DNA of 64,000 nucleotides, taken from assembly GCA_023663725.1 (NCBI GenBank), contig JAMPGX010000018.1, positions 1 to 64,000 of the forward strand, read 5' to 3'. The notes below the pieces were generated by a model. It was not told the origin of the DNA and searched no databases. It saw only the letters and a list, made by a program, of their open reading frames with translations. How positions within the stretch are numbered: position 1 is the stretch's first letter; every line of letters starts with the position of its first letter. Positions 1 to 64,000 of the stretch are shown here, one piece after another. The position numbers were made by a program, and so were the translations under genes. Source of the stretch: a bacterium. Lineage in GTDB: Bacteria > Bacillota > Clostridia > Lachnospirales > Lachnospiraceae.

Positions 1-67
1 CCAGTGCAAAATTTCTGGTTATTCATAAAAATTGGTTACAGCGAAATTGATTCAATGAGCGGAAAAG

Positions 68-96
68 TTGACATGCCTTCACATATTTGCTATCAT
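68..96 (+). promoter_or_regulatory. Promoter and structured leader of the first operon
   Basis: A TTGACA box (68-73) lies 17 bases from TATCAT (91-96), a good sigma-A promoter. The leader down to the ATG at 208 can form two hairpins: GCTGGC/GCCAGC around 115-136, and an imperfect stem between about 152 and 191 pairing ATACT-ACGA with TCGT-AGTAT. There is no T-tract, so neither is a terminator. Confidence 0.6.
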
Positions 97-207
97 ATAG
101 AAAGACTTGTCAGTGCTGGCGCATCACGGTGCCAGCGGGGGAATCTGTGAGAGATATACTGACGAGCGCTAACCGTTCGTGAGTATACATATGAGGGAGG
201 ATTTGTC

Positions 208-546
208 ATGTTCAGTTGGGGAGGCTGTGTGATCAAACTGTTGATCAGCATCGCGGTGGCGTGCGCCACAGGTGCAGAGCAGCAGAACATCGGCGCAAGG
301 ATAGTGATGGGAGTGCTGGTGTACAGCATCATATCCGCATGGTGGTATTGCTGCTGCAAGATGGGGAATTATATTATCGGGACTATCGTCTTTATCGGCG
401 TGGTCTTCCTGGCGACTTACGGGATCAGCGCGGCGCCGAACATTGTGCTCAAGGTCATATCCTACATAGCGATAATCGCTATCGCACTGGGGGGTGTCAT
501 AGCGGACATCTGGGGGATGATTCAGTCTGTTCGCTACAGGGTATAG
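208..546 (+). CDS. Small polytopic membrane protein, function unknown
   Basis: A 112-residue protein with about four hydrophobic stretches (roughly residues 6-20, 30-47, 53-72 and 80-105), so an integral membrane protein. The N-terminal part carries a WWYCCCK cysteine cluster. The ATG is supported by a GGGAGG site seven bases upstream. It resembles the small TrbC/VirB2-like or holin-like membrane proteins only in general build, and I do not recognise a family. It lies 59 bases before the response regulator-(p)ppGpp synthetase gene on the same strand and is probably co-transcribed with it from the promoter at 68-96. The gap holds a seven-base-pair GCCTGCG/CGCAGGC hairpin. Confidence 0.7.
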   Translation: MFSWGGCVIKLLISIAVACATGAEQQNIGARIVMGVLVYSIISAWWYCCCKMGNYIIGTIVFIGVVFLATYGISAAPNIVLKVISYIAIIAIALGGVIADIWGMIQSVRYRV

Positions 547-605
547 CAGGCGGGACAGTAGGGCCTGCGGAGCGCAGGCGGCGTTGTTGGGGGTCGTGAA
601 GTGCC

Positions 606-1679
606 ATGCAAAGGATAATGATTGTGGATGACGCGGAGATTAACCGCGAGCTGTTGCAGGACATATTGAAGGACAATTACATCATCGATATGGCCAGGGA
701 CGGCAGGGAGGCGCTGCAGAAGCTGCACCGGCACGAGAGTGAGACGGCGGCCATGCTGTTGGACCTGCAGATGCCGAAGATGGATGGTTTCTCCGTTATC
801 GCGGAGATGAAAAAGGACGGTCTGCAGGATAAGATACCGGTGCTGGTGATCAGCGGCGAGAGATCGGCGGAGATCGAGGATAAATGCTTTAAGCTGGGGG
901 TTTCGGATTTTATCCGCAAACCCTTTGACTCGTCCAACGTTCAGAACAGGGTGAGGAATGCCGTGGAGCAATATGCCCGCAGGAATCAGCTGGAGCAGCA
1001 GGTGGAGGAGCAGACGGAGACGCTGAAAAAGCAATATCAGATCATCCAGATGCAGGCGGAGGAGCTCAAGCGGGAGAAGCCCTTTGGCGATCTGATGATG
1101 CAGTACCGCTGCGCCATCATGGAGGTGGAGACCAAGCTGAAGATTCTCAACGAGGAGTTCTCGCGGGTCTATAACCGCAACCCGTTTGAATCCATTCAGA
1201 GCAGATTGAAATCGCCGGAGAGCATCTATGAGAAGCTGCGGCGCAAGGGCTATCCCATCACAGTGAAAAATATCGAGAGATATTTGAGCGACGTGGCGGG
1301 TGTCAGGGTGATCTGCTCTTTTCCAGATGATATCTACCGCCTGGCGGAGCTCTTTGTCAAGCAGGATGACATCGTCCTGCTGATGGAGAAGGACTATATC
1401 AAGAATCCCAAGGACAATGGATACCGGAGTCTGCATCTGATTCTGGACATTCCCATATTTTTGTCCAAAGGGAAAAAATACAGGAAGGTGGAGCTGCAGT
1501 TCCGCACCATTGCCATGGATTTCTGGGCCAGCCTGGAACACAAGCTGAAATACAAGAGGGATATGGATAACGCTGAGGAGATCGTAGCCCAGTTGAAGGC
1601 CTGCGCCGAGTCGATTGAAGCTCTGGACTATCAGATGCAGAAGATTCGGGATAAGATCGACGCGCCGAAGGACAGATGA
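606..1679 (+). CDS. Response regulator receiver fused to a RelA/SpoT-type (p)ppGpp synthetase
   Basis: The 357-residue protein has three parts. Residues 1-120 are a CheY-like receiver: acidic pair D8-D9, phospho-acceptor D53 (MLLDLQMPKMDG), S83 and K105. Residues about 122-157 are a glutamine- and glutamate-rich coiled coil. Residues about 165-350 are a small-alarmone-synthetase domain: substrate-binding RLKSPESIYEKLRRKG, D229 in DVAGVRVIC (metal ligand by comparison with RelQ), the NGYRSLH loop with Y273, and E296 in VELQFRT. No HD hydrolase domain is present, so it should make but not break (p)ppGpp. Phosphorylation by an unseen histidine kinase may control synthesis, probably through the coiled coil. 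The domain calls are firm; the regulatory link is inference. The ribosome site is weak. Confidence 0.9.
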   Translation: MQRIMIVDDAEINRELLQDILKDNYIIDMARDGREALQKLHRHESETAAMLLDLQMPKMDGFSVIAEMKKDGLQDKIPVLVISGERSAEIEDKCFKLGVSDFIRKPFDSSNVQNRVRNAVEQYARRNQLEQQVEEQTETLKKQYQIIQMQAEELKREKPFGDLMMQYRCAIMEVETKLKILNEEFSRVYNRNPFESIQSRLKSPESIYEKLRRKGYPITVKNIERYLSDVAGVRVICSFPDDIYRLAELFVKQDDIVLLMEKDYIKNPKDNGYRSLHLILDIPIFLSKGKKYRKVELQFRTIAMDFWASLEHKLKYKRDMDNAEEIVAQLKACAESIEALDYQMQKIRDKIDAPKDR

Positions 1680-1681
1680 CG

Positions 1682-3484
1682 CTACGCTGTCTCTTCCACA
1701 TAGTGCCTGGCCTGCGCCTCCCAGAGCGCTCTGTAGAGCCCGTCCGCTTCCCGCAGGCTGTCGTGCGTTCCGGTCTGCACCAGCTCTCCCTCCCTGAACA
1801 CCAGTATCCTGTCGCAGATTCTGCAGCTGGAGAGTCTGTGAGAGATCAGAATCGCCGTCTTTTGCTGTACCCGACTGCGAAACATCTCAAATATCTCATA
1901 TTCTGAGCGGGGGTCGAGCGCCGCCGTGGGCTCGTCCAGAATCATAATCGGCGCGTCTCGGTATAGCGCCCTCGCAATCGCAAGCTTCTGTTTTTCCCCG
2001 CCTGAGAAATTGACTCCCTGTTCATGAAAACGGCTGTATGCATAGGTCTCTTCCCGCTGTGGCAAGGCGGTGATCCTATCCAGCATCCCTACGGCTCGCA
2101 GGGCTTCTTCCACAGCGGGATCGCAGTTTTCAGGCTGCGCGGAGAGATTGACATTCTCCCTCACAGAGAAAGGCACCATGTCATAGTCCTGAAATACTGC
2201 GGCTATGGCTCGGCGGTATTCTCGACAGGAATACTCTCTGATATCTCGGCCATTCAGGGTGATTCTGCCGCCGGTCGGCTCATACAATCTGCACAAAAGC
2301 TTGATAAAGGTGGACTTGCCGGAACCGTTCTCTCCCACCAGCGCGGTCTTCTGGCCTCCGATAATCTCGCAGCTGACATTTTTCAGCACATCCTCCGTAC
2401 TGCCTGGATAGCGGAAACAGACCTGCTCGAACCGGAAAGTGAGCTTTGAGCTCTCTGCTGGCAGTTGTTCGGTTCCCGTGTCCGACAGACGGTCTGACTG
2501 TGCCAAAAAAGAACGGTAATCTGCGATATATTTGCCCTGATATACCAGCTTAATCGCATTCTCGATGAAGCTCTTCAAGCCGGCGTCAAACTGATTGGTC
2601 AGAGAGACCGCCATGCTCAGACTTCCTATTGTAAACAACGGCTCTGTTATCGCCTGAACCACAAAAAGACTGTAGGCCGCCAACAGATATCCGTATTTGG
2701 CCAGCGACAAAAGTGAACTGTAGCGGCATTCCGCCAGCGCTCCCTTTCGGTTGTTGCGGTATGACTCCTCCTGCAATCCATGCATTTTCTTGCGGTACAG
2801 GGGAATCAGATCATATACGCGGCTGTCCATGGCCGCCCGCTCGTCATGGGTCATAAAATAGGTATAGCTGAACACCAGATTCAGTCTGTCATTGTCCTGA
2901 CTAAACTCATACTGTCGCTTTTCCCTCTGCCTGTCCAGATATATCGTCAGGCCTCTCACCAGAAGAATCATGGCCGGCGCCATCAGATTGACGCCCCAGA
3001 AGAGAACCAGTATGGCGATCATTGTGATGGTCGATGTAAATAGGGTGAGCAGCGTGTTCAGGTATCCGGAGACACCGCCAATCCTGTGGATTCCGCTCTG
3101 CGCCAGCTCTCGTTTTTCCTGCATCTCTTTGCTCTCGATAAGCTCATAATCCATCGCTGCCGTCTTTTCCTGGAGAAGCACGTCAAATTGGTGGTTCACC
3201 AGAACCTCCAGATCCATGCACTTTGTCCTCAGCAGGCTTTGTAGCGCCGCAACTCCCGCGCCCGCAATCAGAATCGCCACTGTCAGCAATATCAGCTCTT
3301 TTGCGCCTCTGTCGCCCCCCAATTCATCCAGCAGGTATTTGCTCAGGACAGATGCCAGAATCGGGCCTGCCGTTCCCAGCAGCATTTGAAGCAGCAGGAG
3401 GATCAGGTAACCTCTGGATATATGGCTGGCCATTCGCATTACATAGATTCCGTTTTCCGCCAAAGCTTTACATTTGCTTTTCAT
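1682..3484 (-). CDS. ABC exporter half-transporter (membrane plus ATPase), second of a pair
   Basis: About 600 residues, a normal length for a fused exporter half. The N-terminal part has the type-I exporter membrane domain (about five to six helices, to roughly residue 320), followed by a nucleotide-binding domain with Walker A GENGSGKST near residue 385, signature FSGGEKQK, Walker B IMILDEP and the H-loop ISHRLSS. The ATG at 3484 is chosen because AAGGAG lies seven bases upstream; a TTG 33 bases earlier has no such site. It follows the other half-exporter by 35 bases and the two probably form a heterodimer. Substrate unknown: lipid, drug or peptide. No C39 peptidase domain is present. Confidence 0.85.
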   Translation of the reverse strand: MKSKCKALAENGIYVMRMASHISRGYLILLLLQMLLGTAGPILASVLSKYLLDELGGDRGAKELILLTVAILIAGAGVAALQSLLRTKCMDLEVLVNHQFDVLLQEKTAAMDYELIESKEMQEKRELAQSGIHRIGGVSGYLNTLLTLFTSTITMIAILVLFWGVNLMAPAMILLVRGLTIYLDRQREKRQYEFSQDNDRLNLVFSYTYFMTHDERAAMDSRVYDLIPLYRKKMHGLQEESYRNNRKGALAECRYSSLLSLAKYGYLLAAYSLFVVQAITEPLFTIGSLSMAVSLTNQFDAGLKSFIENAIKLVYQGKYIADYRSFLAQSDRLSDTGTEQLPAESSKLTFRFEQVCFRYPGSTEDVLKNVSCEIIGGQKTALVGENGSGKSTFIKLLCRLYEPTGGRITLNGRDIREYSCREYRRAIAAVFQDYDMVPFSVRENVNLSAQPENCDPAVEEALRAVGMLDRITALPQREETYAYSRFHEQGVNFSGGEKQKLAIARALYRDAPIMILDEPTAALDPRSEYEIFEMFRSRVQQKTAILISHRLSSCRICDRILVFREGELVQTGTHDSLREADGLYRALWEAQARHYVEETA

Positions 3485-3519
3485 GGGTATTCTCCTTACT
3501 ATTTTGTTGTTTCGCAATT

Positions 3520-5319
3520 TTACAGATAGCCCTGGGTCTGCATGGCGTATAGCTCGGTGTACAGGGAGCAGCTTTTCATGAGATTTTCATGTGTGCCTAT
3601 TCCCTCGACGTGGCCGTTTTTTAATACGACGATAGTGTCACAGAATCGGGTGCTTGCCAGTCTGTGCGAGATAAAGATTGTGCTCTTTCCCTGGGTCATC
3701 TCGGCAAAGGAGCGGTAGATCTGATCCTCGACAAAGGCATCCAGAGCCGCTGTGGGCTCGTCCAGCACCATGATCGGTGCGTCCTTGTACAGAGCTCTGG
3801 AGATCGCGAGCTTCTGTGCTTCGCCGCCGGACAGCTCCACCGCCTGATCGTGCAGACGCTTGACCAGATAGGTCCGCTCTCTGTCCGGCAGGCTTTGTAT
3901 TTTCGCAAGGAGGCCGGCCCTTGAGAGCGCCTGAACAATCCTCTCATTGTCGGCCATTTCCTCCGGCCGCATCGCGACATTTTCCAGGATCATGAAACCG
4001 TAGGTCAGCACATCCTGAAAGACAATGCTCAGAAGCTTTCGATAGTTCTCTCTGTCATATCCCAGATAGTTGCGCCCATTGATCAGGATCTCTCCCTGCG
4101 TGGGCGTATACAGCCTGCACAGCAATTTGATGAGTGTCGATTTGCCGGCTCCGTTCTCCCCCACAAGGGAAAAACGCATCCCCGGCTCTATCGTGAAGGA
4201 GATATGGGACAGCGCATTGTCGGCCGCATGGGGATAACGAAAGGACACATCCCGAAACTCAATCTTTACCGGCATATCCGGTTCGGGCGTCGAAGCCGTG
4301 TCTGCGCATTTCGCTGAAGACAGATATTCCTGATTGTGTTCTATCAGACTGCGGTAATCGTTCATGGCCAGTCGGTATTCCTGGAGCTTCAGCACATCCT
4401 GAATGATCATGTTTACGCGCTGGGAGGTGGCATGTATCACGGAAAGATGCAGGCTGAACTCGGCCAGGGACGATTGCCCGCATAGCACCTGTCTGATCAG
4501 GGTCCCGTAGATCGCCGCGTCGCTGACCGCATCAAGCAGCCGGTTCGTCAGGAACAGCTTCAACTGACGGTGCAGATTACGTCGGTATAATCCCCGTTTG
4601 CTCTCGAATGCCTTGTTGGTTCGAGATTGAAGCCACGGGAGCATCTCGTACATCCTGATGTCCTTGGCGTAGGCATCCTGTGTCACGCTCCTGTCCAGCC
4701 AGGCCAGCTCTCTGTCATAGGGGCTCATTGCCACCTGATTGCGGTAATTTTTCCTGTTGGTCTGTTCTGTCAACAGGTAATTCACAATGACGGAAGCGAT
4801 CACCAATGCAAACAGAACATAGTTCACATAGAAGGATACCAAGAGATAGACCAAAAAGGTCACAGTATCGCTGATCAGCGCAAAGGTATACAGGAAAATC
4901 CCAGCCAGACCGCCGCTGGGCGTGCTGATCGTCGAGTTTGCGTTCTGGAATTTATCCTGCTCCTGTGGGTTCTCAAATTGCGAATACGGTATGTTTAGCA
5001 GCAGCTCATCCAACTCCTGCGATATCCTTGTCCTCAGGAGAGACATTCTCGGCTGGTATAGCTGATTGGCAATTCTTGCACCTGCCTCTGTGAGCAGCAT
5101 ACCCATGGCAAACAGGAACACTTCTCCGACAATCAGCCTAAGGGAAGCCCCCCTCTCCACCAGACGTATTATTTCCGGCAAAAAAAACAGTCCCAGAAAA
5201 TCGAAGGCCAGCCGCAGAACGATATGTAAAAAATAGATGCCCAATACGGTTTTGTCTTTTCTGGCGATCTGCCTCAGAACGAAAAATACGTTGGAGGCAG
5301 CGCCATTTTTCTTTGTCAT
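3520..5319 (-). CDS. ABC exporter half-transporter (membrane plus ATPase), first of a pair
   Basis: 599 residues from the ATG at 5319, which has a strong AAGGAG site; an upstream in-frame start at 5418 would overlap the previous gene and lacks one. Membrane domain first, then an ATPase domain with GENGAGKST, ELSGGEAQK and IMVLDEPTAALD. Both halves keep full Walker and signature motifs, so neither looks like a catalytically dead partner. The gene starts 20 bases after the sigma-factor fusion and 35 bases before its partner, so all three are almost certainly one operon. The arrangement points to an exporter whose expression is set by the sigma-like regulator, but the cargo cannot be read from the sequence. 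Confidence 0.85.
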   Translation of the reverse strand: MTKKNGAASNVFFVLRQIARKDKTVLGIYFLHIVLRLAFDFLGLFFLPEIIRLVERGASLRLIVGEVFLFAMGMLLTEAGARIANQLYQPRMSLLRTRISQELDELLLNIPYSQFENPQEQDKFQNANSTISTPSGGLAGIFLYTFALISDTVTFLVYLLVSFYVNYVLFALVIASVIVNYLLTEQTNRKNYRNQVAMSPYDRELAWLDRSVTQDAYAKDIRMYEMLPWLQSRTNKAFESKRGLYRRNLHRQLKLFLTNRLLDAVSDAAIYGTLIRQVLCGQSSLAEFSLHLSVIHATSQRVNMIIQDVLKLQEYRLAMNDYRSLIEHNQEYLSSAKCADTASTPEPDMPVKIEFRDVSFRYPHAADNALSHISFTIEPGMRFSLVGENGAGKSTLIKLLCRLYTPTQGEILINGRNYLGYDRENYRKLLSIVFQDVLTYGFMILENVAMRPEEMADNERIVQALSRAGLLAKIQSLPDRERTYLVKRLHDQAVELSGGEAQKLAISRALYKDAPIMVLDEPTAALDAFVEDQIYRSFAEMTQGKSTIFISHRLASTRFCDTIVVLKNGHVEGIGTHENLMKSCSLYTELYAMQTQGYL

Positions 5320-5339
5320 GTCTTCCTCTCCTTCCCAGG

Positions 5340-7103
5340 TTATTTGGTCAGAACCATCAGGACTCCCTCCGGTCCCAGCGGACTCTTGGGAGCGTTCAGG
5401 ATTCCGCGGCCGATGCATTCCTCCGCCACGTCATGGAAGAAGGAGCAGGAGGCCACACTGGAGTTGTAGCAGGGATAATCTCCGGTCAAGTGCGGGGGAA
5501 TGTGCTTTTTCATGAATCCGGCCAATTCCTCTGCCAGAATCGGAGCCTGCCGGTGGATATCCTTCTGTAGATCGCGAAGCAGTTCCCGGAATTTGTGGTC
5601 GGCTTCCGTATCCCGAAACAGGACTACGATGGCCGGTATCAGGGTATCCCCGTCCCTCAGCAGGTATCCGCATTGTATCGCTCTGGCGGCAATCTCCTGT
5701 TCCCCGTCGGACAGGGAGGAGAGGCGCAGGCCGCCTGCGCAGCGTATGGTGAGGAGCATCACCGGGTCGCTGGAGATATTGTGGTCGCAGCCGAAATGGA
5801 GCTGCAGGCGTTTGCCGCTGAGATTTTCCACATAGATGTCGGAGTAGCCGCAGAGCTGCCGCGCGTGGATGCTGTTGCAGCCGTAGAAGAGCATGGGGAT
5901 ATTCTCGGCATCCGCTATGGCCACTGTGGTATAGGGCCGCTGCGACGGCGCTACATCGGGAAAAAGTGTACGCAACTGCGCTTGCACCTGCTCTCGGAAG
6001 TACAGAATCACCTTGTATAGCAGAGGCCAGAGCAGCAGGCGGCAATCGCTGAGTCCGCAAAGCTGAGCGAGCGAGAGGAGGCGCTTACGATTGTGCTCCA
6101 CATTGTCGGTCAGACATCGGCAGACAGCGTCCGTATGCTTGCGGTAAATGTCATTGGCCGCAAGGTATTCTTCCCTGTCCACAACGAGAATATTGGCGAG
6201 ATACTTGTCCTGCGCAGTTCTTTGCAGCAGCCCATACACTCCGTTGGCTCCCCGCTGTTGTATCTCCAGCTCCTGCTCGATATAGGGCATCGGAACATCC
6301 AGCTCTCTTGCCAGCTCAGCGGCGGTCTTGGCTTTGCGGCGGCACAGGTACACCAGATTCTGGGACAGTATGCGCTCCGCCTTATCGCTGGGATTATTTC
6401 CCACAGGGTCTCCGTTTCCGATAAAGGACAGGGCTACGGGTTGCAGGGTTCTGTTGGGATCTGTATGATTCAGATTCATTGTATCATCTCCTTGTCTGCG
6501 CTGTTTTGTGTCCGCCTGCTCTGGGCCGCTGTTGATCATCGTCCTGATCGTTCTGCGCGCTACAAACAATCGCTGCTTCACGGCGGTCTCAGTGAGTCCC
6601 AGGGCGCCGGCAATGTCGGAAATCTTGTGCCCTTCCAGATAATACATCACCGTAACCCTGCGGTATGTCAGGGATAAGAAGGAAATCTCCCGAAAGATTT
6701 CCGCGAGGCGCTCCTCCTGCTGCTTTTGTTTAAATGCGTCCATCACTATGTCTTCCGCAGAGTCCGCCGCCATGCTCTGAGCAGCTTTTCCCATCCGATT
6801 TGCGATGGAATTGTCAAATTCTCGGGAGTCATTTTCCAGAGCCTCCATGGAGATCAATCGGGCACTGTCTCTCTTTTTCCTCTCGCAGTAGTCCGCATAG
6901 ACGCGGTGGGCGACAGTCCATGAGAAGGCGTGGAAATGTTCGATCTCCCCGCTATGGCGCAGGGCCTTCAGTATGGTCAGTATGATGTCGGAACACAGAT
7001 CCTCGGCCTCGTGGGAGGTATTGCAGCGCTGATAGGCATAGGCGTACAGCTTGTCCAGAAATTGCTGGTCGGACAGCAGCTTGATCGCTTCATCTCTCTT
7101 CAT
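5340..7103 (-). CDS. ECF-like sigma-70 factor fused to a winged-helix-like C-terminal regulator
   Basis: About 587 residues if translation starts at the ATG at 7103; ATG 7121 is also possible, and neither has a close ribosome site. Residues 1-208 are a sigma factor: region 2 (AYAYQRCNTSHEAEDLC through WTVAHRVYADYCERKKR) and region 4 (FREISFLSLTYRRVTVMYYL, then the helix-turn-helix ISDIAGALGLTETAVKQRL). Residues about 209-587 form an unrelated domain with a helix-turn-helix-like segment (KTAAELARELDVPMPYIEQE), then some 300 residues I do not recognise. ECF factors are normally near 200 residues. An ATG at 6479 begins the second part and has its own strong AAGGAG, so this may be two cistrons fused by loss of a stop codon. 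It heads the exporter operon. Confidence 0.75.
   Translation of the reverse strand: MKRDEAIKLLSDQQFLDKLYAYAYQRCNTSHEAEDLCSDIILTILKALRHSGEIEHFHAFSWTVAHRVYADYCERKKRDSARLISMEALENDSREFDNSIANRMGKAAQSMAADSAEDIVMDAFKQKQQEERLAEIFREISFLSLTYRRVTVMYYLEGHKISDIAGALGLTETAVKQRLFVARRTIRTMINSGPEQADTKQRRQGDDTMNLNHTDPNRTLQPVALSFIGNGDPVGNNPSDKAERILSQNLVYLCRRKAKTAAELARELDVPMPYIEQELEIQQRGANGVYGLLQRTAQDKYLANILVVDREEYLAANDIYRKHTDAVCRCLTDNVEHNRKRLLSLAQLCGLSDCRLLLWPLLYKVILYFREQVQAQLRTLFPDVAPSQRPYTTVAIADAENIPMLFYGCNSIHARQLCGYSDIYVENLSGKRLQLHFGCDHNISSDPVMLLTIRCAGGLRLSSLSDGEQEIAARAIQCGYLLRDGDTLIPAIVVLFRDTEADHKFRELLRDLQKDIHRQAPILAEELAGFMKKHIPPHLTGDYPCYNSSVASCSFFHDVAEECIGRGILNAPKSPLGPEGVLMVLTK
6477..6493 (-). promoter_or_regulatory. 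Internal ribosome site and start codon inside the sigma-factor fusion
   Basis: On the minus strand AAGGAG (6493-6488) stands eight bases before an in-frame ATG (6479-6477) at the junction between the sigma part and the C-terminal part. It is a better initiation site than any at the 5' end of the gene. It suggests that the C-terminal part (379 residues) can also be made as a separate protein. Confidence 0.6.
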
Positions 7104-7294
7104 TGGGTTGTTTTGCTCCATATACTTTTTTTGTGGGTTACACTTATATAGTCGGTGCAGATAAGGGACGGTTATATAGTTTGTGATAATTTTTGTTTTA
7201 TTCGCTGTCACTATTTTTCATGGCGGACGCGGGACGCATCGGACGATTATTACCCTGTACCCGCTGCAGGCGTCGTCGCACAGTTCAGGAGCTA

Positions 7295-7323
7295 TTGAAA
7301 ACAGAGAGGGTTTATGCTAGGAT
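7295..7323 (+). promoter_or_regulatory. Promoter of the YD-repeat gene
   Basis: TTGAAA (7295-7300) and TAGGAT (7318-7323) are separated by 17 bases, 24 bases before the ATG at 7348. The rest of the 7122-7294 gap between the divergent genes holds nothing else I can name. Confidence 0.55.
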
Positions 7324-7347
7324 TAACAGGAGGGAAGGGCTGATCGT

Positions 7348-9393
7348 ATGACATATGAAGATAAACAGGACAAACCGTGTGCGAATGGTGAAAAAGATAC
7401 AGTGGCAATTGTCGGGGTATCGCTCATTTTGCTCGTCCTGCTGGGGCTGTGCCTCGGTGTGATCTGGCAAAAGGGGCAGGAGACGCCTCTGGAAAACGTG
7501 GCAGAGCGCGGCAAAAGGCCATATGGGGCGGAGCAGGAGGAAAATATACTGTGCTTGAGCGAGTTCAGTGCGCTTCAGCCGCCGGAAGACGGGGCCGCAT
7601 ATATTATCGTGCAGTGGGCTTCGGAGGCGGACATCGACCTCTATGTCTACAGCGAGGAGGGGGAGGGCTGCGTCGGGCAGCAGGTGTCCCACGACGACGA
7701 GGGCGGGAGCTTTGCGAGGAGGGACAATGCCGACGGAAGCTATGAGCTGGTGTATCTGGAGGAGTATGGCAGCGGTGAATACACCCTTTTTCTGAGGGAT
7801 TGCAGTCAGGAGGACGGCGGCGAGGAATCCCGGAGGATAGAGATGTACATCGTCACCGCTGAGGGTGTTCTGCACAGTGATAAGATCGTCCTGGGCAGGA
7901 CGGGCGCCCTCTATGAATACGCCAGGATCAGGGAGGGAGAGCTGGAGAAGAGGGAGCGGTATGTGGACGATATGACTGACTATGGATGGGCGGCCAGGGA
8001 TAAGCATGACCCATATTCATGGATTGCCGAAGCGCAGGTGAAGTACACAGAGACCTGGTACTACACGGACCAGGGAGAGCGGTACAAGATCGCCGGACGG
8101 GAGTATGACAGGGACGGAGAGCTGACGCGGGACGTCCAGATGACGGGGAAGACGCGGCGCGTCATCAGCGAGACGAGATACGAATCCCGATTTGATGAGA
8201 ATGGGAATCTGCTCATGAAGCTTCAGGAGAGCTATACGGACGGAGTCCTGGACAGCCGTCGTGAGGAGACATATGATCTTATGGGAGAGGAGACGTCGGT
8301 ATATGTGTATGATGCGGATGGCAGTGTGAAGGGCGGTCGGCATGTCATTCAATACGACGAGGAAGGCAGAGTGCTCTCGAACGATTTTTACAGGGTCGGC
8401 AAAGAGGAGATGGCCTTTGGGCGCAGATACATATATGATAGCGACGGTCACAAGATTTACTACGGTGAATATGGAGAAAATGGCGTGCTTGAGCGCTCGT
8501 CGGAGGTTGAGTACGACGAGGAAGGGCGGCTTGTGAGGAAGCGGCTGAACCTCTGGGTGGAGGACGGTCTGCGAACCTGGGGAAACGACGACGGATATGA
8601 CGTGGAGAAGCATCAGGGAATCATCAGCGTGTTTGAATATGACGGGCATGAGGAGCCAGTGAGAAAATATGTCTATGACGGAAGAGGCGCGTTGCTTGGC
8701 CGTGAGGAGACAGAGTATGACGCGGACGGAAACGAGCTGTGGCACCGCTGCTATGATGAGGAGGGAGTGCTGACATTTGAGAGAGAAACCAGATGGTACG
8801 GCGATGGGGAGATTTCAGTGGCCTATTACACCTACTGGGAGGGGGAGAGATACCTGGACATGACCGAGCATTATGAGAATGCCGGTGAGGGAAGACGGAA
8901 AAGTGAGTATCTGTTTATAGATGGTGGGACGACGCCGTACTGTGTACAGATATGGGAATATGATATTGGCAAGAGATTGACGTACAGGAGCACTTATGAC
9001 TCTCATACTTGGGAAATAGATGAATATACCTATGATGAGAAGGGAAATGAGACTTCTCATTTCAATTATTATGCGGACGGTGATTTGGATGGTAATTTGG
9101 ACGATAAAGTGTTGGACTATGGCTGCGAGAGCGAATATGACGAGATGGGCAATCAGACGTCAGAGATATACTACAGCACAGATCAGGAGTCGGGTGAAGT
9201 GTTGAGTTTTGGCTATGAGAGGGAATACGACGAGATGGGCAATCAGCTATCGGAGACTTTCCGCGACACTGACGGAGCTGTCCGGATAACCACCTGGGAG
9301 TATCTCTATGACGAGGCGGCGGGAACGGAGACGGTATTTCAGTATGAGGACGGTGTGATACAAGAGGGAAGAGTCACCGCATACTACCCGTGA
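7348..9393 (+). CDS. Membrane-anchored YD-repeat (RHS-like) surface protein
   Basis: 681 residues. One transmembrane helix (about 19-41) after a charged N-terminus predicts a type II orientation, with the bulk outside. Residues about 80-160 (QWASEADIDLYVY, GSFARRDNADGSYE, GSGEYTLFL) resemble the beta-sandwich YfaP/DUF2135-type domain found on surface proteins. From about 230 to the end there are some 14 imperfect repeats with the YDxxGN/YDEEGR core typical of RHS/YD repeats. There is no RHS core cage signature, no C-terminal toxin domain and no immunity gene next door, so it is more likely a surface or adhesion protein than a polymorphic toxin. Start supported by AGGAGG/AAGGG upstream. A small mobile element is inserted directly after its stop codon. 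Confidence 0.75.
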   Translation: MTYEDKQDKPCANGEKDTVAIVGVSLILLVLLGLCLGVIWQKGQETPLENVAERGKRPYGAEQEENILCLSEFSALQPPEDGAAYIIVQWASEADIDLYVYSEEGEGCVGQQVSHDDEGGSFARRDNADGSYELVYLEEYGSGEYTLFLRDCSQEDGGEESRRIEMYIVTAEGVLHSDKIVLGRTGALYEYARIREGELEKRERYVDDMTDYGWAARDKHDPYSWIAEAQVKYTETWYYTDQGERYKIAGREYDRDGELTRDVQMTGKTRRVISETRYESRFDENGNLLMKLQESYTDGVLDSRREETYDLMGEETSVYVYDADGSVKGGRHVIQYDEEGRVLSNDFYRVGKEEMAFGRRYIYDSDGHKIYYGEYGENGVLERSSEVEYDEEGRLVRKRLNLWVEDGLRTWGNDDGYDVEKHQGIISVFEYDGHEEPVRKYVYDGRGALLGREETEYDADGNELWHRCYDEEGVLTFERETRWYGDGEISVAYYTYWEGERYLDMTEHYENAGEGRRKSEYLFIDGGTTPYCVQIWEYDIGKRLTYRSTYDSHTWEIDEYTYDEKGNETSHFNYYADGDLDGNLDDKVLDYGCESEYDEMGNQTSEIYYSTDQESGEVLSFGYEREYDEMGNQLSETFRDTDGAVRITTWEYLYDEAAGTETVFQYEDGVIQEGRVTAYYP

Positions 9394-9536
9394 TAGGTAA
9401 TTGCGAAACTACTCTTTTCTGGAACAGGGAATGGGCAATATATACAAAATAAGGGCGACTTGCCACTGCATCGGAGCCCGTTTTTGTATATATTGACCAG
9501 TCCCGCCACTTGCGGAGAGAGTTTCGCAAGTGACTA
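9394..9536 (+). mobile_element. Small non-coding inverted-repeat element, subfamily 2 (long form)
   Basis: The ends TAGGTAATTGCGAAACT and (reverse complement) TAGTCACTTGCGAAACT are inverted repeats. An inner perfect 14-base inverted repeat CAATATATACAAAA (9436-9449, partner 9482-9495) closes a central loop. TACTACCCGTGA stands on both sides (9382-9393 and 9535-9546), a 10-12 bp target duplication that includes the stop codon of the upstream gene. No coding capacity. A shortened relative in opposite orientation lies at 36877-36967. Confidence 0.75.
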
Positions 9537-9589
9537 CTACCCGTGACAGGGAAGGGAGTGAAGGTCTGACAGGGGCCGGAGGTAAAGCT

Positions 9590-10375
9590 ATGATAATTGA
9601 CACACACGCGCATTATGATGACAGGGCTTTTGACGGGGAGCGGGAGGAGCTGCTGGGGGAGCTGGCAGCTCACGGCATCGGGCGGATCGTCAACAGCGGC
9701 TCCAGTCTGGGAGCCTGCAGACGGACGATAGAGCTGATGGAGCGCTATCCCTTTGTCTATGGGTCTCTGGGAATTCATCCCTGCTCTGCAGCGGATCTGA
9801 CAGAGGCGGACATGGATTGGCTGGCTGAGCAGAGCCACAGGGAGAAATGTGTGGCTATCGGCGAGATCGGCCTAGATTATTACTGGGACGAGCCGGCGAA
9901 GGAGTGTCAGAAGAGGTGGTTTGCGCGTCAGCTATGGCTGGCGCAGGAGGTGGAACTGCCCGTGGTCATCCACTCGCGGGAGGCCGCCAGGGACACGGTG
10001 GACCTGATGCGGGCGGAGCATGCGGAGAGAAGCGGCGGCGTGATCCACTGCTATTCCTACGGGCGGGAGCTGGCGCGCGATTTTCTGGATATGGGCTTTT
10101 ACTTCGGCATTGGGGGAGTGGTCACTTTCAAGAACGGGAGAAAGCTGAAGGAAGTGGTGGAATATCTTCCCATGGACCGGATACTGCTGGAGACGGACAG
10201 CCCTTACCTGAGTCCTGACCCCAACCGCGGGAAGAGAAATGACTCCCGCAATCTGGTCTATGTGGCCGCTCAGATCGCGCAGATCAAGGGAATTCCGCAG
10301 GAGGAGGTGGAGCGCGTCACGTCGCAGAACGCGCTGCGGCTGTACCCTGCGCTGCGGGGTCTGCATTCGCAGTGA
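9590..10375 (+). CDS. tatD: TatD family metal-dependent hydrolase/DNase
   Basis: 261 residues, the usual TatD length. Metal-binding and catalytic signatures are all present in order: IDTHAHYDD near the N-terminus (H6, H8), GEIGLDYYWD, VIHSREA, VIHCYSYG and LETDSPYLSP. The family are cytoplasmic TIM-barrel enzymes acting as 3'-5' exonucleases or related phosphoesterases. The ATG at 9590 is chosen for its GGAGG site seven bases upstream; an earlier GTG in frame lies inside the mobile element flank. The element at 9394-9536 now separates it from the YD-repeat gene, and its transcription start is not evident. Confidence 0.9.
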   Translation: MIIDTHAHYDDRAFDGEREELLGELAAHGIGRIVNSGSSLGACRRTIELMERYPFVYGSLGIHPCSAADLTEADMDWLAEQSHREKCVAIGEIGLDYYWDEPAKECQKRWFARQLWLAQEVELPVVIHSREAARDTVDLMRAEHAERSGGVIHCYSYGRELARDFLDMGFYFGIGGVVTFKNGRKLKEVVEYLPMDRILLETDSPYLSPDPNRGKRNDSRNLVYVAAQIAQIKGIPQEEVERVTSQNALRLYPALRGLHSQ

Positions 10376-10417
10376 CAGCGCTCGACAGTATTGTTGGCAA
10401 AAGAAGGCAAAAACAGG

Positions 10418-10446
10418 TTGTAGGATTGGGCAAATTGGGCTATAAT
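10418..10446 (+). promoter_or_regulatory. Promoter of the GT-C-like membrane protein gene
   Basis: TTGTAG (10418-10423), 17-base spacer, perfect TATAAT (10441-10446). It lies about 80 bases before the ATG at 10528. Confidence 0.6.
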
Positions 10447-10527
10447 TATTGACGCCTGCGAAACGTTCTTTGGAGGTGGCAGAATTGTGCCTGATGAAAA
10501 ATAAATTGTAAAAGGGAGTTGGCAGAT

Positions 10528-12129
10528 ATGGGGCTTGGGATAAGAGAGGCAGGAAAACAAAAACCTGTGGTGGGAAAAATGAACGCGGAGGCTGTTTTGA
10601 AGCTGGCTTTGTTGATCCTGTTGGCAGTGCAGATATGCCTGATCGCCTACAGCAATCTGACGATGATCGGACAGAATCTGGACTGCGATACGGGGAAGCT
10701 GTTTGGTCATATTGCGGAGATGTGGAAGCGCAAGGCATTGTTTCTGGAGAATTGGGATTATATGACCACGATGGAGTTTGACTGTAGCAGCTTATTGGCG
10801 CTTCCCTTCTATGCGGTCACTGGAGATATTGTCCTCTCGTTTGGATTGGCCAATATTGTGTTTCTGGCAGGCTTTATCGGCTTGATCTTTTTCTTGTTTA
10901 AGGGCGAGGACAGGCTCTATCCTCTCTTCTGCGTCAATGTGCTTCTGATTCCGTTCAAGGTCGGTATGCTTGATTACTACAACATGATGTTCTTTGGAGG
11001 AGCGCAGTATATTATCAAGACGGCTATCCCCATCTTGATGATCGGACTCTTGGTGTCGATGGACAGAGCGCATCAGGCGGCCTCAGTGAAGACGAAGGTT
11101 CTGATGGCGGTTTGTCTGGGCCTCATTTTTATCACGTCGCTGTCGAGCGGCATCTATGTGGCTCTGTGCGGGCTGCTGCCTGTCTTTGCCGCCTATGCGG
11201 TGTGGAAATTCTTTAAATGGGAGCGGGCGCCCTGGGGCATCATTATTCTTGCTGTCCTTTCATGCGTCCTTATTCTTGTCGGCTGGCGGTTAAACGCGTC
11301 CCTGATGGGAGGGGCCAGAGGGAACGGGATGACTCTGTGCAGTGTGTACCAGATGCTTGCCAGCGTCAGCGGTTGCCTGTGGGGAATATTTGAATTGTTT
11401 GGAGGGGTGACGGCCGCATTTGATATCCAGGTGCTGTCTCCTCAGGGCATACAGATATTGGCAAAATGTTGCCTTGTTGTGACTCTGTTGGGAGCTGGCA
11501 GCGTCTATGCGGCGAAATGCCTCAAAAAACAGGGAGACCTGCGGGGCGTACTGCTTCTGACTGTCTTCTTCTGGAATCTGTTCGTGTTGATCATCGCCTT
11601 TCCCAGAGGAGGCTCCGACACATATGAATACAGGTATCATCTGATCGGCGCGCTGCCGCTGGTGTGCGCCGCCGGAGCTTTTCTGATTGACGGCGTGCGC
11701 AGGCTCCCCCAGGGAGGACAGCGGATTATCCTCTGGGCAGCAAGTTACCTGGCGATCTGTTTTCTGTGTCTTTGCTCCTATCGGGACCTGTACTCGCGGG
11801 GAGAGCAGAACGCGGATTTAAAGGAAATGTGCGCCTATGTCAAGGAACTGGATGTGGAATATATCTATCTGTACGACGGCTCAAACGATTCCGATATATG
11901 CAGAGTGATCGATGAGAGCTCCACCTATCTGTGTCTGATGGAAAACGGGCTCACCTGGGCCTATGACAACTATAAGGAATATGTGGGGGCGCCCATGCAG
12001 ACGGATCGTGTGGTCGTGGTGGTGGACAATGAAAAATACGATTTTGGCGATGCCTTCGAGATTGCGGGACATGCCCTGACAAGATTTGATACGGTGGCCA
12101 ACAGGAGCCTGTATGTCTTTGGGGATTGA
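10528..12129 (+). CDS. Polytopic membrane protein, GT-C glycosyltransferase-like
   Basis: 533 residues with about eleven predicted membrane helices and a soluble C-terminal tail (last ~120 residues, from SYRDLYSRGEQNADL on). After the first helix an acidic extracytoplasmic loop (NLDCDTGKLFGHIAEMWK) recalls the catalytic aspartates of GT-C enzymes that use polyprenyl-phosphate sugars. I cannot name a family, so the enzymatic role is an inference from topology. The ATG at 10528 has GGGAG nine bases upstream. Monocistronic: it has its own promoter and is followed by a terminator at 12154-12184. Confidence 0.7.
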   Translation: MGLGIREAGKQKPVVGKMNAEAVLKLALLILLAVQICLIAYSNLTMIGQNLDCDTGKLFGHIAEMWKRKALFLENWDYMTTMEFDCSSLLALPFYAVTGDIVLSFGLANIVFLAGFIGLIFFLFKGEDRLYPLFCVNVLLIPFKVGMLDYYNMMFFGGAQYIIKTAIPILMIGLLVSMDRAHQAASVKTKVLMAVCLGLIFITSLSSGIYVALCGLLPVFAAYAVWKFFKWERAPWGIIILAVLSCVLILVGWRLNASLMGGARGNGMTLCSVYQMLASVSGCLWGIFELFGGVTAAFDIQVLSPQGIQILAKCCLVVTLLGAGSVYAAKCLKKQGDLRGVLLLTVFFWNLFVLIIAFPRGGSDTYEYRYHLIGALPLVCAAGAFLIDGVRRLPQGGQRIILWAASYLAICFLCLCSYRDLYSRGEQNADLKEMCAYVKELDVEYIYLYDGSNDSDICRVIDESSTYLCLMENGLTWAYDNYKEYVGAPMQTDRVVVVVDNEKYDFGDAFEIAGHALTRFDTVANRSLYVFGD

Positions 12130-12153
12130 GAGGTGAAGTAAGTATAGCAAAAT

Positions 12154-12184
12154 AGCCGCGTATTTGTCACAATATGCGGCTTTT
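12154..12184 (+). terminator. Rho-independent terminator
   Basis: An 11-base-pair stem AGCCGCGTATT/AATATGCGGCT (one G-T pair) with a TGTCAC loop, followed directly by TTTT. It ends the 10528 transcript. The remaining 12185-12298 shows no feature. Confidence 0.75.
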
Positions 12185-12298
12185 AATTGGGGTAAAATTT
12201 GCTTGGCGAGTGCAATGGAATACTTGAAAAAAGGGATATATGCGCTGCGAGCAACAGGCGGTTGCACGAATGTACATTGTTAAGTGCAAAATAAAGCG

Positions 12299-12327
12299 TT
12301 TACAGGGGAGAGAATTCGAACTATAAT
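12299..12327 (+). promoter_or_regulatory. Promoter of the ABC-2 operon
   Basis: TTTACA (12299-12304), 17 bases, TATAAT (12322-12327). It gives a leader of about 125 bases before the ATG at 12460. Confidence 0.65.
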
Positions 12328-12459
12328 AAGCCTGAATAAAGCCTCCAGGATCGGTCGGCGCAATAGCGCAGGCGGGGTCCGGACAATGCAAGCAGAGGCA
12401 AATTACAAGGAGGCGCATATCTCAGTCAGGTTCTGTGGTATGCGGGAAAAGAGGTTGAT

Positions 12460-13446
12460 ATGTCATTAGAGGTAAAGAATCTAACCAAGAAGTACGGGGA
12501 AAAGACAGTGGTGGACGGTCTGTCCTTCACCTTGGAAAAGCCAGGCGTCTATGCGCTGCTGGGAACTAACGGCGCGGGTAAGACCACATCAATCCGTATG
12601 ATTCTGGGAATGCTGGCCTGTGACGGCGGACAGGTGCTGTGGCAGGGTAAGCCCATGGATGCCATGCATATGAACGTGGGGTATCTGGCCGAGGAGCGGG
12701 GACTTTATCCCAAGTATGAGCTGATGGACCAGTTGCTTTACTTTGCCAGATTAAAGGGTGTGCCCAGGGAGACGGCCAGAGAGAGGATCGCATACTGGGC
12801 TGGACGCCTGGAGGTGGAAGAGTATCTTTATCCCGCTAAGACCAAGGGAAGGAAGGCGGGGAAGCCCAAGCTGGCCGATCAACTCTCCAAGGGAAATCAA
12901 CAGAAGATTCAGATGATGGCGGCACTGTTGTCGGAGCCAGAGCTGCTGATTCTGGATGAGCCGCTCAGCGGTTTGGATCCTGTGAATACGGATGTGTTTA
13001 AGGGGATTATCCGAGAGGAGATGGAGAAGGGCAAATATCTGATCATGTCCTCACATCAGATGCCAACCATTGAGGAATTCTGTGAAGATATCACGATTCT
13101 CAATCGGGGTAAGGCGGTGCTGCAGGGGAACTTGAATGAAATCAAGCGCAGCTATGGCAGGGTGAATATGTTTGTGAAATGCGATCGGCCCTTTGAGGAC
13201 ATTGTCGCCAGACATCAGTTGCCGGTACTCAACGACACGCCGGATGGCAAGCAGCTTAAGGTGACAGGGGAAGAGCAGGCTCTGGCATTTCTGCAGGATC
13301 TGTTGCAGGAACAGCGACAGGTGGTCAAATTTGAGCTGAGAGAGCCATCCCTGCATGAGATCTTTGTGGAGAAGGTAGGGGAGGCTCAGGAGGAGGAATC
13401 CGATGCCGCGGACCAGCAGCAGGCGGAAGATCGGAGGCAGTCATGA
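12460..13446 (+). CDS. ABC transporter ATP-binding protein, NatA-like
   Basis: 328 residues. Walker A GTNGAGKTTSIRM near residue 35, signature-like LSKGNQQKIQ, Walker B LLILDEPLSGLDP, then a switch histidine in SSHQM. The C-terminal ~90 residues, after the ATPase core, are of the type found in NatA and other ABC-2 ATPases. It energises export by the two downstream membrane proteins. It overlaps the next gene by four bases (ATGA-type coupling). The family includes Na+ extrusion (NatAB) as well as drug and peptide export; NatAB is the closest resemblance, but the substrate is not certain. Confidence 0.85.
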   Translation: MSLEVKNLTKKYGEKTVVDGLSFTLEKPGVYALLGTNGAGKTTSIRMILGMLACDGGQVLWQGKPMDAMHMNVGYLAEERGLYPKYELMDQLLYFARLKGVPRETARERIAYWAGRLEVEEYLYPAKTKGRKAGKPKLADQLSKGNQQKIQMMAALLSEPELLILDEPLSGLDPVNTDVFKGIIREEMEKGKYLIMSSHQMPTIEEFCEDITILNRGKAVLQGNLNEIKRSYGRVNMFVKCDRPFEDIVARHQLPVLNDTPDGKQLKVTGEEQALAFLQDLLQEQRQVVKFELREPSLHEIFVEKVGEAQEEESDAADQQQAEDRRQS

Positions 13447-14819
13447 AGAGAAATGAATATGCGGGCTGGCGGGAGGTGTATACCTTTTCCATCCAGCAGG
13501 AGATGAAGCAGAAATCCTTTAAAATACTGATGTTTATCATGTGTGTGATTATTCTGGCTTCCGCTCCGTTCATGACATGGATACAGCAGAGGGATCAGGA
13601 GCAGGTGAAAGCCACAGAGGTAAGCTGTTTTACGATCTATGATGAGACCGGACTTGGGATCGACTACAGCCAGGCCCTGAGCGGGGAGCGGTATGACGCC
13701 GTGCAGACAGTGACCGCGCCTGCCGGCAGCTTTGATGATCATGTGCAGGCGTTGGAGGAGAGTGAGGGCAGCACGGAGCTGATTGTGCGTGTGACCTATG
13801 AGGAGATGGGATATTTCAATCTTACCTTTGTCAAGGCCGCCAGCGCGGACCTCAAGGATAAGGACTGTGAGGAACTGAGTGAGGATTTCCGGGAGTATTT
13901 TCAGAATGCCCGAATTCGTGTGGTGGATGTGAGTCAGGAGCAGCTTGATTTTATCAACCAGCCGGTGATGACCCAGGTGGAATACACTACCGCGGAGGGA
14001 GAGATCAGCGCTGAGGACAGGGAAGAAGGCATTTCCATGGCAGAATACTATGTGCTGCTGGGAGGAATTGTCGTTGTGATGATGTTTGTCAATATGAGCG
14101 GCAGTCAGATCGCTCTGGCTATCGTGACGGAGAAGAGTACCAGAGTGGTGGAATATCTGATGATCAATGTGCGGCCTATGGCGCTGATTGTGGGCAAGAT
14201 TCTGGCCGCGCTCACGACGGTGCTGATACAGTTTGCCAGTTATGGCATCAGTTATTTTGTATCCCAGAAAATCAACGCGCTGATATTTGGCGGCGCGGTG
14301 GCGGAGCCGACATCCGACCTGCTGGAGATGTTTGCCGGCGTCAATGCGGCGTCTGTTCTTTTGGCTGCTGCAATGATTCTGGCAGGCATAATGCTTTTCA
14401 GCATTATCGCGGGGCTGGCGGGGGCTTCCGTCAGCAAGATGGAGGAGATGTCGGAGGGACTGAAATTATATCAGCTCTTTATCGTGCTGGGCTCCTACAT
14501 CGGAATCTTCCTGTGTATCATGCAGATGCTCGGCAAGGTCAGTGATGTGCTGATCAATATCTGCTGTATCCTGCCTCTGTCAGCGCCCTTTGTCACCCCT
14601 GTCAATCTGTTGCTTGGCAAGGTGGGAATGGGGACGGCGGCTGTCAGCCTGGCCGTGGTGGTTCTCTTCACGGTGCTGCTGTTCGGCTTTACGTCCAGGG
14701 TCTATGAGTCCATGATCTTCTACAACGGCAATGTGCTGAAGCTGAAGGATATCCTGCAGATTGCCAAGAACCGCAGGGCTATAGAAGACAAGGGAAAGGA
14801 GGCGACGCATCATGAATAA
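13443..14819 (+). CDS. ABC-2 type permease, NatB-like (first)
   Basis: 458 residues. One N-terminal helix (about 24-44), a large extracytoplasmic domain (about 45-195), then five to six helices from about residue 198. That is the NatB/ABC-2_membrane_3 layout. GGAGG lies five bases before the ATG, which overlaps the end of the ATPase gene. The segment SGSQIALAIVTEKSTRVVEYLMINVRP is the usual cytoplasmic coupling region after the first of the C-terminal helices. It pairs with the homologous next gene, so the transporter is probably one ATPase dimer with two different permeases. Confidence 0.85.
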   Translation: MKRNEYAGWREVYTFSIQQEMKQKSFKILMFIMCVIILASAPFMTWIQQRDQEQVKATEVSCFTIYDETGLGIDYSQALSGERYDAVQTVTAPAGSFDDHVQALEESEGSTELIVRVTYEEMGYFNLTFVKAASADLKDKDCEELSEDFREYFQNARIRVVDVSQEQLDFINQPVMTQVEYTTAEGEISAEDREEGISMAEYYVLLGGIVVVMMFVNMSGSQIALAIVTEKSTRVVEYLMINVRPMALIVGKILAALTTVLIQFASYGISYFVSQKINALIFGGAVAEPTSDLLEMFAGVNAASVLLAAAMILAGIMLFSIIAGLAGASVSKMEEMSEGLKLYQLFIVLGSYIGIFLCIMQMLGKVSDVLINICCILPLSAPFVTPVNLLLGKVGMGTAAVSLAVVVLFTVLLFGFTSRVYESMIFYNGNVLKLKDILQIAKNRRAIEDKGKEATHHE

Positions 14820-16143
14820 AGGGATGTTCAGCGGCTGGCGGGAGGTGTTTTCCTTTACGCTCAAGCAGGCCACAGGCAAGAAGTTTCGGCGCACAACGGT
14901 GGGGATTGCGTTGCTGATGCTGGTGGCTGGCCTGGCGGTCAGCACTATCATGGCTTTTGTCCAGAAGAAAGAGGACGGCAAGCGCTCTCCCATAGAGCGG
15001 GTATATATCTCCGATCAAAGTGGCCTGGAGGTTCTGTATCTGGAGGGCTTTGCCAACCAGTATGGGGAGAAATTTCCAGATGTTGATTTCGCACAGGCGG
15101 ATCAGGCTGTGGAGCAGCTGGCGGTTACGCTGGGAGAGAGCGAGCCCAATGCTGTTATTTTGGAGATCGACAGAGAGAAGGAGGGCTATCTTCTGCGGGC
15201 GATACTTCCCTATGGCAGTGAGATCGGGAAAGGCGAGGCGGAGGATCTGTGCGAGGCGTTTGCGGAGACGATGGAGCAGAGTAAGCTCCTGTCATCGGGA
15301 ATTCCCATGGAGAAGCTGGTGATGGCCATGAGCGGTGTCCAGGTCACTCAGCTGGATGCGGGGGAAGAGGAGCGCAGTCTGGGAGAAGAGATGGTATCCA
15401 TGCTTGCCCCGATGCTCATTATATTTATCTTGTATTTCATGATTTTGGTATATGGCATGAGCGTGGGCAATATCGTCAGTGTGGAGAAGTGCTCCAAGCT
15501 GATGGAGATGATGCTGACGCTGACAAGACCATACGGGTTGATCTTTGGCAAGGTGTTGGCTATAACCGTGACGGCGATCTGTCAGATCATGCTGTGGATT
15601 GGCAGTCTGGTGGGAGGCTTTTTCCTCGGTCACGCAATTGCCGGAGCGGTGATATATGAGGACTATCACAACATATTGTTGGAGATATTCGCACTGCTGC
15701 GGGGGCAGGAGGGCAGCACGGCCTTTGCTCCCGGCGCCATGATTCTGGCAGTGCTGGTTATCTGTCTGTCATTCCTGTTCTACTGCATGCTGGCGGGACT
15801 GGTGGCCTCCTTTGCCAGCAAAGCGGAAGAGCTGGGGCAGGTGATGGTTTATTATCAATTGCTGATGATAGCAGGGTTTTTTGGCTCCTATATTCTGCCG
15901 TTGCAGGAAAAGGAGTGGATCAATACAATACTTCGGATTGTGCCGATCACCAGCGCCTATCTGTTGCCCGGCGATATTCTGGTGGGCAATGTAAATGTTC
16001 TTCAAGGGCTGTTGTATGTTGTCGTCCTGATCGCCTTTACGGGCGCGCTGGTCATATGCACAGGCAGAGTCTATCGGAATCAGCTGTTTTATCGCGGCAA
16101 GAGCCTGAAGGACCGGCTGAGGAGAAGGACGAAGGAAGCATAA
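14812..16143 (+). CDS. ABC-2 type permease, NatB-like (second)
   Basis: 443 residues with the same plan as the preceding permease: N-terminal helix, extracytoplasmic domain to about residue 195, and a block of helices with the coupling sequence VEKCSKLMEMMLTLTRP. The two openings (GWREVFSFTLKQ here, GWREVYTFSIQQ there) show they arose by duplication. The start overlaps the previous stop by eight bases and has AAAGGAGG nine bases upstream. Last gene of the operon; a terminator follows. Confidence 0.85.
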   Translation: MNKGMFSGWREVFSFTLKQATGKKFRRTTVGIALLMLVAGLAVSTIMAFVQKKEDGKRSPIERVYISDQSGLEVLYLEGFANQYGEKFPDVDFAQADQAVEQLAVTLGESEPNAVILEIDREKEGYLLRAILPYGSEIGKGEAEDLCEAFAETMEQSKLLSSGIPMEKLVMAMSGVQVTQLDAGEEERSLGEEMVSMLAPMLIIFILYFMILVYGMSVGNIVSVEKCSKLMEMMLTLTRPYGLIFGKVLAITVTAICQIMLWIGSLVGGFFLGHAIAGAVIYEDYHNILLEIFALLRGQEGSTAFAPGAMILAVLVICLSFLFYCMLAGLVASFASKAEELGQVMVYYQLLMIAGFFGSYILPLQEKEWINTILRIVPITSAYLLPGDILVGNVNVLQGLLYVVVLIAFTGALVICTGRVYRNQLFYRGKSLKDRLRRRTKEA

Positions 16144-16193
16144 ATTGAGTGATATTCATAAGTTGTAAAGCTGCGGGAGAAAGCACGCGGTAT

Positions 16194-16229
16194 AGGCGGG
16201 GATAGATGATTTCCCCGCCTTGATTTTTT
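16194..16229 (+). terminator. Rho-independent terminator of the ABC-2 operon
   Basis: GGCGGGGA (16195-16202) pairs with TCCCCGCC (16212-16219), followed by TTGATTTTTT. Confidence 0.8.
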
Positions 16230-16294
16230 ATAGATAGAAGTGTCTTCATAATCATTTGTGCTTTATGAATTTTCTATAAATTGGAAGAGAATAC

Positions 16295-16323
16295 TTGCAT
16301 TTTGTATCCCTGTCTGTTATATT
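16295..16323 (+). promoter_or_regulatory. Promoter of the Rpn-type nuclease gene
   Basis: TTGCAT (16295-16300), 17 bases, TATATT (16318-16323). The leader to the ATG at 16587 is about 255 bases. I see no further gene or clear hairpin in it, although the reading frame is open. Confidence 0.5.
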
Positions 16324-16586
16324 ATATTCATATCAATTGAAACAGACACTACATAGATTCTTTTTCTGGCGTTTTGCCCTCTGTATTCCCGAACTGTGTT
16401 TTGCATAAGTGCCGGTGTATTTTTATACCCTTTTATGCTTGTAGACAATATGTGCAGCACTATTCTATCTATTATTGCTGCGCGATGGCATCCAAGGGCG
16501 AAATTTCTTTGGCGCATATTGACATATATGGATTGTGGACTGCTGGGCCGTCTGCCGGAAATACCGTACAAAAAGGAGAGATGCTT

Positions 16587-17639
16587 ATGATCCATTCCAC
16601 AACTAATGCGCCGCAGCAAGATCTGCAGTACGTGCAGGCCACCGGTAAAATGTCTCACACCCTGATGAATGACTATCTGTTCAAGGCCCTGCTGCAAAAA
16701 AATGAAACTGTATTGAGACACCTGATCTGTTCCCTGTTACATCTGCGCCCAGAGCAGATAGAGAGCGTGGAGATCCGCAATCCCATCCTGTTGGGCGCCG
16801 CTCTGACGGAAGACTTTGACAGCAAGACCTTCATCCTGGATGTCAATGTACTGCTGAACGATCAGACCATTGTAAACCTGGAGATGCAGGTAATCGACTA
16901 TCAGAACTGGCCGGAGAGGGCTCTGACATACCTGTGCCGCAACTTCGACCAGCTCCAGAGCGGGCAGGATTACCTGGAGGCAAAGCCCGTCATCCATATT
17001 GGATTTCTGGATTTCACACTCTTCTCAGAGTGTCCGGAATTCTACGCCACCTACAAGCTGATGAATGTGAAGAATCATCACATTTTTAGTGACAAGTTTG
17101 TGCTGAGTGTGGTAGACTTAAGGCATATAGAACTGGCAACGCAGGAGGACCGCGAGTGGCGAATTGACCACTGGGCGTCTCTTTTCAAAGCTACGAGTTG
17201 GGAGGAGCTGAAGATGTTGGCAAAGGACAGTCAGATCATGGAATCAGCGGTACAGACCATATATGAGCTCACAGCCGATGAAGCCATCCGCTATCAGTGT
17301 ACGGCGAGGGAGAAGCAGATGAAGGAGATGAATACGATCATTGCGGAGCGTGCAAAGGCGTTTAGCGAAAGGGAAGCAGCGATTCAGGCAAGAGATGCGG
17401 CATTCCAGAAGAGGGAAGAGGCATTTCAGGAGAGAGACGCGGCATTCCAGGAGAGGGAAGAGGCATTCCAGGAGAGAGACGCGGCATTCCAGGAGAGAGA
17501 TTCTGTATCTCAGAAATTAGCTCAACAGACGCAGATTCTTGACGAACAGCAACGAATTAATGCTGAGCAGGCTTGGCAATTAAAGCAACTGCAGGAGGAA
17601 CTGGAACGTCTGAAAATCCAGTCAGGCGTTGAACGTTAG
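16587..17639 (+). CDS. Rpn-family PD-(D/E)XK nuclease (putative transposase) with repeat coiled-coil tail
   Basis: 350 residues from the ATG at 16587, which has AAGGAG at proper spacing (ATG 16581 is too close to it). Residues 20-240 match the Rpn/PDDEXK_2 family: MNDYLFKALLQKN, then the nuclease core D85 (FILDVNV) and E99-x-Q101 (NLEMQV). Family members are RecA-independent recombination-promoting nucleases in E. coli, annotated elsewhere as transposases; no terminal inverted repeats flank this one. The C-terminal third is a charged coiled coil containing seven-residue tandem repeats (AAFQERD/EAFQERE). The stop codon overlaps that of the convergent LacI gene in TTAG. Confidence 0.8.
   Translation: MIHSTTNAPQQDLQYVQATGKMSHTLMNDYLFKALLQKNETVLRHLICSLLHLRPEQIESVEIRNPILLGAALTEDFDSKTFILDVNVLLNDQTIVNLEMQVIDYQNWPERALTYLCRNFDQLQSGQDYLEAKPVIHIGFLDFTLFSECPEFYATYKLMNVKNHHIFSDKFVLSVVDLRHIELATQEDREWRIDHWASLFKATSWEELKMLAKDSQIMESAVQTIYELTADEAIRYQCTAREKQMKEMNTIIAERAKAFSEREAAIQARDAAFQKREEAFQERDAAFQEREEAFQERDAAFQERDSVSQKLAQQTQILDEQQRINAEQAWQLKQLQEELERLKIQSGVER
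17380..17503 (+). repeat. 21-bp in-frame tandem repeat in the nuclease gene
   Basis: About six copies of a 21-base unit (core GCATTCCAGGAGAGAGA), encoding AAFQERD/EAFQERE alternately. The near-identity of neighbouring copies indicates recent expansion, so copy number probably varies between strains. Confidence 0.8.
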
Positions 17640-18625
17640 CTGCGAGTAGTGCCGCCATAGGCGTAAGTGACCGGCAGACACACCAGCGACGGAACCCGTG
17701 TTGAGCGCTCCTGCAGTACCATATCCACGCATGTCTCAGCGATATCTTCGAGGGGTTGGACGATTGTGGAGCAGCAATACTCAAGGTCTCCAAAATACTG
17801 TGCGCCGTCATAACCGATGATCTGCACATCCTCAGGTACACGAATTCCCATTTCTTTGAGCGAATTCAAGATTTGATGTGCCAGAGAATCTGTGACACAA
17901 AAAATACCGTCAAACTCAAGTTTTCCCTCTAACATATGTTCTTGAAGAAATTCTTCGAAAGCGCTGTAGGGCGTTCCGTCCTCCAGTATCTTGAGCGTAT
18001 AGGGAATATTCATAGACTCGCAAGCATTCACAAACCCATCCTTTCTCTTGTTAGGTTCGTTTGTCAATCTGGAACCAATCCGCATAAACGCAAGGTTTTT
18101 GCATCCATTTTCCACCAGCTTTTCTGCAGCAATGCGGCCTCCGCTATAATTGTCAGAGGAGACGCAGGGAATGTGCGCGCCGAAATATCGATCAATAGAT
18201 ACCAAAGGTACATTCTCAGAGACCTGCAGCTTTGGGTTATAGGACAGGCAGATAATCCCCTCTACTTTTTGCTGTTCTGCCAGAATGACCAATTCCTGTT
18301 CCTGCTGTGGATCATAGTCGGTAGCATAAAAAAGCATTCGATATTTGCGTCTTGTCAGCGAACGGTTAATATAGTCCACAAGCTTAGAAAAAAAAGGACT
18401 TATCAAATTTGGAACCATAACGGCGACAATGTAGGTTTGGTTGCTTTTAAGCCCTTTGGCGTAGTTGTTGACTCGGTAGTTCAGCTTGGCTACAGCTTCC
18501 TCAACACGGATGCGATAGCTCTCGCCAACCGGTATTCCGTTCATGACCTTTGATACTGTTCCCAGAGCGACTCCCGCTTCTCTGGCAACATCCTTCATTG
18601 TTGGGGTGGAGTTTTGTCGTGTCAT
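17636..18625 (-). CDS. LacI-family transcriptional regulator of the fructan locus
   Basis: 329 residues, standard LacI/GalR length. The helix-turn-helix and hinge are at residues 10-60 (MKDVAREAGVALGTVSKVMNG, then KLNYRVNNYAKGLKSNQTY). The periplasmic-binding-protein-like effector domain follows (VPNLISPFF, VSIDRYF, CVSSDNYSGG, GYDGAQY). It is divergent from the sugar transporter and GH32 operon and is the likely local repressor, responding to a fructose-derived sugar; that link is by position only. Possible half-sites TGAAACG (18727-18733) and CGTTTCA (18916-18922) lie in the shared regulatory region. A GAGG site stands rather far (15 bases) before the ATG. Confidence 0.9.
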   Translation of the reverse strand: MTRQNSTPTMKDVAREAGVALGTVSKVMNGIPVGESYRIRVEEAVAKLNYRVNNYAKGLKSNQTYIVAVMVPNLISPFFSKLVDYINRSLTRRKYRMLFYATDYDPQQEQELVILAEQQKVEGIICLSYNPKLQVSENVPLVSIDRYFGAHIPCVSSDNYSGGRIAAEKLVENGCKNLAFMRIGSRLTNEPNKRKDGFVNACESMNIPYTLKILEDGTPYSAFEEFLQEHMLEGKLEFDGIFCVTDSLAHQILNSLKEMGIRVPEDVQIIGYDGAQYFGDLEYCCSTIVQPLEDIAETCVDMVLQERSTRVPSLVCLPVTYAYGGTTRS

Positions 18626-18670
18626 ATCTATATTTGTTTACCTCACAGGATTCATGGTTGTTCTTAAAGC

Positions 18671-18699
18671 ATTATATCCTATCCTACAAATCATGTAAA
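18671..18699 (-). promoter_or_regulatory. Promoter of the LacI gene
   Basis: On the minus strand TTTACA (18699-18694), 17 bases, perfect TATAAT (18676-18671), about 45 bases before the ATG. Confidence 0.65.
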
Positions 18700-18866
18700 G
18701 AGTTTTCCACAAAACAATAAAATACATGAAACGATATTTGAATTAATTATGCCACAAAAAGACGAAAAGGAGTAATGATTGTTGGCAAACTGCATAAATA
18801 TGTAAGTGAGTTATTAAATAAAATAGACAAATTATTAATTTTATCAAAAAAATCTATAAAATCTCA

Positions 18867-18896
18867 TTGACACTTTCGCTATGACCATGCTATTAT
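18867..18896 (+). promoter_or_regulatory. Promoter of the fructan utilisation operon
   Basis: TTGACA (18867-18872), 18 bases, TATTAT (18891-18896). The sequence ATAACGTTTCAC (18913-18924), a LacI-type half-site, falls just after the expected start of transcription, where a bound repressor would block. The region 18740-18866 is very AT-rich. Confidence 0.65.
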
Positions 18897-18978
18897 TGGG
18901 GCAAGACAGAAATAACGTTTCACGGAGCGCCATTCCCGATGCAAAGGATGACGCGCGAGTATGAAGGAGGGCATTCAA

Positions 18979-19008
18979 ATGCCGAGAACATTTATTAGGC
19001 ATTTGTGA
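18979..19008 (+). other. Upstream open reading frame broken by the mobile element
   Basis: An ATG at 18979 with an excellent AAGGAGG eight bases upstream opens a nine-codon frame (MPRTFIRHL) that runs into the mobile element. If the element and one target copy are removed, the frame reads MPRTFIVERRLERE and stops a few bases past the GTG start of the first permease, over its ribosome site. This would be an arrangement for translational coupling. Confidence 0.45.
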
Positions 19009-19205
19009 AACTGTTTATTGCCAGTACCGAATTGTGCATATTGCATATTCCATAAGTAATGCCCTTTCGAACCGTCGGTACTTAGATGCCGTATTTTGGC
19101 ATCTTATGTACCGCTACGGTGAGAACGGAGCGAGAGCGTGCTTGCGTTGGAATATACAATGTGCACAATGACACTCGCATAGTAACCGAGTTTCGCAATT
19201 GTCTA
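18996..19205 (+). mobile_element. Small structured mobile element, subfamily 1, copy A
   Basis: 210 bases with ends TAGGCATTTGTGAAACT and (reverse complement) TAGACAATTGCGAAACT, flanked by the direct repeat AGAACATTTAT (18985-18995 and 19206-19216, one more T also matching). The interior folds into a 22-bp outer stem (19031-19052 with 19148-19169), an inner stem ACCGT-GGTAC/GTACC-ACGGT (19071-19081 with 19108-19120) and a variable apical hairpin. No protein is encoded. It sits between the promoter and the ribosome site of the fructan operon, so it is part of the mRNA leader. Confidence 0.85.
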
Positions 19206-19236
19206 AGAACATTTATTGTAGAAAGGAGACTTGAGC

Positions 19237-20196
19237 GTGAGTAATTCATCAACAGCGGCGGCAACCCCCAAGAAGTCCCTCGAACAGAAAAAAGCATTGC
19301 AGAGGAAATCTCTTGGAAAGCGGATTGCTAAATCATGGCAGCTTTATCTGCTGCTTTTGATCCCTATCATAATCACGATCGTGTATAAATACGGTCCAAT
19401 GTATGGTATACAGATCGCGTTTCGGGATTATAAGCCCAGACAGGGATTTTTTGGAAGTAAATGGGTAGGTTTTGACTGGTTTATCCGGTTTTTTACTGCC
19501 CCAAACTTTAAACGTATGATTATCAACACGATTAAGCTCAGCGTATTTGGACTTCTTTGGAGCTTTCCGGTTCCCATTATTCTCTCGCTGGTGATCAATC
19601 AGTTGCGATTTAAGCGTTATAAGAGAGTAGTGCAGACAATCCTTTACGCACCACATTTTATCTCAATCATGGTGGTCTGCGGTATGATCCGCATTTTCTT
19701 AAGTCCGTACGGTGGACTGATCAATCTGCTGAGTGGCGGACAGGTAGATTTTATGACAATACCGGAAGCGTTCCGCACGATCTACATATCTTCCGGCATC
19801 TGGCAGGACGCCGGCTGGGGGACGATCATCTATCTGGCGACGCTTTCCGCTGTGGATCCAGGACTCTATGAGGCGGCGAAGATAGACGGGGCATCCATGT
19901 TTCAACGGATTGTGAACATTGATCTCCCAGAGCTGTTGCCCATGATCATTCTACAGCTTATTATGAGTGCCAGCGGTATTATGAGTGTTGGATTCGAGAA
20001 GGTATTTTTGCTTCAGACAGAGTTAAATAAGGCGGCGTCGGATGTTATCGCCACCTATGTCTATCAGCAGGGTATTGTCGATCATATGTACAGCTACTCG
20101 ACGGCTATCGGTTTATTTAATACGGTCATCAATATTATTCTTTTGATTATTGTGAACAAGATAGCCAAGAAATTCGCCAATATAAGCTTTGTGTAG
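19237..20196 (+). CDS. Carbohydrate ABC transporter permease (LplB/YteP-like)
   Basis: 319 residues from GTG 19237, which has GGAG at eight bases; TTG 19231 is too close to it. Six membrane helices, with the binding-protein-dependent transport EAA motif at EAAKIDGASMFQRIVNIDLPEL, where the ATPase docks. This is the LplB branch of CUT1 sugar permeases, which works with an LplC-type partner (the next gene) and a large binding protein. No ATPase gene is present in the locus, so a shared MsmX-type ATPase encoded elsewhere is expected. The membrane domain imports the oligosaccharide released outside by the lipoprotein GH32 enzyme. Confidence 0.9.
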   Translation: MSNSSTAAATPKKSLEQKKALQRKSLGKRIAKSWQLYLLLLIPIIITIVYKYGPMYGIQIAFRDYKPRQGFFGSKWVGFDWFIRFFTAPNFKRMIINTIKLSVFGLLWSFPVPIILSLVINQLRFKRYKRVVQTILYAPHFISIMVVCGMIRIFLSPYGGLINLLSGGQVDFMTIPEAFRTIYISSGIWQDAGWGTIIYLATLSAVDPGLYEAAKIDGASMFQRIVNIDLPELLPMIILQLIMSASGIMSVGFEKVFLLQTELNKAASDVIATYVYQQGIVDHMYSYSTAIGLFNTVINIILLIIVNKIAKKFANISFV

Positions 20197-20209
20197 GAGG
20201 TGCGTCAAT

Positions 20210-21097
20210 ATGAAGATAAAAGCAAGCCGCGGTCTTTCAGACAGGGCCAGTGACATAATACTTATAGTGGTGACAGCTCTGATTCTGCTTGTGATCGCAT
20301 ATCCGCTCTATTATGTGATTATTGCCTCGGTATCCGATCCCTATGATGTGTACGCAGGCAAGACATTCCTGCTTCCCAGCCAATTTACACTTGAGGGTTA
20401 CAAGGCGGTCCTGAGCAACAGCAATCTGCTCAACGGTTTTCTGAACTCTGTGAAATACACAGTAATTGGAACTATCTTCTCGGTGGTGACAATCTATATT
20501 ACCGCTTATCCGTTGAGCTACAAGGACCTTCCGGGGCGCAAGGCAATCAGTATCTTCTTTATCATTACAATGTATTTCGGCGGAGGCCTGATTCCCACCT
20601 ATCTGGTGGTGCGCAACACTGGATTGCTTAACAATATGTGGGCGTTATTCCTCCCCGGAGGTATCGCTATGGGTAATGTCATAATTGTTCGGAACTTTTT
20701 TGAGAACAACATCCCCAAGGAGCTCGTTGAAGCGGCTCAGATTGACGGCGCGGACCATATGACGGTATTCACAAAGGTGGTGATTCCTCTGAGCCGTTCC
20801 ATCATGGCGGTAATGGTGGTGTTCTCCATGGTAGCTTATTGGAACGACTGGTTTACCGCTCTTATATACCTCAATGACGAGCAGGCTCCTTTCCCGCTGG
20901 TGTTACGGGGGATATTGATTACGACCTCAGCCATGAGCGACTTTACCAGCGGTGCAGGATACGCCGAAGCCAACCGTATTGCGGAGCTGGTAAAATTTGC
21001 GGCCATGATCATCGCGGCGGCGCCTATGCTTGCTATCTACCCCTTTGTTCAGAAGTACTTCGAACAGGGATTTATGAGCGGCGCGGTTAAGGGTTAA
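20210..21097 (+). CDS. Carbohydrate ABC transporter permease (LplC/YtcP-like)
   Basis: 295 residues, six helices, EAA loop EAAQIDGADHMTVFTKVVIPLS. The ATG at 20210 has AGGAGG nine bases upstream; the gap to the preceding stop is 13 bases. Together with the previous permease it forms the translocation pore of a CUT1 importer. The carboxy-terminal QKYFEQGFMSGAVKG is the characteristic end of this branch and touches the ATPase and binding protein in relatives. Confidence 0.9.
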   Translation: MKIKASRGLSDRASDIILIVVTALILLVIAYPLYYVIIASVSDPYDVYAGKTFLLPSQFTLEGYKAVLSNSNLLNGFLNSVKYTVIGTIFSVVTIYITAYPLSYKDLPGRKAISIFFIITMYFGGGLIPTYLVVRNTGLLNNMWALFLPGGIAMGNVIIVRNFFENNIPKELVEAAQIDGADHMTVFTKVVIPLSRSIMAVMVVFSMVAYWNDWFTALIYLNDEQAPFPLVLRGILITTSAMSDFTSGAGYAEANRIAELVKFAAMIIAAAPMLAIYPFVQKYFEQGFMSGAVKG

Positions 21098-21183
21098 GCG
21101 GATAGACAGGAACGAATTAATAAGTAGTATCTGCCGAAAGAGATAACGGAGGGCAGAGCAGGTATCTGAAAAGGAGGATCAAG

Positions 21184-22845
21184 ATGAAAAAGAGTATCTG
21201 GAAAAAAATGCTTTGTATGGGTCTTTCCACATGTGCAATAGCAACATGTCTTGCGGGGTGTGGAAATCAGTCGCAGACGCGAGGTGATGAGAACCAGACG
21301 GATTTTCTCATCGTGGGCGGTATGTCGGTTCTGAGTGCCGGTAATGACAGCAATCCGGTTCTCCAGGCGTTGGCGGAAAATGCTGGCGTAGAGATCGAAT
21401 GGGATTTGATGAGTGATTCCTTAGGGGAAAAGGTAGGTGTCCTCATCGGCGGCGATCAGCTTCCGGATGCGTTTATCGCCGTGAATTTCAGTATGAATGA
21501 TATCAATGACTATGGCGCAGATGGTACTTTCATCGACTTGACGGAGTATATCACTCCGGAGATTATGCCTAAACTCAGCACTATTCTGGAGGAGCACCCC
21601 GAGATCAGGTCTGCGATCACCATGGCAGATGGCGGCATCTATGGACTGCCCTCCGCGGATATGCTGCGTACCGGTGCGGTCAGCGATGCATATGATTACA
21701 GCATATACGCTGTTCCAGAATTCTCGATGATTAATAAGAAGTGGCTGGATGAGTTGAACCTTGATGTGCCTACCAATCTGACGGAGCTCCATGATGCTCT
21801 TGTGGCTTTCCGAGATAATGATATGGCAGCTAAGGTCTATGGTAATACTCAGGGAACCATTCCGCTGTCAACAGGCTTTGACCAGTGGTGCTGGGGGCAG
21901 GAAATCTTCTATTCCGGCTTTGGATTCACCAACTTTACCAGTGATATTTGTGCCGATCTGCTTGTAAATAGCGACGGTGATGTATATTTTGCAAGTACGA
22001 CGGATGCCTATCGGGATGCCGTAACCTATTTCCACGACTGGTATGCGGAAGGCCTGATGGATCTGGAGATGTTCTCCCAGTCCACCAATCAGCTTATCGC
22101 CAAGGCCTCCCAGGGTAGAGTTGGCGTCACTGTATGGTGGGAAAAGGAAGAAATCCTGGGCGAATATGCCGATGATTATGTCTTTTTACCGCCTCTGGAT
22201 GGTCCGGTAGGTACGAAATATGAAGGCTCTCATAATGTGAACCTCAGAGCCGGTACGGACGGTGTCACCTCCGGCAACCTGAACATCACCAGCGCCTGTG
22301 GCAATCCGGAATTGCTGCTGAGATATTTCGATCAGTGGTATGACGGGGAGACGGTTATGCAGCTCCAATATGGTCCTATCGATGTCTATTTTACAGAAAA
22401 GGATGAAAATGGCGTGTGGAAGAGTATCACGGATGAGGAGGCACAGAGTAAATTCAATCACAGCGCCGGCGAACTCAAGGGTCTCTATGAAGTGTATGGT
22501 CCCCGTCTGGTTCTTCCAGAGTACTATAATAACGTTTTCTACATGGAGGATCGGGCGACACAGCGTCTGGAGTATCTTGTGAACGATTGGTTCCCCTATG
22601 TGGAAAACAAACGGTTCTTCCCCTCCGATGCCACATTTACCAACGAGGAATTGGAGACTATCGCACGCTACAAGGCTGACTTTGTGAGTCAGATAGCAGA
22701 GAAAGAAGGCACTTGGCTCAAGAACGGCGGACCGACGGATGCCGAGTGGACTGAATATCTGGAGATGCTGAAGGACAGCTGCGGTATGGAGCGTTTACTC
22801 TCCGTATATCAGGATGCTTATAACAGATATAGCACGGCGGAATAA
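21184..22845 (+). CDS. Extracellular sugar-binding lipoprotein of the ABC importer
   Basis: 553 residues. Signal peptide with lipobox LAGC (C26), so the mature protein is lipid-anchored outside the membrane. The length and the pairing with LplB/LplC-type permeases match the LipO/family-1 solute-binding proteins for complex oligosaccharides. The AAAGGAGG-type site before the ATG at 21184 is strong. Position in the operon next to two GH32 genes suggests fructo-oligosaccharide or levan fragments as ligand; the sequence alone does not prove it. Confidence 0.88.
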   Translation: MKKSIWKKMLCMGLSTCAIATCLAGCGNQSQTRGDENQTDFLIVGGMSVLSAGNDSNPVLQALAENAGVEIEWDLMSDSLGEKVGVLIGGDQLPDAFIAVNFSMNDINDYGADGTFIDLTEYITPEIMPKLSTILEEHPEIRSAITMADGGIYGLPSADMLRTGAVSDAYDYSIYAVPEFSMINKKWLDELNLDVPTNLTELHDALVAFRDNDMAAKVYGNTQGTIPLSTGFDQWCWGQEIFYSGFGFTNFTSDICADLLVNSDGDVYFASTTDAYRDAVTYFHDWYAEGLMDLEMFSQSTNQLIAKASQGRVGVTVWWEKEEILGEYADDYVFLPPLDGPVGTKYEGSHNVNLRAGTDGVTSGNLNITSACGNPELLLRYFDQWYDGETVMQLQYGPIDVYFTEKDENGVWKSITDEEAQSKFNHSAGELKGLYEVYGPRLVLPEYYNNVFYMEDRATQRLEYLVNDWFPYVENKRFFPSDATFTNEELETIARYKADFVSQIAEKEGTWLKNGGPTDAEWTEYLEMLKDSCGMERLLSVYQDAYNRYSTAE

Positions 22846-22902
22846 GCAAGTGCTGATCAGCCAGACTCATTAGCAATGTATTGAGAGAAGAGGAGACATC
22901 TT

Positions 22903-25071
22903 ATGAATAAAATATTAAGAAAAACATTACCGCCTTTGCTGACAGTCTGTATGGCACTCGGCATCACAGCCTGCGGGGAAGATAGCGGTAAGAGCGGCAG
23001 CATAGCAGATGATATTGTCAACGGTGACTTCGAGGATGTAAGCGCGGGTTCTTGGGTCGGTTGGACCCGCCAGGATGCGGCGTTTAATTTCCGGGGTGTG
23101 GTTGACGCTGATGAGGTAAATGGCGCCCCCATTGAGAAATCAGGAAGTTACTTTTTCAGTGGCACGGCCGGAGGCAATCCGGCCATGCGGGGAACATTGA
23201 CCTCCGATGTGTTCAAGCTGGGCGGTAACGGTTTTATCACCTTTAAGATGGGAGCTGGAAAGAATACGGAGAAGGCATACGTGGAGTTCTTTGAAGAAGG
23301 GAATGATGTGGCCATTGCCAGGATTACGAATCCGGAATGCGACGGTGTATTCATCACCGATCATCTCATCACGAAGGTGGTGGATCTTTCCGCCTATGTG
23401 GGCAAAAATATCTACATAAAAGTGACAGACGAGGATGATGGCAACGACTTTTCCTATATCAACCTTGACGCTTTCAAGGTATGTACCACGGATGAGGAGG
23501 TGGCGGCAGCCAGGGCTGAGTACACACTTCAGATAGAGACTTACGGCGAGAAGCCCTTTGTGGAGGATGAGACTGCCACCGACATCGTAAATGGAGGTTT
23601 CGAGACAGGAGATCTCACGGGGTGGAAGACGCTGGAGGGCACAGCTCTGGTTCGCAGCGGAGTAGTTCCCACCAGCCAGTATTACTGGGAAGATCGCAGC
23701 GTTTACGGAGAAGGGGAGTATTATCTGGACGGCAGCAATAATGGCGCTATCGCGGAGAATCTTACCGGTGCAATCCGTTCCACGAAATTTACCCTTGCGG
23801 GAGATGGTTACATCTCCTTTATGATTGGCGCTGGCAATGGCGATTGCTACGTGGCGCTCTGTGACGGCGACACAGATGAGGAACTCATCACGGTGCGCAA
23901 TGAGTATTTTAATGATCCCTCTCTGGCGCTCACGCTTCTGCGCACTTACATGGACGCGAGCCAGTATATTGGCAAGGTGGTGTATCTCAAGGTGGTGGAT
24001 GCCAACGACGGAGGCGGTTTTGCATTCCTGAATGTGGATGATTTCCGAGTGTCCCTCACCGTTGACGAGGTAGCGGAGTTGGAGGTGCGTCAGATGGAAA
24101 AGGCGCAGGCGGAAGAATATAGCTCTGCCACCTACGATGACCTTGCCGCCATTCGCAATTATTACAACAGCTATCCCTATCCGGTGCCGCTTAATTCTCT
24201 GACCATTACCTCCTATGTGTCCAACAAGGTGGTATCCTGCGGCAGTGTGGATGTGACGACATACCTTGAAGAAGCGGCAGCCTCCTATGGCGGCAATGAA
24301 ATCAGTGATTTGGCAGTGTCGAAGGTGGTGACCGGAGATACGGAGATCACAGATGGCTTTGATGCGGTTGACATGAGCGCTCCCGGATATTATCATGTAA
24401 CATATACGGCAAGTTATGAGGGCGCTACGGCTGAAGCAACCTTCACTGTAGTTGCACAGGCTGACGACAGTACAATCGCCAACGGTGGGTTTGAGGCCGG
24501 CAATCTGGCTGGATGGACGGTTCTCACTGACGGTTGGAGCGTGGTTGACGGTCAGGCAGCCGGTGTGATCTCTGCTGAGAACTACTGGGGTGAGGCACTG
24601 CCCTACAATCAGGCCGGCGATTATCATCTGGATGGATGGAACACTGGCTTGGATGAGGGAGCAACCTGGGCGATTCAGTCCACAAACTTCACCCTCGCGG
24701 GCTCCGGCTATATCTCCGTGCGTATGGGTGGCCACGCAGCCGCGGTCCATGTGTATCTTGCTGATGGTACGGAAGTCGGATACTACAGGCAAAATCGCTT
24801 TAACGACGCCAATTTCCCCAGCGTGGGAGCAGGAGGTTCCTGGGCCGATATGGGGACCTATGTCATGGATTTGTCCGCTTATCTTGGCAAGGAGCTGTAT
24901 ATTGTTCTGGCGGATGAGCAGGCGGAAGGCTGGGCCCATGCTTTCTTTGATGAAGTGGTGACTTATTATGAGGCAGCTCCTGATTACGCGAATGAGGCGG
25001 ATGAGGTTCCCGATGGCGCCACCGGTGATCCGGTGCTGATTCCCTGGCAGCTTGCTGAAAATAATCTATAG
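22903..25071 (+). CDS. Surface lipoprotein with three carbohydrate-binding-like repeats
   Basis: 722 residues, lipobox ITAC (C24). Three homologous beta-sandwich-like modules start near residues 40, 229 and 526, each opening with NGxFExGxLxGW and ending with LSAYLGKELYI/ASQYIGKVVYL-type strands and an F/Y-L-N/D-D-F segment. This is the build of galactose-binding-like (CBM) folds. Between modules two and three (about 405-520) an Ig-like segment ends in PGYYHVTYTASYEGATAEATFTV. No catalytic motif is visible. In GH32 loci such modules usually bind fructan (for example CBM66), so a polysaccharide-capturing role is likely but inferred. The gene sits directly before the surface GH32 gene, 26 bases away. 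Confidence 0.75.
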   Translation: MNKILRKTLPPLLTVCMALGITACGEDSGKSGSIADDIVNGDFEDVSAGSWVGWTRQDAAFNFRGVVDADEVNGAPIEKSGSYFFSGTAGGNPAMRGTLTSDVFKLGGNGFITFKMGAGKNTEKAYVEFFEEGNDVAIARITNPECDGVFITDHLITKVVDLSAYVGKNIYIKVTDEDDGNDFSYINLDAFKVCTTDEEVAAARAEYTLQIETYGEKPFVEDETATDIVNGGFETGDLTGWKTLEGTALVRSGVVPTSQYYWEDRSVYGEGEYYLDGSNNGAIAENLTGAIRSTKFTLAGDGYISFMIGAGNGDCYVALCDGDTDEELITVRNEYFNDPSLALTLLRTYMDASQYIGKVVYLKVVDANDGGGFAFLNVDDFRVSLTVDEVAELEVRQMEKAQAEEYSSATYDDLAAIRNYYNSYPYPVPLNSLTITSYVSNKVVSCGSVDVTTYLEEAAASYGGNEISDLAVSKVVTGDTEITDGFDAVDMSAPGYYHVTYTASYEGATAEATFTVVAQADDSTIANGGFEAGNLAGWTVLTDGWSVVDGQAAGVISAENYWGEALPYNQAGDYHLDGWNTGLDEGATWAIQSTNFTLAGSGYISVRMGGHAAAVHVYLADGTEVGYYRQNRFNDANFPSVGAGGSWADMGTYVMDLSAYLGKELYIVLADEQAEGWAHAFFDEVVTYYEAAPDYANEADEVPDGATGDPVLIPWQLAENNL

Positions 25072-25097
25072 GCAAGGCTCAGATCAGAGGTGACGAA

Positions 25098-27467
25098 ATG
25101 AAAATAAGAAAAGGAATCATTTTGGCAACTATCCTGACACTTCTGTCGGCGACAATGCTTATCGGTTGTGGGGACGCACATAACAAGGATCTGCTGATAT
25201 ACCTGAAATTTGATGAAGGAAAAGGGCTGACCGTCAAGGATGCGTCCGGCAATCTGCCGGATACGGAGATGACTTATGAATTTGCTCACGCCGCATATAT
25301 GGAGAATCAGGACCCGCAGTGGCGCGATCGGGGCATTAAAAATGGTTGTCTTCTGTTTGATGGCAGCAATACCTATATCAATTATAATAGAAAGGACATC
25401 ACGGTCGCCGGAGATGCGTTGACAATCGGCGTCTGGATCGCCCCCAGAACTTTTGAATGGGGTGATCCTCACGCCGCTGACAACGGGACGGATGCGCCTA
25501 CCGGCATTATCAGCCAGTCTGACAAGGCGGGCAATAAGGGTTTTGTGCTGGGATATGAGCGCTTCGGACGGCTGACCTTTCAGGTGGGTACGGGAGATGA
25601 ATGGCTGACCATATGGACCAACGGTGACAATCTGCATAAATATGAGTGGAATCATGTCGCGGCGACTTTTGACTCTCAGGCCGGAGAAATGTGTCTCTAT
25701 CTGAACGGCGAGCTGGTGGCCTCCCGCTCCGTTCCCGAGGGGGCGGAGATAATAGGCGCGGGAAATAAAGGTCTGGCCGTCGGCAGGAATATGGAGGCGG
25801 AACGTCTGACGGCAGGATTTCTGAATGTGGCCAGCGGGTATATGGATGAGCTGAAGGTGTACAGCAAGGCTCTAACCGCGCAGGAGGTGGAGAAAGAGTA
25901 TAAGGCTGTCAAAGTACCTGAGATCGAATTCTCCGAGATATGGCTGCAGAATCTGCTGACCGGCGACTATACCCGTCCTCAGTTTCACGGTGGACCTTAT
26001 CAATTCTGGATGAACGAGCCTCACGCTCCTGTGTACTACAATGGGATGTACCATCTGTTTTATCAGGCCAATATGACAGGCTCATACTGGAGGAATATCT
26101 GCTGGGGACATCTGGTCAGCACGGATATGGTCAGCTGGAAGCCAGTGAAGGAGGCCATTACCCCCACAGAAGGCTCCGTTGTTCCAGATGGCGTTTGGTC
26201 TGGCGGCGCAGCTCTGGATGTCAATGGCGTGCCTCTGCTGTTTTTCACCGCAGGCAACGACAGCTTCCAGGAGTATGAGGGACTGATCTCCAATCAGAAT
26301 ATTGGCGTGGCATATCCGGCCGATCTCACGGATCCTGAACTCACGGAATGGGTGATCGGCGAGGAGCTGGCGGTGATTCAACAAAAGGGGGAAGGTCGAA
26401 GCGGTGAGTTTCGAGATCCCCATATCTGGAAAGAAGGCGATACCTGGTGTATGCTCATCTGCTCTGGCAGCACATCCTCCAATGGCGGAGCGGCGCTTTT
26501 GTATACCACGGACACGCTGGAGCTTCAAGCTGACGGTTCTGTGAATATGGACTGGCAATACAGGGGCTCTGTATATGAGATGGAGAACCAGTCCGCGCTC
26601 TATGGCACTTCCTGGGAATTGCCAATCATTTTACCGGTCACGAATGAAGCCGGCACGATAACAAAGTATTTCTTTTCCATCTCTCCGGCGCCAGCCAGCA
26701 CCGCCGACAATAAGGTGTATTATTGGCTGGGTGACTTTGATCTGGAGAGCGGGCGGTTTACTCCGGATGAGGAGTTTGCCGGTGAGCCTCATATGCTGGA
26801 TTATGGCGCCAATGTCTTTACCGGCCCCAGCTGCATTGTGGATCCGGTGAGCGGTAATATCTATATGTTCAGCATCATGCAGGACCAGAGGGGAGCGGCG
26901 CAGCAGGGAGCCTCTGGGTGGGCGCATACCGTGGGCCTCGCCAGGCGGATATGGCTCAATGACGAGGGCACGGACCTCATGATGGCGCCCATCGAGGCGT
27001 TGCATGGACTGGAGAAAGAGGTTCTGATTGAGGAAAAGGATCTGACTCTGGAGGCAGCCAATAGCCTGCTTGCGGAGGTTGACGAGGATATGCTCTATAT
27101 CAGGCTCACAGCGAATGTGGGCACCGCCTCGGAGTTCGGCATCAATCTGAAGCAGGGCGGAAAGTGGGATGCCACTACCTATACCTATGATGTGTCTGGC
27201 GAAACGATCAAAGGGCGCACAGAGAACAAGGGCGAGGGGGCTGGCGCCAGTACGGTGAGCGGCGCTCTTCCCAATGAGGACGGCCGGCTGACCATGGAAA
27301 TTTATATTGACCGATCTCTGGTGGAGGCATTTTTCAATGATTACAAGGCAATCAGTATCCGGTCCTATACCGACGAACCGGATTCCCGCGCAATCAATCT
27401 CTTCGCGGAGGGAAGCGTCAAGATAGAGAGCCTCTATGTGGCTTCTATGAACTCTATTTTTGAATGA
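25098..27467 (+). CDS. Surface GH32 fructan hydrolase with N-terminal LamG-like domain
   Basis: 789 residues, lipobox LIGC (C24). Residues about 30-270 form a concanavalin-like LamG domain (LIYLKFDEGKGLTVKDASG to YMDELKVYSKALT). Residues about 285-620 are the GH32 five-blade propeller, and the last ~150 the family's C-terminal beta-sandwich. Catalytic positions: FRDP (D440, transition-state stabiliser) and WELP (E507, acid/base). The usual nucleophile motif WMNDPNG reads WMNEPHA (304-310), so E307 stands where the aspartate normally is. I believe some endo-levanase-type GH32 enzymes share a NEPH form, but cannot check. It probably cuts levan or inulin at the cell surface. A mobile element lies 20 bases after the stop. 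Confidence 0.88.
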   Translation: MKIRKGIILATILTLLSATMLIGCGDAHNKDLLIYLKFDEGKGLTVKDASGNLPDTEMTYEFAHAAYMENQDPQWRDRGIKNGCLLFDGSNTYINYNRKDITVAGDALTIGVWIAPRTFEWGDPHAADNGTDAPTGIISQSDKAGNKGFVLGYERFGRLTFQVGTGDEWLTIWTNGDNLHKYEWNHVAATFDSQAGEMCLYLNGELVASRSVPEGAEIIGAGNKGLAVGRNMEAERLTAGFLNVASGYMDELKVYSKALTAQEVEKEYKAVKVPEIEFSEIWLQNLLTGDYTRPQFHGGPYQFWMNEPHAPVYYNGMYHLFYQANMTGSYWRNICWGHLVSTDMVSWKPVKEAITPTEGSVVPDGVWSGGAALDVNGVPLLFFTAGNDSFQEYEGLISNQNIGVAYPADLTDPELTEWVIGEELAVIQQKGEGRSGEFRDPHIWKEGDTWCMLICSGSTSSNGGAALLYTTDTLELQADGSVNMDWQYRGSVYEMENQSALYGTSWELPIILPVTNEAGTITKYFFSISPAPASTADNKVYYWLGDFDLESGRFTPDEEFAGEPHMLDYGANVFTGPSCIVDPVSGNIYMFSIMQDQRGAAQQGASGWAHTVGLARRIWLNDEGTDLMMAPIEALHGLEKEVLIEEKDLTLEAANSLLAEVDEDMLYIRLTANVGTASEFGINLKQGGKWDATTYTYDVSGETIKGRTENKGEGAGASTVSGALPNEDGRLTMEIYIDRSLVEAFFNDYKAISIRSYTDEPDSRAINLFAEGSVKIESLYVASMNSIFE

Positions 27468-27486
27468 AACGCCTATAACACAATTA

Positions 27487-27714
27487 TAGACAATTGCGAA
27501 ACTGTTTTTTACCAGTACCGAATTGTGTATATTGTATATTCCATAAGCAGTGCTCTTTCGAGCCGTCGGTACCTAGGGTTGCTAGCAACCCTCGATGCTG
27601 TATTTTGGCATCTTATGTACCGCTACGGCGAGAACGAAGCGAGAGCGTGCCTGCGTTGGAGTATACAATGTGCACAATGACACTCGCAAAGTAACTAAGT
27701 TTCACAAACGCCTA
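27487..27714 (+). mobile_element. Small structured mobile element, subfamily 1, copy B
   Basis: 228 bases, ends TAGACAATTGCGAAACT and (reverse complement) TAGGCGTTTGTGAAACT, with the perfect 12-base target duplication ATAACACAATTA (27475-27486 and 27715-27726). The outer stem 27522-27543/27657-27678 pairs at all 22 positions (three G-U). The inner stem is GCCGT-GGTAC/GTACC-ACGGC. The apex carries two hairpins: one on GGGTTGCTAGCAACCC as in copy C and one on GATGC/GCATC as in copy A. It lies inside the fructan operon between the two GH32 genes. Confidence 0.88.
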
Positions 27715-27749
27715 ATAACACAATTACGGGGAAAGGAGCAGGGTTTTAC

Positions 27750-29237
27750 ATGACAAGTCAGACGTTGTGGGAAGCGCGCAAATATGAGGAGGCTTTTGGA
27801 AAGGCGATTGCAGAGGCGGAGAGGCCGCACTTTCATCTGTCTCCTCGAACAGGATGGATGAATGACCCCAACGGTTTTTCCTGTTATGGGGGAAAATATC
27901 ATATGTTCTATCAGTATTATCCCTATGATTCCCATTGGGGGCCCATGCATTGGGGGCATGCGGTGAGCGATGATCTGCTGCACTGGGAGTATCTGCCGGC
28001 AGCGTTGGCGCCCGATGAACTCTATGACAGGGATGGATGTTTTTCGGGCAGCGCGCTTACGCTGCCTGACGGCCGGCAGTTATTGATGTATACGGGAGTG
28101 ATCAGGAAACGCCAGGCCAACGGGGGCTATGATGAGGTGCAGACACAGTGCCTGGCGGTGGGAGATGGGCTGGATTATGTAAAATATGAAAAGAATCCCG
28201 TTCTGGATGAGAAGGATATCCCGGAGGGTGGCAGCAGCTATGACTTCAGAGATCCGAAGATGTGGCGGGAGGAGGACGGCTCCTACCGCTGCGTCATCGG
28301 GAACAGGGCAGCCAATGGATGCGGGCAGATATTGCTCTTTGAAAGTCTGGACGGATTTGACTGGCGTTATAAAAAGGTGTTGGCTGCAAACAACGACCGT
28401 TTCGGGAAAATGTGGGAATGTCCTGATTTCTTTTCTCTGGATGGGAAATGGGTATTGATCACCAGCCCGCAGGATATGATTCCGGAAGGTTTTGAGTATC
28501 ACAATGGCAATGGAACGCTCTGTTTGATTGGAGAGTATGACAGGGAAACGGAAGACTTCGTGGAACAATCCAATCAGTCTATTGACTATGGAATTGATTT
28601 TTACGCGCCGCAGACTCTCCTTGCGCCGGACGGACGCAGGATCATGATCGGATGGATGCAGAATTGGGATACCTGCAGTCATAGAAGAATACATGATGAA
28701 GCCTGGTTTGGCCAGATGAGCCTACCCAGAGAGTTGTCCATCAAAAATGGGAGGCTGTATCAAACTCCTGTCAGAGAACTGGAGGAGATGAGAAAGAACA
28801 GGGTTTCCTACGATAATGTCACCGTCTCTGGCACGGTTATGCTGGAGGGGATAAAAGGGCGCAGGATAGATATGGAACTGTCCGTGCGGCCGGTGGAGGG
28901 ATGCGATCTCTATCGCAAATTCGCGGTTCGATTTGCCCAGAGCAATCTGTATCACACTTCGCTGAGTTTCAGACCGGGGGAGTCCGTGCTAAAGATAGAC
29001 AGAAAGTTTTCCGGTTCCAGAAAGGCGGTGATCCACCAGAGGCGCAGCAAGGTAAACCATGAGGGCGGATGTCTGAAGCTGAGAATTATTCTGGACAGAT
29101 TCAGCGTAGAGGTCTTTGTGAACGATGGGGAACAGGTTCTTTCCGCGGTTCTGTACACAGATCAGGAGGCGGAGGGAATATCCTTCATTGCGGATGGGAC
29201 AGTGAATCTGGATGTGGTAAAATATGATCTCGTGTAG
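27750..29237 (+). CDS. Cytoplasmic GH32 beta-fructofuranosidase (sucrose/FOS hydrolase)
   Basis: 495 residues with no signal peptide, so cytoplasmic. All GH32 catalytic signatures are canonical: WMNDPNG with nucleophile D39, FRDP with D168, and WECPD with acid/base E223. The length and the GWMQNWD segment match the ScrB/SacA invertase group. It would release fructose (and terminal glucose) from imported fructo-oligosaccharides or sucrose. An AAAGGAG site lies 11 bases before the ATG. The mobile element upstream separates it from the first part of the operon, but the gene order suggests it is still co-transcribed. The fructokinase follows after 21 bases. Confidence 0.92.
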   Translation: MTSQTLWEARKYEEAFGKAIAEAERPHFHLSPRTGWMNDPNGFSCYGGKYHMFYQYYPYDSHWGPMHWGHAVSDDLLHWEYLPAALAPDELYDRDGCFSGSALTLPDGRQLLMYTGVIRKRQANGGYDEVQTQCLAVGDGLDYVKYEKNPVLDEKDIPEGGSSYDFRDPKMWREEDGSYRCVIGNRAANGCGQILLFESLDGFDWRYKKVLAANNDRFGKMWECPDFFSLDGKWVLITSPQDMIPEGFEYHNGNGTLCLIGEYDRETEDFVEQSNQSIDYGIDFYAPQTLLAPDGRRIMIGWMQNWDTCSHRRIHDEAWFGQMSLPRELSIKNGRLYQTPVRELEEMRKNRVSYDNVTVSGTVMLEGIKGRRIDMELSVRPVEGCDLYRKFAVRFAQSNLYHTSLSFRPGESVLKIDRKFSGSRKAVIHQRRSKVNHEGGCLKLRIILDRFSVEVFVNDGEQVLSAVLYTDQEAEGISFIADGTVNLDVVKYDLV

Positions 29238-29258
29238 GCTTTATCGGTGGAGGTTGTG

Positions 29259-30227
29259 ATGAAAAAATATGATGTGGTGGCGCTGGGGGAGCTGTTGATA
29301 GATTTTACGGAAAACGGAATCAGTGGGCAGGGCAATCCGCTCTATGAGGTCAATCCAGGAGGAGCGCCCTGCAATGTGCTGGCTATGTTGGCCAGAGCTG
29401 GCAGAAAGACAGCTTTTATCGGGAAAGTGGGACAGGATATGTTTGGCGTTCGTCTGAAAGCCGCTTTGGAGGAAGCAGGGATTGACACATTGAACCTGGT
29501 GATGGACAGGGAGGTGGGAACCACTTTGGCCTTTGTGGAGACACTGCCCGGCGGGGACAGAGATTTCTCCTTCTATCGGAATCCAGGAGCGGATATGATG
29601 CTGCGGGAGGACGAGGTGCGGGAGGAGCTTCTCAAGGATACGGCAATATTTCATTTTGGAACCCTGTCCATGACGCATGATCAGGTGCGCAGGGCCACCA
29701 AAAGGGCGGTGGCAGTGGCGCGGGAGAGCGGCGCATTGATTTCCTTTGATCCCAATCTGCGCCCGCCGCTGTGGAAATCTCTGGAGGATGCCAGAGAGCA
29801 GGCAGCATACGGCTTTTCTCAGTGTGATATTCTGAAGATATCCGACAATGAGATTCGCTGGTTTACTGGAGAGGAGGACTATGATGCCGGTATCCGTAAG
29901 CTCAGGGAGCAGTATCCGATTCCGTTGATTTTATTGTCTATGGGTAAGGAGGGAAGCTGTGCCTATTACGGGGAACAGCGAGTGGAGGCAGCGGCTTTTC
30001 TACAGGAGGGAACGATAGAAACTACCGGAGCGGGCGATACCTTTGGAGCCTGTTGCCTGCACTATGTACGGAAGTATGGACTGGACGCGCTGGATCGGGA
30101 GAAGCTGAAGGAGATGCTCACCTTTGCCAACGCTGCCGCTTCCATTGTCACTACCAGAAAAGGAGCTCTGCGGGTAATGCCCCAGATGGCGGAGGTGGAA
30201 GCGCTCATAGCCACTAAGATGACGTGA
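29259..30227 (+). CDS. PfkB-family fructokinase
   Basis: 322 residues from ATG 29259 (GGAGG five bases upstream; GTG 29247 is part of that site's context). The PfkB/ribokinase signatures are present: NPGGAPCNVLAMLARAG near residue 33 and GAGDTFGACCLHY, whose D260 is the catalytic base. It phosphorylates fructose to fructose-6-phosphate, completing the route from extracellular fructan to glycolysis. Last gene of the operon; a weak terminator-like hairpin follows. Confidence 0.9.
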   Translation: MKKYDVVALGELLIDFTENGISGQGNPLYEVNPGGAPCNVLAMLARAGRKTAFIGKVGQDMFGVRLKAALEEAGIDTLNLVMDREVGTTLAFVETLPGGDRDFSFYRNPGADMMLREDEVREELLKDTAIFHFGTLSMTHDQVRRATKRAVAVARESGALISFDPNLRPPLWKSLEDAREQAAYGFSQCDILKISDNEIRWFTGEEDYDAGIRKLREQYPIPLILLSMGKEGSCAYYGEQRVEAAAFLQEGTIETTGAGDTFGACCLHYVRKYGLDALDREKLKEMLTFANAAASIVTTRKGALRVMPQMAEVEALIATKMT

Positions 30228-30269
30228 TAGTATATATAAGGATTGAGGCGTATGTCTACGGACTGCGCT

Positions 30270-30310
30270 GAGGCGAGGCGGATAGATTCCGACCTCGCCA
30301 TTTATATTAT
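30270..30310 (+). terminator. Possible terminator after the fructan operon
   Basis: GGCGAGG-CGGA (30274 on) pairs with TCCG-A-CCTCGCC, with one bulge. The following ATTTATATT is only partly T-rich, so termination may be weak. The sequence 30311-30426 shows no other feature. Confidence 0.45.
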
Positions 30311-30426
30311 GAGCGGGTTTGTTGGGGAAATCAGACATAACTCGCTCCAAAGCTGTCCTGGTCACTCAAATTTTTAGAATGCATACTTATCTTTTTATTT
30401 TCAGAATTTAGGAATAGAAATGATGC

Positions 30427-30455
30427 TTGACAGATACATCGCACCGCGATATAAT
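30427..30455 (+). promoter_or_regulatory. Promoter with overlapping palindromes, PadR/DUF2812 operon
   Basis: Consensus-like TTGACA (30427-30432), 17 bases, TATAAT (30450-30455). The palindrome ATCGC-ACC-GCGAT (30438-30450) fills the spacer; GATATATC and a further TGCGATATATA follow to about 30481. Such repeats across a core promoter are what an autorepressing PadR protein would bind, and a PadR gene is encoded 300 bases downstream. Confidence 0.65.
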
Positions 30456-30576
30456 ATGATATATCAAAGTGCGATATATAGAGGTACTGAATATTAAAAA
30501 AAGTTTTGTTAGAAATATTCGCGACTTTGCCCTTTAGAGCTATCGCACAGTGATTTTATTAGGAGGAGGAAAGCAA

Positions 30577-30768
30577 GTGGAGACGGCAAGAAATAAAATA
30601 GTGAGTGCAGTATGTTTGGTGGTGATCGTGGTGGCAACAGTTGTATTGCTGGGGGCGAGAGCTCTGGGCCTTGAACTGCCGGATGCCGCGGTGCGGACAT
30701 TGGGAGTACTGGACTTGATCGCTTTGCCGGTGTTGAGTTATCTTCTGGTAAAAGGGAGGCTCAAATGA
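30577..30768 (+). CDS. Small two-helix membrane protein
   Basis: 63 residues from GTG 30577 (AGGAGG-type site seven bases upstream). Two membrane helices (about 6-27 and 38-57) with a short loop. It overlaps the PadR gene start by four bases, so the two are translationally coupled. I do not know a function; a small membrane partner is common in PadR/DUF2812 operons. Confidence 0.7.
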   Translation: METARNKIVSAVCLVVIVVATVVLLGARALGLELPDAAVRTLGVLDLIALPVLSYLLVKGRLK

Positions 30769-31136
30769 TAGAAGCGCATATCAAAAGGGTATATGTCCCA
30801 ATGACGGAGACGGGCTTCTACATTCTGTACTGTCTGCAACAGCCTGCGCACGGTTATCATATCGTCCAGCAAGTGCTGCAGTTGACAGACGGAGAGATCC
30901 GCATCAGCCCCGGCACGATGTATGGGAGCCTGTCAAAGATGGAGAAGGACGGATTGATCTGTTTTGTTCGGGAGGAGGAAAAGCGCAAGATTTATCAGAT
31001 TACGGAGTTGGGGCAGGAGGTGCTGTCTCTGGAAATCCAGCGCATCCGGCGTTTGTACCGAACGGTGGAGGGATGCTGCCTGCCGAGAGAGATAGAGGCG
31101 GGCTATGCGGAGCTCGGCAGCTTGGCTGAGGCTTAA
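30765..31136 (+). CDS. PadR-family transcriptional regulator
   Basis: 123 residues, the short (class s2) PadR form. Winged-helix core: TETGFYILYCLQQPAHGYHIVQQV, then RISPGTMYGSLSKMEKDGLI (recognition helix) and the wing KRKIYQITELGQEVL. These are usually repressors of their own operon that detach on binding a drug or other small molecule. The likely operator lies at 30438-30481. The DUF2812 gene follows after 32 bases, a recurring PadR/DUF2812 pair in clostridia. Confidence 0.9.
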   Translation: MIEAHIKRVYVPMTETGFYILYCLQQPAHGYHIVQQVLQLTDGEIRISPGTMYGSLSKMEKDGLICFVREEEKRKIYQITELGQEVLSLEIQRIRRLYRTVEGCCLPREIEAGYAELGSLAEA

Positions 31137-31168
31137 AACTGTATAAACAGCGAAAGGTGAGTTGAAGG

Positions 31169-31726
31169 ATGGGAGAGCAGATTAACAGGCTGAGAGTATT
31201 TACGATAGCGGATTTCAAGGAGGAGGAGCAGTGGCTTCGGGAGATGCACAGGGCCGGCTGGAAGCTGGTGAGAACGATTCCGCCGGTTCTTTTTCGATTT
31301 GAGCGCTGCGAACCGGAGGATGTGGTGTATCAACTGGACTTTCGCACCAAACAGGACGGGTATGGGATGGGATACCGCCAGATGTTCGAGGACTGTGGAT
31401 GGGATTATGTGGATGACTGCATGAGTTTTCGCTATTTTCGCAAGCCAGTCTCCCGTATGAAGGAGATCGAGGGGATATTCAGCGACCGCGAATCGCAGCT
31501 GGAGATGCTGGGGCGAATCTGGAGATGGAGGATGCTGCCGCTATTTGTGATATTATTTGGTTGCATTTTGCCTCAGATACACAGGACAGTGACCGGAAGA
31601 TGTCCGGTGGATGCGATATTTATTATGTATTGCGTATTTTTGCTTCTTTACGCATGGGTGATTCTACATGTGGGTATCAAATCCTTTCTGATGAAGCGAA
31701 GCAGGAATCCTGAAAAAAATATTTGA
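31169..31726 (+). CDS. DUF2812 membrane protein
   Basis: 185 residues. The N-terminal DUF2812 domain (about residues 6-110) has the typical EEQWLREMHRAGWKL, YQLDF and DDCMSFRYFRK segments; two helices (about 120-137 and 147-168) anchor the C-terminus. In characterised relatives it is a membrane partner of PadR-type regulation, but its exact role is not settled. Its stop codon is inside the -35 box of the next promoter. Confidence 0.85.
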   Translation: MGEQINRLRVFTIADFKEEEQWLREMHRAGWKLVRTIPPVLFRFERCEPEDVVYQLDFRTKQDGYGMGYRQMFEDCGWDYVDDCMSFRYFRKPVSRMKEIEGIFSDRESQLEMLGRIWRWRMLPLFVILFGCILPQIHRTVTGRCPVDAIFIMYCVFLLLYAWVILHVGIKSFLMKRSRNPEKNI

Positions 31727-31750
31727 CAAATGAGCGGAAACGGATATAAT
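31723..31750 (+). promoter_or_regulatory. Promoter of the attenuator-controlled GNAT gene
   Basis: TTGACA (31723-31728), 16 bases, TATAAT (31745-31750), about as strong as a sigma-A promoter can be. A strong promoter ahead of a terminator-containing leader is typical of attenuation. Confidence 0.75.
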
Positions 31751-31794
31751 GGATAAAAAGTACCGCGGTGCAGGCGGGGAGAGGAGAGCATGGT

Positions 31795-31944
31795 ATGAGA
31801 CAGTTTCAGGGATATCAGAATAGCGGATCAGTGATGCAGCCGTCTATGAAGCCGTCTGTATCTTTTGCGTATTCTTCATACCTGAGATACCTTGCCATGC
31901 GGATACCTGTTCCAGCTAAATTGCTGATATCAGAAGCTCCCTGA
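31795..31944 (+). CDS. Leader peptide of 49 residues, regulatory
   Basis: An ATG at 31795 with AGGAG eight bases upstream opens a 50-codon frame (starts MRQFQGYQNSG, ends LLISEAP) between the promoter and an intrinsic terminator. Two segments inside it, GATACC (31886-31891) and GGATACC (31901-31907), are complementary to the 5' arm of that terminator (GGTATC, 31975-31980). Stalling or pausing of ribosomes here could therefore decide between an antiterminator and the terminator. The peptide itself shows no known domain. Confidence 0.65.
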   Translation: MRQFQGYQNSGSVMQPSMKPSVSFAYSSYLRYLAMRIPVPAKLLISEAP

Positions 31945-31974
31945 TCGGGGGCAAATGGGAAACAAGTATTGCGA

Positions 31975-32008
31975 GGTATCTGTATAGACGTATACAGATG
32001 CCTTTTTT
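31975..32008 (+). terminator. Attenuator (intrinsic terminator) before the GNAT gene
   Basis: A 12-base-pair stem GGTATCTGTATA/TATACAGATGCC (one G-T pair) with loop GACG, followed by TTTTTT. It ends 28 bases before the GNAT ATG and after the gene's own promoter, so it must be read through for expression. Confidence 0.85.
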
Positions 32009-32036
32009 GTTTTCCTGAATGAGAAAGGAGAATCTT

Positions 32037-32573
32037 ATGAACACACCTGTTTTAGAGACGGAGAGATTGATTTTACGGCCCATCACACTGGCTGATGCCC
32101 AGACGGTGTTTGACAACTGGGCCAGCGACCCGGATGTGGCCAGGTATATGGCATACAGCACGCATGAAAGCGTGGAGACGACCAGGGAATGGCTGCGGGA
32201 GGTGGAGGAGCAGCAGGGGCTGGCCACCCGCTTTGACTGGGGAATTGTGAGAAAGGATAACGGAAAGCTCATCGGTAGCTGCGGTCTTGGGTTTAATGAG
32301 GAGCGCGGCATGTTCGGGATGGGCTACAACATCATGAAGGATTGCTGGCATCAGGGCTACACCACGGAGGCCGCCCGGGAGATGGTGCGCTACGCGGTGG
32401 AGGAGCTGGGACAGGTCAGGCTGTGCTGCAGCCATGTAGTGGAGAATGTCTACTCCGGAAAAGTGATGATGAAGGTGGGCTTTCGGCGCGTGGGCCAGCG
32501 TCCGTGGGTGAGTCTGGACGGCACAAAGCATTACGAGTGCTATGAGTATCTGTACGAGAAGGAGGATGAATAG
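32037..32573 (+). CDS. GNAT-family N-acetyltransferase (RimJ/RimL-like)
   Basis: 178 residues from ATG 32037 (AAAGGAG at seven bases). Typical acetyl_3 fold: LETERLILRPITLADAQTVFDNWASDPDV, the acetyl-CoA region GYNIMKDCWHQGYTTEAAREMVRYA (variant Q/R-x-x-G-x-A loop), and ENVYSGKVMMKVGFRRVGQRP. RimJ/RimL relatives acetylate ribosomal protein N-termini; others modify antibiotics or metabolites. The attenuated leader argues for an inducible, perhaps translation-stress-linked enzyme. The substrate is unknown. Confidence 0.88.
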   Translation: MNTPVLETERLILRPITLADAQTVFDNWASDPDVARYMAYSTHESVETTREWLREVEEQQGLATRFDWGIVRKDNGKLIGSCGLGFNEERGMFGMGYNIMKDCWHQGYTTEAAREMVRYAVEELGQVRLCCSHVVENVYSGKVMMKVGFRRVGQRPWVSLDGTKHYECYEYLYEKEDE

Positions 32574-32584
32574 AGGAAAAACCC

Positions 32585-32613
32585 TTGACAATACAGACCA
32601 CATAGTGTAGTCT
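32585..32613 (+). promoter_or_regulatory. Promoter and two BlaI-type operators
   Basis: TTGACA (32585-32590), 17 bases, TAGTCT (32608-32613). Two near-palindromes, GACCACATAGTGTAGTC (32596-32612) and GACCACATTATGTGGTC (32621-32637), fit the BlaI/MecI operator pattern (TACA..TGTA core with flanking GAC/GTC). The first covers the spacer and -10 box, the second the start of transcription. Confidence 0.8.
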
Positions 32614-32654
32614 GTATACAGACCACATTATGTGGTCCGTAAGGAGGGATTGAT

Positions 32655-33020
32655 ATGAAGGAGATTCAACTGGGAGCGATAGAGGCACGCTATGCGGATA
32701 TGATTTGGGAGCATGAGCCTGTGACGTCCTCAGAATTGGTCAAGATGACGGCAGTGGCTTTCAACTGGAAGCGCACCACAGCCCATAATGTGCTCAGGAG
32801 GTTGATAGAAAAGGGATTGTTTCAAAATGACAACGGCGTTGTCACCTCCGTGATTTCCAGACCGGAATTCTACTCCAGACAGAGCAAAAAGTATGTGGAG
32901 GATGCCTTCGGGGGATCGCTTCCCGCATTTCTGGCGGCATTTACCAGAGATGCCGTCCTGAGCGCACAGGAGGCGGCGGAGATCCGTAAGATGATCAGCG
33001 ATGCGGAGGAGAGGAAATGA
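32655..33020 (+). CDS. BlaI/MecI/CopY-family repressor
   Basis: 121 residues, a winged helix of the BlaI type: IQLGAIEARYADMIWEHEPVTSSELVKM, FNWKRTTAHNVLRRLIEKGLF (recognition helix). The C-terminal dimerisation part (VEDAFGGSLPAFLAAF to ISDAEER) contains the region cut in BlaI/MecI. Two matching operators directly upstream indicate autorepression. It overlaps the M56 sensor-protease gene by four bases. The ribosome site AAGGAGG is excellent. Confidence 0.92.
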   Translation: MKEIQLGAIEARYADMIWEHEPVTSSELVKMTAVAFNWKRTTAHNVLRRLIEKGLFQNDNGVVTSVISRPEFYSRQSKKYVEDAFGGSLPAFLAAFTRDAVLSAQEAAEIRKMISDAEERK

Positions 33021-34807
33021 TGGACGGGTTATTTTGGAAGCTGGTGAATATGAGCGTAGCCGCAAGCTGGGGAATCATGGCGGTGATCGTCCTGCGCTGG
33101 CTGCTTCACAGGGCGCCTGGATGGATGAAATGCGCATTGTGGGCGATGGTCGCCGTGCGACTGGTATGTCCCTTTTCTCTGGAGAGTGCTTTTAGCCTGA
33201 TTCCCAGTTCTGAGATTATCAGCTCCGAGACAGTCAGATATGCCGAGCAGCCCGCTGTCAACACGGGTATTCCAGCCATCAATGATGCGCTGAATCCTGT
33301 TCTCGACAGCTCGCTTGCCCCTGCGCCTGGGGACAGCGTCACCCCACTGCAGGTATGGTTCTTTGTGGGAGGTCTCGTCTGGGCGGCTGGCCTGGCGGTG
33401 TTTCTGGGCTATGCGCTGCTCAGCTATCTGCGGCTTCGCCGCAAGGTTGGGGAAGCGGTTCTGTCGGCCGATCAGGTCTATGTCTGTGACGCTGTCAGAT
33501 CGCCGTTCATCCTGGGAGTGGTTCGTCCCCGCATTTATCTGCCCTCGGATATTGATCGCGCACAGATGGAATATGTTCTGGCCCATGAGCGGGCGCATCT
33601 GAAGCGCGGCGACCACTGGTGGAAGCCTCTTGGGTATCTCCTGCTGGCGGTTTACTGGTTCAATCCTCTGGTGTGGGTGGCCTATATTCTGTTCTGTCGG
33701 GATATCGAGCTGGCCTGCGACGAAAAGGTGATAAGTCGCCTGAATCTGGATGAGAGGAAAGCGTACTCTAATGCGCTGGTGGATCGTAGCACGGGTCGGA
33801 GGATGGTGATGGCCTGTCCGGTGGCCTTTGGCGAAGTGGGAGTAAAAGAGCGTGTCAAGGCGGTATTGCATTACCGGAAGCCGACATTCTGGCTGATTGT
33901 GGCAGCAGTTTTGGCAATGGGTATTGTAGCGGTCTGCTTTTTGACCGACCCGAAGGGAAGCGGCAGCCTGCAGAGGATGATTGACGATAGGAAGGAAGAG
34001 CTGACTGAGCGGATCAGCGGTCTGATCAGTGAGGCGGAGGCGGCTCGCTATCTGCTCGATAAATACAGACTCACAGTGGAGAAGGTGGAGGGGGAGCGCG
34101 CAGACTGCTATTTTGGCGCTATCTGGGTATCCACGCGCGAGCCGGAGGACGATCCGATGATCAGGGCCATGTATGATACCGCGGACAGTCTGCCTGAGGG
34201 GGCGCAGAAGACCCTTGCGCTGGAGGTGGCGGATGATTGGCTTGCGGAGATGCGCTCCAGGCCCAAGGATGAATGGATAGAGCATCCTATTGTAATTCGG
34301 AAGGAGGGGGATGATCTGGCGCTCTACTACCCTTATGTCATGGACGGTGAGGAGACGCTGATTCCCCTGGAGAAGTTTGTTGCCGATAACTGGACGGAGG
34401 ATTCAGATCAGCGGTATCAGGATGGGGTAGACATCATCAATGAGGCGCTGGGGACTGTCATATCGGAGGCGGAAGGTTATTACTATATACAGGGCGCCGG
34501 TGTGAACACGCTGTTTCTCGACGAGGTGGAATGGGTCACAGACTCTGAGAGAGCGGCGGAACTGGGACTGAGTGAGGATGATATGCCCGGCGGCTTCTAT
34601 GTTTATAATGGGGAGGAGGCGCAGACGCAGTATCCTCTCGCGGAGGAATGCTCCTTTGGCATATTGGATTGGGAGAACAATTACGCACTCCTGGAGGTGG
34701 ACAGAGAAACCTTTCTTGACACGGTTACCAGCCGGACGGGTATCCCCTTTGTCATCCGTATGAGGGATAGAAAAATCGTGAGTGTGACGGAGCAGTATGT
34801 TCCCTAG
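33017..34807 (+). CDS. BlaR1-like M56 membrane metallopeptidase with unfamiliar sensor domain
   Basis: 596 residues. The N-terminal membrane part (helices near 12-30, 36-52, 112-135 and 202-225) contains the M56 zinc-protease motif HERAH (H190-H194) and the third ligand region RDIELACDE (E231). A last helix (about 292-310) leads to an outside domain of about 280 residues. This lacks the penicillin-binding S-x-x-K/KTG signature of BlaR1/MecR1, so the signal is probably not a beta-lactam. By analogy, signal binding outside activates the protease, which relieves repression by the coupled BlaI protein. No beta-lactamase gene follows, so the regulated target may be this operon itself or lie elsewhere. 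Confidence 0.85.
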   Translation: MMDGLFWKLVNMSVAASWGIMAVIVLRWLLHRAPGWMKCALWAMVAVRLVCPFSLESAFSLIPSSEIISSETVRYAEQPAVNTGIPAINDALNPVLDSSLAPAPGDSVTPLQVWFFVGGLVWAAGLAVFLGYALLSYLRLRRKVGEAVLSADQVYVCDAVRSPFILGVVRPRIYLPSDIDRAQMEYVLAHERAHLKRGDHWWKPLGYLLLAVYWFNPLVWVAYILFCRDIELACDEKVISRLNLDERKAYSNALVDRSTGRRMVMACPVAFGEVGVKERVKAVLHYRKPTFWLIVAAVLAMGIVAVCFLTDPKGSGSLQRMIDDRKEELTERISGLISEAEAARYLLDKYRLTVEKVEGERADCYFGAIWVSTREPEDDPMIRAMYDTADSLPEGAQKTLALEVADDWLAEMRSRPKDEWIEHPIVIRKEGDDLALYYPYVMDGEETLIPLEKFVADNWTEDSDQRYQDGVDIINEALGTVISEAEGYYYIQGAGVNTLFLDEVEWVTDSERAAELGLSEDDMPGGFYVYNGEEAQTQYPLAEECSFGILDWENNYALLEVDRETFLDTVTSRTGIPFVIRMRDRKIVSVTEQYVP

Positions 34808-35006
34808 TAGATCGAATGCCGACCACACGTTAGGATAAGAAATCATAGTGAGTCAGCAAATACTTATTGCATCAGACGGACAAGTAGTTTATATTCAAAT
34901 ATATGAGGATTATTTCACAAGTGACGGGAAATGACGGTCATGAGCCTTGTGTACTTGCAGAGACAATCTTTTACATCCAGAGAAGGGGAATTGTGGGAAA
35001 TGGAAT

Positions 35007-36830
35007 ATGAGTGTACTGAATAAAGTCTGTCTGTGGATTATCATAGCGATTATGGCTGCGGCGCTCATGCGCCGGCTGGCCCGTCGCAGCGGCGGGCCGA
35101 CCGGTCTGACGCTGCAGGGTCTTTTTGGCAGGTATGCGGCGTATCACAGGAAAGAGGGAGATCATACAGGCGGGCAGGACTGTATATTGGCGCGTAATAG
35201 TGGGCGGGATGAGGAAGAACTGGGTCGGGTAGAGTTGGACAGTCAAGCTGTCGCAGGGAAGGGCTTCTACATCGCGGTGTCGGTGATCCTGTATGGGCTG
35301 ATCGCGATCCGCTGCATCGGCTTTGGCAGTATTCCGGGCGGTTTCAATCAGGATGGAGCTATGGGAGCGGTGGATGCGCTGGCTCTGGCCAACTATGGAA
35401 CCGACCGTTTCGGCAATTGGCTTCCGGCCCATTTTCAGGCGTGGGGCTTTGGACAGATGAGTGTGCTGCTGTCCTATCTGACGGTACCGTTCATCAGGCT
35501 GTGGGGACTAAACAGTGTTACGGCCAGGCTGCCCATGCTGCTTGCCAGCATTGCCGGAGCGATAGCGCTGTACGGACTGGTGCGGGATATTTTCGGACGT
35601 CGGGCGGGGCTGCTGGCTCTGCTGTGCGTGGCCGTTTCCCCATGGCATTACATGCAGAGCCGATGGGCGCTGGACTGTAATATGTTTCCCCATATGTTCA
35701 TCTTAGGTCTTTTTTTCCTCAATAAAGGATTAAAGAAAAGCCGATATCTGTATCTGTCCATGGTGTTCTTTGCGCTGTGTATGTATTCCTACGGTGTGGC
35801 GTTCTATATGGTGCCGGTGTTTCTGACGGCGGCCTGCGCGCTGCTGTTATTGCTGCGGAGGGTAAATGCGAAACAGGTTCTGGCGGCGATGGCGGTGTAC
35901 TTTGGGCTGTCCTGGCCGATCTACGGCACGATGTTGATCAATTTTATGGGATGGGAGACGGTGAGCCTGCCCTTTACCACGATGGCGTATTTTCCTGACA
36001 GCATACGTTCCGGCGATATTGTGTTCTTTTCAGAGCAGCCGCTGACGCAGCTTTGGAGCAATGCGCAGACGCTGTGGCGTCAGGTGTTTCTGCAAAAGCC
36101 AGACCTGCTCTGGAATGCCATGGACGATTTTGGAACAATGTACCATTGCTCCCTGCCGCTGGTGCTGGCGGGGGCAGGAATCACGGTTTATTATGCGATA
36201 AGAGGGGAAAAGGATAAAAGGATTCCCTGTCTGCTGCTGCTGATCTATTGGGTCACAGCCATCATGACAGGGCTCTTTATCAACTATGTGAATATTAACC
36301 GTATCAATATCATCTTTTATTGTCATCTGGCTTTTGCGGGAATAGCGGTATACGCGGTGATATGGGAATGGAAGCGGCTGGCAGCAGGATTTGCGGCGGT
36401 ATACGGGCTGCTGCTGATTCTGTTTTTGAATCAGTATTTCACGGATTGGGCGGAGCGCATGGAAACCTGTTTTTTTGCGGATTTTCTTGAGGCCGTGGAG
36501 TATGCGGGTGATCTGGAGGCGGACTACTATTATATTACGCCAGATTCCCAGTTCGACGGTTCCTGGTGGGTAAGTCAAATTCTGACCATGTACGCGGTGA
36601 AGATGGACGCGGAGTATTTTCAGGGCAAGACGGATGTGTTTCGGGGAGCGCAGATATCTTATGCGGATCGTTATCATTTCCGCCATGCCGAGGGGAATCT
36701 GATTCAGGATAATGCGAATATTGTCTATGTGGTGCGGGCGGACCGGATCGGGGATTACGACTCGGAACGGTTTGCCAAAAAGCAGTTTGGCGGCTACTAT
36801 GTAGTGATGCCATGGCTATACAGTAGATAG
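35007..36830 (+). CDS. GT39/ArnT-like polytopic glycosyltransferase
   Basis: About 607 residues from ATG 35007; the ribosome site is poor, and an upstream TTG at 34947 is a less likely alternative. An N-terminal helix, a charged insertion (about 35-90), then some ten to eleven helices. The first large loop, GGFNQDGAMGAVDALALANYGTDRFGN, holds the acidic pair typical of PMT/ArnT GT-C enzymes, and VSPWHYMQSRWALDCN is also characteristic. These transfer sugars from polyprenyl-phosphate donors outside the membrane. The C-terminal ~110 residues are soluble. The spacer 34808-35006 shows no feature. Likely monocistronic. Confidence 0.8.
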   Translation: MSVLNKVCLWIIIAIMAAALMRRLARRSGGPTGLTLQGLFGRYAAYHRKEGDHTGGQDCILARNSGRDEEELGRVELDSQAVAGKGFYIAVSVILYGLIAIRCIGFGSIPGGFNQDGAMGAVDALALANYGTDRFGNWLPAHFQAWGFGQMSVLLSYLTVPFIRLWGLNSVTARLPMLLASIAGAIALYGLVRDIFGRRAGLLALLCVAVSPWHYMQSRWALDCNMFPHMFILGLFFLNKGLKKSRYLYLSMVFFALCMYSYGVAFYMVPVFLTAACALLLLLRRVNAKQVLAAMAVYFGLSWPIYGTMLINFMGWETVSLPFTTMAYFPDSIRSGDIVFFSEQPLTQLWSNAQTLWRQVFLQKPDLLWNAMDDFGTMYHCSLPLVLAGAGITVYYAIRGEKDKRIPCLLLLIYWVTAIMTGLFINYVNINRINIIFYCHLAFAGIAVYAVIWEWKRLAAGFAAVYGLLLILFLNQYFTDWAERMETCFFADFLEAVEYAGDLEADYYYITPDSQFDGSWWVSQILTMYAVKMDAEYFQGKTDVFRGAQISYADRYHFRHAEGNLIQDNANIVYVVRADRIGDYDSERFAKKQFGGYYVVMPWLYSR

Positions 36831-36876
36831 TCCCAATTTGATAGATAAAAGAGCAGGAACCAGATATATTATAACT

Positions 36877-36967
36877 TAGACGATTGCGAAACTCTCTCCA
36901 CAAGTGACGTGACTGGTCTATATTGCCCATTCCCTGTTCCACAAAAGCGGCGTTTCACGATTGCCTA
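36877..36967 (-). mobile_element. Small inverted-repeat element, subfamily 2 (short form)
   Basis: 91 bases, ends TAGACGATTGCGAAACT and (reverse complement) TAGGCAATCGTGAAACG. Apart from a missing central loop it matches the reverse complement of the element at 9394-9536 (CTCTCTCC, ACTGGTC, TATATTGCCCATTCCCTG in order). The flanks ATATTATAACT (36866-36876) and ATATCATAACC (36968-36978) are an 11-base target duplication with two mismatches, so an older insertion. It lies 45 bases before the next gene. Confidence 0.75.
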
Positions 36968-37011
36968 ATATCATAACCATAAGGGAAGCATATACCGGAA
37001 AGAGGTGAAAA

Positions 37012-38721
37012 ATGGCCAGAACGATAGGAATCGGGAACCAGGATTTTGAAACGATCCGAAAAGAGGGATATTTTTATGTGGATAAAACGCATTTGATACA
37101 GGAATGGTGGGAGAGCGGGGATAATGTGACGCTGATCACCCGCCCCAGGCGCTTTGGCAAGACGCTGAATATGAGTATGCTGGAGCAGTTCTTCTCGGTG
37201 GATTATGCTGGGCGTGGCGATCTGTTTGAGGGGCTTTCCATCTGGCAGGAGGAGAAATACCGCAAGCTGCAGGGGACATACCCGGTGATTGCTCTCAGTT
37301 TTGCTAAAGTGAAAGAAACCACTTATCAGGGAGCCCGGAAAAGAATATGCCAGATCATAAAAGATCTGTATAACCGGTTTGATTTTCTTGTCGGCAGTGG
37401 GAGACTTAATGACAGCGAAAAAGAGGCGTATCAAAAGATATCAGCCGATATGGAAGATTATATTGCGGCAGATTCCCTAAATGCTTTGTCAAACTATCTA
37501 ATGCGGTATTACGGGAAAAAAGTGATCATTCTGCTGGACGAGTACGACACGCCCATGCAGGAGGCATATGTGGGTGGATATTGGGAAGAGTTAGTGGCAT
37601 TTACCAGGAGCCTGTTTGGGGCAACTTTCAAGGCAAACCCCTATATGGAACGGGCGCTGATGACCGGCATCACTTATATAAGTAAAGAATCCATGTATTT
37701 TGACTTAAATAACCTGAAAGTGGTAACAACAACATCAGAAAAGTATGCGGATTGTTTTGGCTTTACGGAAGAGGAGGTATTTACCGCACTTGATGAGTTT
37801 GGATTGTCCGATCAGAAACAACAGGTTAAGGACTGGTATGACGGGTTCACTTTTGGAAACAAAAAGGATATATATAATCCCTGGTCTATTATTAATTTTC
37901 TGGATGAAAGAAAAGTGGGGGCATACTGGGTCAATACCAGTTCCAACAGGCTGGCCAGCAAACTGCTCCAGGAGGGTAATTCCAATGTGAAGAAGGACTT
38001 TGAAGATCTGCTTAGTGGAGGCGCGCTTGAACTGGAAATAGACGAGCAAATTGCCTATAATCAGCTTTCCACCAAAAAAAATACCATATGGAGTCTGCTG
38101 CTTGCCAGCGGTTACCTGAGGGTATTGAATACAACTTTCGTGGAGAGGACAGGCCGCACATATTATAAGCTGGTATTGACCAATAAAGAAGTTACCCTTA
38201 TGTTTGAGGATATGGTGCGGGATTGGTTTTGTGAGGGCGATTATTATAATGATTTTATCAAGGCGCTGCTGCTGGGGGATGTGGAGGCAATGAATGTCTA
38301 CATGAATCGGGTGACAAGGGAGATATTCAGCTACTTTGACACCAGCAAGAGCACACACGGGGAGCCGGAGAGGTTCTATCACGGTTTCGTGCTGGGTCTG
38401 ATGGTGGAGCTGGCTGGTCGGTATACGGTGATGTCCAACCGAGAAAGTGGATTTGGCCGGTATGACGTGATGCTGGAGCTCAGGGATGCGGCCAGGGACG
38501 ACGCCATGATCCTGGAGTTCAAGGTACAGGGGCCGAAAGAAAAGGAACTGTCTGACACTGTGGCCGAGGCCCTGCGGCAGATCGGGGAAAAGGATTACCA
38601 GGCGTCCCTGGTGGCCAAGGGGATACCGGGGGAGCGCATCAGGAAGTACGGATTTGCTTTTTGCGGGAAAGAGGTGCTGATTGGCACGGAGGAGACAGAA
38701 TGGGATATCAGGAGTCAATGA
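37012..38721 (+). CDS. AAA-ATPase-like protein with C-terminal PD-(D/E)XK nuclease-like domain
   Basis: 569 residues. The N-terminal AAA-ATPase-like domain (PF09820 type) opens with the GIGNQDFETIRKEGYFYVDKT signature, Walker A RPRRFGKTLNMSML (about 44-57) and Walker B-like KVIILLDEYDTPM (about 175-187). The C-terminal part, GFGRYDVMLELR and MILEFKV, is the DUF1703/PD-(D/E)XK nuclease-like domain. The family is very abundant in gut Clostridia and Bacteroidetes, often in many copies, and has no established function; defence or mobile-element-related roles have been suggested. A strong GAGGTG site precedes the ATG. It overlaps the next gene by 22 bases. Confidence 0.88.
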   Translation: MARTIGIGNQDFETIRKEGYFYVDKTHLIQEWWESGDNVTLITRPRRFGKTLNMSMLEQFFSVDYAGRGDLFEGLSIWQEEKYRKLQGTYPVIALSFAKVKETTYQGARKRICQIIKDLYNRFDFLVGSGRLNDSEKEAYQKISADMEDYIAADSLNALSNYLMRYYGKKVIILLDEYDTPMQEAYVGGYWEELVAFTRSLFGATFKANPYMERALMTGITYISKESMYFDLNNLKVVTTTSEKYADCFGFTEEEVFTALDEFGLSDQKQQVKDWYDGFTFGNKKDIYNPWSIINFLDERKVGAYWVNTSSNRLASKLLQEGNSNVKKDFEDLLSGGALELEIDEQIAYNQLSTKKNTIWSLLLASGYLRVLNTTFVERTGRTYYKLVLTNKEVTLMFEDMVRDWFCEGDYYNDFIKALLLGDVEAMNVYMNRVTREIFSYFDTSKSTHGEPERFYHGFVLGLMVELAGRYTVMSNRESGFGRYDVMLELRDAARDDAMILEFKVQGPKEKELSDTVAEALRQIGEKDYQASLVAKGIPGERIRKYGFAFCGKEVLIGTEETEWDIRSQ

Positions 38722-39350
38722 GTAATTGGGTGTATCTGTTTGGCAGTGCGGGAGTGATTGCGCTGACCGTTGCGCTTTTGGGGATGGCAATGCTTCTCAT
38801 TTTCTGGAAACCGGGGAAAAAGAGCCGGTATCGCTTTGTCAGACTGTCGATAGGCAATCTGCTCATCCATCTGGCGGACGGCTTCATCACCTTTGCCAAC
38901 ACGCCAGGGCTGGAGCGGGAAGCCAATCCGCTGGTAAGCCGGTTTGGTTTGGGATGGGGCGCGCTGTTTCTGGCCAATCTGATCGTCTTTGGGTTTATCG
39001 TTCTCTGTGCATGGTGGTTCTGCCGGTATGAGCATGTCCCTCTGGCCGCGTCAGGGGTGGCGGACTATTTTATGAGACTTCTGTACGGAGAGGGCTATAA
39101 GCCCGCATGGTTCTGGTATAAATTGCCGCATAACCGCCGTTCCCTGTGTGCTGTGTGCGGGTGCGGACTTTACTGGGGACTTACTCTGGGGGCAACGGTT
39201 CCCGTACTGGGGTGGCTCCTTGTTATGTTAAAGATACACCCGACTTGGTGGAACAGTGTCTGGATCAGTGTGGGAATTGGGTGTATCGTCTGCGTATTCA
39301 GTATGTACCGATGGAGTGCGGATGGCTACCGATGTGGACCCACTGAGTAA
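38700..39350 (+). CDS. Membrane protein with four to five helices (DUF5658-like)
   Basis: 216 residues from ATG 38700 (GGAGG seven bases upstream), overlapping the end of the AAA/nuclease gene. Hydrophobic segments near 10-30, 42-58, 80-105, 152-176 and 185-200. The segment DGFITFANTPGLEREANPLVSRFG recalls the D..T...G..E.NP pattern of DUF5658 membrane proteins. No function known. The overlap suggests co-expression with the AAA protein. Confidence 0.7.
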   Translation: MGYQESMSNWVYLFGSAGVIALTVALLGMAMLLIFWKPGKKSRYRFVRLSIGNLLIHLADGFITFANTPGLEREANPLVSRFGLGWGALFLANLIVFGFIVLCAWWFCRYEHVPLAASGVADYFMRLLYGEGYKPAWFWYKLPHNRRSLCAVCGCGLYWGLTLGATVPVLGWLLVMLKIHPTWWNSVWISVGIGCIVCVFSMYRWSADGYRCGPTE

Positions 39351-39414
39351 AATGCTCCGCATTTAATTCTACTGTCATGGTATAACAAAGAAGAGAAATA
39401 GTGAAAATGCAGCG

Positions 39415-39445
39415 CTGGCGGGAGGATTGTTCTCGCCAGTTTTTG
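39415..39445 (+). terminator. Rho-independent terminator
   Basis: CTGGCG (39415-39420) pairs with CGCCAG (39434-39439), extended by a few inner pairs, followed by TTTTT. It ends the 37012-39350 transcript. Confidence 0.75.
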
Positions 39446-39529
39446 ATTGCATGATATATGTAAATTGTATCCTAAATTACAAAAGAAACGAGTATCAATA
39501 TATATTTATCGAAATTCAATAAAAAAGTA

Positions 39530-39558
39530 TTGACATTCAATCTGACAAGTGGTATTTT
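39530..39558 (+). promoter_or_regulatory. Promoter of the small lipoprotein gene
   Basis: TTGACA (39530-39535), 17 bases, TATTTT (39553-39558). A leader of about 200 bases follows. It can form a stem ATCCC-G/CGGGAT (39625-39669) that encloses a GCCT/AGGC hairpin and two copies of GATAAAC placed symmetrically (39631-39637 and 39658-39664). No known riboswitch is recognised. Confidence 0.6.
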
Positions 39559-39765
39559 ATGGTTACAGGCCGTAGAGCTTTGCAAATATCAGTTCAAGAA
39601 AGTTTTATAAGTATGTGGTTCTGTATCCCCGATAAACAACAGCCTGACAAGGCAGGAGATAAACGGGATGGAAGTGCAGGACGGCTTTGACGCGAGGGTG
39701 TGAGGGTACATAAAGATTAGCGGATGTAGTTCCGGCATACAGGGGGATAGGGAAAGGAGAAGATT

Positions 39766-40119
39766 ATGAAAAAGATAAGGTTTTTGGGAATTGCCATTCT
39801 GACAGCAGTTATACTTTGTGCCTGCGGCGGGCAGGAACTGGCGGACATAAGCACCACAGAGGGTGACGGGTACATGGCTATCATATGGGAGGAAAGGACG
39901 TATGTGCCGTTCTGCGTGGTCTCCAAGAATGACTGCGGGACGCTGATCGGCTATGTCAACGGGGATACGGGCGACAGGGTATGTGAATACAAGGATTATC
40001 CGTCAAATGAATGGATTGCAAATTATCTTACTGTGGACGGTGGCGCAATGCTGTTTAAAGAGGTAAATGTTACTAATATTCCGGATGGCCTGCAGTCAGA
40101 GTACGAGTGGAATGATTAA
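39766..40119 (+). CDS. Small lipoprotein, function unknown
   Basis: 117 residues with signal peptide and lipobox LCAC (C20), so anchored outside. The mature part (about 97 residues) has a beta-rich pattern with tryptophans and three cysteines (one after the lipid-bearing C20 region: VVSKNDCG and DRVCEY). No family recognised. AAAGGAG lies seven bases before the ATG. An eroded mobile-element end follows the stop. Confidence 0.7.
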   Translation: MKKIRFLGIAILTAVILCACGGQELADISTTEGDGYMAIIWEERTYVPFCVVSKNDCGTLIGYVNGDTGDRVCEYKDYPSNEWIANYLTVDGGAMLFKEVNVTNIPDGLQSEYEWND

Positions 40120-40151
40120 GAACTTTTGATGCGTTCTGGGTGGCAAGACAC

Positions 40152-40200
40152 CATGTGCACAATGACACTAGCAAAGTAACTGGCTTTCGCAAAAGCCTTA
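40152..40200 (+). mobile_element. Remnant of a subfamily 1 mobile element (right end only)
   Basis: From ATGTGCACAATGACACT to TTTCGCAAAAGCCTTA the sequence follows the right end of copy B (27667-27714) nearly base for base. The left part and outer-stem partner are missing. It ends 12 bases before the ribosome site of the DUF2975 gene. Confidence 0.7.
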
Positions 40201-40231
40201 ATACATACTAACAGGAAAGGAATACAGAGAA

Positions 40232-40681
40232 ATGAACAGAGACACGATAATCAAGATTACCAAATATTTGGTGGACTTTATGTTTTTGGCCGGCATTGTG
40301 GTGACATTGTCCCTGCCCTGGAGTATAAAATGGGCGGGAAAATATCTGGAACGTCTTGCCGAGAGCTATGGGGAGATCGTCACGATCTACTTTGTGCTGG
40401 GGATTCTGGCGCTGGCAATCATCTGGGAGCTGCGCAAGATGTTTAAGACCGTGCTGGCCAAGGACTGTTTTGTGAGAACTAACGTGGCCAGTCTGAAGCA
40501 TATGAGTTACTACAGCGGGCTGATCGTGTTGATGTCCGTCGTGCGCAGCATCGTCTATACCACAGTGGCCATGCTGGTCGTCATCCTGGTGTTCGTCATA
40601 GCCGGACTGTTCTGTCAGGTGTTGGCGCAGATTTTTGACGAGGCAATCAGCTATAAGGAAGAGAACGATCTGACGATATAG
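40232..40681 (+). CDS. DUF2975 membrane protein
   Basis: 149 residues with four helices (about 14-33, 48-66, 91-108 and 112-135) and the typical cytoplasmic segment LRKMFKTVLAKDCFVRTNVASLKHM. DUF2975 proteins are almost always paired with a small YozG-type Cro/XRE regulator, here the next gene. Their role is unknown; they are thought to modulate the regulator at the membrane. The AGGAAAGGAATACAGAG region provides the ribosome site. Confidence 0.85.
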   Translation: MNRDTIIKITKYLVDFMFLAGIVVTLSLPWSIKWAGKYLERLAESYGEIVTIYFVLGILALAIIWELRKMFKTVLAKDCFVRTNVASLKHMSYYSGLIVLMSVVRSIVYTTVAMLVVILVFVIAGLFCQVLAQIFDEAISYKEENDLTI

Positions 40682-40757
40682 GGCGCGGGATAGGGAACAG
40701 GTGCGATAGAGAATACTTGGCCGCAGCTTTGATCTGAGGCAGAGAGGAAAAGAGAAA

Positions 40758-41006
40758 ATGTCAATTGTGATCAATCTGGATGTGATGATGGCAAAGCGGA
40801 AGAAGGGCCTGACAGAGCTGGCGGGCGAGGTGGATATCACGCTTGCCAATCTGTCCATCTTAAAAAATAATAAGGCCAAGGCAGTGCGCCTGGCTACGTT
40901 GGACGCTATCTGCAAGGCGCTTAACTGCCAGCCGGGAGATATCCTGGAGTATGTGGAGGATGAGGAACAAGGAAAAACAGCTAATCAAAACGCTGGGGAG
41001 GAGTAA
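40758..41006 (+). CDS. YozG-like Cro/C1-type helix-turn-helix regulator
   Basis: 82 residues with a single helix-turn-helix: VMMAKRKKGLTELAGEVDITLANLSILKNNKAKAVRLATLDAICKALNCQPGDILEY when read in parts, the exact YozG pattern. The acidic tail (VEDEEQGKTANQNAGEE) is short. It probably controls this small operon. It follows DUF2975 by 76 bases and precedes the DUF4173 gene by four bases. Confidence 0.9.
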   Translation: MSIVINLDVMMAKRKKGLTELAGEVDITLANLSILKNNKAKAVRLATLDAICKALNCQPGDILEYVEDEEQGKTANQNAGEE

Positions 41007-41010
41007 CGAT

Positions 41011-42771
41011 ATGGAAAATATGCAAAGCAATATCTGGCAGGAGCCTGAAAGCGGCGCTGCGGCGCAGGGCCAGAATATGCAAGTAGAGGACCTGGATGCC
41101 GCAAGGCCAGGTATGCCAGCGCCCAGTGCTAGACCAGGAGGACAGCCAGGGACGCCAGGCGGAGCTTTTCCTCCAGCGGGAGGCCCCGTCCTCATGCCGT
41201 GTCCCCCGAAAAAACCGGATACGCCGGAGACAAAGAACATGAAGGAGAATTTCCAGATATTTGGCATGGCGTCCTTTCTGTACGCCTGTCTGTACGTCTT
41301 TTGCATGTACCGCAACGGTAGCGGGGTGACATACCCTTTTTTCGTGGCAGGAAGTCTCTTGTTTATCTGTTATTGCTGTGCAAAACTGGGGATTTCCTTC
41401 AAAAAAGGCGGCGCCTTCTATGTGATCAGCATGATGCTGCTGGCCATATCCACTTTTTGCACCGACGACGGCAGGATCATCACGCTAAATAAATTGGGGA
41501 TATTTCTGTTGGCTATAAGCTTTTTGCTGTTTACGCTGTATGACACCAGCAAATGGAATTTGGTCAAATACCTGGGAACGATCTGCCAGACTGTGTTTGT
41601 ATCCTTCAATGAACTGCCTCGCCCCTTCGAGGATGCGAGCTGGTATGTGAAGCATAAGATGAAGCGCAAAAACAGCAAGGTATTGTATGTGATATTGGGG
41701 CTGGTGATCGCACTGCCTATCTTTCTGGTCGTGTTTGCGCTGCTGGTCAGCGCGGATGCCGTGTTCAGAGATATGACGGATAAGATATTGGAGCAGCTTC
41801 GCATTGAAAATATGATGCTGGCGCTGTTTATGTGGGCCTGTATGTTCCTGGCCTCCTACTGTATCCTGAGCTTTCTGTGCAAGAGGACGATTCAGGCGGA
41901 GGTAAAAGACAGCCGCAGGGGAGAACCGCTGATTGCCATCACCATCGCTACTTTATTGACGCTGTTGTACCTGGTTTTCAGCGTGATTCAGATCGTCTAT
42001 CTGTTTGCAGGCAATATGACACTCCCGTCGGGATACACTTACGCGGAGTACGCCAGAGAGGGTTTCTTTCAACTGCTGGCGGTCAGCGTCCTGAATCTGA
42101 TTCTGGTGTTGATTGGTCTGGGATGTTTCAAGGAGAGTAAATTGCTGAAAGGGATACTGACAGTGATGTCACTATGCACCTATATCATGATTGCTTCCAG
42201 CGCCATGCGGATGATTATCTATATCAGGTGGTATTATCTCACCTTTCTGCGGATTTTTGTGCTGTGGAGTCTGGCGGTGCTGCTTTTGCTTTTCACAGGA
42301 GTCATCATCTCGATCATAAAGAGCAGCTTTCCGCTGTTTCGCTATAGTATGGTGGTAGTGACGCTGTGCTATATGGCGCTGTCCTTCAGCCATCCGGATT
42401 ACTGGATCGCCAGAGTGAATGTGGCCAGCACAAACCTGGTCACCCGCAGCGATTTCTTTGAGGGAAAACCCTATGAGGATTATGACTTCCTGAGTCAGCT
42501 CAATGCGGATGCGGCGCCCGTGCTGCTCGATCTGATGGTAAGGGAGGGGTACGATCTGAACTTCTACTATGAGGAGGAACCCCTGCAGAGCCGACGGGAT
42601 CTGGCCAAGGAACAGGGCGACACCTTCAGCCGAAGAGACCCGCAGTGCTTTGGATATTACTATCTGGATCGGCTCAAAGCCAGGAATTCCCGAAACGGCA
42701 TCAGAACCTTTAACGTTTCGAGATTCCTGTCAGAATTTGAGATATTGTCGGAATGTACGAAAGGGATGTAA
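41011..42771 (+). CDS. DUF4173 polytopic membrane protein
   Basis: 586 residues from ATG 41011 (GGAGGAG upstream). A proline- and glycine-rich cytoplasmic head (about 1-85) precedes twelve or so helices. Family marks include the DTSKWNLVKY segment, AVFRDMTDKIL and YAEYAREGFFQLLAVSVLNL; the soluble tail starts near SHPDYWIARVNV. DUF4173 proteins lie next to DUF2975/YozG-type regulators in many Firmicutes. No function is established. The gene ends 19 bases before the convergent ABC-F gene, with no obvious terminator between them. Confidence 0.85.
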   Translation: MENMQSNIWQEPESGAAAQGQNMQVEDLDAARPGMPAPSARPGGQPGTPGGAFPPAGGPVLMPCPPKKPDTPETKNMKENFQIFGMASFLYACLYVFCMYRNGSGVTYPFFVAGSLLFICYCCAKLGISFKKGGAFYVISMMLLAISTFCTDDGRIITLNKLGIFLLAISFLLFTLYDTSKWNLVKYLGTICQTVFVSFNELPRPFEDASWYVKHKMKRKNSKVLYVILGLVIALPIFLVVFALLVSADAVFRDMTDKILEQLRIENMMLALFMWACMFLASYCILSFLCKRTIQAEVKDSRRGEPLIAITIATLLTLLYLVFSVIQIVYLFAGNMTLPSGYTYAEYAREGFFQLLAVSVLNLILVLIGLGCFKESKLLKGILTVMSLCTYIMIASSAMRMIIYIRWYYLTFLRIFVLWSLAVLLLLFTGVIISIIKSSFPLFRYSMVVVTLCYMALSFSHPDYWIARVNVASTNLVTRSDFFEGKPYEDYDFLSQLNADAAPVLLDLMVREGYDLNFYYEEEPLQSRRDLAKEQGDTFSRRDPQCFGYYYLDRLKARNSRNGIRTFNVSRFLSEFEILSECTKGM

Positions 42772-42790
42772 ATAAAGCGAAGTAGTTCTG

Positions 42791-44347
42791 TCAAAATATC
42801 CGCGTGGTCCATCGGGTACAATCCCACACATCGGTAGCCAGGCCCTCATAGAATTCCGGTTCATGGCAGACCATCAGGATGCTGCCCTTATATTCCAGAA
42901 GGGCGCGCCGCAGCTCAGCCTTGGCATCTACATCCAGATGGTTGGTGGGTTCGTCCAGTAGCAATACATTGGATGCCTGGTTGATCAGCTTGCACAGTCG
43001 CACTTTGGCCTGTTCACCGCCGGAGAGAACTCGTACCTTGCTCTCAATATGCTTGGTGGTCAGGCCGCATTTCGCCAGAGCGGAGCGCACCTCGTACTGG
43101 GTAAAGCCGGGAAAGGCATTCCAGATCTCCTCGATACAGGTGGTGTCTATATTCTGGTCCATCTCCTGCTCAAAATAGCCGATCTCCAGATAATCCCCCT
43201 GCTCCACGGAGCCGGACAGGGGTGGAATCAGGCCAAGGATGCTCTTTAGCAGAGTGGTCTTGCCAATGCCGTTAGCGCCGGTGAGGACGATCTTCTGACC
43301 TCTCTCCATCTCCAGATTCAGTGCGCTGGACAGAGGCTCCTCGTATCCGATCACCAGATCACGAGTCTGAAAGATATATCTGCCGGGGGTGCGCGCTTCT
43401 CGAAAATGGAATTCCGGCTTGGGCTTTTCTCCGGCCAGCTCGATGACCTCCATCTTATCGAGCTTTTTCTGGCGGGACATGGCCATGTTGCGGGTGGCTA
43501 CCCTGGCTTTGTTGCGGGCCACGAAATCCTTTAGCTCAGCGATCTCCTTCTGCTGCCTGTTGTATGCGGCCTCCCGCTGAGCCTTTTTCATGGCATAGAC
43601 TTCCTGAAATTTGTCGTAGTCTCCCACATAGCGGGTCAACTGCTGATTGTCCATATGGTAGATCAGATTGATGACACTGTTTAAAAAGGGGATATCGTGG
43701 CTGATGAGAATAAAAGCATTCTCATATTCATTCAGGTATCTTTTCAGCCAAGTGATATGCTCGGCATCCAGGTAGTTGGTGGGCTCATCCAGCAGTAAGA
43801 TATCAGGTTTTTCCAGCAGCAGCTTGCCCAGCAGCACCTTGGTGCGCTGGCCGCCGCTGAGTTCTGTCACATCCCGTTCCAGACCGATCTCCGCAAGTCC
43901 CAGCGCCCGTCCCACCTCGTCCACCTTGGAGTCAATCATATAGAAATCGTGCTGGGTGAGTAGCTCCTGCAGAGTGCCGAACTCCTCCATATATTTATCC
44001 AATTCCTCAGGGGAGGCCTCCGCCATTCTGTCACACAGTCGGTTCATCTCCATCTCCATCTCGTAGAGAAAATCGAAGGCGGAGGAAAGTACCTGCCGTA
44101 TTGTCATGCCTGGCTGCAACGCTGTGTGCTGGTCCAAGTAGCCCGCCCGAACATTTTTGGCCCACTCTATTTTGCCCTCGTCCGGCGTCAGCTTACCAGT
44201 GATGATATTCATAAAGGTGGATTTGCCTTCGCCGTTGGCTCCCACCAGTCCGATATGTTCCCCCTTCAGCAACCGGAAGGACACATCCTGAAAGATGGCC
44301 CTGTCCCCAAAGCCGTGCGTCAGATGTTCTACATTTAAGATACTCAT
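42791..44347 (-). CDS. ABC-F family ATPase (translation factor/ribosome protection type)
   Basis: 518 residues from ATG 44347 (CAGGGG site); an upstream in-frame start would lie in the promoter. There are two ATPase domains and no membrane helix. First Walker A GANGEGKST, signature ELSGGQRTK, LLLDEPTNYLD; second GANGIGKTT, VLSGGEQAK, LLLDEPTNHLD. The linker between (about 235-300, rich in K/R/Q) is the P-site tRNA interaction motif. ABC-F proteins act on the ribosome, either as housekeeping factors or as antibiotic resistance proteins; this one resembles the YbiT/YdiF housekeeping branch more than resistance types, but that is a weak call. Confidence 0.88.
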   Translation of the reverse strand: MSILNVEHLTHGFGDRAIFQDVSFRLLKGEHIGLVGANGEGKSTFMNIITGKLTPDEGKIEWAKNVRAGYLDQHTALQPGMTIRQVLSSAFDFLYEMEMEMNRLCDRMAEASPEELDKYMEEFGTLQELLTQHDFYMIDSKVDEVGRALGLAEIGLERDVTELSGGQRTKVLLGKLLLEKPDILLLDEPTNYLDAEHITWLKRYLNEYENAFILISHDIPFLNSVINLIYHMDNQQLTRYVGDYDKFQEVYAMKKAQREAAYNRQQKEIAELKDFVARNKARVATRNMAMSRQKKLDKMEVIELAGEKPKPEFHFREARTPGRYIFQTRDLVIGYEEPLSSALNLEMERGQKIVLTGANGIGKTTLLKSILGLIPPLSGSVEQGDYLEIGYFEQEMDQNIDTTCIEEIWNAFPGFTQYEVRSALAKCGLTTKHIESKVRVLSGGEQAKVRLCKLINQASNVLLLDEPTNHLDVDAKAELRRALLEYKGSILMVCHEPEFYEGLATDVWDCTRWTTRIF

Positions 44348-44386
44348 GGTAATCCCCTGCCTTTCTCGCGATTCGTTTCCTATGGA

Positions 44387-44415
44387 AGTATACAGGATAT
44401 CGGCGGCTTTGTCAC
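44387..44415 (-). promoter_or_regulatory. Promoter of the ABC-F gene
   Basis: On the minus strand GTGACA (44415-44410), 17 bases, TATACT (44392-44387), 40 bases before the ATG. The leader is short and has no attenuator, unlike inducible resistance ABC-F genes. Confidence 0.55.
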
Positions 44416-44459
44416 GTGCAAAATGCAGGACCTCATTATTCTGGTCAGACAAAAGCTTA

Positions 44460-44488
44460 TTGATAGAATAGGACTCCTGTGTTATACT
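44460..44488 (+). promoter_or_regulatory. Promoter of the 44522 gene
   Basis: TTGATA (44460-44465), 17 bases, TATACT (44483-44488), 34 bases before the ATG. Confidence 0.6.
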
Positions 44489-44521
44489 CAACGCAGCAAA
44501 TGGAATTGAGGTATAAAGGAT

Positions 44522-45031
44522 ATGGCAAAATTTCGGATTGATACAACAGAGTTGTATTGGATTGACGGGAGTATAGATGATCCTGAAGATTTATGTTTGC
44601 ACGGTCATGCCATTGCCTATATTGGCGAAGAACGTTTGGAATATGACTGTACCGTCAGTGCAACGGCCCTATATCTGCTCAAAACATTGACAGAGGACCA
44701 TATCATCAATGAGGATAATCAAATGCTGCCTTGCTGCGGACATTTTTATATGCCCGATACAAATCTGGAAAATGTGAAAATCCTGGGCTGCAATCATGGA
44801 ATTGATTGGACAGTAAGGCACAGGGGAAAAGATGTTGTTCTGACCACGGAAAACGGGACCAGGGAGATCATTCCGCTTGTGGAATATAGGCAAGAGGTAT
44901 ATCGGTTTGCAGACAAAATTGAAGAATACTATAAATCTTGTTCGCCAAAAATAATGCCGGAGGATTCATTCAGCCGCGATGGATATATTGCGTTTTGGAA
45001 CGAATGGCGCCGGCGAAGAACAAAAAATTAA
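44522..45031 (+). CDS. Conserved-looking cytoplasmic protein, function unknown
   Basis: 169 residues, no signal or membrane segment. A beta-rich N-terminus (FRIDTTELYWIDGSIDDPEDLCLHGHAIAYIGEERLEYDCTVS when read through) is followed by a cysteine- and histidine-containing stretch (MLPCCGHFYMP, LGCNHGIDW) that could bind a metal. The C-terminus ends in a basic helix. The compact composition and good promoter argue for a real gene. I do not recognise the family. Confidence 0.7.
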   Translation: MAKFRIDTTELYWIDGSIDDPEDLCLHGHAIAYIGEERLEYDCTVSATALYLLKTLTEDHIINEDNQMLPCCGHFYMPDTNLENVKILGCNHGIDWTVRHRGKDVVLTTENGTREIIPLVEYRQEVYRFADKIEEYYKSCSPKIMPEDSFSRDGYIAFWNEWRRRRTKN

Positions 45032-45119
45032 GAATTTTTAAGGATACATTTTCCAGAAGATAGGCTATACTAAAAATATTATGATATGTCGCTTGCACTT
45101 GGCGGCAGAAAGGAGTATT

Positions 45120-45782
45120 ATGAAAAAACTGGCAGTACTATTTATGACAGCAGTTCTGACCTTGAGCCTGGTAAGCTGTGGCAAGGGAAATGACGAGGGA
45201 GAAGGAACCGGAGCGGGAGGCGATCAGCAGTCCACGGTCGAAGATTCGACGCAGGACACGCAGCCGGAGAGCAGTTCCCAACCGGAATCGGATTCACAGT
45301 CCCAGGAATCTTCTCAGACGCCTGAGGATGGACAGGACGGTATCAGCGAGGACATGAGCGCGATCCGTCAGGCAGTGGTGGATGAGTTGGGAGACAATTA
45401 TTGGCCGGACTCTCAGATTCCGCCTGAATATCTGGAAGCCTATGGCCTTACCAGCGACATGTATGTGGATTTCTGGGGTGAGATGCCGATGATCAGCACC
45501 AATGTGGATACCATCATCGTCATCAAGGCGGCCGAAGGGCAGATAGACGCTGTGGAGACCGCACTGAACAGCTACCGTGACACTCTGGTAAATGATACGA
45601 TGCAGTATCCCATGAACCTGGGGAAGATTCAGGCGTCCCGAATCGAGGTCGTGGATGATTACGCCTGCTTTGTGCAGTTGGGAGCAGAGGTGATTGACAT
45701 GGAGGAAGAGGAGTCCATCCGTCATTGCCAGGAACAGAATGAAATGGCATTGGCCGCCATAGAGAAGGTCATCCGGCAATAG
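45120..45782 (+). CDS. DUF4358 lipoprotein
   Basis: 220 residues. Signal peptide with lipobox LVSC (C20), a long S/Q/E/D-rich linker (about 22-75), then the DUF4358 domain (about 80-205; YLEAYGLTSDMYVDFWGEMP, VIKAAEGQIDAVETAL). The ATG at 45120 is supported by AAAGGAG. DUF4358 genes are usually found with MBOAT acyltransferase and DHHW genes, as here; a role in surface polymer acylation is suggested by that link only. 12 bases to the next gene. Confidence 0.85.
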   Translation: MKKLAVLFMTAVLTLSLVSCGKGNDEGEGTGAGGDQQSTVEDSTQDTQPESSSQPESDSQSQESSQTPEDGQDGISEDMSAIRQAVVDELGDNYWPDSQIPPEYLEAYGLTSDMYVDFWGEMPMISTNVDTIIVIKAAEGQIDAVETALNSYRDTLVNDTMQYPMNLGKIQASRIEVVDDYACFVQLGAEVIDMEEEESIRHCQEQNEMALAAIEKVIRQ

Positions 45783-45794
45783 GAGTATGACAGT

Positions 45795-47210
45795 ATGGTA
45801 TTTAGCAGCATTACCTTTTTGTTTCGGTTTTTGCCGATATTCCTGATCCTGTATTTTGTGACTCCCCGGAGGATGAGAAACGTCATCCTCTTTTTGGGGA
45901 GTCTTGTTTTTTATGCCTGGGGAGAGCCGGTGTATGTGGTATTGATGCTCTTTTCCACTGTGTCGGACTATCTGCATGGCCGTCTGATCGGCGCGTGCAA
46001 GAGCAGGAATGTGGCCAGGGGGCTGCTGATCTCATCCATCGTGATCAATCTGGGAATTCTGGGCTTTTTTAAATACAGTGATTTCCTGATCGGCACTGTC
46101 AACGGGCTGCTGGGGTGGAGCATTCCCCTGTTGGAGCTGCCCCTGCCCATCGGTATCTCTTTTTACACCTTTCAGACTATGTCCTATACCATTGACTGCT
46201 ATCGCGGAGAGGCCAGAGTGCAGAAGAATATTCTGGATTTTGGCGTCTATGTCACGATGTTCCCGCAGCTGATTGCCGGCCCGATCGTCAAATATCGGGA
46301 CGTGCAGGAGCAGCTTCATGACCGTCGGGTGGATCTGATGGCTATCAGTCGGGGGTGTTGCAGGTTCACGGTAGGTCTGGCCAAGAAGGTGTTGCTAGCC
46401 AACAATCTGGGACTTTTGTGGACAGAGATCTCCGGAAAGAGTCCGGAGAATATGACTGTGCTTGCAGCCTGGATGGGCGTGTTGGCCTTCGCATTTCAGA
46501 TATATTTTGATTTTTCCGGATATTCTGATATGGCTATCGGGCTGGGCGCGATACTGGGCTTCCATTTTCCAGAGAATTTCAATTATCCCTATATTGCGGC
46601 CTCCATCACAGATTTCTGGCGCAGATGGCATATCTCCCTGAGCAGCTGGTTTCGGGAGTATGTCTATATCCCGCTGGGAGGTAATCGCAGGGGCCTGCCC
46701 AGGCAGCTTTTAAATATTCTGATTGTGTGGACATTGACCGGAATCTGGCACGGCGCCGGATGGAATTTCCTCCTGTGGGGCCTGTGGTTTGCCCTGTGGC
46801 TGGTCCTGGAAAAGCTGGTGTTTGGACGGGTGCTGAAGGTGCTGCCCGCCATGGTGGGACGTCTGTATACCTGGGCGATCGTGCTGGTGGGCTGGGTGTT
46901 TTTTGCGATTGAAAAGGGCGGCGGAGCTCTCAGCTATCTGCGCGTCATGTTCGGACAGGCAGCGGCGGGGCTCTATGACGAGGGAACCTTATTTACCCTG
47001 TTGGAGTATCGGGTGTTGCTGTTCGTCGCAGCAGTAGCTTCCACTCCGCTGATCTATAGGATTACAGGAAGGCTGTTGCACGCTACTGGAGGCGGAGCGG
47101 TGGCATGCCGTCGGGTTCTGGAGAAGCTGATCCCTTCTCTGCTGCTCATCTCTTCCATCGCCTATATCGTAGAAGCCTCCTACAATCCATTTCTATATTT
47201 TCGGTTCTAA
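45795..47210 (+). CDS. MBOAT-family O-acyltransferase (AlgI/DltB-like)
   Basis: 471 residues with about eleven helices. MBOAT core: YFDFSGYSDMAIGLG, FWRRWHISLSSWFREYVYIPLGG and LTGIWHGAGWNFLLWG, whose histidine is the catalytic residue. AlgI-type members move acetyl groups across the membrane for O-acetylation of surface polysaccharides, with an AlgJ/AlgX/DHHW partner outside, which is the next gene. AGGAG lies nine bases before the ATG. Confidence 0.93.
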   Translation: MVFSSITFLFRFLPIFLILYFVTPRRMRNVILFLGSLVFYAWGEPVYVVLMLFSTVSDYLHGRLIGACKSRNVARGLLISSIVINLGILGFFKYSDFLIGTVNGLLGWSIPLLELPLPIGISFYTFQTMSYTIDCYRGEARVQKNILDFGVYVTMFPQLIAGPIVKYRDVQEQLHDRRVDLMAISRGCCRFTVGLAKKVLLANNLGLLWTEISGKSPENMTVLAAWMGVLAFAFQIYFDFSGYSDMAIGLGAILGFHFPENFNYPYIAASITDFWRRWHISLSSWFREYVYIPLGGNRRGLPRQLLNILIVWTLTGIWHGAGWNFLLWGLWFALWLVLEKLVFGRVLKVLPAMVGRLYTWAIVLVGWVFFAIEKGGGALSYLRVMFGQAAAGLYDEGTLFTLLEYRVLLFVAAVASTPLIYRITGRLLHATGGGAVACRRVLEKLIPSLLLISSIAYIVEASYNPFLYFRF

Positions 47211-47318
47211 ATCGCGCTTAGGCGCGTGCCGCCAATACAGGAGAGCTCGAAGCTGATATTTTATCTTTTAATTAGTGCAGGATCACAGGCATAGCCAGTG
47301 ATATGCGGAAAGGATCTC

Positions 47319-48452
47319 ATGAAGCTGGACAATGACAAACTACATGCGGGAATGACGGTGGCGTTGCTGGCTCTGGTGCTGGCACTGCTGGCCGTGGCGG
47401 ACCTGGTGAAAGAGGACCGCCTTTTCTCGGAGACGGAGAACAGAATATTGGCGCAGAAGCCCAAGTGGAGTCTGGAGGGTATCCTGAGCGGCAGCTACGA
47501 GAAGGAATATGAGACCTATGCCACGGACCAGTTCGTCAGCAGAGATACCTGGGTCATGCTGAAGACCCGCATGGACATCGCGCTGCAAAAAAAGCTGATA
47601 GGCGGCGTCTATCTGGCACAGGACGGCTACCTGATAGAGCAGCATCTGCCGGAGGAATACAGTCAGGAGACAGTGGATAAGCGTCTGGACCAGCTGCAAA
47701 AGCTGACAGAGCGATATCCGAACACCCTGGTTATGCTGGTCCCCACAGCGGACAATATATTGCAGGATAAGCTTCCCGCCCATGCGGTCAGCTATGACCA
47801 GAGAGGGCTGATCGCGCAGGTCAGGGACAGGATCGGCGAGAGTCATGTTGTCGATGTATTTCCGATATTGGAGGAGCACAGCGAGGAGCAGATCTATTAC
47901 AAGACGGACCATCACTGGACGACGCTGGGGGCATACTATGGCTATCTACAGTGGACGCAGACCGCAGGGGAGCAGCCTCGCAGCTATGACCTTCAGGAAT
48001 TGACAACGGTGTCGGACAGCTTTCTGGGAACCCTGCATTCCCGTATCAATCTTCCGATGGAGGCCGATGAGATTCAGATTTTCCCCAGAACCCTCAGACG
48101 CAAGGTGAAGATCACATACGACTTTGAACGCGAAGCGGACAGCTACTATGAGCCATCCTATCTGGAGGGCAAGAATCAGTATGGATATTTTCTTGATGAC
48201 AACCATGCCTTTATCGAGATCCATACGGCTTATGCGGCCAACGATAAGGAGCTCTTTCTGATCAAGGACTCCTACGCCAACTCGCTGATTCCCATATTGG
48301 CCCCCCACTATGAAACGATCTATGTGCTGGATCTCCGCTACTACAATGGCAGCCTGTTCACCCTGATGGACCAGTATGTAACCAGCGATAAAGTGAGCGT
48401 GATGGTGATGTACAACTGCATTCACTTCCTGGAAAATTTTTCTTACCGATAA
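47319..48452 (+). CDS. DHHW-motif protein (AlgX/AlgJ-like partner of MBOAT)
   Basis: 377 residues from ATG 47319 (AAGGA site). One N-terminal membrane anchor (about 10-28), then an SGNH-like outside domain. Its naming motif is in YYKTDHHWTTLGAYYGYLQW, and the catalytic-serine region appears as LFLIKDSYANSLIPILAPHY. It probably transfers acyl groups, delivered by the MBOAT protein, to a surface polymer. The spacer 47211-47318 shows nothing. Last gene of this three-gene set. Confidence 0.88.
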   Translation: MKLDNDKLHAGMTVALLALVLALLAVADLVKEDRLFSETENRILAQKPKWSLEGILSGSYEKEYETYATDQFVSRDTWVMLKTRMDIALQKKLIGGVYLAQDGYLIEQHLPEEYSQETVDKRLDQLQKLTERYPNTLVMLVPTADNILQDKLPAHAVSYDQRGLIAQVRDRIGESHVVDVFPILEEHSEEQIYYKTDHHWTTLGAYYGYLQWTQTAGEQPRSYDLQELTTVSDSFLGTLHSRINLPMEADEIQIFPRTLRRKVKITYDFEREADSYYEPSYLEGKNQYGYFLDDNHAFIEIHTAYAANDKELFLIKDSYANSLIPILAPHYETIYVLDLRYYNGSLFTLMDQYVTSDKVSVMVMYNCIHFLENFSYR

Positions 48453-48511
48453 TACATGTGGACAGATTATCACATGATAACTAGATTTCTGCATTGCATT
48501 ATAACCGCAAT

Positions 48512-48720
48512 GATGACAAAATTTGAGCCAATTATATGCCAGTACCGAATTGAGCAACTGGTATACTCCATAAGCAGGCTCTTTCGAACTGTCGGTACCT
48601 AGGGTTGCTAGCAACCCTAGGTACCGCTACAGTGAGAACGAAGCGAGAGCGTGCCTGCGTTGGAGCATACCAGTCGCTCAATGACACTAGCAAAGTGACT
48701 AAACTTTACAGTTACCCAAT
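48512..48720 (+). mobile_element. Small structured mobile element, subfamily 1, copy C
   Basis: About 209 bases, aligned with copies A and B from CAGTACCGAATTG through ATGACACTAGCAAAGTGACT. The termini are eroded and no target duplication is visible, so it is older. The outer stem 48549-48570/48661-48682 still pairs at 20 of 22 positions, although several of its bases differ from those in A and B. The inner stem is ACTGT-GGTAC/GTACC-ACAGT. The apex is a perfect 32-base palindrome centred on GGGTTGC-TA-GCAACCC. It lies directly before the ribosome site of the HAD gene. Confidence 0.8.
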
Positions 48721-48743
48721 ATGTTAAATAGGAGTACACGCTC

Positions 48744-49403
48744 ATGCCAATAAAAGCCGTAATATTTGATATGGATGGAGTACTGTTCGACACAGAGAGA
48801 CTGTGCATGGACAGCTGGGTCGCCGTGGCCAGGGAGAAAGGGATACCGGATATGGAGACCTTTTTCCCCTCCTGTATCGGTCGGAATCTGAACGATATCA
48901 AGCTTCTGTTCCATGATTACTACGGGGATACATATGATTATGAGCTGTTCAGAAAGCAGGCCTCGGCGCGTTTTCATGATTATGTGGACCACAAGGGACT
49001 GCCTGTAAAAAAGGGGGTTCGGGAGATTCTCGCATACCTGTGTGAGCGGCGATATCCGGTGGGACTGGCCTCCTCCACACATCTTGCCTCAGTGGAGGAC
49101 CATCTGCGCAGGGCTGGAATACGACAGTATTTCCAGAACTTGACCACGGGAGATATGGTGGAGCATTCCAAGCCGCGACCGGACATCTACCTCATGGCCT
49201 GTGAGAGCCTGGGTGTGAATCCGGCGCAGGCTATGGCCGTCGAGGATTCGCCGAACGGCATACGGGCTGCCTATAGCGCCGGTATGATACCGGTCATGGT
49301 GCCGGATATGATTGCGCCGGATGAGGAAATGCGGGTAAAGAGCACGCTTATCTGTGAAGATCTGCTGGAATTGATGCGATTTTTTGACAAAGGAGACAGC
49401 TGA
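48744..49403 (+). CDS. HAD-superfamily hydrolase (subfamily IA, beta-phosphoglucomutase-like)
   Basis: 219 residues. HAD motifs: DMDGVLFD with nucleophile D9 and D11, motif II SSTHLAS, the lysine in HSKPRPDIY, and motif IV VEDSPNGIRAA. The cap domain lies between residues about 15 and 90. Subfamily IA members dephosphorylate or isomerise sugar phosphates; the substrate is not predictable. An AGGAG site lies nine bases before the ATG. A mobile element has landed just upstream, so the original promoter may be displaced. Confidence 0.9.
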   Translation: MPIKAVIFDMDGVLFDTERLCMDSWVAVAREKGIPDMETFFPSCIGRNLNDIKLLFHDYYGDTYDYELFRKQASARFHDYVDHKGLPVKKGVREILAYLCERRYPVGLASSTHLASVEDHLRRAGIRQYFQNLTTGDMVEHSKPRPDIYLMACESLGVNPAQAMAVEDSPNGIRAAYSAGMIPVMVPDMIAPDEEMRVKSTLICEDLLELMRFFDKGDS

Positions 49404-49439
49404 TAGACAAGCAGGCTAATGATATGTGGAGGTATAACG

Positions 49440-50294
49440 ATGGCTGATCTATGTGTTCCACAGAATACAATTGCGGTATTACAGAAATATGACTTTGCAT
49501 TTCGGAAAAAATATGGACAGAACTTCCTGATCGATTCGCATGTGCTGGATAAAATAGTGGATGCCGCACAGATTGACGACCAGGACTGCGTGCTGGAGAT
49601 CGGGCCGGGCATCGGCACTATGACGCAATGGCTGGCAGAGAGGGCCAGAGCGGTGGTGGCGGTGGAGATTGACAGGGCGTTGATCCCGATTCTGCAGGAT
49701 ACACTTTCCGCCTATGACAATGTGACGGTGATCAACCAGGATATCCTCAAAACGGATATCTGGCAGCTTGTGCAGGAACATAATCAGGGCAGACCCATCA
49801 AGGTGGTGGCCAATCTGCCCTACTATATCACTACCCCCATTATCATGAATCTGCTGGAGAAGCATGTGCCGTTGCAGAGTATTACCATCATGGTGCAGAA
49901 GGAGGTCGCGGAGCGAATGCAGGTTGGCCCGGGCACAAAGGATTACGGGGCATTGTCTCTGGCCGTGCAGTACTACGCTCATCCAGAGATCGTGGCTCAT
50001 GTGCCGGCATCCTGCTTCATGCCCAGACCGAATGTGGACAGCGCGGTGGTACGGCTGACCTGTTATCCGCAGCCGCCGGTAGCGGTACGCGATGAAAAAT
50101 ATCTGTTCGCGCTGATCAGGGCGGCCTTTAACCAGAGGCGCAAGACACTGGCTAATGCTCTGGCCGGCGGAATGGGGATATCCAGAGAGCAGGTGACAGC
50201 GGCGCTGGAGGAGATGGGGCTTCCGGCTTCCATTCGCGGCGAGGCATTGACCTTAGAACAGTTCGCACAGCTTGGCAATCTCCTGCAAGAATGA
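49440..50294 (+). CDS. rsmA: 16S rRNA (A1518/A1519-N6)-dimethyltransferase RsmA (KsgA)
   Basis: 284 residues from ATG 49440 (GGAGG site). The SAM-binding motif is EIGPGIGTMTQWLA (about 53-66), and the catalytic NLPYY (N125-Y129) is the KsgA form. YGQNFLID near the N-terminus and FNQRRKTLANAL near the C-terminus are diagnostic for RsmA rather than Erm. It dimethylates two adenines in helix 45 of 16S rRNA late in 30S assembly. It follows the HAD gene by 36 bases. A GTCGGG/CCCGAC hairpin at about 50326-50348 follows, without an immediate T-tract. Confidence 0.95.
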   Translation: MADLCVPQNTIAVLQKYDFAFRKKYGQNFLIDSHVLDKIVDAAQIDDQDCVLEIGPGIGTMTQWLAERARAVVAVEIDRALIPILQDTLSAYDNVTVINQDILKTDIWQLVQEHNQGRPIKVVANLPYYITTPIIMNLLEKHVPLQSITIMVQKEVAERMQVGPGTKDYGALSLAVQYYAHPEIVAHVPASCFMPRPNVDSAVVRLTCYPQPPVAVRDEKYLFALIRAAFNQRRKTLANALAGGMGISREQVTAALEEMGLPASIRGEALTLEQFAQLGNLLQE

Positions 50295-50387
50295 ATCATA
50301 TCTGGCATAGAGGACGATATATAGTCGGGCCCGTCGGGGACCCGACACAATATCTTGTATTTTTTTCTCTTTTTTCATGATTTAATT

Positions 50388-50416
50388 TTGACATACTCCC
50401 CCTGTTATGATACACT
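50388..50416 (+). promoter_or_regulatory. Promoter of the TPR/acidic-repeat gene and glgB
   Basis: TTGACA (50388-50393), 17 bases, TACACT (50411-50416), about 90 bases before the TTG start at 50506. Confidence 0.6.
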
Positions 50417-50505
50417 TATTATAACTGTTTATTTGAGTATGGTTCAGAGAGCCAGGCTGTTATGAGGTGGCCTTACATACGTTAAGGATAAGGGAGCGAA
50501 CAACC

Positions 50506-53466
50506 TTGGACAAATATGAATATAAGATAAAAGTAGATGAGATAAAGACATTGATTGCTCAGTACGAGTATCAACAGGCGGCTGAGATTGCCGACGGAAT
50601 TGACTGGCGCAGGGTCAAGAGTGTGATGATGCTCTGTACCATCAGCGATCTGTATAAGATTAACCGCAGATATGAGGACAGCAGGGATATTTTGCTATTG
50701 GCCTATGAGCGTCATCCGGGGGGACGCACGATTGTTTATTCTCTGTGCGAGTTGTCCATCAAGCTGGAAGACTATGTGATGGCCATTGAGTACTACAAGG
50801 AATTCGTACAGATCGCCCCCAAGGATACGGGGCGGTATATTTTGCAATACAAGCTGTATCAGGCTCAGGATGTGAGCTTGGAGGAGCGGATTGCGGTCCT
50901 CGAGGAGCTGAAATCCAAGGACTATCGGGAGAAGTGGGCCTATGAGCTGGCCTATCTGTATCATAGAGTGGGTCTGGCCACAAAATGTATCGAGGAGTGT
51001 GATGAACTGATCCTGTGGTTTGGTGAGGGCAAATATGTGGTAAAGGCCATGGAGCTGAAGATGCTGCATCAACCGCTGACCGCTCAGCAGCAGGACAAAT
51101 ATGAGAGCCATTTCCAGTCGGAGCCGGTCTATGACGAGTATGAGCAGGACGCGGAGTATCCTGATGGACAGGAGGACTATCAGGAGGCGGAGCTTCAACA
51201 AGAGACGGTGGAGACGCAGGAAGCTGTGGACGAACAGGAAGCGTCAATGGCTATAGATGTGATGCATGCCCCCACGATCCGGATTCCCTCTGAGGAGATT
51301 GAGATTCAGGTCAAGACCATGGATGTGGGGCAGTATAATACGATCAATCTGCAGAAGGAGCTGGCGGAGGGTCTGAGGGAAGTGCTGGAGGACGAACAGC
51401 CGCAGGACGCCATTACCCGTAGTATTATTGCTCCCATGACGGAGGAGGATGCGGGCGGTCCGTATTCAGAGAAGACAGAGGATGCCGGAGCTGAGAGCGT
51501 CACGGAGACTGGGCAGGTGGAAACGGAGGTGTTTTTCGGGGCTACAGGGGAAATTGGTGATGGAGCCCTGGAAGATGTCGCATGGGAACCACAGGAAACG
51601 CTGGCGTCAGCGGAGGTCTATACCGAGGAACCGAGTCTGGAGGAAGCTCCGGCAGAGGAGCAGCCGGATGCCGCCGCCGCAGAGCAGGAGGAAGTAGAGA
51701 GCACAGGGGAAGAGGAGCAGGCAGACGCAGTACAGGAACCGATAGAAGAGGAGGATCATACGGCTGCAGTGGTGATGGAGCAGTTGCGCATGCAGAATCT
51801 TGGAATTGAGCCGCCCAGAGAGATGGCGGGCGTGCTGTCTATGGAATCTGATGGGCAGATCAGCCTGGTGGTGCCCGAGTCGGAGAAGGTTGAGAAACAG
51901 ATTACCGGTCAGATGCGCATTGAGGATATTCTGGCTGAGTGGGAGCGGATGAAGCGGAACAACGAGGAGAAGCGCAAGGAAGAGATACATCAGAGGGTGC
52001 TTCGGCAGACAGGGCCAATGTTTACTGCTTTTGAGGAAGCGATTCGGGACGGCCTTCTGGAGCAGCTGGAGCAGGGGGCAGAGCTTGAGGGCGTAGATGT
52101 GCAGGACGAGCCGTCCATCTCGGATAGCGTCCAGGAGCCAGGAGAAGGCGAAGCGGAGTTCTCTGAGGAGGAGCCTGTCGGGGAAGAGCCAGTCGAAGAG
52201 GAGGCTTATGAAGAAGAGTCTGTAGAGGAAGAGTCAGTCGAAGAGGAGGCTTATGAAGAAGAGTCTATAGAGGAAGAGTCAGTCGAAGAGGAAGCTTATA
52301 AAGAAGAGTCTATAGAGGAAGAGCCAGTTGAAGAGGAAATCTTCGAGGAGGAAACCGAAGAGGAAGAAGCTGTTGAAGAGGAAGCTTATAAAGAAGAGTC
52401 TGTAGAGGAAGAGCCAGTTGAAGAGGAAGCTTATGAAGAAGAGCCTATAGAGGAAGAGCCAGTCGAAGAGGAAATCTTCGAGGAGGAAACCGAAGAGGAG
52501 GAAACCGAAGAGGAGGAAACCGAAGAGGAAGAAGCTGTTGAAGAGGAAGCTTATGAAGAAGAGTCTGTAGAGGAAGAGCCAGTCGAAGAGGAAACCCTCA
52601 AGGAGGAGTCTGCTGGGGAAGCGCCTGCCGAAGAGGAAACCCTCAAGGAGCAGTCCGCTGGGCAGGAGTTCGCCAAGAAGGAAGCTTCAGAGGCTGTGCC
52701 CAGGGAGAGAGCGAAAGTTAGAGCGTTGACGAAGGAAGAAAAGGAACTGTATGGCAGCTTTATTCAGGGCAGATCGTCCAGAGAGAAGCTGGTTGCCGCC
52801 ATTGACTCTATCAGCATGGCAGCCTATACGGGCAACGTCGTGATAACTGGAGACGAGGGTATGGACACGCTGTCATTGGCCAAGAATATGGTCAGGGAAG
52901 TGCAGATGACAGACAGTAATTTTTCTGGAAAAATTGCTAAGATATCCGGAAGCTCTCTAAATCAGCGGGATGTGGCGCAGACGCTTGACGGCCTGGCCAA
53001 CGGCGCATTGATCATTCAGAAGGCCTCTAATATGAACAAGGACACTGTGGACATGCTTTATAAAGCGCTGCAGAGGGAACAGTATGGGCTGATCGTTATT
53101 ATGGAGGATACCCGCAAGGCCATGAATAAATTCCTCGGCGTATACACCCAGCTGGCAGAATGCTTTAATGCCCGCATGGACATGGAGGCTCTGAGCAATG
53201 ACACTCTGGTGGCCTTTGGCAAAAAATACGCGAATGAGAAAGAATATTCGATTGATGAGTTGGGCGTGCTGGCCCTACATACAAGGATCGCAGAGATGCA
53301 GACGAGTGATCACGCCGTGACCGTACAGGATGTGAAGGGGATCATGGATGAGGCAATCCGTCATGCCAACCGCAAGACGATGGGGCATTTTGTAGATATT
53401 CTGTTGGCTAAGAGATATGATGAGGAAGATATGATCATCCTGAGGGAGAAGGATTTCATTTATTAG
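50506..53466 (+). CDS. TPR protein with long acidic repeats and degenerate AAA-like C-terminus
   Basis: 986 residues from a TTG start at 50506, chosen for GGGAG nine bases upstream. Residues about 1-200 are TPR-like helical repeats (SDLYKINRRYEDSRDILLLAYE, AIEYYKEFVQIAPKD, ELAYLYHRVGLATKCIEECD). About 210-725 are highly acidic, including a block of EEEAYEEESVEEE-type repeats (encoded at about 52160-52660). The last ~250 residues resemble an AAA+ module of the CbxX type, but the Walker A position reads VITGDEGMDTLS with no GKT and the Walker B carries no DE, so ATP hydrolysis is unlikely. No signal or membrane segment. 37 bases before glgB. Role unknown; scaffolding is a guess. Confidence 0.75.
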   Translation: MDKYEYKIKVDEIKTLIAQYEYQQAAEIADGIDWRRVKSVMMLCTISDLYKINRRYEDSRDILLLAYERHPGGRTIVYSLCELSIKLEDYVMAIEYYKEFVQIAPKDTGRYILQYKLYQAQDVSLEERIAVLEELKSKDYREKWAYELAYLYHRVGLATKCIEECDELILWFGEGKYVVKAMELKMLHQPLTAQQQDKYESHFQSEPVYDEYEQDAEYPDGQEDYQEAELQQETVETQEAVDEQEASMAIDVMHAPTIRIPSEEIEIQVKTMDVGQYNTINLQKELAEGLREVLEDEQPQDAITRSIIAPMTEEDAGGPYSEKTEDAGAESVTETGQVETEVFFGATGEIGDGALEDVAWEPQETLASAEVYTEEPSLEEAPAEEQPDAAAAEQEEVESTGEEEQADAVQEPIEEEDHTAAVVMEQLRMQNLGIEPPREMAGVLSMESDGQISLVVPESEKVEKQITGQMRIEDILAEWERMKRNNEEKRKEEIHQRVLRQTGPMFTAFEEAIRDGLLEQLEQGAELEGVDVQDEPSISDSVQEPGEGEAEFSEEEPVGEEPVEEEAYEEESVEEESVEEEAYEEESIEEESVEEEAYKEESIEEEPVEEEIFEEETEEEEAVEEEAYKEESVEEEPVEEEAYEEEPIEEEPVEEEIFEEETEEEETEEEETEEEEAVEEEAYEEESVEEEPVEEETLKEESAGEAPAEEETLKEQSAGQEFAKKEASEAVPRERAKVRALTKEEKELYGSFIQGRSSREKLVAAIDSISMAAYTGNVVITGDEGMDTLSLAKNMVREVQMTDSNFSGKIAKISGSSLNQRDVAQTLDGLANGALIIQKASNMNKDTVDMLYKALQREQYGLIVIMEDTRKAMNKFLGVYTQLAECFNARMDMEALSNDTLVAFGKKYANEKEYSIDELGVLALHTRIAEMQTSDHAVTVQDVKGIMDEAIRHANRKTMGHFVDILLAKRYDEEDMIILREKDFIY
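52160..52660 (+). repeat. In-frame acidic tandem repeats, 15- to 45-bp units
   Basis: Interleaved units encoding EEEAYEEES, EEPVEEE and EEETEEE recur more than ten times; several stretches of 40-60 bases are nearly identical. The pattern indicates growth by slippage or unequal recombination, and length variation between strains is likely. Confidence 0.85.
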
Positions 53467-53503
53467 AACGATTCTTGTACAAATGGCAGTGGGAGGGATA
53501 GAC

Positions 53504-55471
53504 ATGGCAAGGACGAAGAAAAAAAAGTCAGCAGCGGAAAAAAAGGTGGTCCAGGGACATGGAGGACAGCTTCAAAGGGAACCGGTATTTATCTCTGAGG
53601 CGGACCAATATCTGTTTGCTCAGGGAACGCACTATGACATTTATAAAAAGCTGGGGGCGCATCAGTCTCGTGAGAATGGAGAGGACGGCGTGTTCTTTGC
53701 GGTATGGGCTCCGAATGCGGCTTGTGTCCATGTGATTGGCGAGTTTAACGGATGGGATGAGAACAGTCATCCGATGGAGAAGCTGGGTCCGGGAGGGATC
53801 TATAAGCTGTTTGTACCTGGCGTGCCGGAGGGATGCATGTATAAATTCCTGATAACTACGCAGGAAGGTACTAAGCTGTATAAGGCTGATCCGTTTGCCA
53901 ATTACGCAGAGTATCGTCCGGGCACAGCCTCCAGGGTGACGGATCTGTCAGGGTTTGCCTGGGAAGATGAGAAATGGATGGCTGAGAGAGATCAGCGGGA
54001 TGTGCAGAAACAGCCGTTGGCCATATATGAATGTCACATAGGATCCTTTATGAAGCATCCAAATGGCACGCCCGAGGGCTTCTACAACTATCGGGAATTT
54101 GCGGACCGCATTGTGGAATATTTGAAGGAGATGCGCTATACGCATATCGAGCTGATGGGGATTGCAGAGCATCCGTACGATGGCTCCTGGGGGTATCAGG
54201 TTACCGGCTATTATGCCCCTACCTCCCGCTATGGCACGCCCAAGGATTTCATGTATCTGATCAACAAGCTGCACAAGCATAAAATAGGTGTGATACTCGA
54301 CTGGGTTCCGGCCCATTTTGCCATGGACAGCCATGGTCTGGGTTGTTTTGACGGACAGTGTATCTTCGAGCATCCAGATCCCCGCTTGGGGGAGCATCCA
54401 GACTGGGGCACCAAGATATTTAATTATGGGAAGACAGAGATCAGGAATTTCCTGATTGCGAACGCTCTGTTCTGGCTGAAGGAATTCCATGTGGACGGCA
54501 TTCGTGTGGACGCGGTCGCCTCCATGCTCTATCTGGACTACGGGAAGAAGGATGGCCAGTGGCTTCCCAATAAATACGGTGGGAATAAGAACCTGGAGGC
54601 GATAGAGTTCTTTAAGCATCTGAATTCTGTGATCAGGGGAACCTATCCAGGCTTTATGACCATTGCCGAGGAATCGACCGCATGGCCCAATGTGACAGGG
54701 GACATTGGCGGGGAGAGTCTGGGATTTACATTCAAATGGAATATGGGCTGGATGCATGATTTCTGCGAGTATATGAAGCTTGATCCTCTGTACCGCAAGG
54801 GCAATCACTACGCCATGTCCTTCGCCATGAGCTATAATGAAAGTGAGAATTATATTCTTCCTCTGTCTCACGACGAGGTGGTGCATCTGAAATGCTCGAT
54901 GGTGAACAAGATGCCGGGGTATCAGGTGGATAAGTATGCCAATCTGCGGGTGGGATATACGTTCATGTTTGGCCATTGCGGTAAAAAGCTCCTGTTCATG
55001 GGGCAGGACTTTGGACAGGAGAGAGAGTGGAGCGAGGAGAGAGAGCTGGACTGGTTCCTCCTGGAGGAACGGAACAATCTGGGCATGCATCATTATGTGA
55101 GAGACCTGCTGGAGCTGTACCGCAAGTATCCCTGTATGTATGAGAATGATAATTCCTGGAAAGGCTTTGAGTGGATGAATGCGGATGATGCGGACAGAAG
55201 CACCTACTCCTTTGTCCGGAAATCAGAGAGCGGGCGAAACAATCTGCTGTTTGTGATGAATATGACGCCCATGCGCTGGGAGAATTATGTGGTGCCGGTA
55301 CCGAAGAAGAAAAAGTATTGGCTGGTGTTAAACAGTGATGATGCCTGTTATGGCGGCAATGGCAATGCTGTGCCGGAGGAGCTGACCGCTGTGGATGAGC
55401 CTTGTCATTACCACGATTACACGATTTCTTTTGATTTACCTCCTTATACAGCTGTGGTATTCCGGTTCTAG
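53504..55471 (+). CDS. glgB: 1,4-alpha-glucan branching enzyme
   Basis: 655 residues from ATG 53504 (GGAGG at seven bases). An N-terminal CBM48 (FFAVWAPNAACVHVIGEFNGW) precedes the GH13 barrel. Catalytic residues: nucleophile D336 (DGIRVDAV), acid/base E389 (TIAEEST) and D457 (LSHDEVV). The GH13_9 landmark YECHIGSF and the motif GYFAPTSRYG-like GYYAPTSRYGTP are present. It makes alpha-1,6 branches in glycogen. Unusually it stands without other glg genes, downstream of the acidic-repeat protein. A highly basic N-terminal tail (ARTKKKKSAAEKK) precedes the first domain. Confidence 0.95.
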   Translation: MARTKKKKSAAEKKVVQGHGGQLQREPVFISEADQYLFAQGTHYDIYKKLGAHQSRENGEDGVFFAVWAPNAACVHVIGEFNGWDENSHPMEKLGPGGIYKLFVPGVPEGCMYKFLITTQEGTKLYKADPFANYAEYRPGTASRVTDLSGFAWEDEKWMAERDQRDVQKQPLAIYECHIGSFMKHPNGTPEGFYNYREFADRIVEYLKEMRYTHIELMGIAEHPYDGSWGYQVTGYYAPTSRYGTPKDFMYLINKLHKHKIGVILDWVPAHFAMDSHGLGCFDGQCIFEHPDPRLGEHPDWGTKIFNYGKTEIRNFLIANALFWLKEFHVDGIRVDAVASMLYLDYGKKDGQWLPNKYGGNKNLEAIEFFKHLNSVIRGTYPGFMTIAEESTAWPNVTGDIGGESLGFTFKWNMGWMHDFCEYMKLDPLYRKGNHYAMSFAMSYNESENYILPLSHDEVVHLKCSMVNKMPGYQVDKYANLRVGYTFMFGHCGKKLLFMGQDFGQEREWSEERELDWFLLEERNNLGMHHYVRDLLELYRKYPCMYENDNSWKGFEWMNADDADRSTYSFVRKSESGRNNLLFVMNMTPMRWENYVVPVPKKKKYWLVLNSDDACYGGNGNAVPEELTAVDEPCHYHDYTISFDLPPYTAVVFRF

Positions 55472-55504
55472 ACGGTTAAGAAAATGGAAAATAGACCGAA
55501 ATAA

Positions 55505-55540
55505 TAGGTGAGTGCCAGATGGCGCCCACCTATTTTTTTC
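55505..55540 (+). terminator. Rho-independent terminator after glgB
   Basis: AGGTG-GTGCC pairs with GGCGC-CACCT around an AGAT loop, followed by ATTTTTTT. Confidence 0.8.
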
Positions 55541-55574
55541 AGGTACAGATATCACGACGCGGAGAGGAATGCAG

Positions 55575-58520
55575 ATGAAAATAAGCTTTGAGCAGCCGGT
55601 ACAGGCGAATCATTATCAAGAACAGGGAGTGCAGGGGGCGCAGCCTCAGCAGCGGCACAGGTCGGCAGACAGATATCGTGGTTACGGAGCCCATATGGAC
55701 GGTAGGGACAGCGTTCATCCCGGCAATGCCCTGGGCAGCCGCTGGAATGCGGGCCGGAAGGCATCCCGTGGAAAGACAGTGGCGGAGCTTCAGGCGCAGG
55801 CCGGCGCAGCGGATGTTCAGGCTATGCAGAACCAGATGACAGTGATGTCACATACAATGTCGGACGAGGACTATGCTCGCATGGCCAGAGAGGGATATGA
55901 TCCCAGCCAGATGGATCCGCGGGATACGGTGACGATCTTGGATAAGATCAAGGCAGAACTGGTAAAAGCCGGCCAAAATATCGTGGGATATACGGACACA
56001 CTGGACATGGAGACGTTGACAGAGGCGGTGGGCGACCAGGGCTTGGCCAGGGCATTGCAGGAGAGCTTTGCCGCGGCGGATGTTCCTCTGTCTGCGGAGA
56101 ATCTGGAAAAGACCCTGCAAGCCATGGAGATGGCTGAAGGTCTGGAGGAACCGAACGAAGGGGATTATTATTATATGATCCGCAGCGGGCTTGAGGCTAC
56201 TATAAAGGGATACTATCTGGCGGAGGCCAGTGGTTCTGCGCTGGAACAGGAGCCGCAGGCGGAGTATTTTGACGCGGAGGTAAAGGGCTATACGACTCGC
56301 AATATCGAGGAGCGGCGGGAAGGCGCTTCGCAGTCCGCGAAAGCAGCTCCAGATTCCCAGGAGCTGGACAGACTGCTTGCGTCCCTGGGGCGTCGCGGTA
56401 CAGAGCAGGAACGGGAGGCAGCGAGCTGGCTGATTCAGAGAGGGCTGGAGATAGATCAGGACAGCCTCAGAAGAGCCATGGAGATACGGAGTGTCTCTTT
56501 TCCAGTATCCAGGGAGCGTGTGGCGCAGGCGGCGGCTTCCGCCATCGCGGACGGTTATGAACCTCTGGAGGGGAATCTGGCGGATACCAGATCTATTCGG
56601 CAGAAGGCATATGAGTTGGTTGGCTATTATCAGAGCAGTGACGCCGAGCGGTTAATCAGCGATCACCGTCTGCTGGAGGAAATTCGACTGCGCATGACGG
56701 TGGAGACCAATATAAAGCTGCTCGAGAGCGGTTATTCCATAGATACCAAACCCATTGAGGAGACGATAGAGGCTTTGAAACAGGCGCAGCAGGAGCTTGC
56801 CAGAGAATTTTTCCCAGATCCGGAGCTCTCTGACCGAGAGGCAGTGGAACGCTATCAGCAATTGGAAAGCGCCTGCAAAGTGACTGAGGAATTGCCCAGT
56901 CTGCCCATAGACACGGTGGGCAGACTGCGGGAGGGTATCCCGGAGGGAGAGGCCGCGACGCTGGAGGCATTTCACAGGGAAGGGAAGGCTCTGAAGACTG
57001 ATTACGAGAAAGCCGGACAGCGCTATGAGGCCATCTGGACTCAGCCCCGCGCGGATATGGGAGACAGCATCCGCAAGGCCTTTGCCAATGTGGACGATAT
57101 TCTGCAGGACATGGGCTATGAGCCCACGGAGGAGAACCGTCGGGCCGTGCGTGTGTTGGGCTATAACCGTATGGAGATCACTCCGGAGCATGTGGAGGAG
57201 ATCAAGGCCGCGTGCGCAACTGTGGAGGAGGTCACCAGACGGATGACTCCCGCGGCGGTGCTGCGCATGATCAGAGATGGTGTTAATCCTTTGGAGCAGA
57301 GCCTTCCGCAGCTGCGAGAATATTTCGAGGGGGAGGGTCAGGAACAGCAGGCCCGGCAGGAGATGGAGAGGTACAGCCGTTTTCTGTACAAATTGGAGAG
57401 AAAGAATGAGATCACGCCCGAGGAGAAAAGCGCGTTTATCGGCTGCTATCGGTTGCTCCGTCAGCTGGAGAAGGGCGATAGTGCCGCCATTGGCAGCATT
57501 GTGAGCACTGGAGCGGAGATGAATTTTTCCACATTGCTGTCTGCGGTCAGGAGCCGGAGGGTAGGGCATATGAATACGCTGGTGGATGACGCGGTGGGAG
57601 GTCTGAGCCGTCTGGAAAGCCGCGGAGTCCGCATTGACGAACAGATCAACCTGGGATATATGCGGGAATGGAATCGAGTGCTGGAGGAGGCGGTAGAGCC
57701 CGATACGCAGGACTACGCGGAGGCACAGAGCGACGCTGACAGAATGCGCCGCGAGTGGAGCCAGGCGGCCACTGCTTCCCCCGAGATATACGGAGCGCTG
57801 GAGCGCGCAGAGGAAACGCCCACTGTCGTCAACATACTGGCCGCTCAAAATATGGAAGCAGAGCTCCAGAAGCTTATGAGCCGTTTTGACTCCGGCAGCC
57901 GTCGGGAGAAGCCAACGCAGCTATGGCAGCGCTTGGGCACTCCCAGAGAATTTCAAGAGTCGTATCAGGAGACTGTTGTGGAGCAGGAGGAACAGCTTGA
58001 ACACCAGATATTGGAGGAGACAGAGCAGCTGGTGGATGTGCGCTCCCTGCATCTGATGTCTAAGCAGCTGCACCTGATGGGGTCTCTGGCACACTCGGAG
58101 GAATATTATTTTCCCATGGAGCTGGGCGGTGAGATCGCGGCAGTACATCTGCAGATCTGTCGCGGAGAGCAGGAAAAGGGCATGGTGCGGATTGAATTGA
58201 CCAGCGCGGGCATGGGCAGTCTGAAGGGAGAATTTCAGGTCAGAGACCACACGGTGAATGGTTATTTTGTGGGAAATCAGAGTGATGCGGTTATGAATAT
58301 GCGCCGCTCGACCGATATATTTGATAGTTATCTGGCAGAGGGCTTACAGCTGGGCCAGGTGGAATATGTATATCATGAGTCAGGGAAGACGGTCATGTCC
58401 TGGGACAGAGCAGGGGCCGCGGACGCCGCGCAGCAGGGAAGTCTGTACGCGACGGCAAAAGCCTTTTTGCAGACTGTGCGGGATGTGGAAAAACAGATGG
58501 AAGGGAATCCAGAACACTAA
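55575..58520 (+). CDS. Large FliK-like flagellar protein (DUF6240 type)
   Basis: 981 residues from ATG 55575 (GAGG at seven bases). Long, mostly helical, charged protein without signal peptide. The last ~150 residues (LHLMSKQLHLMGSLAHSEEYYFPMELGG, QICRGEQEKGMVRIELTSAGMGSLKGEFQV) look like the C-terminal domain of hook-length control proteins, which switch export specificity. Similar long proteins upstream of flagellin in Lachnospiraceae are annotated DUF6240. The gene is 15 bases before the flagellin gene, which supports a flagellar or export role. The central region has repeated helices of about 60-70 residues. Confidence 0.7.
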   Translation: MKISFEQPVQANHYQEQGVQGAQPQQRHRSADRYRGYGAHMDGRDSVHPGNALGSRWNAGRKASRGKTVAELQAQAGAADVQAMQNQMTVMSHTMSDEDYARMAREGYDPSQMDPRDTVTILDKIKAELVKAGQNIVGYTDTLDMETLTEAVGDQGLARALQESFAAADVPLSAENLEKTLQAMEMAEGLEEPNEGDYYYMIRSGLEATIKGYYLAEASGSALEQEPQAEYFDAEVKGYTTRNIEERREGASQSAKAAPDSQELDRLLASLGRRGTEQEREAASWLIQRGLEIDQDSLRRAMEIRSVSFPVSRERVAQAAASAIADGYEPLEGNLADTRSIRQKAYELVGYYQSSDAERLISDHRLLEEIRLRMTVETNIKLLESGYSIDTKPIEETIEALKQAQQELAREFFPDPELSDREAVERYQQLESACKVTEELPSLPIDTVGRLREGIPEGEAATLEAFHREGKALKTDYEKAGQRYEAIWTQPRADMGDSIRKAFANVDDILQDMGYEPTEENRRAVRVLGYNRMEITPEHVEEIKAACATVEEVTRRMTPAAVLRMIRDGVNPLEQSLPQLREYFEGEGQEQQARQEMERYSRFLYKLERKNEITPEEKSAFIGCYRLLRQLEKGDSAAIGSIVSTGAEMNFSTLLSAVRSRRVGHMNTLVDDAVGGLSRLESRGVRIDEQINLGYMREWNRVLEEAVEPDTQDYAEAQSDADRMRREWSQAATASPEIYGALERAEETPTVVNILAAQNMEAELQKLMSRFDSGSRREKPTQLWQRLGTPREFQESYQETVVEQEEQLEHQILEETEQLVDVRSLHLMSKQLHLMGSLAHSEEYYFPMELGGEIAAVHLQICRGEQEKGMVRIELTSAGMGSLKGEFQVRDHTVNGYFVGNQSDAVMNMRRSTDIFDSYLAEGLQLGQVEYVYHESGKTVMSWDRAGAADAAQQGSLYATAKAFLQTVRDVEKQMEGNPEH

Positions 58521-58535
58521 TTCAGGAGGATTCAT

Positions 58536-59690
58536 ATGAGGATCAATTACAATGTGTCAGCTATGCTGGCCAATAATGCGCTGTCTAAGAGTGACAATGC
58601 TCTGTCTGCATCTCTGGAGAGACTCTCCAGCGGGCTGAAGATCAACCATGCCAAGGACAATCCGGCAGGGCTGGCTATGGCAAAACGGATGAATGCCCAG
58701 CTGGAGGGTCTGGGAGCGGCCAATGACAACGCCAGCGACGGAATATCCATCATAGAGATAGCGGATGGCGCCTTGACCGAGGTCAGCGCCATGCTGCAAC
58801 GGATCAATGAACTGACTGTGAAAGCTGCCACCGGCACAGTGACCGACGGAGACAGAGAGATCATTCAGGAAGAGGTGGAGCAGCTTAAGGAAGAGATTGA
58901 GCGTGTGAAGGAGACCACGCAGTTCAACGGGCAGAATCTACTGGACGGTACCTTTAATGTCAAGGGATATACCAACCAGGACAAGATCAAGGTGAATAGT
59001 TTTAGCAATAAGGTTCCTGAGGGTGTATATACGATTACTTCCATGGATATTGTAGACGAGCTGGACAGCAACGGTGATCCTACCGGCTATAAGACGGCAA
59101 AGAATGTGCAGCTGAAGACGGCCACTGGTGCAGGCGGAGCGGCGGATGAGAACTCTTTTCCGGCAGGGGTGGACGAGATCGAGGTGGAGAACGGATTCCT
59201 GACAATCAAGGGCAGCAATGGGTTTGAGCTGCAGCTGGATCTGAATGACGCGGACAATGGCACAGTAACGGGGCTGAATATCGAGGTTACCGACGTGGGC
59301 CCCATGCGTATACAGGTCGGCGCCAACGAGGGGCAGATATTGGCGCTTGAGATACCTCCTGTCTCTCTGCGCAATATGGGAATCGAGAAAATCGACGTGA
59401 GCACGCAGGACAGCGCCAAGGACGCTCTGGGGCGTATGGATGGGGCAATCGGTTTTGTGTCCCGCGTCAGGGGCAGGCTGGGCGCCTATCAGAACCGTCT
59501 GGAGTCCACAGTAAATAGTCTGGATGTGTCGGAGGAGAGCATGACGGCTGCCTACTCGCGGATTATGGATGCGGATATGGCAGAGGAGATGACGCAATAC
59601 ACCACCAATCAGGTGCTGACCCAGGCCGGTACGTCCATGCTGGCACAGGCCAACGAAAGGCCCTCTCAGGTATTGCAGCTGTTGCAATAA
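58536..59690 (+). CDS. Flagellin
   Basis: 384 residues. Conserved D0/D1 ends: N-terminal MRINYNVSAMLANN and LERLSSGLKINHAKDNPAGLAMAKRM; C-terminal RMDGAIGFVSRVRGRLGAYQNRLE and ANERPSQVLQLLQ. The variable middle (about 145-270) is short. Exported by the flagellar type III system and assembled into the filament; the next gene encodes its chaperone. AGGAGG lies seven bases before the ATG. No sigma-28 promoter is seen in the 15-base gap to the previous gene, so transcription comes from further upstream. Confidence 0.95.
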   Translation: MRINYNVSAMLANNALSKSDNALSASLERLSSGLKINHAKDNPAGLAMAKRMNAQLEGLGAANDNASDGISIIEIADGALTEVSAMLQRINELTVKAATGTVTDGDREIIQEEVEQLKEEIERVKETTQFNGQNLLDGTFNVKGYTNQDKIKVNSFSNKVPEGVYTITSMDIVDELDSNGDPTGYKTAKNVQLKTATGAGGAADENSFPAGVDEIEVENGFLTIKGSNGFELQLDLNDADNGTVTGLNIEVTDVGPMRIQVGANEGQILALEIPPVSLRNMGIEKIDVSTQDSAKDALGRMDGAIGFVSRVRGRLGAYQNRLESTVNSLDVSEESMTAAYSRIMDADMAEEMTQYTTNQVLTQAGTSMLAQANERPSQVLQLLQ

Positions 59691-59750
59691 TCAGTTATGA
59701 CAAGATGAGCTTCACAAGGAATATTTCCTGAAGGAGAGGTATAACATTCA

Positions 59751-60227
59751 ATGACATTGGAGACCAAACAACAATTTACATTTCGCATTTCCCAGGCTAA
59801 TCCCACGGAGATGATCGTGATTCTGTATGAGATGACATTGCAGTATCTGGATGATGCTGCTCAGGCCGCTGAGAATGACGGCTTTGCAGGATATCGGGCC
59901 GCAGTCCTCAGGGCGAGAGGATGTATTGTAGAATTGATGCAGTCCCTGCATATGGAATATGAGCTTGCGGCCGTTCTGAGGCAGTTGTACCTGTTTTGCC
60001 TCAGAAGGCTGGCTCAGGCAGAGGTGCGCATGCATCCCGAACTGTTGCAGGAGGTGGAGGGCGTGATCGCACCGCTGTGTGACGCTTACAGGCAGATTGC
60101 GTCACAGAATACGGCTGGTCCGGTGATGCAGAATGCTCAGGCGGTATACGCAGGTCTGACCTATGGCAAAAATTCTCTAGCTGAGAACATGGCTGACCAG
60201 AGCGTGAATCGGGGAATGCTCATATAA
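59751..60227 (+). CDS. fliS: Flagellar export chaperone FliS-like
   Basis: 158 residues, all-helical, with the FliS pattern: FRISQANPTEMIVILYEMTLQYLDDA, then RGCIVELMQSLHMEYELAAVLRQLYLFCLRRLAQAEV. FliS binds the disordered C-terminus of flagellin and prevents early assembly. The C-terminal 30 residues are an extension beyond usual FliS. Its end overlaps the end of the convergent YaaL-type gene by 51 bases. Confidence 0.85.
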   Translation: MTLETKQQFTFRISQANPTEMIVILYEMTLQYLDDAAQAAENDGFAGYRAAVLRARGCIVELMQSLHMEYELAAVLRQLYLFCLRRLAQAEVRMHPELLQEVEGVIAPLCDAYRQIASQNTAGPVMQNAQAVYAGLTYGKNSLAENMADQSVNRGMLI

Positions 60228-60497
60228 CACCCGCAGCCTGCTGACAGGGGCAGGCGCTTTCTCTGCGGCATACTCTTCGGCTGTAAGCGCCGACAGATGC
60301 TTGTATCGTTTTAAGAGAGCATTAATTTCATAGATATAGCAGTCGATCATGTCCGGTTCGACGGCGTTATCAAAGCCCGCATATGCGATTTCCAGCGCAA
60401 TGCGGGTTTTTTCCAGGTCCTCCCTCAGGGTGGGCACAGAAAAATGTATGTCCATGTTATCGGAGGTATGATAGCTTTGCGTATAATATGTTTTCAT
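60177..60497 (-). CDS. DUF2508 (YaaL-like) protein
   Basis: 106 residues, ATG at 60497 with GGAGG five bases upstream. The DUF2508 mark is LEKTRIALEIAYAGFDNAVEPDMIDCYIYEINALLKRYKHL when read in parts. YaaL and BofA are neighbours near recR in Bacilli and Clostridia, and the next gene here is bofA-like, divergent. Role unknown. The C-terminal ~15 codons are antisense to the end of fliS. Confidence 0.8.
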   Translation of the reverse strand: MKTYYTQSYHTSDNMDIHFSVPTLREDLEKTRIALEIAYAGFDNAVEPDMIDCYIYEINALLKRYKHLSALTAEEYAAEKAPAPVSRLRVLYEHSPIHALVSHVLS

Positions 60498-60636
60498 GGC
60501 GTCCTCCAGTTGGCAAAATTTGGTTGTTATAAGTATAGCCGTGTCGCTTGTAAAATATTCCAGTAATTGTATTTGGACGTTCTATTTTCCCACATGTCTC
60601 AATAGGATGATAAAAACAGGGAATTGGAAGAAGCAC

Positions 60637-60906
60637 ATGGGACAATCGGGATTATTATTGATAATGGGAGTTTTGGCGGTGATGCTGCTGGCACTTGCCT
60701 GGAGGCTTCGACTGGAATGGCTGGTAAATCTCCTGCTGCGGGGCGTGCTGGGGGCGGTGGCGATCTATTTTATCAATTTGGCCGCAATCAGGCAGGGTTA
60801 TGCCGCGCTGGTGGGGATTAATCCGGCGACGGTTTTGACATGCTCAGTGCTGGGATTTCCAGGCCTTGCAGCGCTCTATGGGCTCCAGATTTTCTATTTA
60901 TTGTAA
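60637..60906 (+). CDS. BofA-family pro-sigma-K processing inhibitor-like membrane protein
   Basis: 89 residues from ATG 60637 (GGAAG upstream; ATG 60607 possible). Two to three helices and the diagnostic C-terminus INPATVLTCSVLGFPGLAALYGL. BofA inhibits SpoIVFB in Bacillus sporulation. Many clostridia carry a homologue without that pathway, so the function here is open. It sits between YaaL and the Tad genes. Confidence 0.88.
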   Translation: MGQSGLLLIMGVLAVMLLALAWRLRLEWLVNLLLRGVLGAVAIYFINLAAIRQGYAALVGINPATVLTCSVLGFPGLAALYGLQIFYLL

Positions 60907-60930
60907 GGTTTTCACAAAAATAATTTTTCT

Positions 60931-60959
60931 TTGTTTCCGCTATGGACATTTGTTAAAAT
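60931..60959 (+). promoter_or_regulatory. Promoter of the Tad operon
   Basis: TTGTTT (60931-60936), 17 bases, TAAAAT (60954-60959), about 150 bases before the first Tad gene. Confidence 0.5.
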
Positions 60960-61105
60960 AGAGGTTATAATGCATTTCAACAAGAGGCGACTCAAGTCTC
61001 TTACTATCTTTTTATCATTTTATTTTTGATTTGTGATTCACAAGACTACACCACGATTTCATGTATGTTAGTGTTGCGTTTGCGAAGAGGAAAGGAGATG
61101 TGTTT

Positions 61106-62107
61106 TTGGAGCATAGAATTTTGGCCCTGTGCGATCCAGAGGAGGATTATGCGGGGCAGTTGGCGGCATTTTTGCAAGGTCACAAGGAATTTCCCTGGGA
61201 GGTGCAGGTCTATACGGGACTTCCAGAGCTGGCGGACAGCGAAAGCGCGCAGGACATCGATCTGCTTGTTGTGGCGGAATCTGTGTATGGCCCGCAGCTG
61301 CCGATTGATGCACCGACGACAGTATTGTTGAACGAGAGCGGTCTGCTCAGATGGTCTTGTCTGAAAAATGTGGACAAGTACCAGCCTGCGGAAAATGTGC
61401 TGAAGGAGTTGCTGCAGGTCTACATGGAAAGAGAGGAAATGGTTTTTCCCCGTCTGGAGACGGGGAGGCAGACAAAGCTCGTGGGAATGTATTCTCCGGT
61501 GCGCAGATGCCTGCAGACCTCCTTTGCGCTGACATATGGGCAGATTTTGGCGGAGCGCCACCGGACGCTGTACCTGAATTTTGAACACTATGCGGGAATG
61601 CCGGAGCTGCTGTCCGGAGAAAAGGGAAGAGATCTGTCCACACTGTTGTACCATATGAAATCGGATCAGGAAAAATTTGCGATGCATATGAAGGTCCTGA
61701 TACAGAAGAAAGGACGGCTTGACTATATTGCTCCTGCATATATGGGGCAAAATCTGATCTATATCACGGCGCAGGAATGGCTGCAGCTTCTGTGGAAGAT
61801 CGGTGAGAGCGGAGAGTACGACTATGTTATTCTGGATTTATCGGAGAATATGCAGGGACTTTTGGAGATTCTCAGGCAATGCTGTCGGGTATATATGCTG
61901 ATTAAGGAGGATCCAATAGCCAGATGCAAGATAGATCAGTATGAACACATTCTGTCGCTGTATGAATATGAGGACATTCAGAAAAAGACCAGAAAATACC
62001 GGCTTCCGCTGTTTCATCAGCTGCCAGACCAGATTGAACAATATACGCGGGGCGACCTGGCGGAATATGTCAGAGCGCTGATTGAAGAGGAGCAGGAGGA
62101 TGCCTGA
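61106..62107 (+). CDS. CpaE/TadZ-like protein lacking a Walker A motif
   Basis: 333 residues from a TTG start at 61106 with AAAGGAG eight bases upstream (ATG 61061 is in frame but has no site). The N-terminal part (about 1-95) looks like a degenerate receiver domain (ILALCDPEEDYA, DIDLLVVAES); the rest resembles a ParA/MinD-type fold. Where the deviant Walker A (GKGGxGKT) should be, it reads GMYSPVRRCLQTSFAL, so nucleotide binding is doubtful. YDYVILDLSE corresponds to Walker B. TadZ/CpaE localises the pilus machine at the pole. It lies 40 bases before the CpaF gene. Confidence 0.75.
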   Translation: MEHRILALCDPEEDYAGQLAAFLQGHKEFPWEVQVYTGLPELADSESAQDIDLLVVAESVYGPQLPIDAPTTVLLNESGLLRWSCLKNVDKYQPAENVLKELLQVYMEREEMVFPRLETGRQTKLVGMYSPVRRCLQTSFALTYGQILAERHRTLYLNFEHYAGMPELLSGEKGRDLSTLLYHMKSDQEKFAMHMKVLIQKKGRLDYIAPAYMGQNLIYITAQEWLQLLWKIGESGEYDYVILDLSENMQGLLEILRQCCRVYMLIKEDPIARCKIDQYEHILSLYEYEDIQKKTRKYRLPLFHQLPDQIEQYTRGDLAEYVRALIEEEQEDA

Positions 62108-62147
62108 TGGGTATTCCCCCATATCGGGAAAGGACAGGTGAGAACAG

Positions 62148-63380
62148 ATGGAAAAGGATCTGGGAGAGTTGAGGCAGGAATTGCATCGCAGGGTTCTGGA
62201 GCGTTTAGATTATGGCAGGGAGCAGTCGGATGAGGAGGTCATGGAGATCATAGACGAGGTGCTTTTGGAAGAACAGATGTTGAGGCTGCTGCCGGTCAGC
62301 GAGAGCTATCAGCTACGGACAGAGCTGTTTCATTCTCTGCGGCGGCTGGATGTTCTCCAGGGGCTTATCGAAGATCAGGAGATTACAGAGATCATGATTA
62401 ACGGCCCAGGCAGCATATTTATCGAGCGCGCTGGATATTTGCGGGAACTGGATGCTGGGTTTGAGTCGGAAGAGAAGCTGCAGAATGTCATCCAGCAGAT
62501 CGTCGCAGGCTGTAACAGGGTGGTGAATGAGGCGTCCCCTATTGTTGATGCCAGACTTTCCAATGGCGCAAGAGTCAATGTCGTTATGAGTCCCGTCGCT
62601 TTGAATGGACCGATTGTCACAATTCGCCGTTTTCCTGATAAACCGGTGACTATGGAGGAATTGATTCGCTGGGAGTCCATCTCACAGGAGGTGGCAGAGC
62701 TTCTGCGGCTGCTGGTGCAGGCGAGATACAATATTTTTATCAGTGGTGGCACTGGCAGCGGGAAGACCACATTTCTCAATGTGTTGTCAGGATATATTCC
62801 CGCCTGGGAGCGGGTCGTCACGATTGAGGACAGTGCAGAATTGCAGCTTCAGGGGTTACGGAATCTGGTTCGTCTGGAGACCCGCAACAGCAATGTGGAG
62901 GGCTGTCGGGAGATATCTATTCGGGATCTGATTCGTGCCAGTCTGCGAATGAGACCTGACAGGATTATAGTGGGCGAGGTTCGCGGCGCGGAGGCGGTGG
63001 ATATGATGCAATGTCTGAATACGGGGCATGACGGCTCGATGTCCACCGGTCATGCCAACAGCGCTCAAGACATGCTTTCGCGTCTGGAAAATATGATTCT
63101 GATGGGCATGGATATCCCTCTGGCAGCTATCAAAAAGCAGATTGTCTCCGGCATTGATATCATTGTGCACCTGGGGCGTCTCAGAGATAGGAGTCGAAAA
63201 GTATTGGAGATATCGGAGGTATTGGATTGTGAGGGCGGCAACATACGACTCAATCCCCTCTATCAGTTCGAGGAGACAGGGGAGGATGGGGAGGGACGGG
63301 TGATTGGGAGTCTGGTCAGGAGAGGGGGAGTGCTTCATGATCATAAGCTTAAGGCCGCAGGGCTGCGGCTCGGGTTTTAG
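62148..63380 (+). CDS. CpaF/TadA-type secretion ATPase
   Basis: 410 residues. Walker A GGTGSGKTT at about 200, the Asp/His boxes (TIEDSAELQL; STGHANS), Walker B-like IIVGEVRG and arginine-rich RRFPDKPVT before it; these are the VirB11/CpaF marks. It powers pilin assembly or secretion with the TadB/TadC membrane platform. It overlaps the next gene by 44 bases. Confidence 0.95.
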   Translation: MEKDLGELRQELHRRVLERLDYGREQSDEEVMEIIDEVLLEEQMLRLLPVSESYQLRTELFHSLRRLDVLQGLIEDQEITEIMINGPGSIFIERAGYLRELDAGFESEEKLQNVIQQIVAGCNRVVNEASPIVDARLSNGARVNVVMSPVALNGPIVTIRRFPDKPVTMEELIRWESISQEVAELLRLLVQARYNIFISGGTGSGKTTFLNVLSGYIPAWERVVTIEDSAELQLQGLRNLVRLETRNSNVEGCREISIRDLIRASLRMRPDRIIVGEVRGAEAVDMMQCLNTGHDGSMSTGHANSAQDMLSRLENMILMGMDIPLAAIKKQIVSGIDIIVHLGRLRDRSRKVLEISEVLDCEGGNIRLNPLYQFEETGEDGEGRVIGSLVRRGGVLHDHKLKAAGLRLGF

Positions 63381-64000
63381 CCTGCGGGAGAATGTGACGG
63401 ATCTTGGAAGAGGGATGCTGGTCACAGCGCTGTTTGCATTCTTTTTCTATCGCAGCGTATGGGCGCTGTTGCCCATGCTGCCGGTGGGATGGCTGTATAT
63501 GCGGAGAAACAGGCGTGTCCGGCGGCGCCGGAAAGACCGAGAGCTGCTGGTACAGTTCAAGGAATGCCTTCTGGCGGTAGCGGCTTCCATGCGGGCGGGC
63601 TATGCTGTAGAGAATGCATTCACAGACAGCATAACGGATATGCGTAGGATGTTTGGGGAGGGAAGCGCTATGGAACAGGAACTCAGATTGGTGCGTCAGG
63701 GGTTGAGCAATAATGTGCCGTTGGAGGCATTGCTGGCGGAGATGGGGCGTAGAAGCGGGCTTGGGGAAATGGGGGAATTTGCGGAGGTATTTGCAATTGC
63801 CAAGCGAAATGGCGGTAGTATTCCTGAGATGATAGCCGCGGCCAGCGGCTCGATCAGCCGCAGGCTGGAGGTGGAGGAAGAGATGGAGACGCTTCTGGCG
63901 GCTCGAAAGCTGGAGCAGCAGGTGATGAATGCGATGCCGTTTATGATCGTCTGGTATGTGGAGGTGAGTAACCCGGGTTACTTTGACATGCTGTATGGTA
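63337..64000 (+). CDS. TadB-type T2SSF membrane platform protein (cut by window end)
   Basis: An ATG at 63337 with GGAG six bases upstream opens a frame that stays open to the last base (221 codons). Two helices (about 27-52) precede a T2SSF domain: LLVQFKECLLAVAASMRAG, then LAEMGRRSGLGEMGEFAEVFAIAKRNGGSIPEM. This is the TadB pattern. A third hydrophobic stretch begins at the edge. Overlaps the end of the CpaF gene, indicating translational coupling. Confidence 0.88.
   Translation, partial: MIISLRPQGCGSGFSLRENVTDLGRGMLVTALFAFFFYRSVWALLPMLPVGWLYMRRNRRVRRRRKDRELLVQFKECLLAVAASMRAGYAVENAFTDSITDMRRMFGEGSAMEQELRLVRQGLSNNVPLEALLAEMGRRSGLGEMGEFAEVFAIAKRNGGSIPEMIAAASGSISRRLEVEEEMETLLAARKLEQQVMNAMPFMIVWYVEVSNPGYFDMLYG

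Follow-up and report, generated by a model that had tools for sequence, protein, structure and literature searches.

Three related segments within a 64,000-nucleotide stretch of a Lachnospiraceae genome (contig JAMPGX010000018.1; hereafter the window) raise the question whether they are copies of a mobile element and, if so, on what account the fold that they share is kept. An initial annotation, made from the letters of the window, had proposed a mobile element family with covarying internal stems and a candidate structured RNA. Copies A (positions 18996 to 19205), B (27487 to 27714), and C (annotated at 48512 to 48720 and delimited here at 48514 to 48718) were recovered base for base where that annotation had placed them, all on the plus strand. 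Copy A, with the ends TAGGC...GTCTA, is bordered on both sides by the 11-bp target duplication AGAACATTTAT (18985 to 18995 and 19206 to 19216), and copy B, which has the ends TAGAC...GCCTA and is flanked by two GH32 genes, by the 12-bp duplication ATAACACAATTA (27475 to 27486 and 27715 to 27726). The ends of copy C are diverged, its distal hairpin is of the GGGTTGCTAGCAACCC type, and no clear target duplication was found at its flanks. Each copy contains a 22-bp stem, designated P1, with its arms at residues 19031 to 19052 and 19148 to 19169 in A, 27522 to 27543 and 27657 to 27678 in B, and 48549 to 48570 and 48661 to 48682 in C, as well as a hairpin GC-GAGA-GC with a GNRA loop, designated P4 (19130 to 19137, 27639 to 27646, and 48643 to 48650, respectively); all of these parts are read on the plus strand. 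With G-U scored as a pair, P1 pairs at 21 of 22 positions in A, 22 of 22 in B, and 20 of 22 in C. The two-sided changes between B and C that had been noticed at P1 positions 5, 10, and 12 are present, and position 9 adds a further one (T-G to A-T); the inner stems, the near-invariant stretch around GAGAACG.AGCGAGAGCGTGC, and the remaining stems and compensated changes listed for the three copies are likewise as first described. Compared with dinucleotide shuffles, folding gave z values of -9.05 (A), -6.29 (B), and -10.84 (C), and none of 200 shuffles equaled the natural sequence. The window also holds the right third of a further copy (40136 to 40198, plus strand; profile positions 157 to 219, 40.4 bits) and an element of a second type, 143 bp long (9394 to 9536, plus strand), which has the same terminal repeats without the core and lies between two copies of the 10-bp duplication CTACCCGTGA (9384 to 9393 and 9537 to 9546).

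The family comprises about 100 copies in the genome to which the window belongs (G000; 3.6 Mb in 49 contigs). Within the 338 kb of this genome that were examined, 99 copies exceeded 100 bits (18 of 117 hits fell below this limit and were left out), so the family is not a product of chance. A nucleotide search of the genome returned at least 52 matches, with 40 candidates scored and copy C not among the matches listed, and a covariance model built from 46 copies (R1) returned 144 matches, reverse-strand echoes included. The typical copy starts with TAGNCNATTGCGAAAC and finishes with the complement of TAGNCNATTGCGAAAC; allowing at most one mismatch, this end pattern was matched 89 and 73 times, compared with 14 and 3 times for the same pattern reversed. 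The copies listed are 177 to 252 bp long, and a transposase gene was found inside none of them. Target duplications with a score of at least 8 border 24 of the 76 copies whose two ends are intact (the other 23 of the 99 were not counted), whereas shuffled flanks reach this score in 0.03% of cases on average; the duplications measure 10 to 12 bp, with 11 bp as the most frequent length. Shared terminal inverted repeats, target-site duplications, an autonomous relative with the same ends, and the absence of an internal transposase are the hallmarks of a miniature inverted-repeat element (MITE), the kind of non-autonomous transposon to which A, B, and C belong. The proposed mobility is thereby borne out by dispersed copies, shared ends, and target duplications.

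The autonomous relative was traced from contig ends that carry the shared terminal repeat. It encodes a transposase of 485 amino acids (G000, contig C44, positions 70 to 1524, minus strand), which resembles the IS1182 family in containing DUF772 (43 bits) and in matching the family model (NCBIfam NF033551; 78 bits), but which lies under the cut-off of 270 bits and is therefore named IS1182-like only. One end of this autonomous copy is the repeat TAGGCGTTTGCGAAACGCC on C44, followed by AGGAGG 19 nt on and by GTG 33 nt on; since its two ends lie on separate contigs (C44 and C33), the copy is incomplete in the assembly, and complete autonomous copies were found in other genera. Among ten transposase relatives examined there, seven carry these end repeats on both sides (L292, L294, L295, L297, L299, L300, and L301; 63 to 86% identical), one has variant ends (L296), and two have one end each (L293 and L298); duplications of 12 bp are readable at L292, L294, and L297. 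The 143-bp coreless element, with the same ends as the MITE, was found at nine loci besides the one in the window, and several of its copies have target duplications of that size class. Judged from the common ends and the common duplication length, movement of the MITE is very probably due to the IS1182-like DDE transposase of its own genome, which would act in trans and recognize the TAGNCNATTGCGAAAC ends, and there is good support for regarding the mobile part as a MITE family that is new and belongs to an IS1182-like system. The transposase was also considered as the cause of the distribution of the core across the bacterial family and was dropped in this role, as the core is present in 11 of 27 genomes with a transposase and in 114 of 272 without one (presence being called at E values up to 1e-40, fragments counted, by comparison of two genome lists with matching handles).

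Hairpin-forming repeats are usually classed as decaying transposon ends. In the present family the core consists of the long stem P1 and, on top of it, a three-way junction; its further parts are the conserved helix CGGUAC/GUACCG, a distal hairpin that varies, and the GC-GNRA-GC hairpin. In an alignment based on sequence only (A4), compensated changes occur in 25 of 28 pairs. In a second alignment of 101 sequences from about 80 genomes (A5), which was fitted to the model and hence leans toward it, 94.2% of all cells pair and two-sided changes affect 27 of the 28 pairs; the number of two-sided cells is 589, compared with 147 in shuffles, and 0 of 500 shuffles match the observed value. Against 40 replicate null alignments that preserve the tree (our own simplified form of the R-scape idea), 18 of the 28 pairs exceeded every replicate. 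Several of the ten pairs under the null threshold hardly vary, and of the four column pairs outside the model that lie above all nulls, two extend P1 outward and one adjoins a modeled pair. The larger alignment called for by the initial annotation thus yields strong covariation, and its claim of a selected fold is upheld, with inner stems that covary across many genera. The view that we are dealing with an ordinary hairpin MITE, for whose pairing the inverted repeats would suffice, accounts for the end repeats and the target duplications, but the covariation lies in the inner core and not just in the ends, this core is found throughout the family within other arms, and its covariation exceeds what phylogeny yields; we regard this view as highly improbable.

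With model R1, matches were obtained in 25 of 61 genomes, all of one genus and including the genome of the window. A broader model of the core (R2, 43 sequences) detected it in 125 of 299 Lachnospiraceae genomes, representing 124 of 298 genera (own genome counted). In a sample of the order, the core was found in 30 of 295 genomes, all 30 of them Lachnospiraceae, and in a sample of the phylum in 5 of 398, four of which are Lachnospiraceae, while the fifth (G1058, at least six matches) belongs to another class; copy numbers in the R2 samples are lower bounds, because scoring covered 9 to 12 candidates per genome and the filters lose weak matches. A plasmid search with one query gave no match, two exact patterns found none in viral contigs, and the search for carriage by phages pointed to two unannotated fecal scaffolds. 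As to known RNA families, no match to Rfam 15 reached the gathering threshold in the window, and none lay over the core in ten loci. At E values up to 1, subthreshold miRNA models overlap the elements at L104 and L110 and one subthreshold snoRNA model lies in a flank of these ten loci, in whose flanks RNase P and an L10 leader scored above threshold. No paper was recognized in a literature search as describing the element, with supplementary tables outside its reach, so that it may be listed in the catalogue of PMC8040213. Overall, there is good support for the core as a structured family new to Rfam, with one strand selected in its main stem.

The arms around the core differ in kind between genomes. 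In the genome of the window and in G211, G154, and G248, the arms are common to the copies of a genome and end in the terminal repeat of the MITE or one very similar to it, an arrangement also seen in G370 and G117. In G328, G111, and G048/G018 the core is flanked by other repeats, as read by eye. The most extreme case is G267, in whose 11 copies the arms are 0.58 identical between copies, compared with 0.54 for random 28-mers and 0.74 for the cores, while the two arms of each copy are 0.83 complementary. G350, G240, and G048 resemble it in less extreme form, some G350 copies being plain duplicates. Such differences between arms could be due to prolonged selection on the stem, to copying from arm to arm, or to passage of the core to new palindromes, each of which would suffice.

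Selection for folding of the plus strand tolerates G-U pairs and not A-C pairs, and the two were therefore counted separately. In 94 of the 99 own copies (five were left out here and in the tree analysis), P1 contains 135 G-U and 22 A-C cells, whereas the outer end repeats contain 147 and 142; in the same copies, 98% of P1 and 76% of the outer end repeats are paired. Counted as events on the tree, G-U and A-C amount to 42.6 and 18.0 in P1 and to 50.6 and 85.6 in the end repeats. Values for the core pairs of P2/P3 are even (43.8 and 42.0), and those for the variable apical pairs run in the opposite direction (3.8 and 11.6), so that the strand test in own copies gives no further help beyond P1; both sets of pairs were taken from a single fold of copy B, which is unlike most copies in its tip. 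In other genomes, 96 G-U and 37 A-C cells were found in P1 (P = 3.2e-7), along with 151 other mismatches, for 115 of 124 copies with arms aligned irrespective of wobble pairs (nine with poorly aligned arms were left out). Since G-U is far above A-C in P1, whereas the transposon ends show no such excess, selection acts on one strand of the inner stem. Divided by orientation to the neighboring gene, the other-genome ratios are 44:16 for sense, 30:11 for antisense, and 22:10 for the remaining copies. The same asymmetry in antisense copies means that P1 is selected according to the strand of the element itself rather than that of the neighboring transcript; selection of the fold inside host mRNA, which these ratios speak against, was given up. 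The corresponding test on own copies has too few terminal-branch events (5 G-U and 3 A-C in 17 antisense copies). Taken together, the sequence data indicate that the core probably works as a folded single strand.

Covarying arms might also arise without any function if palindromes correct themselves by template switching. Two-sided changes within a single branch number 41 in P1, which is about as many as changes to G-U, and copying between arms or copies accordingly contributes. G267 and G492, moreover, have one locus in common at which the right (696/742) and left (372/444) flanks are largely identical and the arms differ. Yet self-correction is blind to the strand, while P1 favors G-U over A-C on one of them, and it leaves unexplained the loop rule described below, the conserved junction bases, and the difference in pairing between P1 and the end repeats. 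We consider mutational upkeep very unlikely.

The initial annotation had left the choice between RNA and single-stranded DNA, which proved to be the correct pair of options, as one strand is selected. The P4 loop conforms to GNRA in 99 of the 101 sequences of A5, which are related to one another, and six of the eight possible loops are present; its second base is C 15 times, whereas its third base is a pyrimidine once. On the strength of this loop rule, RNA is favored over single-stranded DNA as the form in which the core acts, short of proof. DNA hairpins also tolerate GNRA-like loops and G-T pairs. If the plus-strand hairpin were instead the substrate of a strand-specific recombinase or hairpin-binding enzyme, comparable to attC or REP sequences, the core could hop between the tips of palindromes; one strand would then be selected regardless of the direction of the neighboring gene, the core would be expected to cap palindromes with differing arms, as in G267, and the lack of an apparent promoter would cause no difficulty. 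Specifically, the promoter scan gave nothing for A and a single promoter-like match for B, on its minus strand, the terminator scan gave one weak terminator-like site, in A, both results being near chance expectation, and no conserved promoter is apparent, the arms beyond the core being barely alike between copies in some genomes. Against a DNA substrate, the 25 commonest Pfam families among 115 neighboring reading frames, which yielded 168 families with sugar-nucleotide epimerase families as the commonest (6 members), include no transposase or recombinase family, and the near absence of pyrimidines at the third loop position, in spite of C at the second, is a rule of the RNA type. No clear bias for a replication strand was seen either, with 14 leading and 9 lagging positions among 23 full matches in two genomes (three weak or partial matches were left out); the difference is not significant, and such a bias was dropped as a candidate. 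Single-stranded DNA is, all considered, rather unlikely.

A role of the core as a leader of the downstream gene had been suggested from its location and orientation. A, B, and C each lie directly ahead of a ribosome site, in the orientation of the gene that follows. This orientation rule holds for the three window copies and only in part for the whole set of 99: with starts called by a simple rule (ribosome-site motif plus 60 open codons, no gene caller), a start with its ribosome site lies within 100 nt on the downstream side alone in 50 copies, on the opposite side alone in 17, on both sides in 6, and on neither in 26 (50 sense versus 17 antisense; P = 6.7e-5). Forty of the 50 sense copies end 20 to 45 nt ahead of the start codon (median 30), and 14 of the 17 antisense copies end 20 to 45 nt from one (median 32). 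The 143-bp coreless element lies 20 to 45 nt from a start at 5 of its 10 loci, two others have distances of 46 and 53 nt, and the single autonomous copy examined has a start-codon distance similar to that of the core copies. As coreless and antisense copies are placed alike, the position ahead of ribosome sites seems to reflect where the system tends to insert, or which insertions survive, and not what role the core plays. Outside the species, orientation is about even: among 95 core matches in other genomes, 27 sense and 27 antisense copies are intergenic, and 31 compared with 23 have a start within 130 nt. Of the two observations by which the initial annotation wished its proposal to be judged, covariation thus came out strongly positive and a constant orientation to genes did not. 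A cis-acting mRNA leader, by which the copies would regulate or protect the downstream gene, would suit the sense excess in the own genome and the sites of the window copies, but it does not fit the even orientation elsewhere, the unchanged strand asymmetry of antisense copies, the equal placement of coreless elements and of an IS copy, or the mixed functions of the neighboring genes. We consider it very unlikely and have discarded it as the main reading.

The reading that we prefer, with a probability of roughly 55%, is that of a MITE moved by an IS1182-like transposase and containing an inner module that folds from the plus strand, most likely as RNA, and that works for the element itself or by way of a partner in trans instead of acting as the neighbor's leader. 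The transposase would act in trans on the TAGNCNATTGCGAAAC ends, generating duplications of 10 to 12 bp, and insertion would often take place about 30 nt ahead of start codons. The inner part is a separate module, which also occurs across the family in other arms, in other terminal repeats, and in copy-specific arms; it is probably kept because its plus strand folds, presumably as RNA, and its benefit would fall to the element or be exerted through the trans partner. A broader reading, which we put forward tentatively as possible, treats the core as a folded module that is selfish or symbiotic, undergoes selection on its own strand regardless of the direction of the neighboring gene, and caps the palindromes of several transposons and copy-specific stems independently of any one transposase. 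The distribution to which this broader reading refers covers much of a single bacterial family, together with at least one genome from a different class.

The same copies contain a built-in control, their ends evolving like plain DNA and their inner stem like a single folded strand. In roughly 4 of 10 genera sampled from the family, the module is found again with this fold. Having no match in Rfam, the core would be missed by searches that use the Rfam library. The family offers a testable case of a transposable element with a structured module that is not explained by its transposase, as well as of a system whose insertions often lie directly ahead of ribosome sites.

Several known systems share some of these properties. 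The attC sites of integrons are folded recombination sites in which one folded strand is selected and the stems are variable. The element is similar in both respects, but its copies are dispersed and no recombinase is found among the commonest neighbors. With the structured RNA families of Rfam it has in common covariation, a GNRA loop, and a junction, though it matches none of them at the gathering threshold. REP sequences and CGTC-tagged palindromes are likewise intergenic and of high copy number; REPs measure 20 to 40 bp and carry an unpaired GTAG or CGTC tag, and some REP dimers lie within longer palindromes (PMC3733652). Unlike these tags, the look-alike positions of the element are for the most part base-paired, and they vary: 52 of 101 sequences have GTAG on the minus strand, and 71 have CGTC on the plus strand. 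With a conserved unpaired tag absent, membership among the REPs was rejected. The tyrosine (Y1) transposase that accompanies REPs of the GTAG type does not appear among the 25 commonest Pfam families of the 115 neighboring reading frames. Further counterparts are small, intergenic, hairpin-forming, MITE-like, and partly transcribed elements: bcr1 to bcr3 of the Bacillus cereus group, which frequently lie inside transcripts (PMC3446304), the NEMIS/Correia, RUP, and ERIC elements, with an action through RNase III proposed for the Neisseria NEMIS hairpin (PMC2229807), and stem-loop repeat families that include Bcr1 (PMC2267715). The accessible portions of these three articles and of PMC3733652 do not describe a core that covaries and persists beyond its end repeats. 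Compared with the bcr, NEMIS, RUP, and ERIC elements as portrayed there, the present element is distinguished by a multibranched core that covaries across many genera and keeps one strand of P1, while its arms and ends change.

The terminal repeats of the non-autonomous transposon family comprising copies A, B, and C (MITEs) also delimit elements of other composition. A 143-bp hairpin element of a second type (window positions 9394-9536) shares its terminal repeats with the MITEs, lacks their core, i.e., the structured inner module of stem P1, three-way junction, and GNRA hairpin, and contains an inner palindrome of its own; further loci of this type are L166, L169, L177, L179, L090, L128, L017, L164, and L176. 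The 91-bp element at 36877-36967, with terminal repeats as in the MITEs, resembles, on inspection by eye, a 143-bp element that has been shortened and lies in reverse orientation. Within the same genome (G000), an IS1182-like transposase gene (C44:70-1524, L244) has ends matching those of the MITEs, and contigs C33, C19, and C44 start inside copies or ends of this transposase element.

The GAGAA internal loop is replaced by TTTTTC in 3 of the 45 aligned copies from G000 (C2:101490, C44:8081, and C45:191720), and in these the partner strand is replaced as well, resulting in a continuous stem. Copies at L264 and L265 are sited between genes of apparent fatty-acid and dTDP-rhamnose operons; insertion within such operons is therefore tolerated. 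Opposite-orientation pairs, approximately 20 to 330 bp apart, occur at L184, L185, L096, L100, L121, and L344 to L347; three pairs in genome G350 look like duplicates of one unit.

Core matches were also obtained in two unannotated human faecal scaffolds labelled "Bacteriophage sp.", L234 (MT838426.1; 71 bits), where terminal repeats similar to those of the MITEs were seen, and L235 (MT837545.1; 31 bits). G1058, a genome of another class, has six core matches, with clear cores at L316 and L321.
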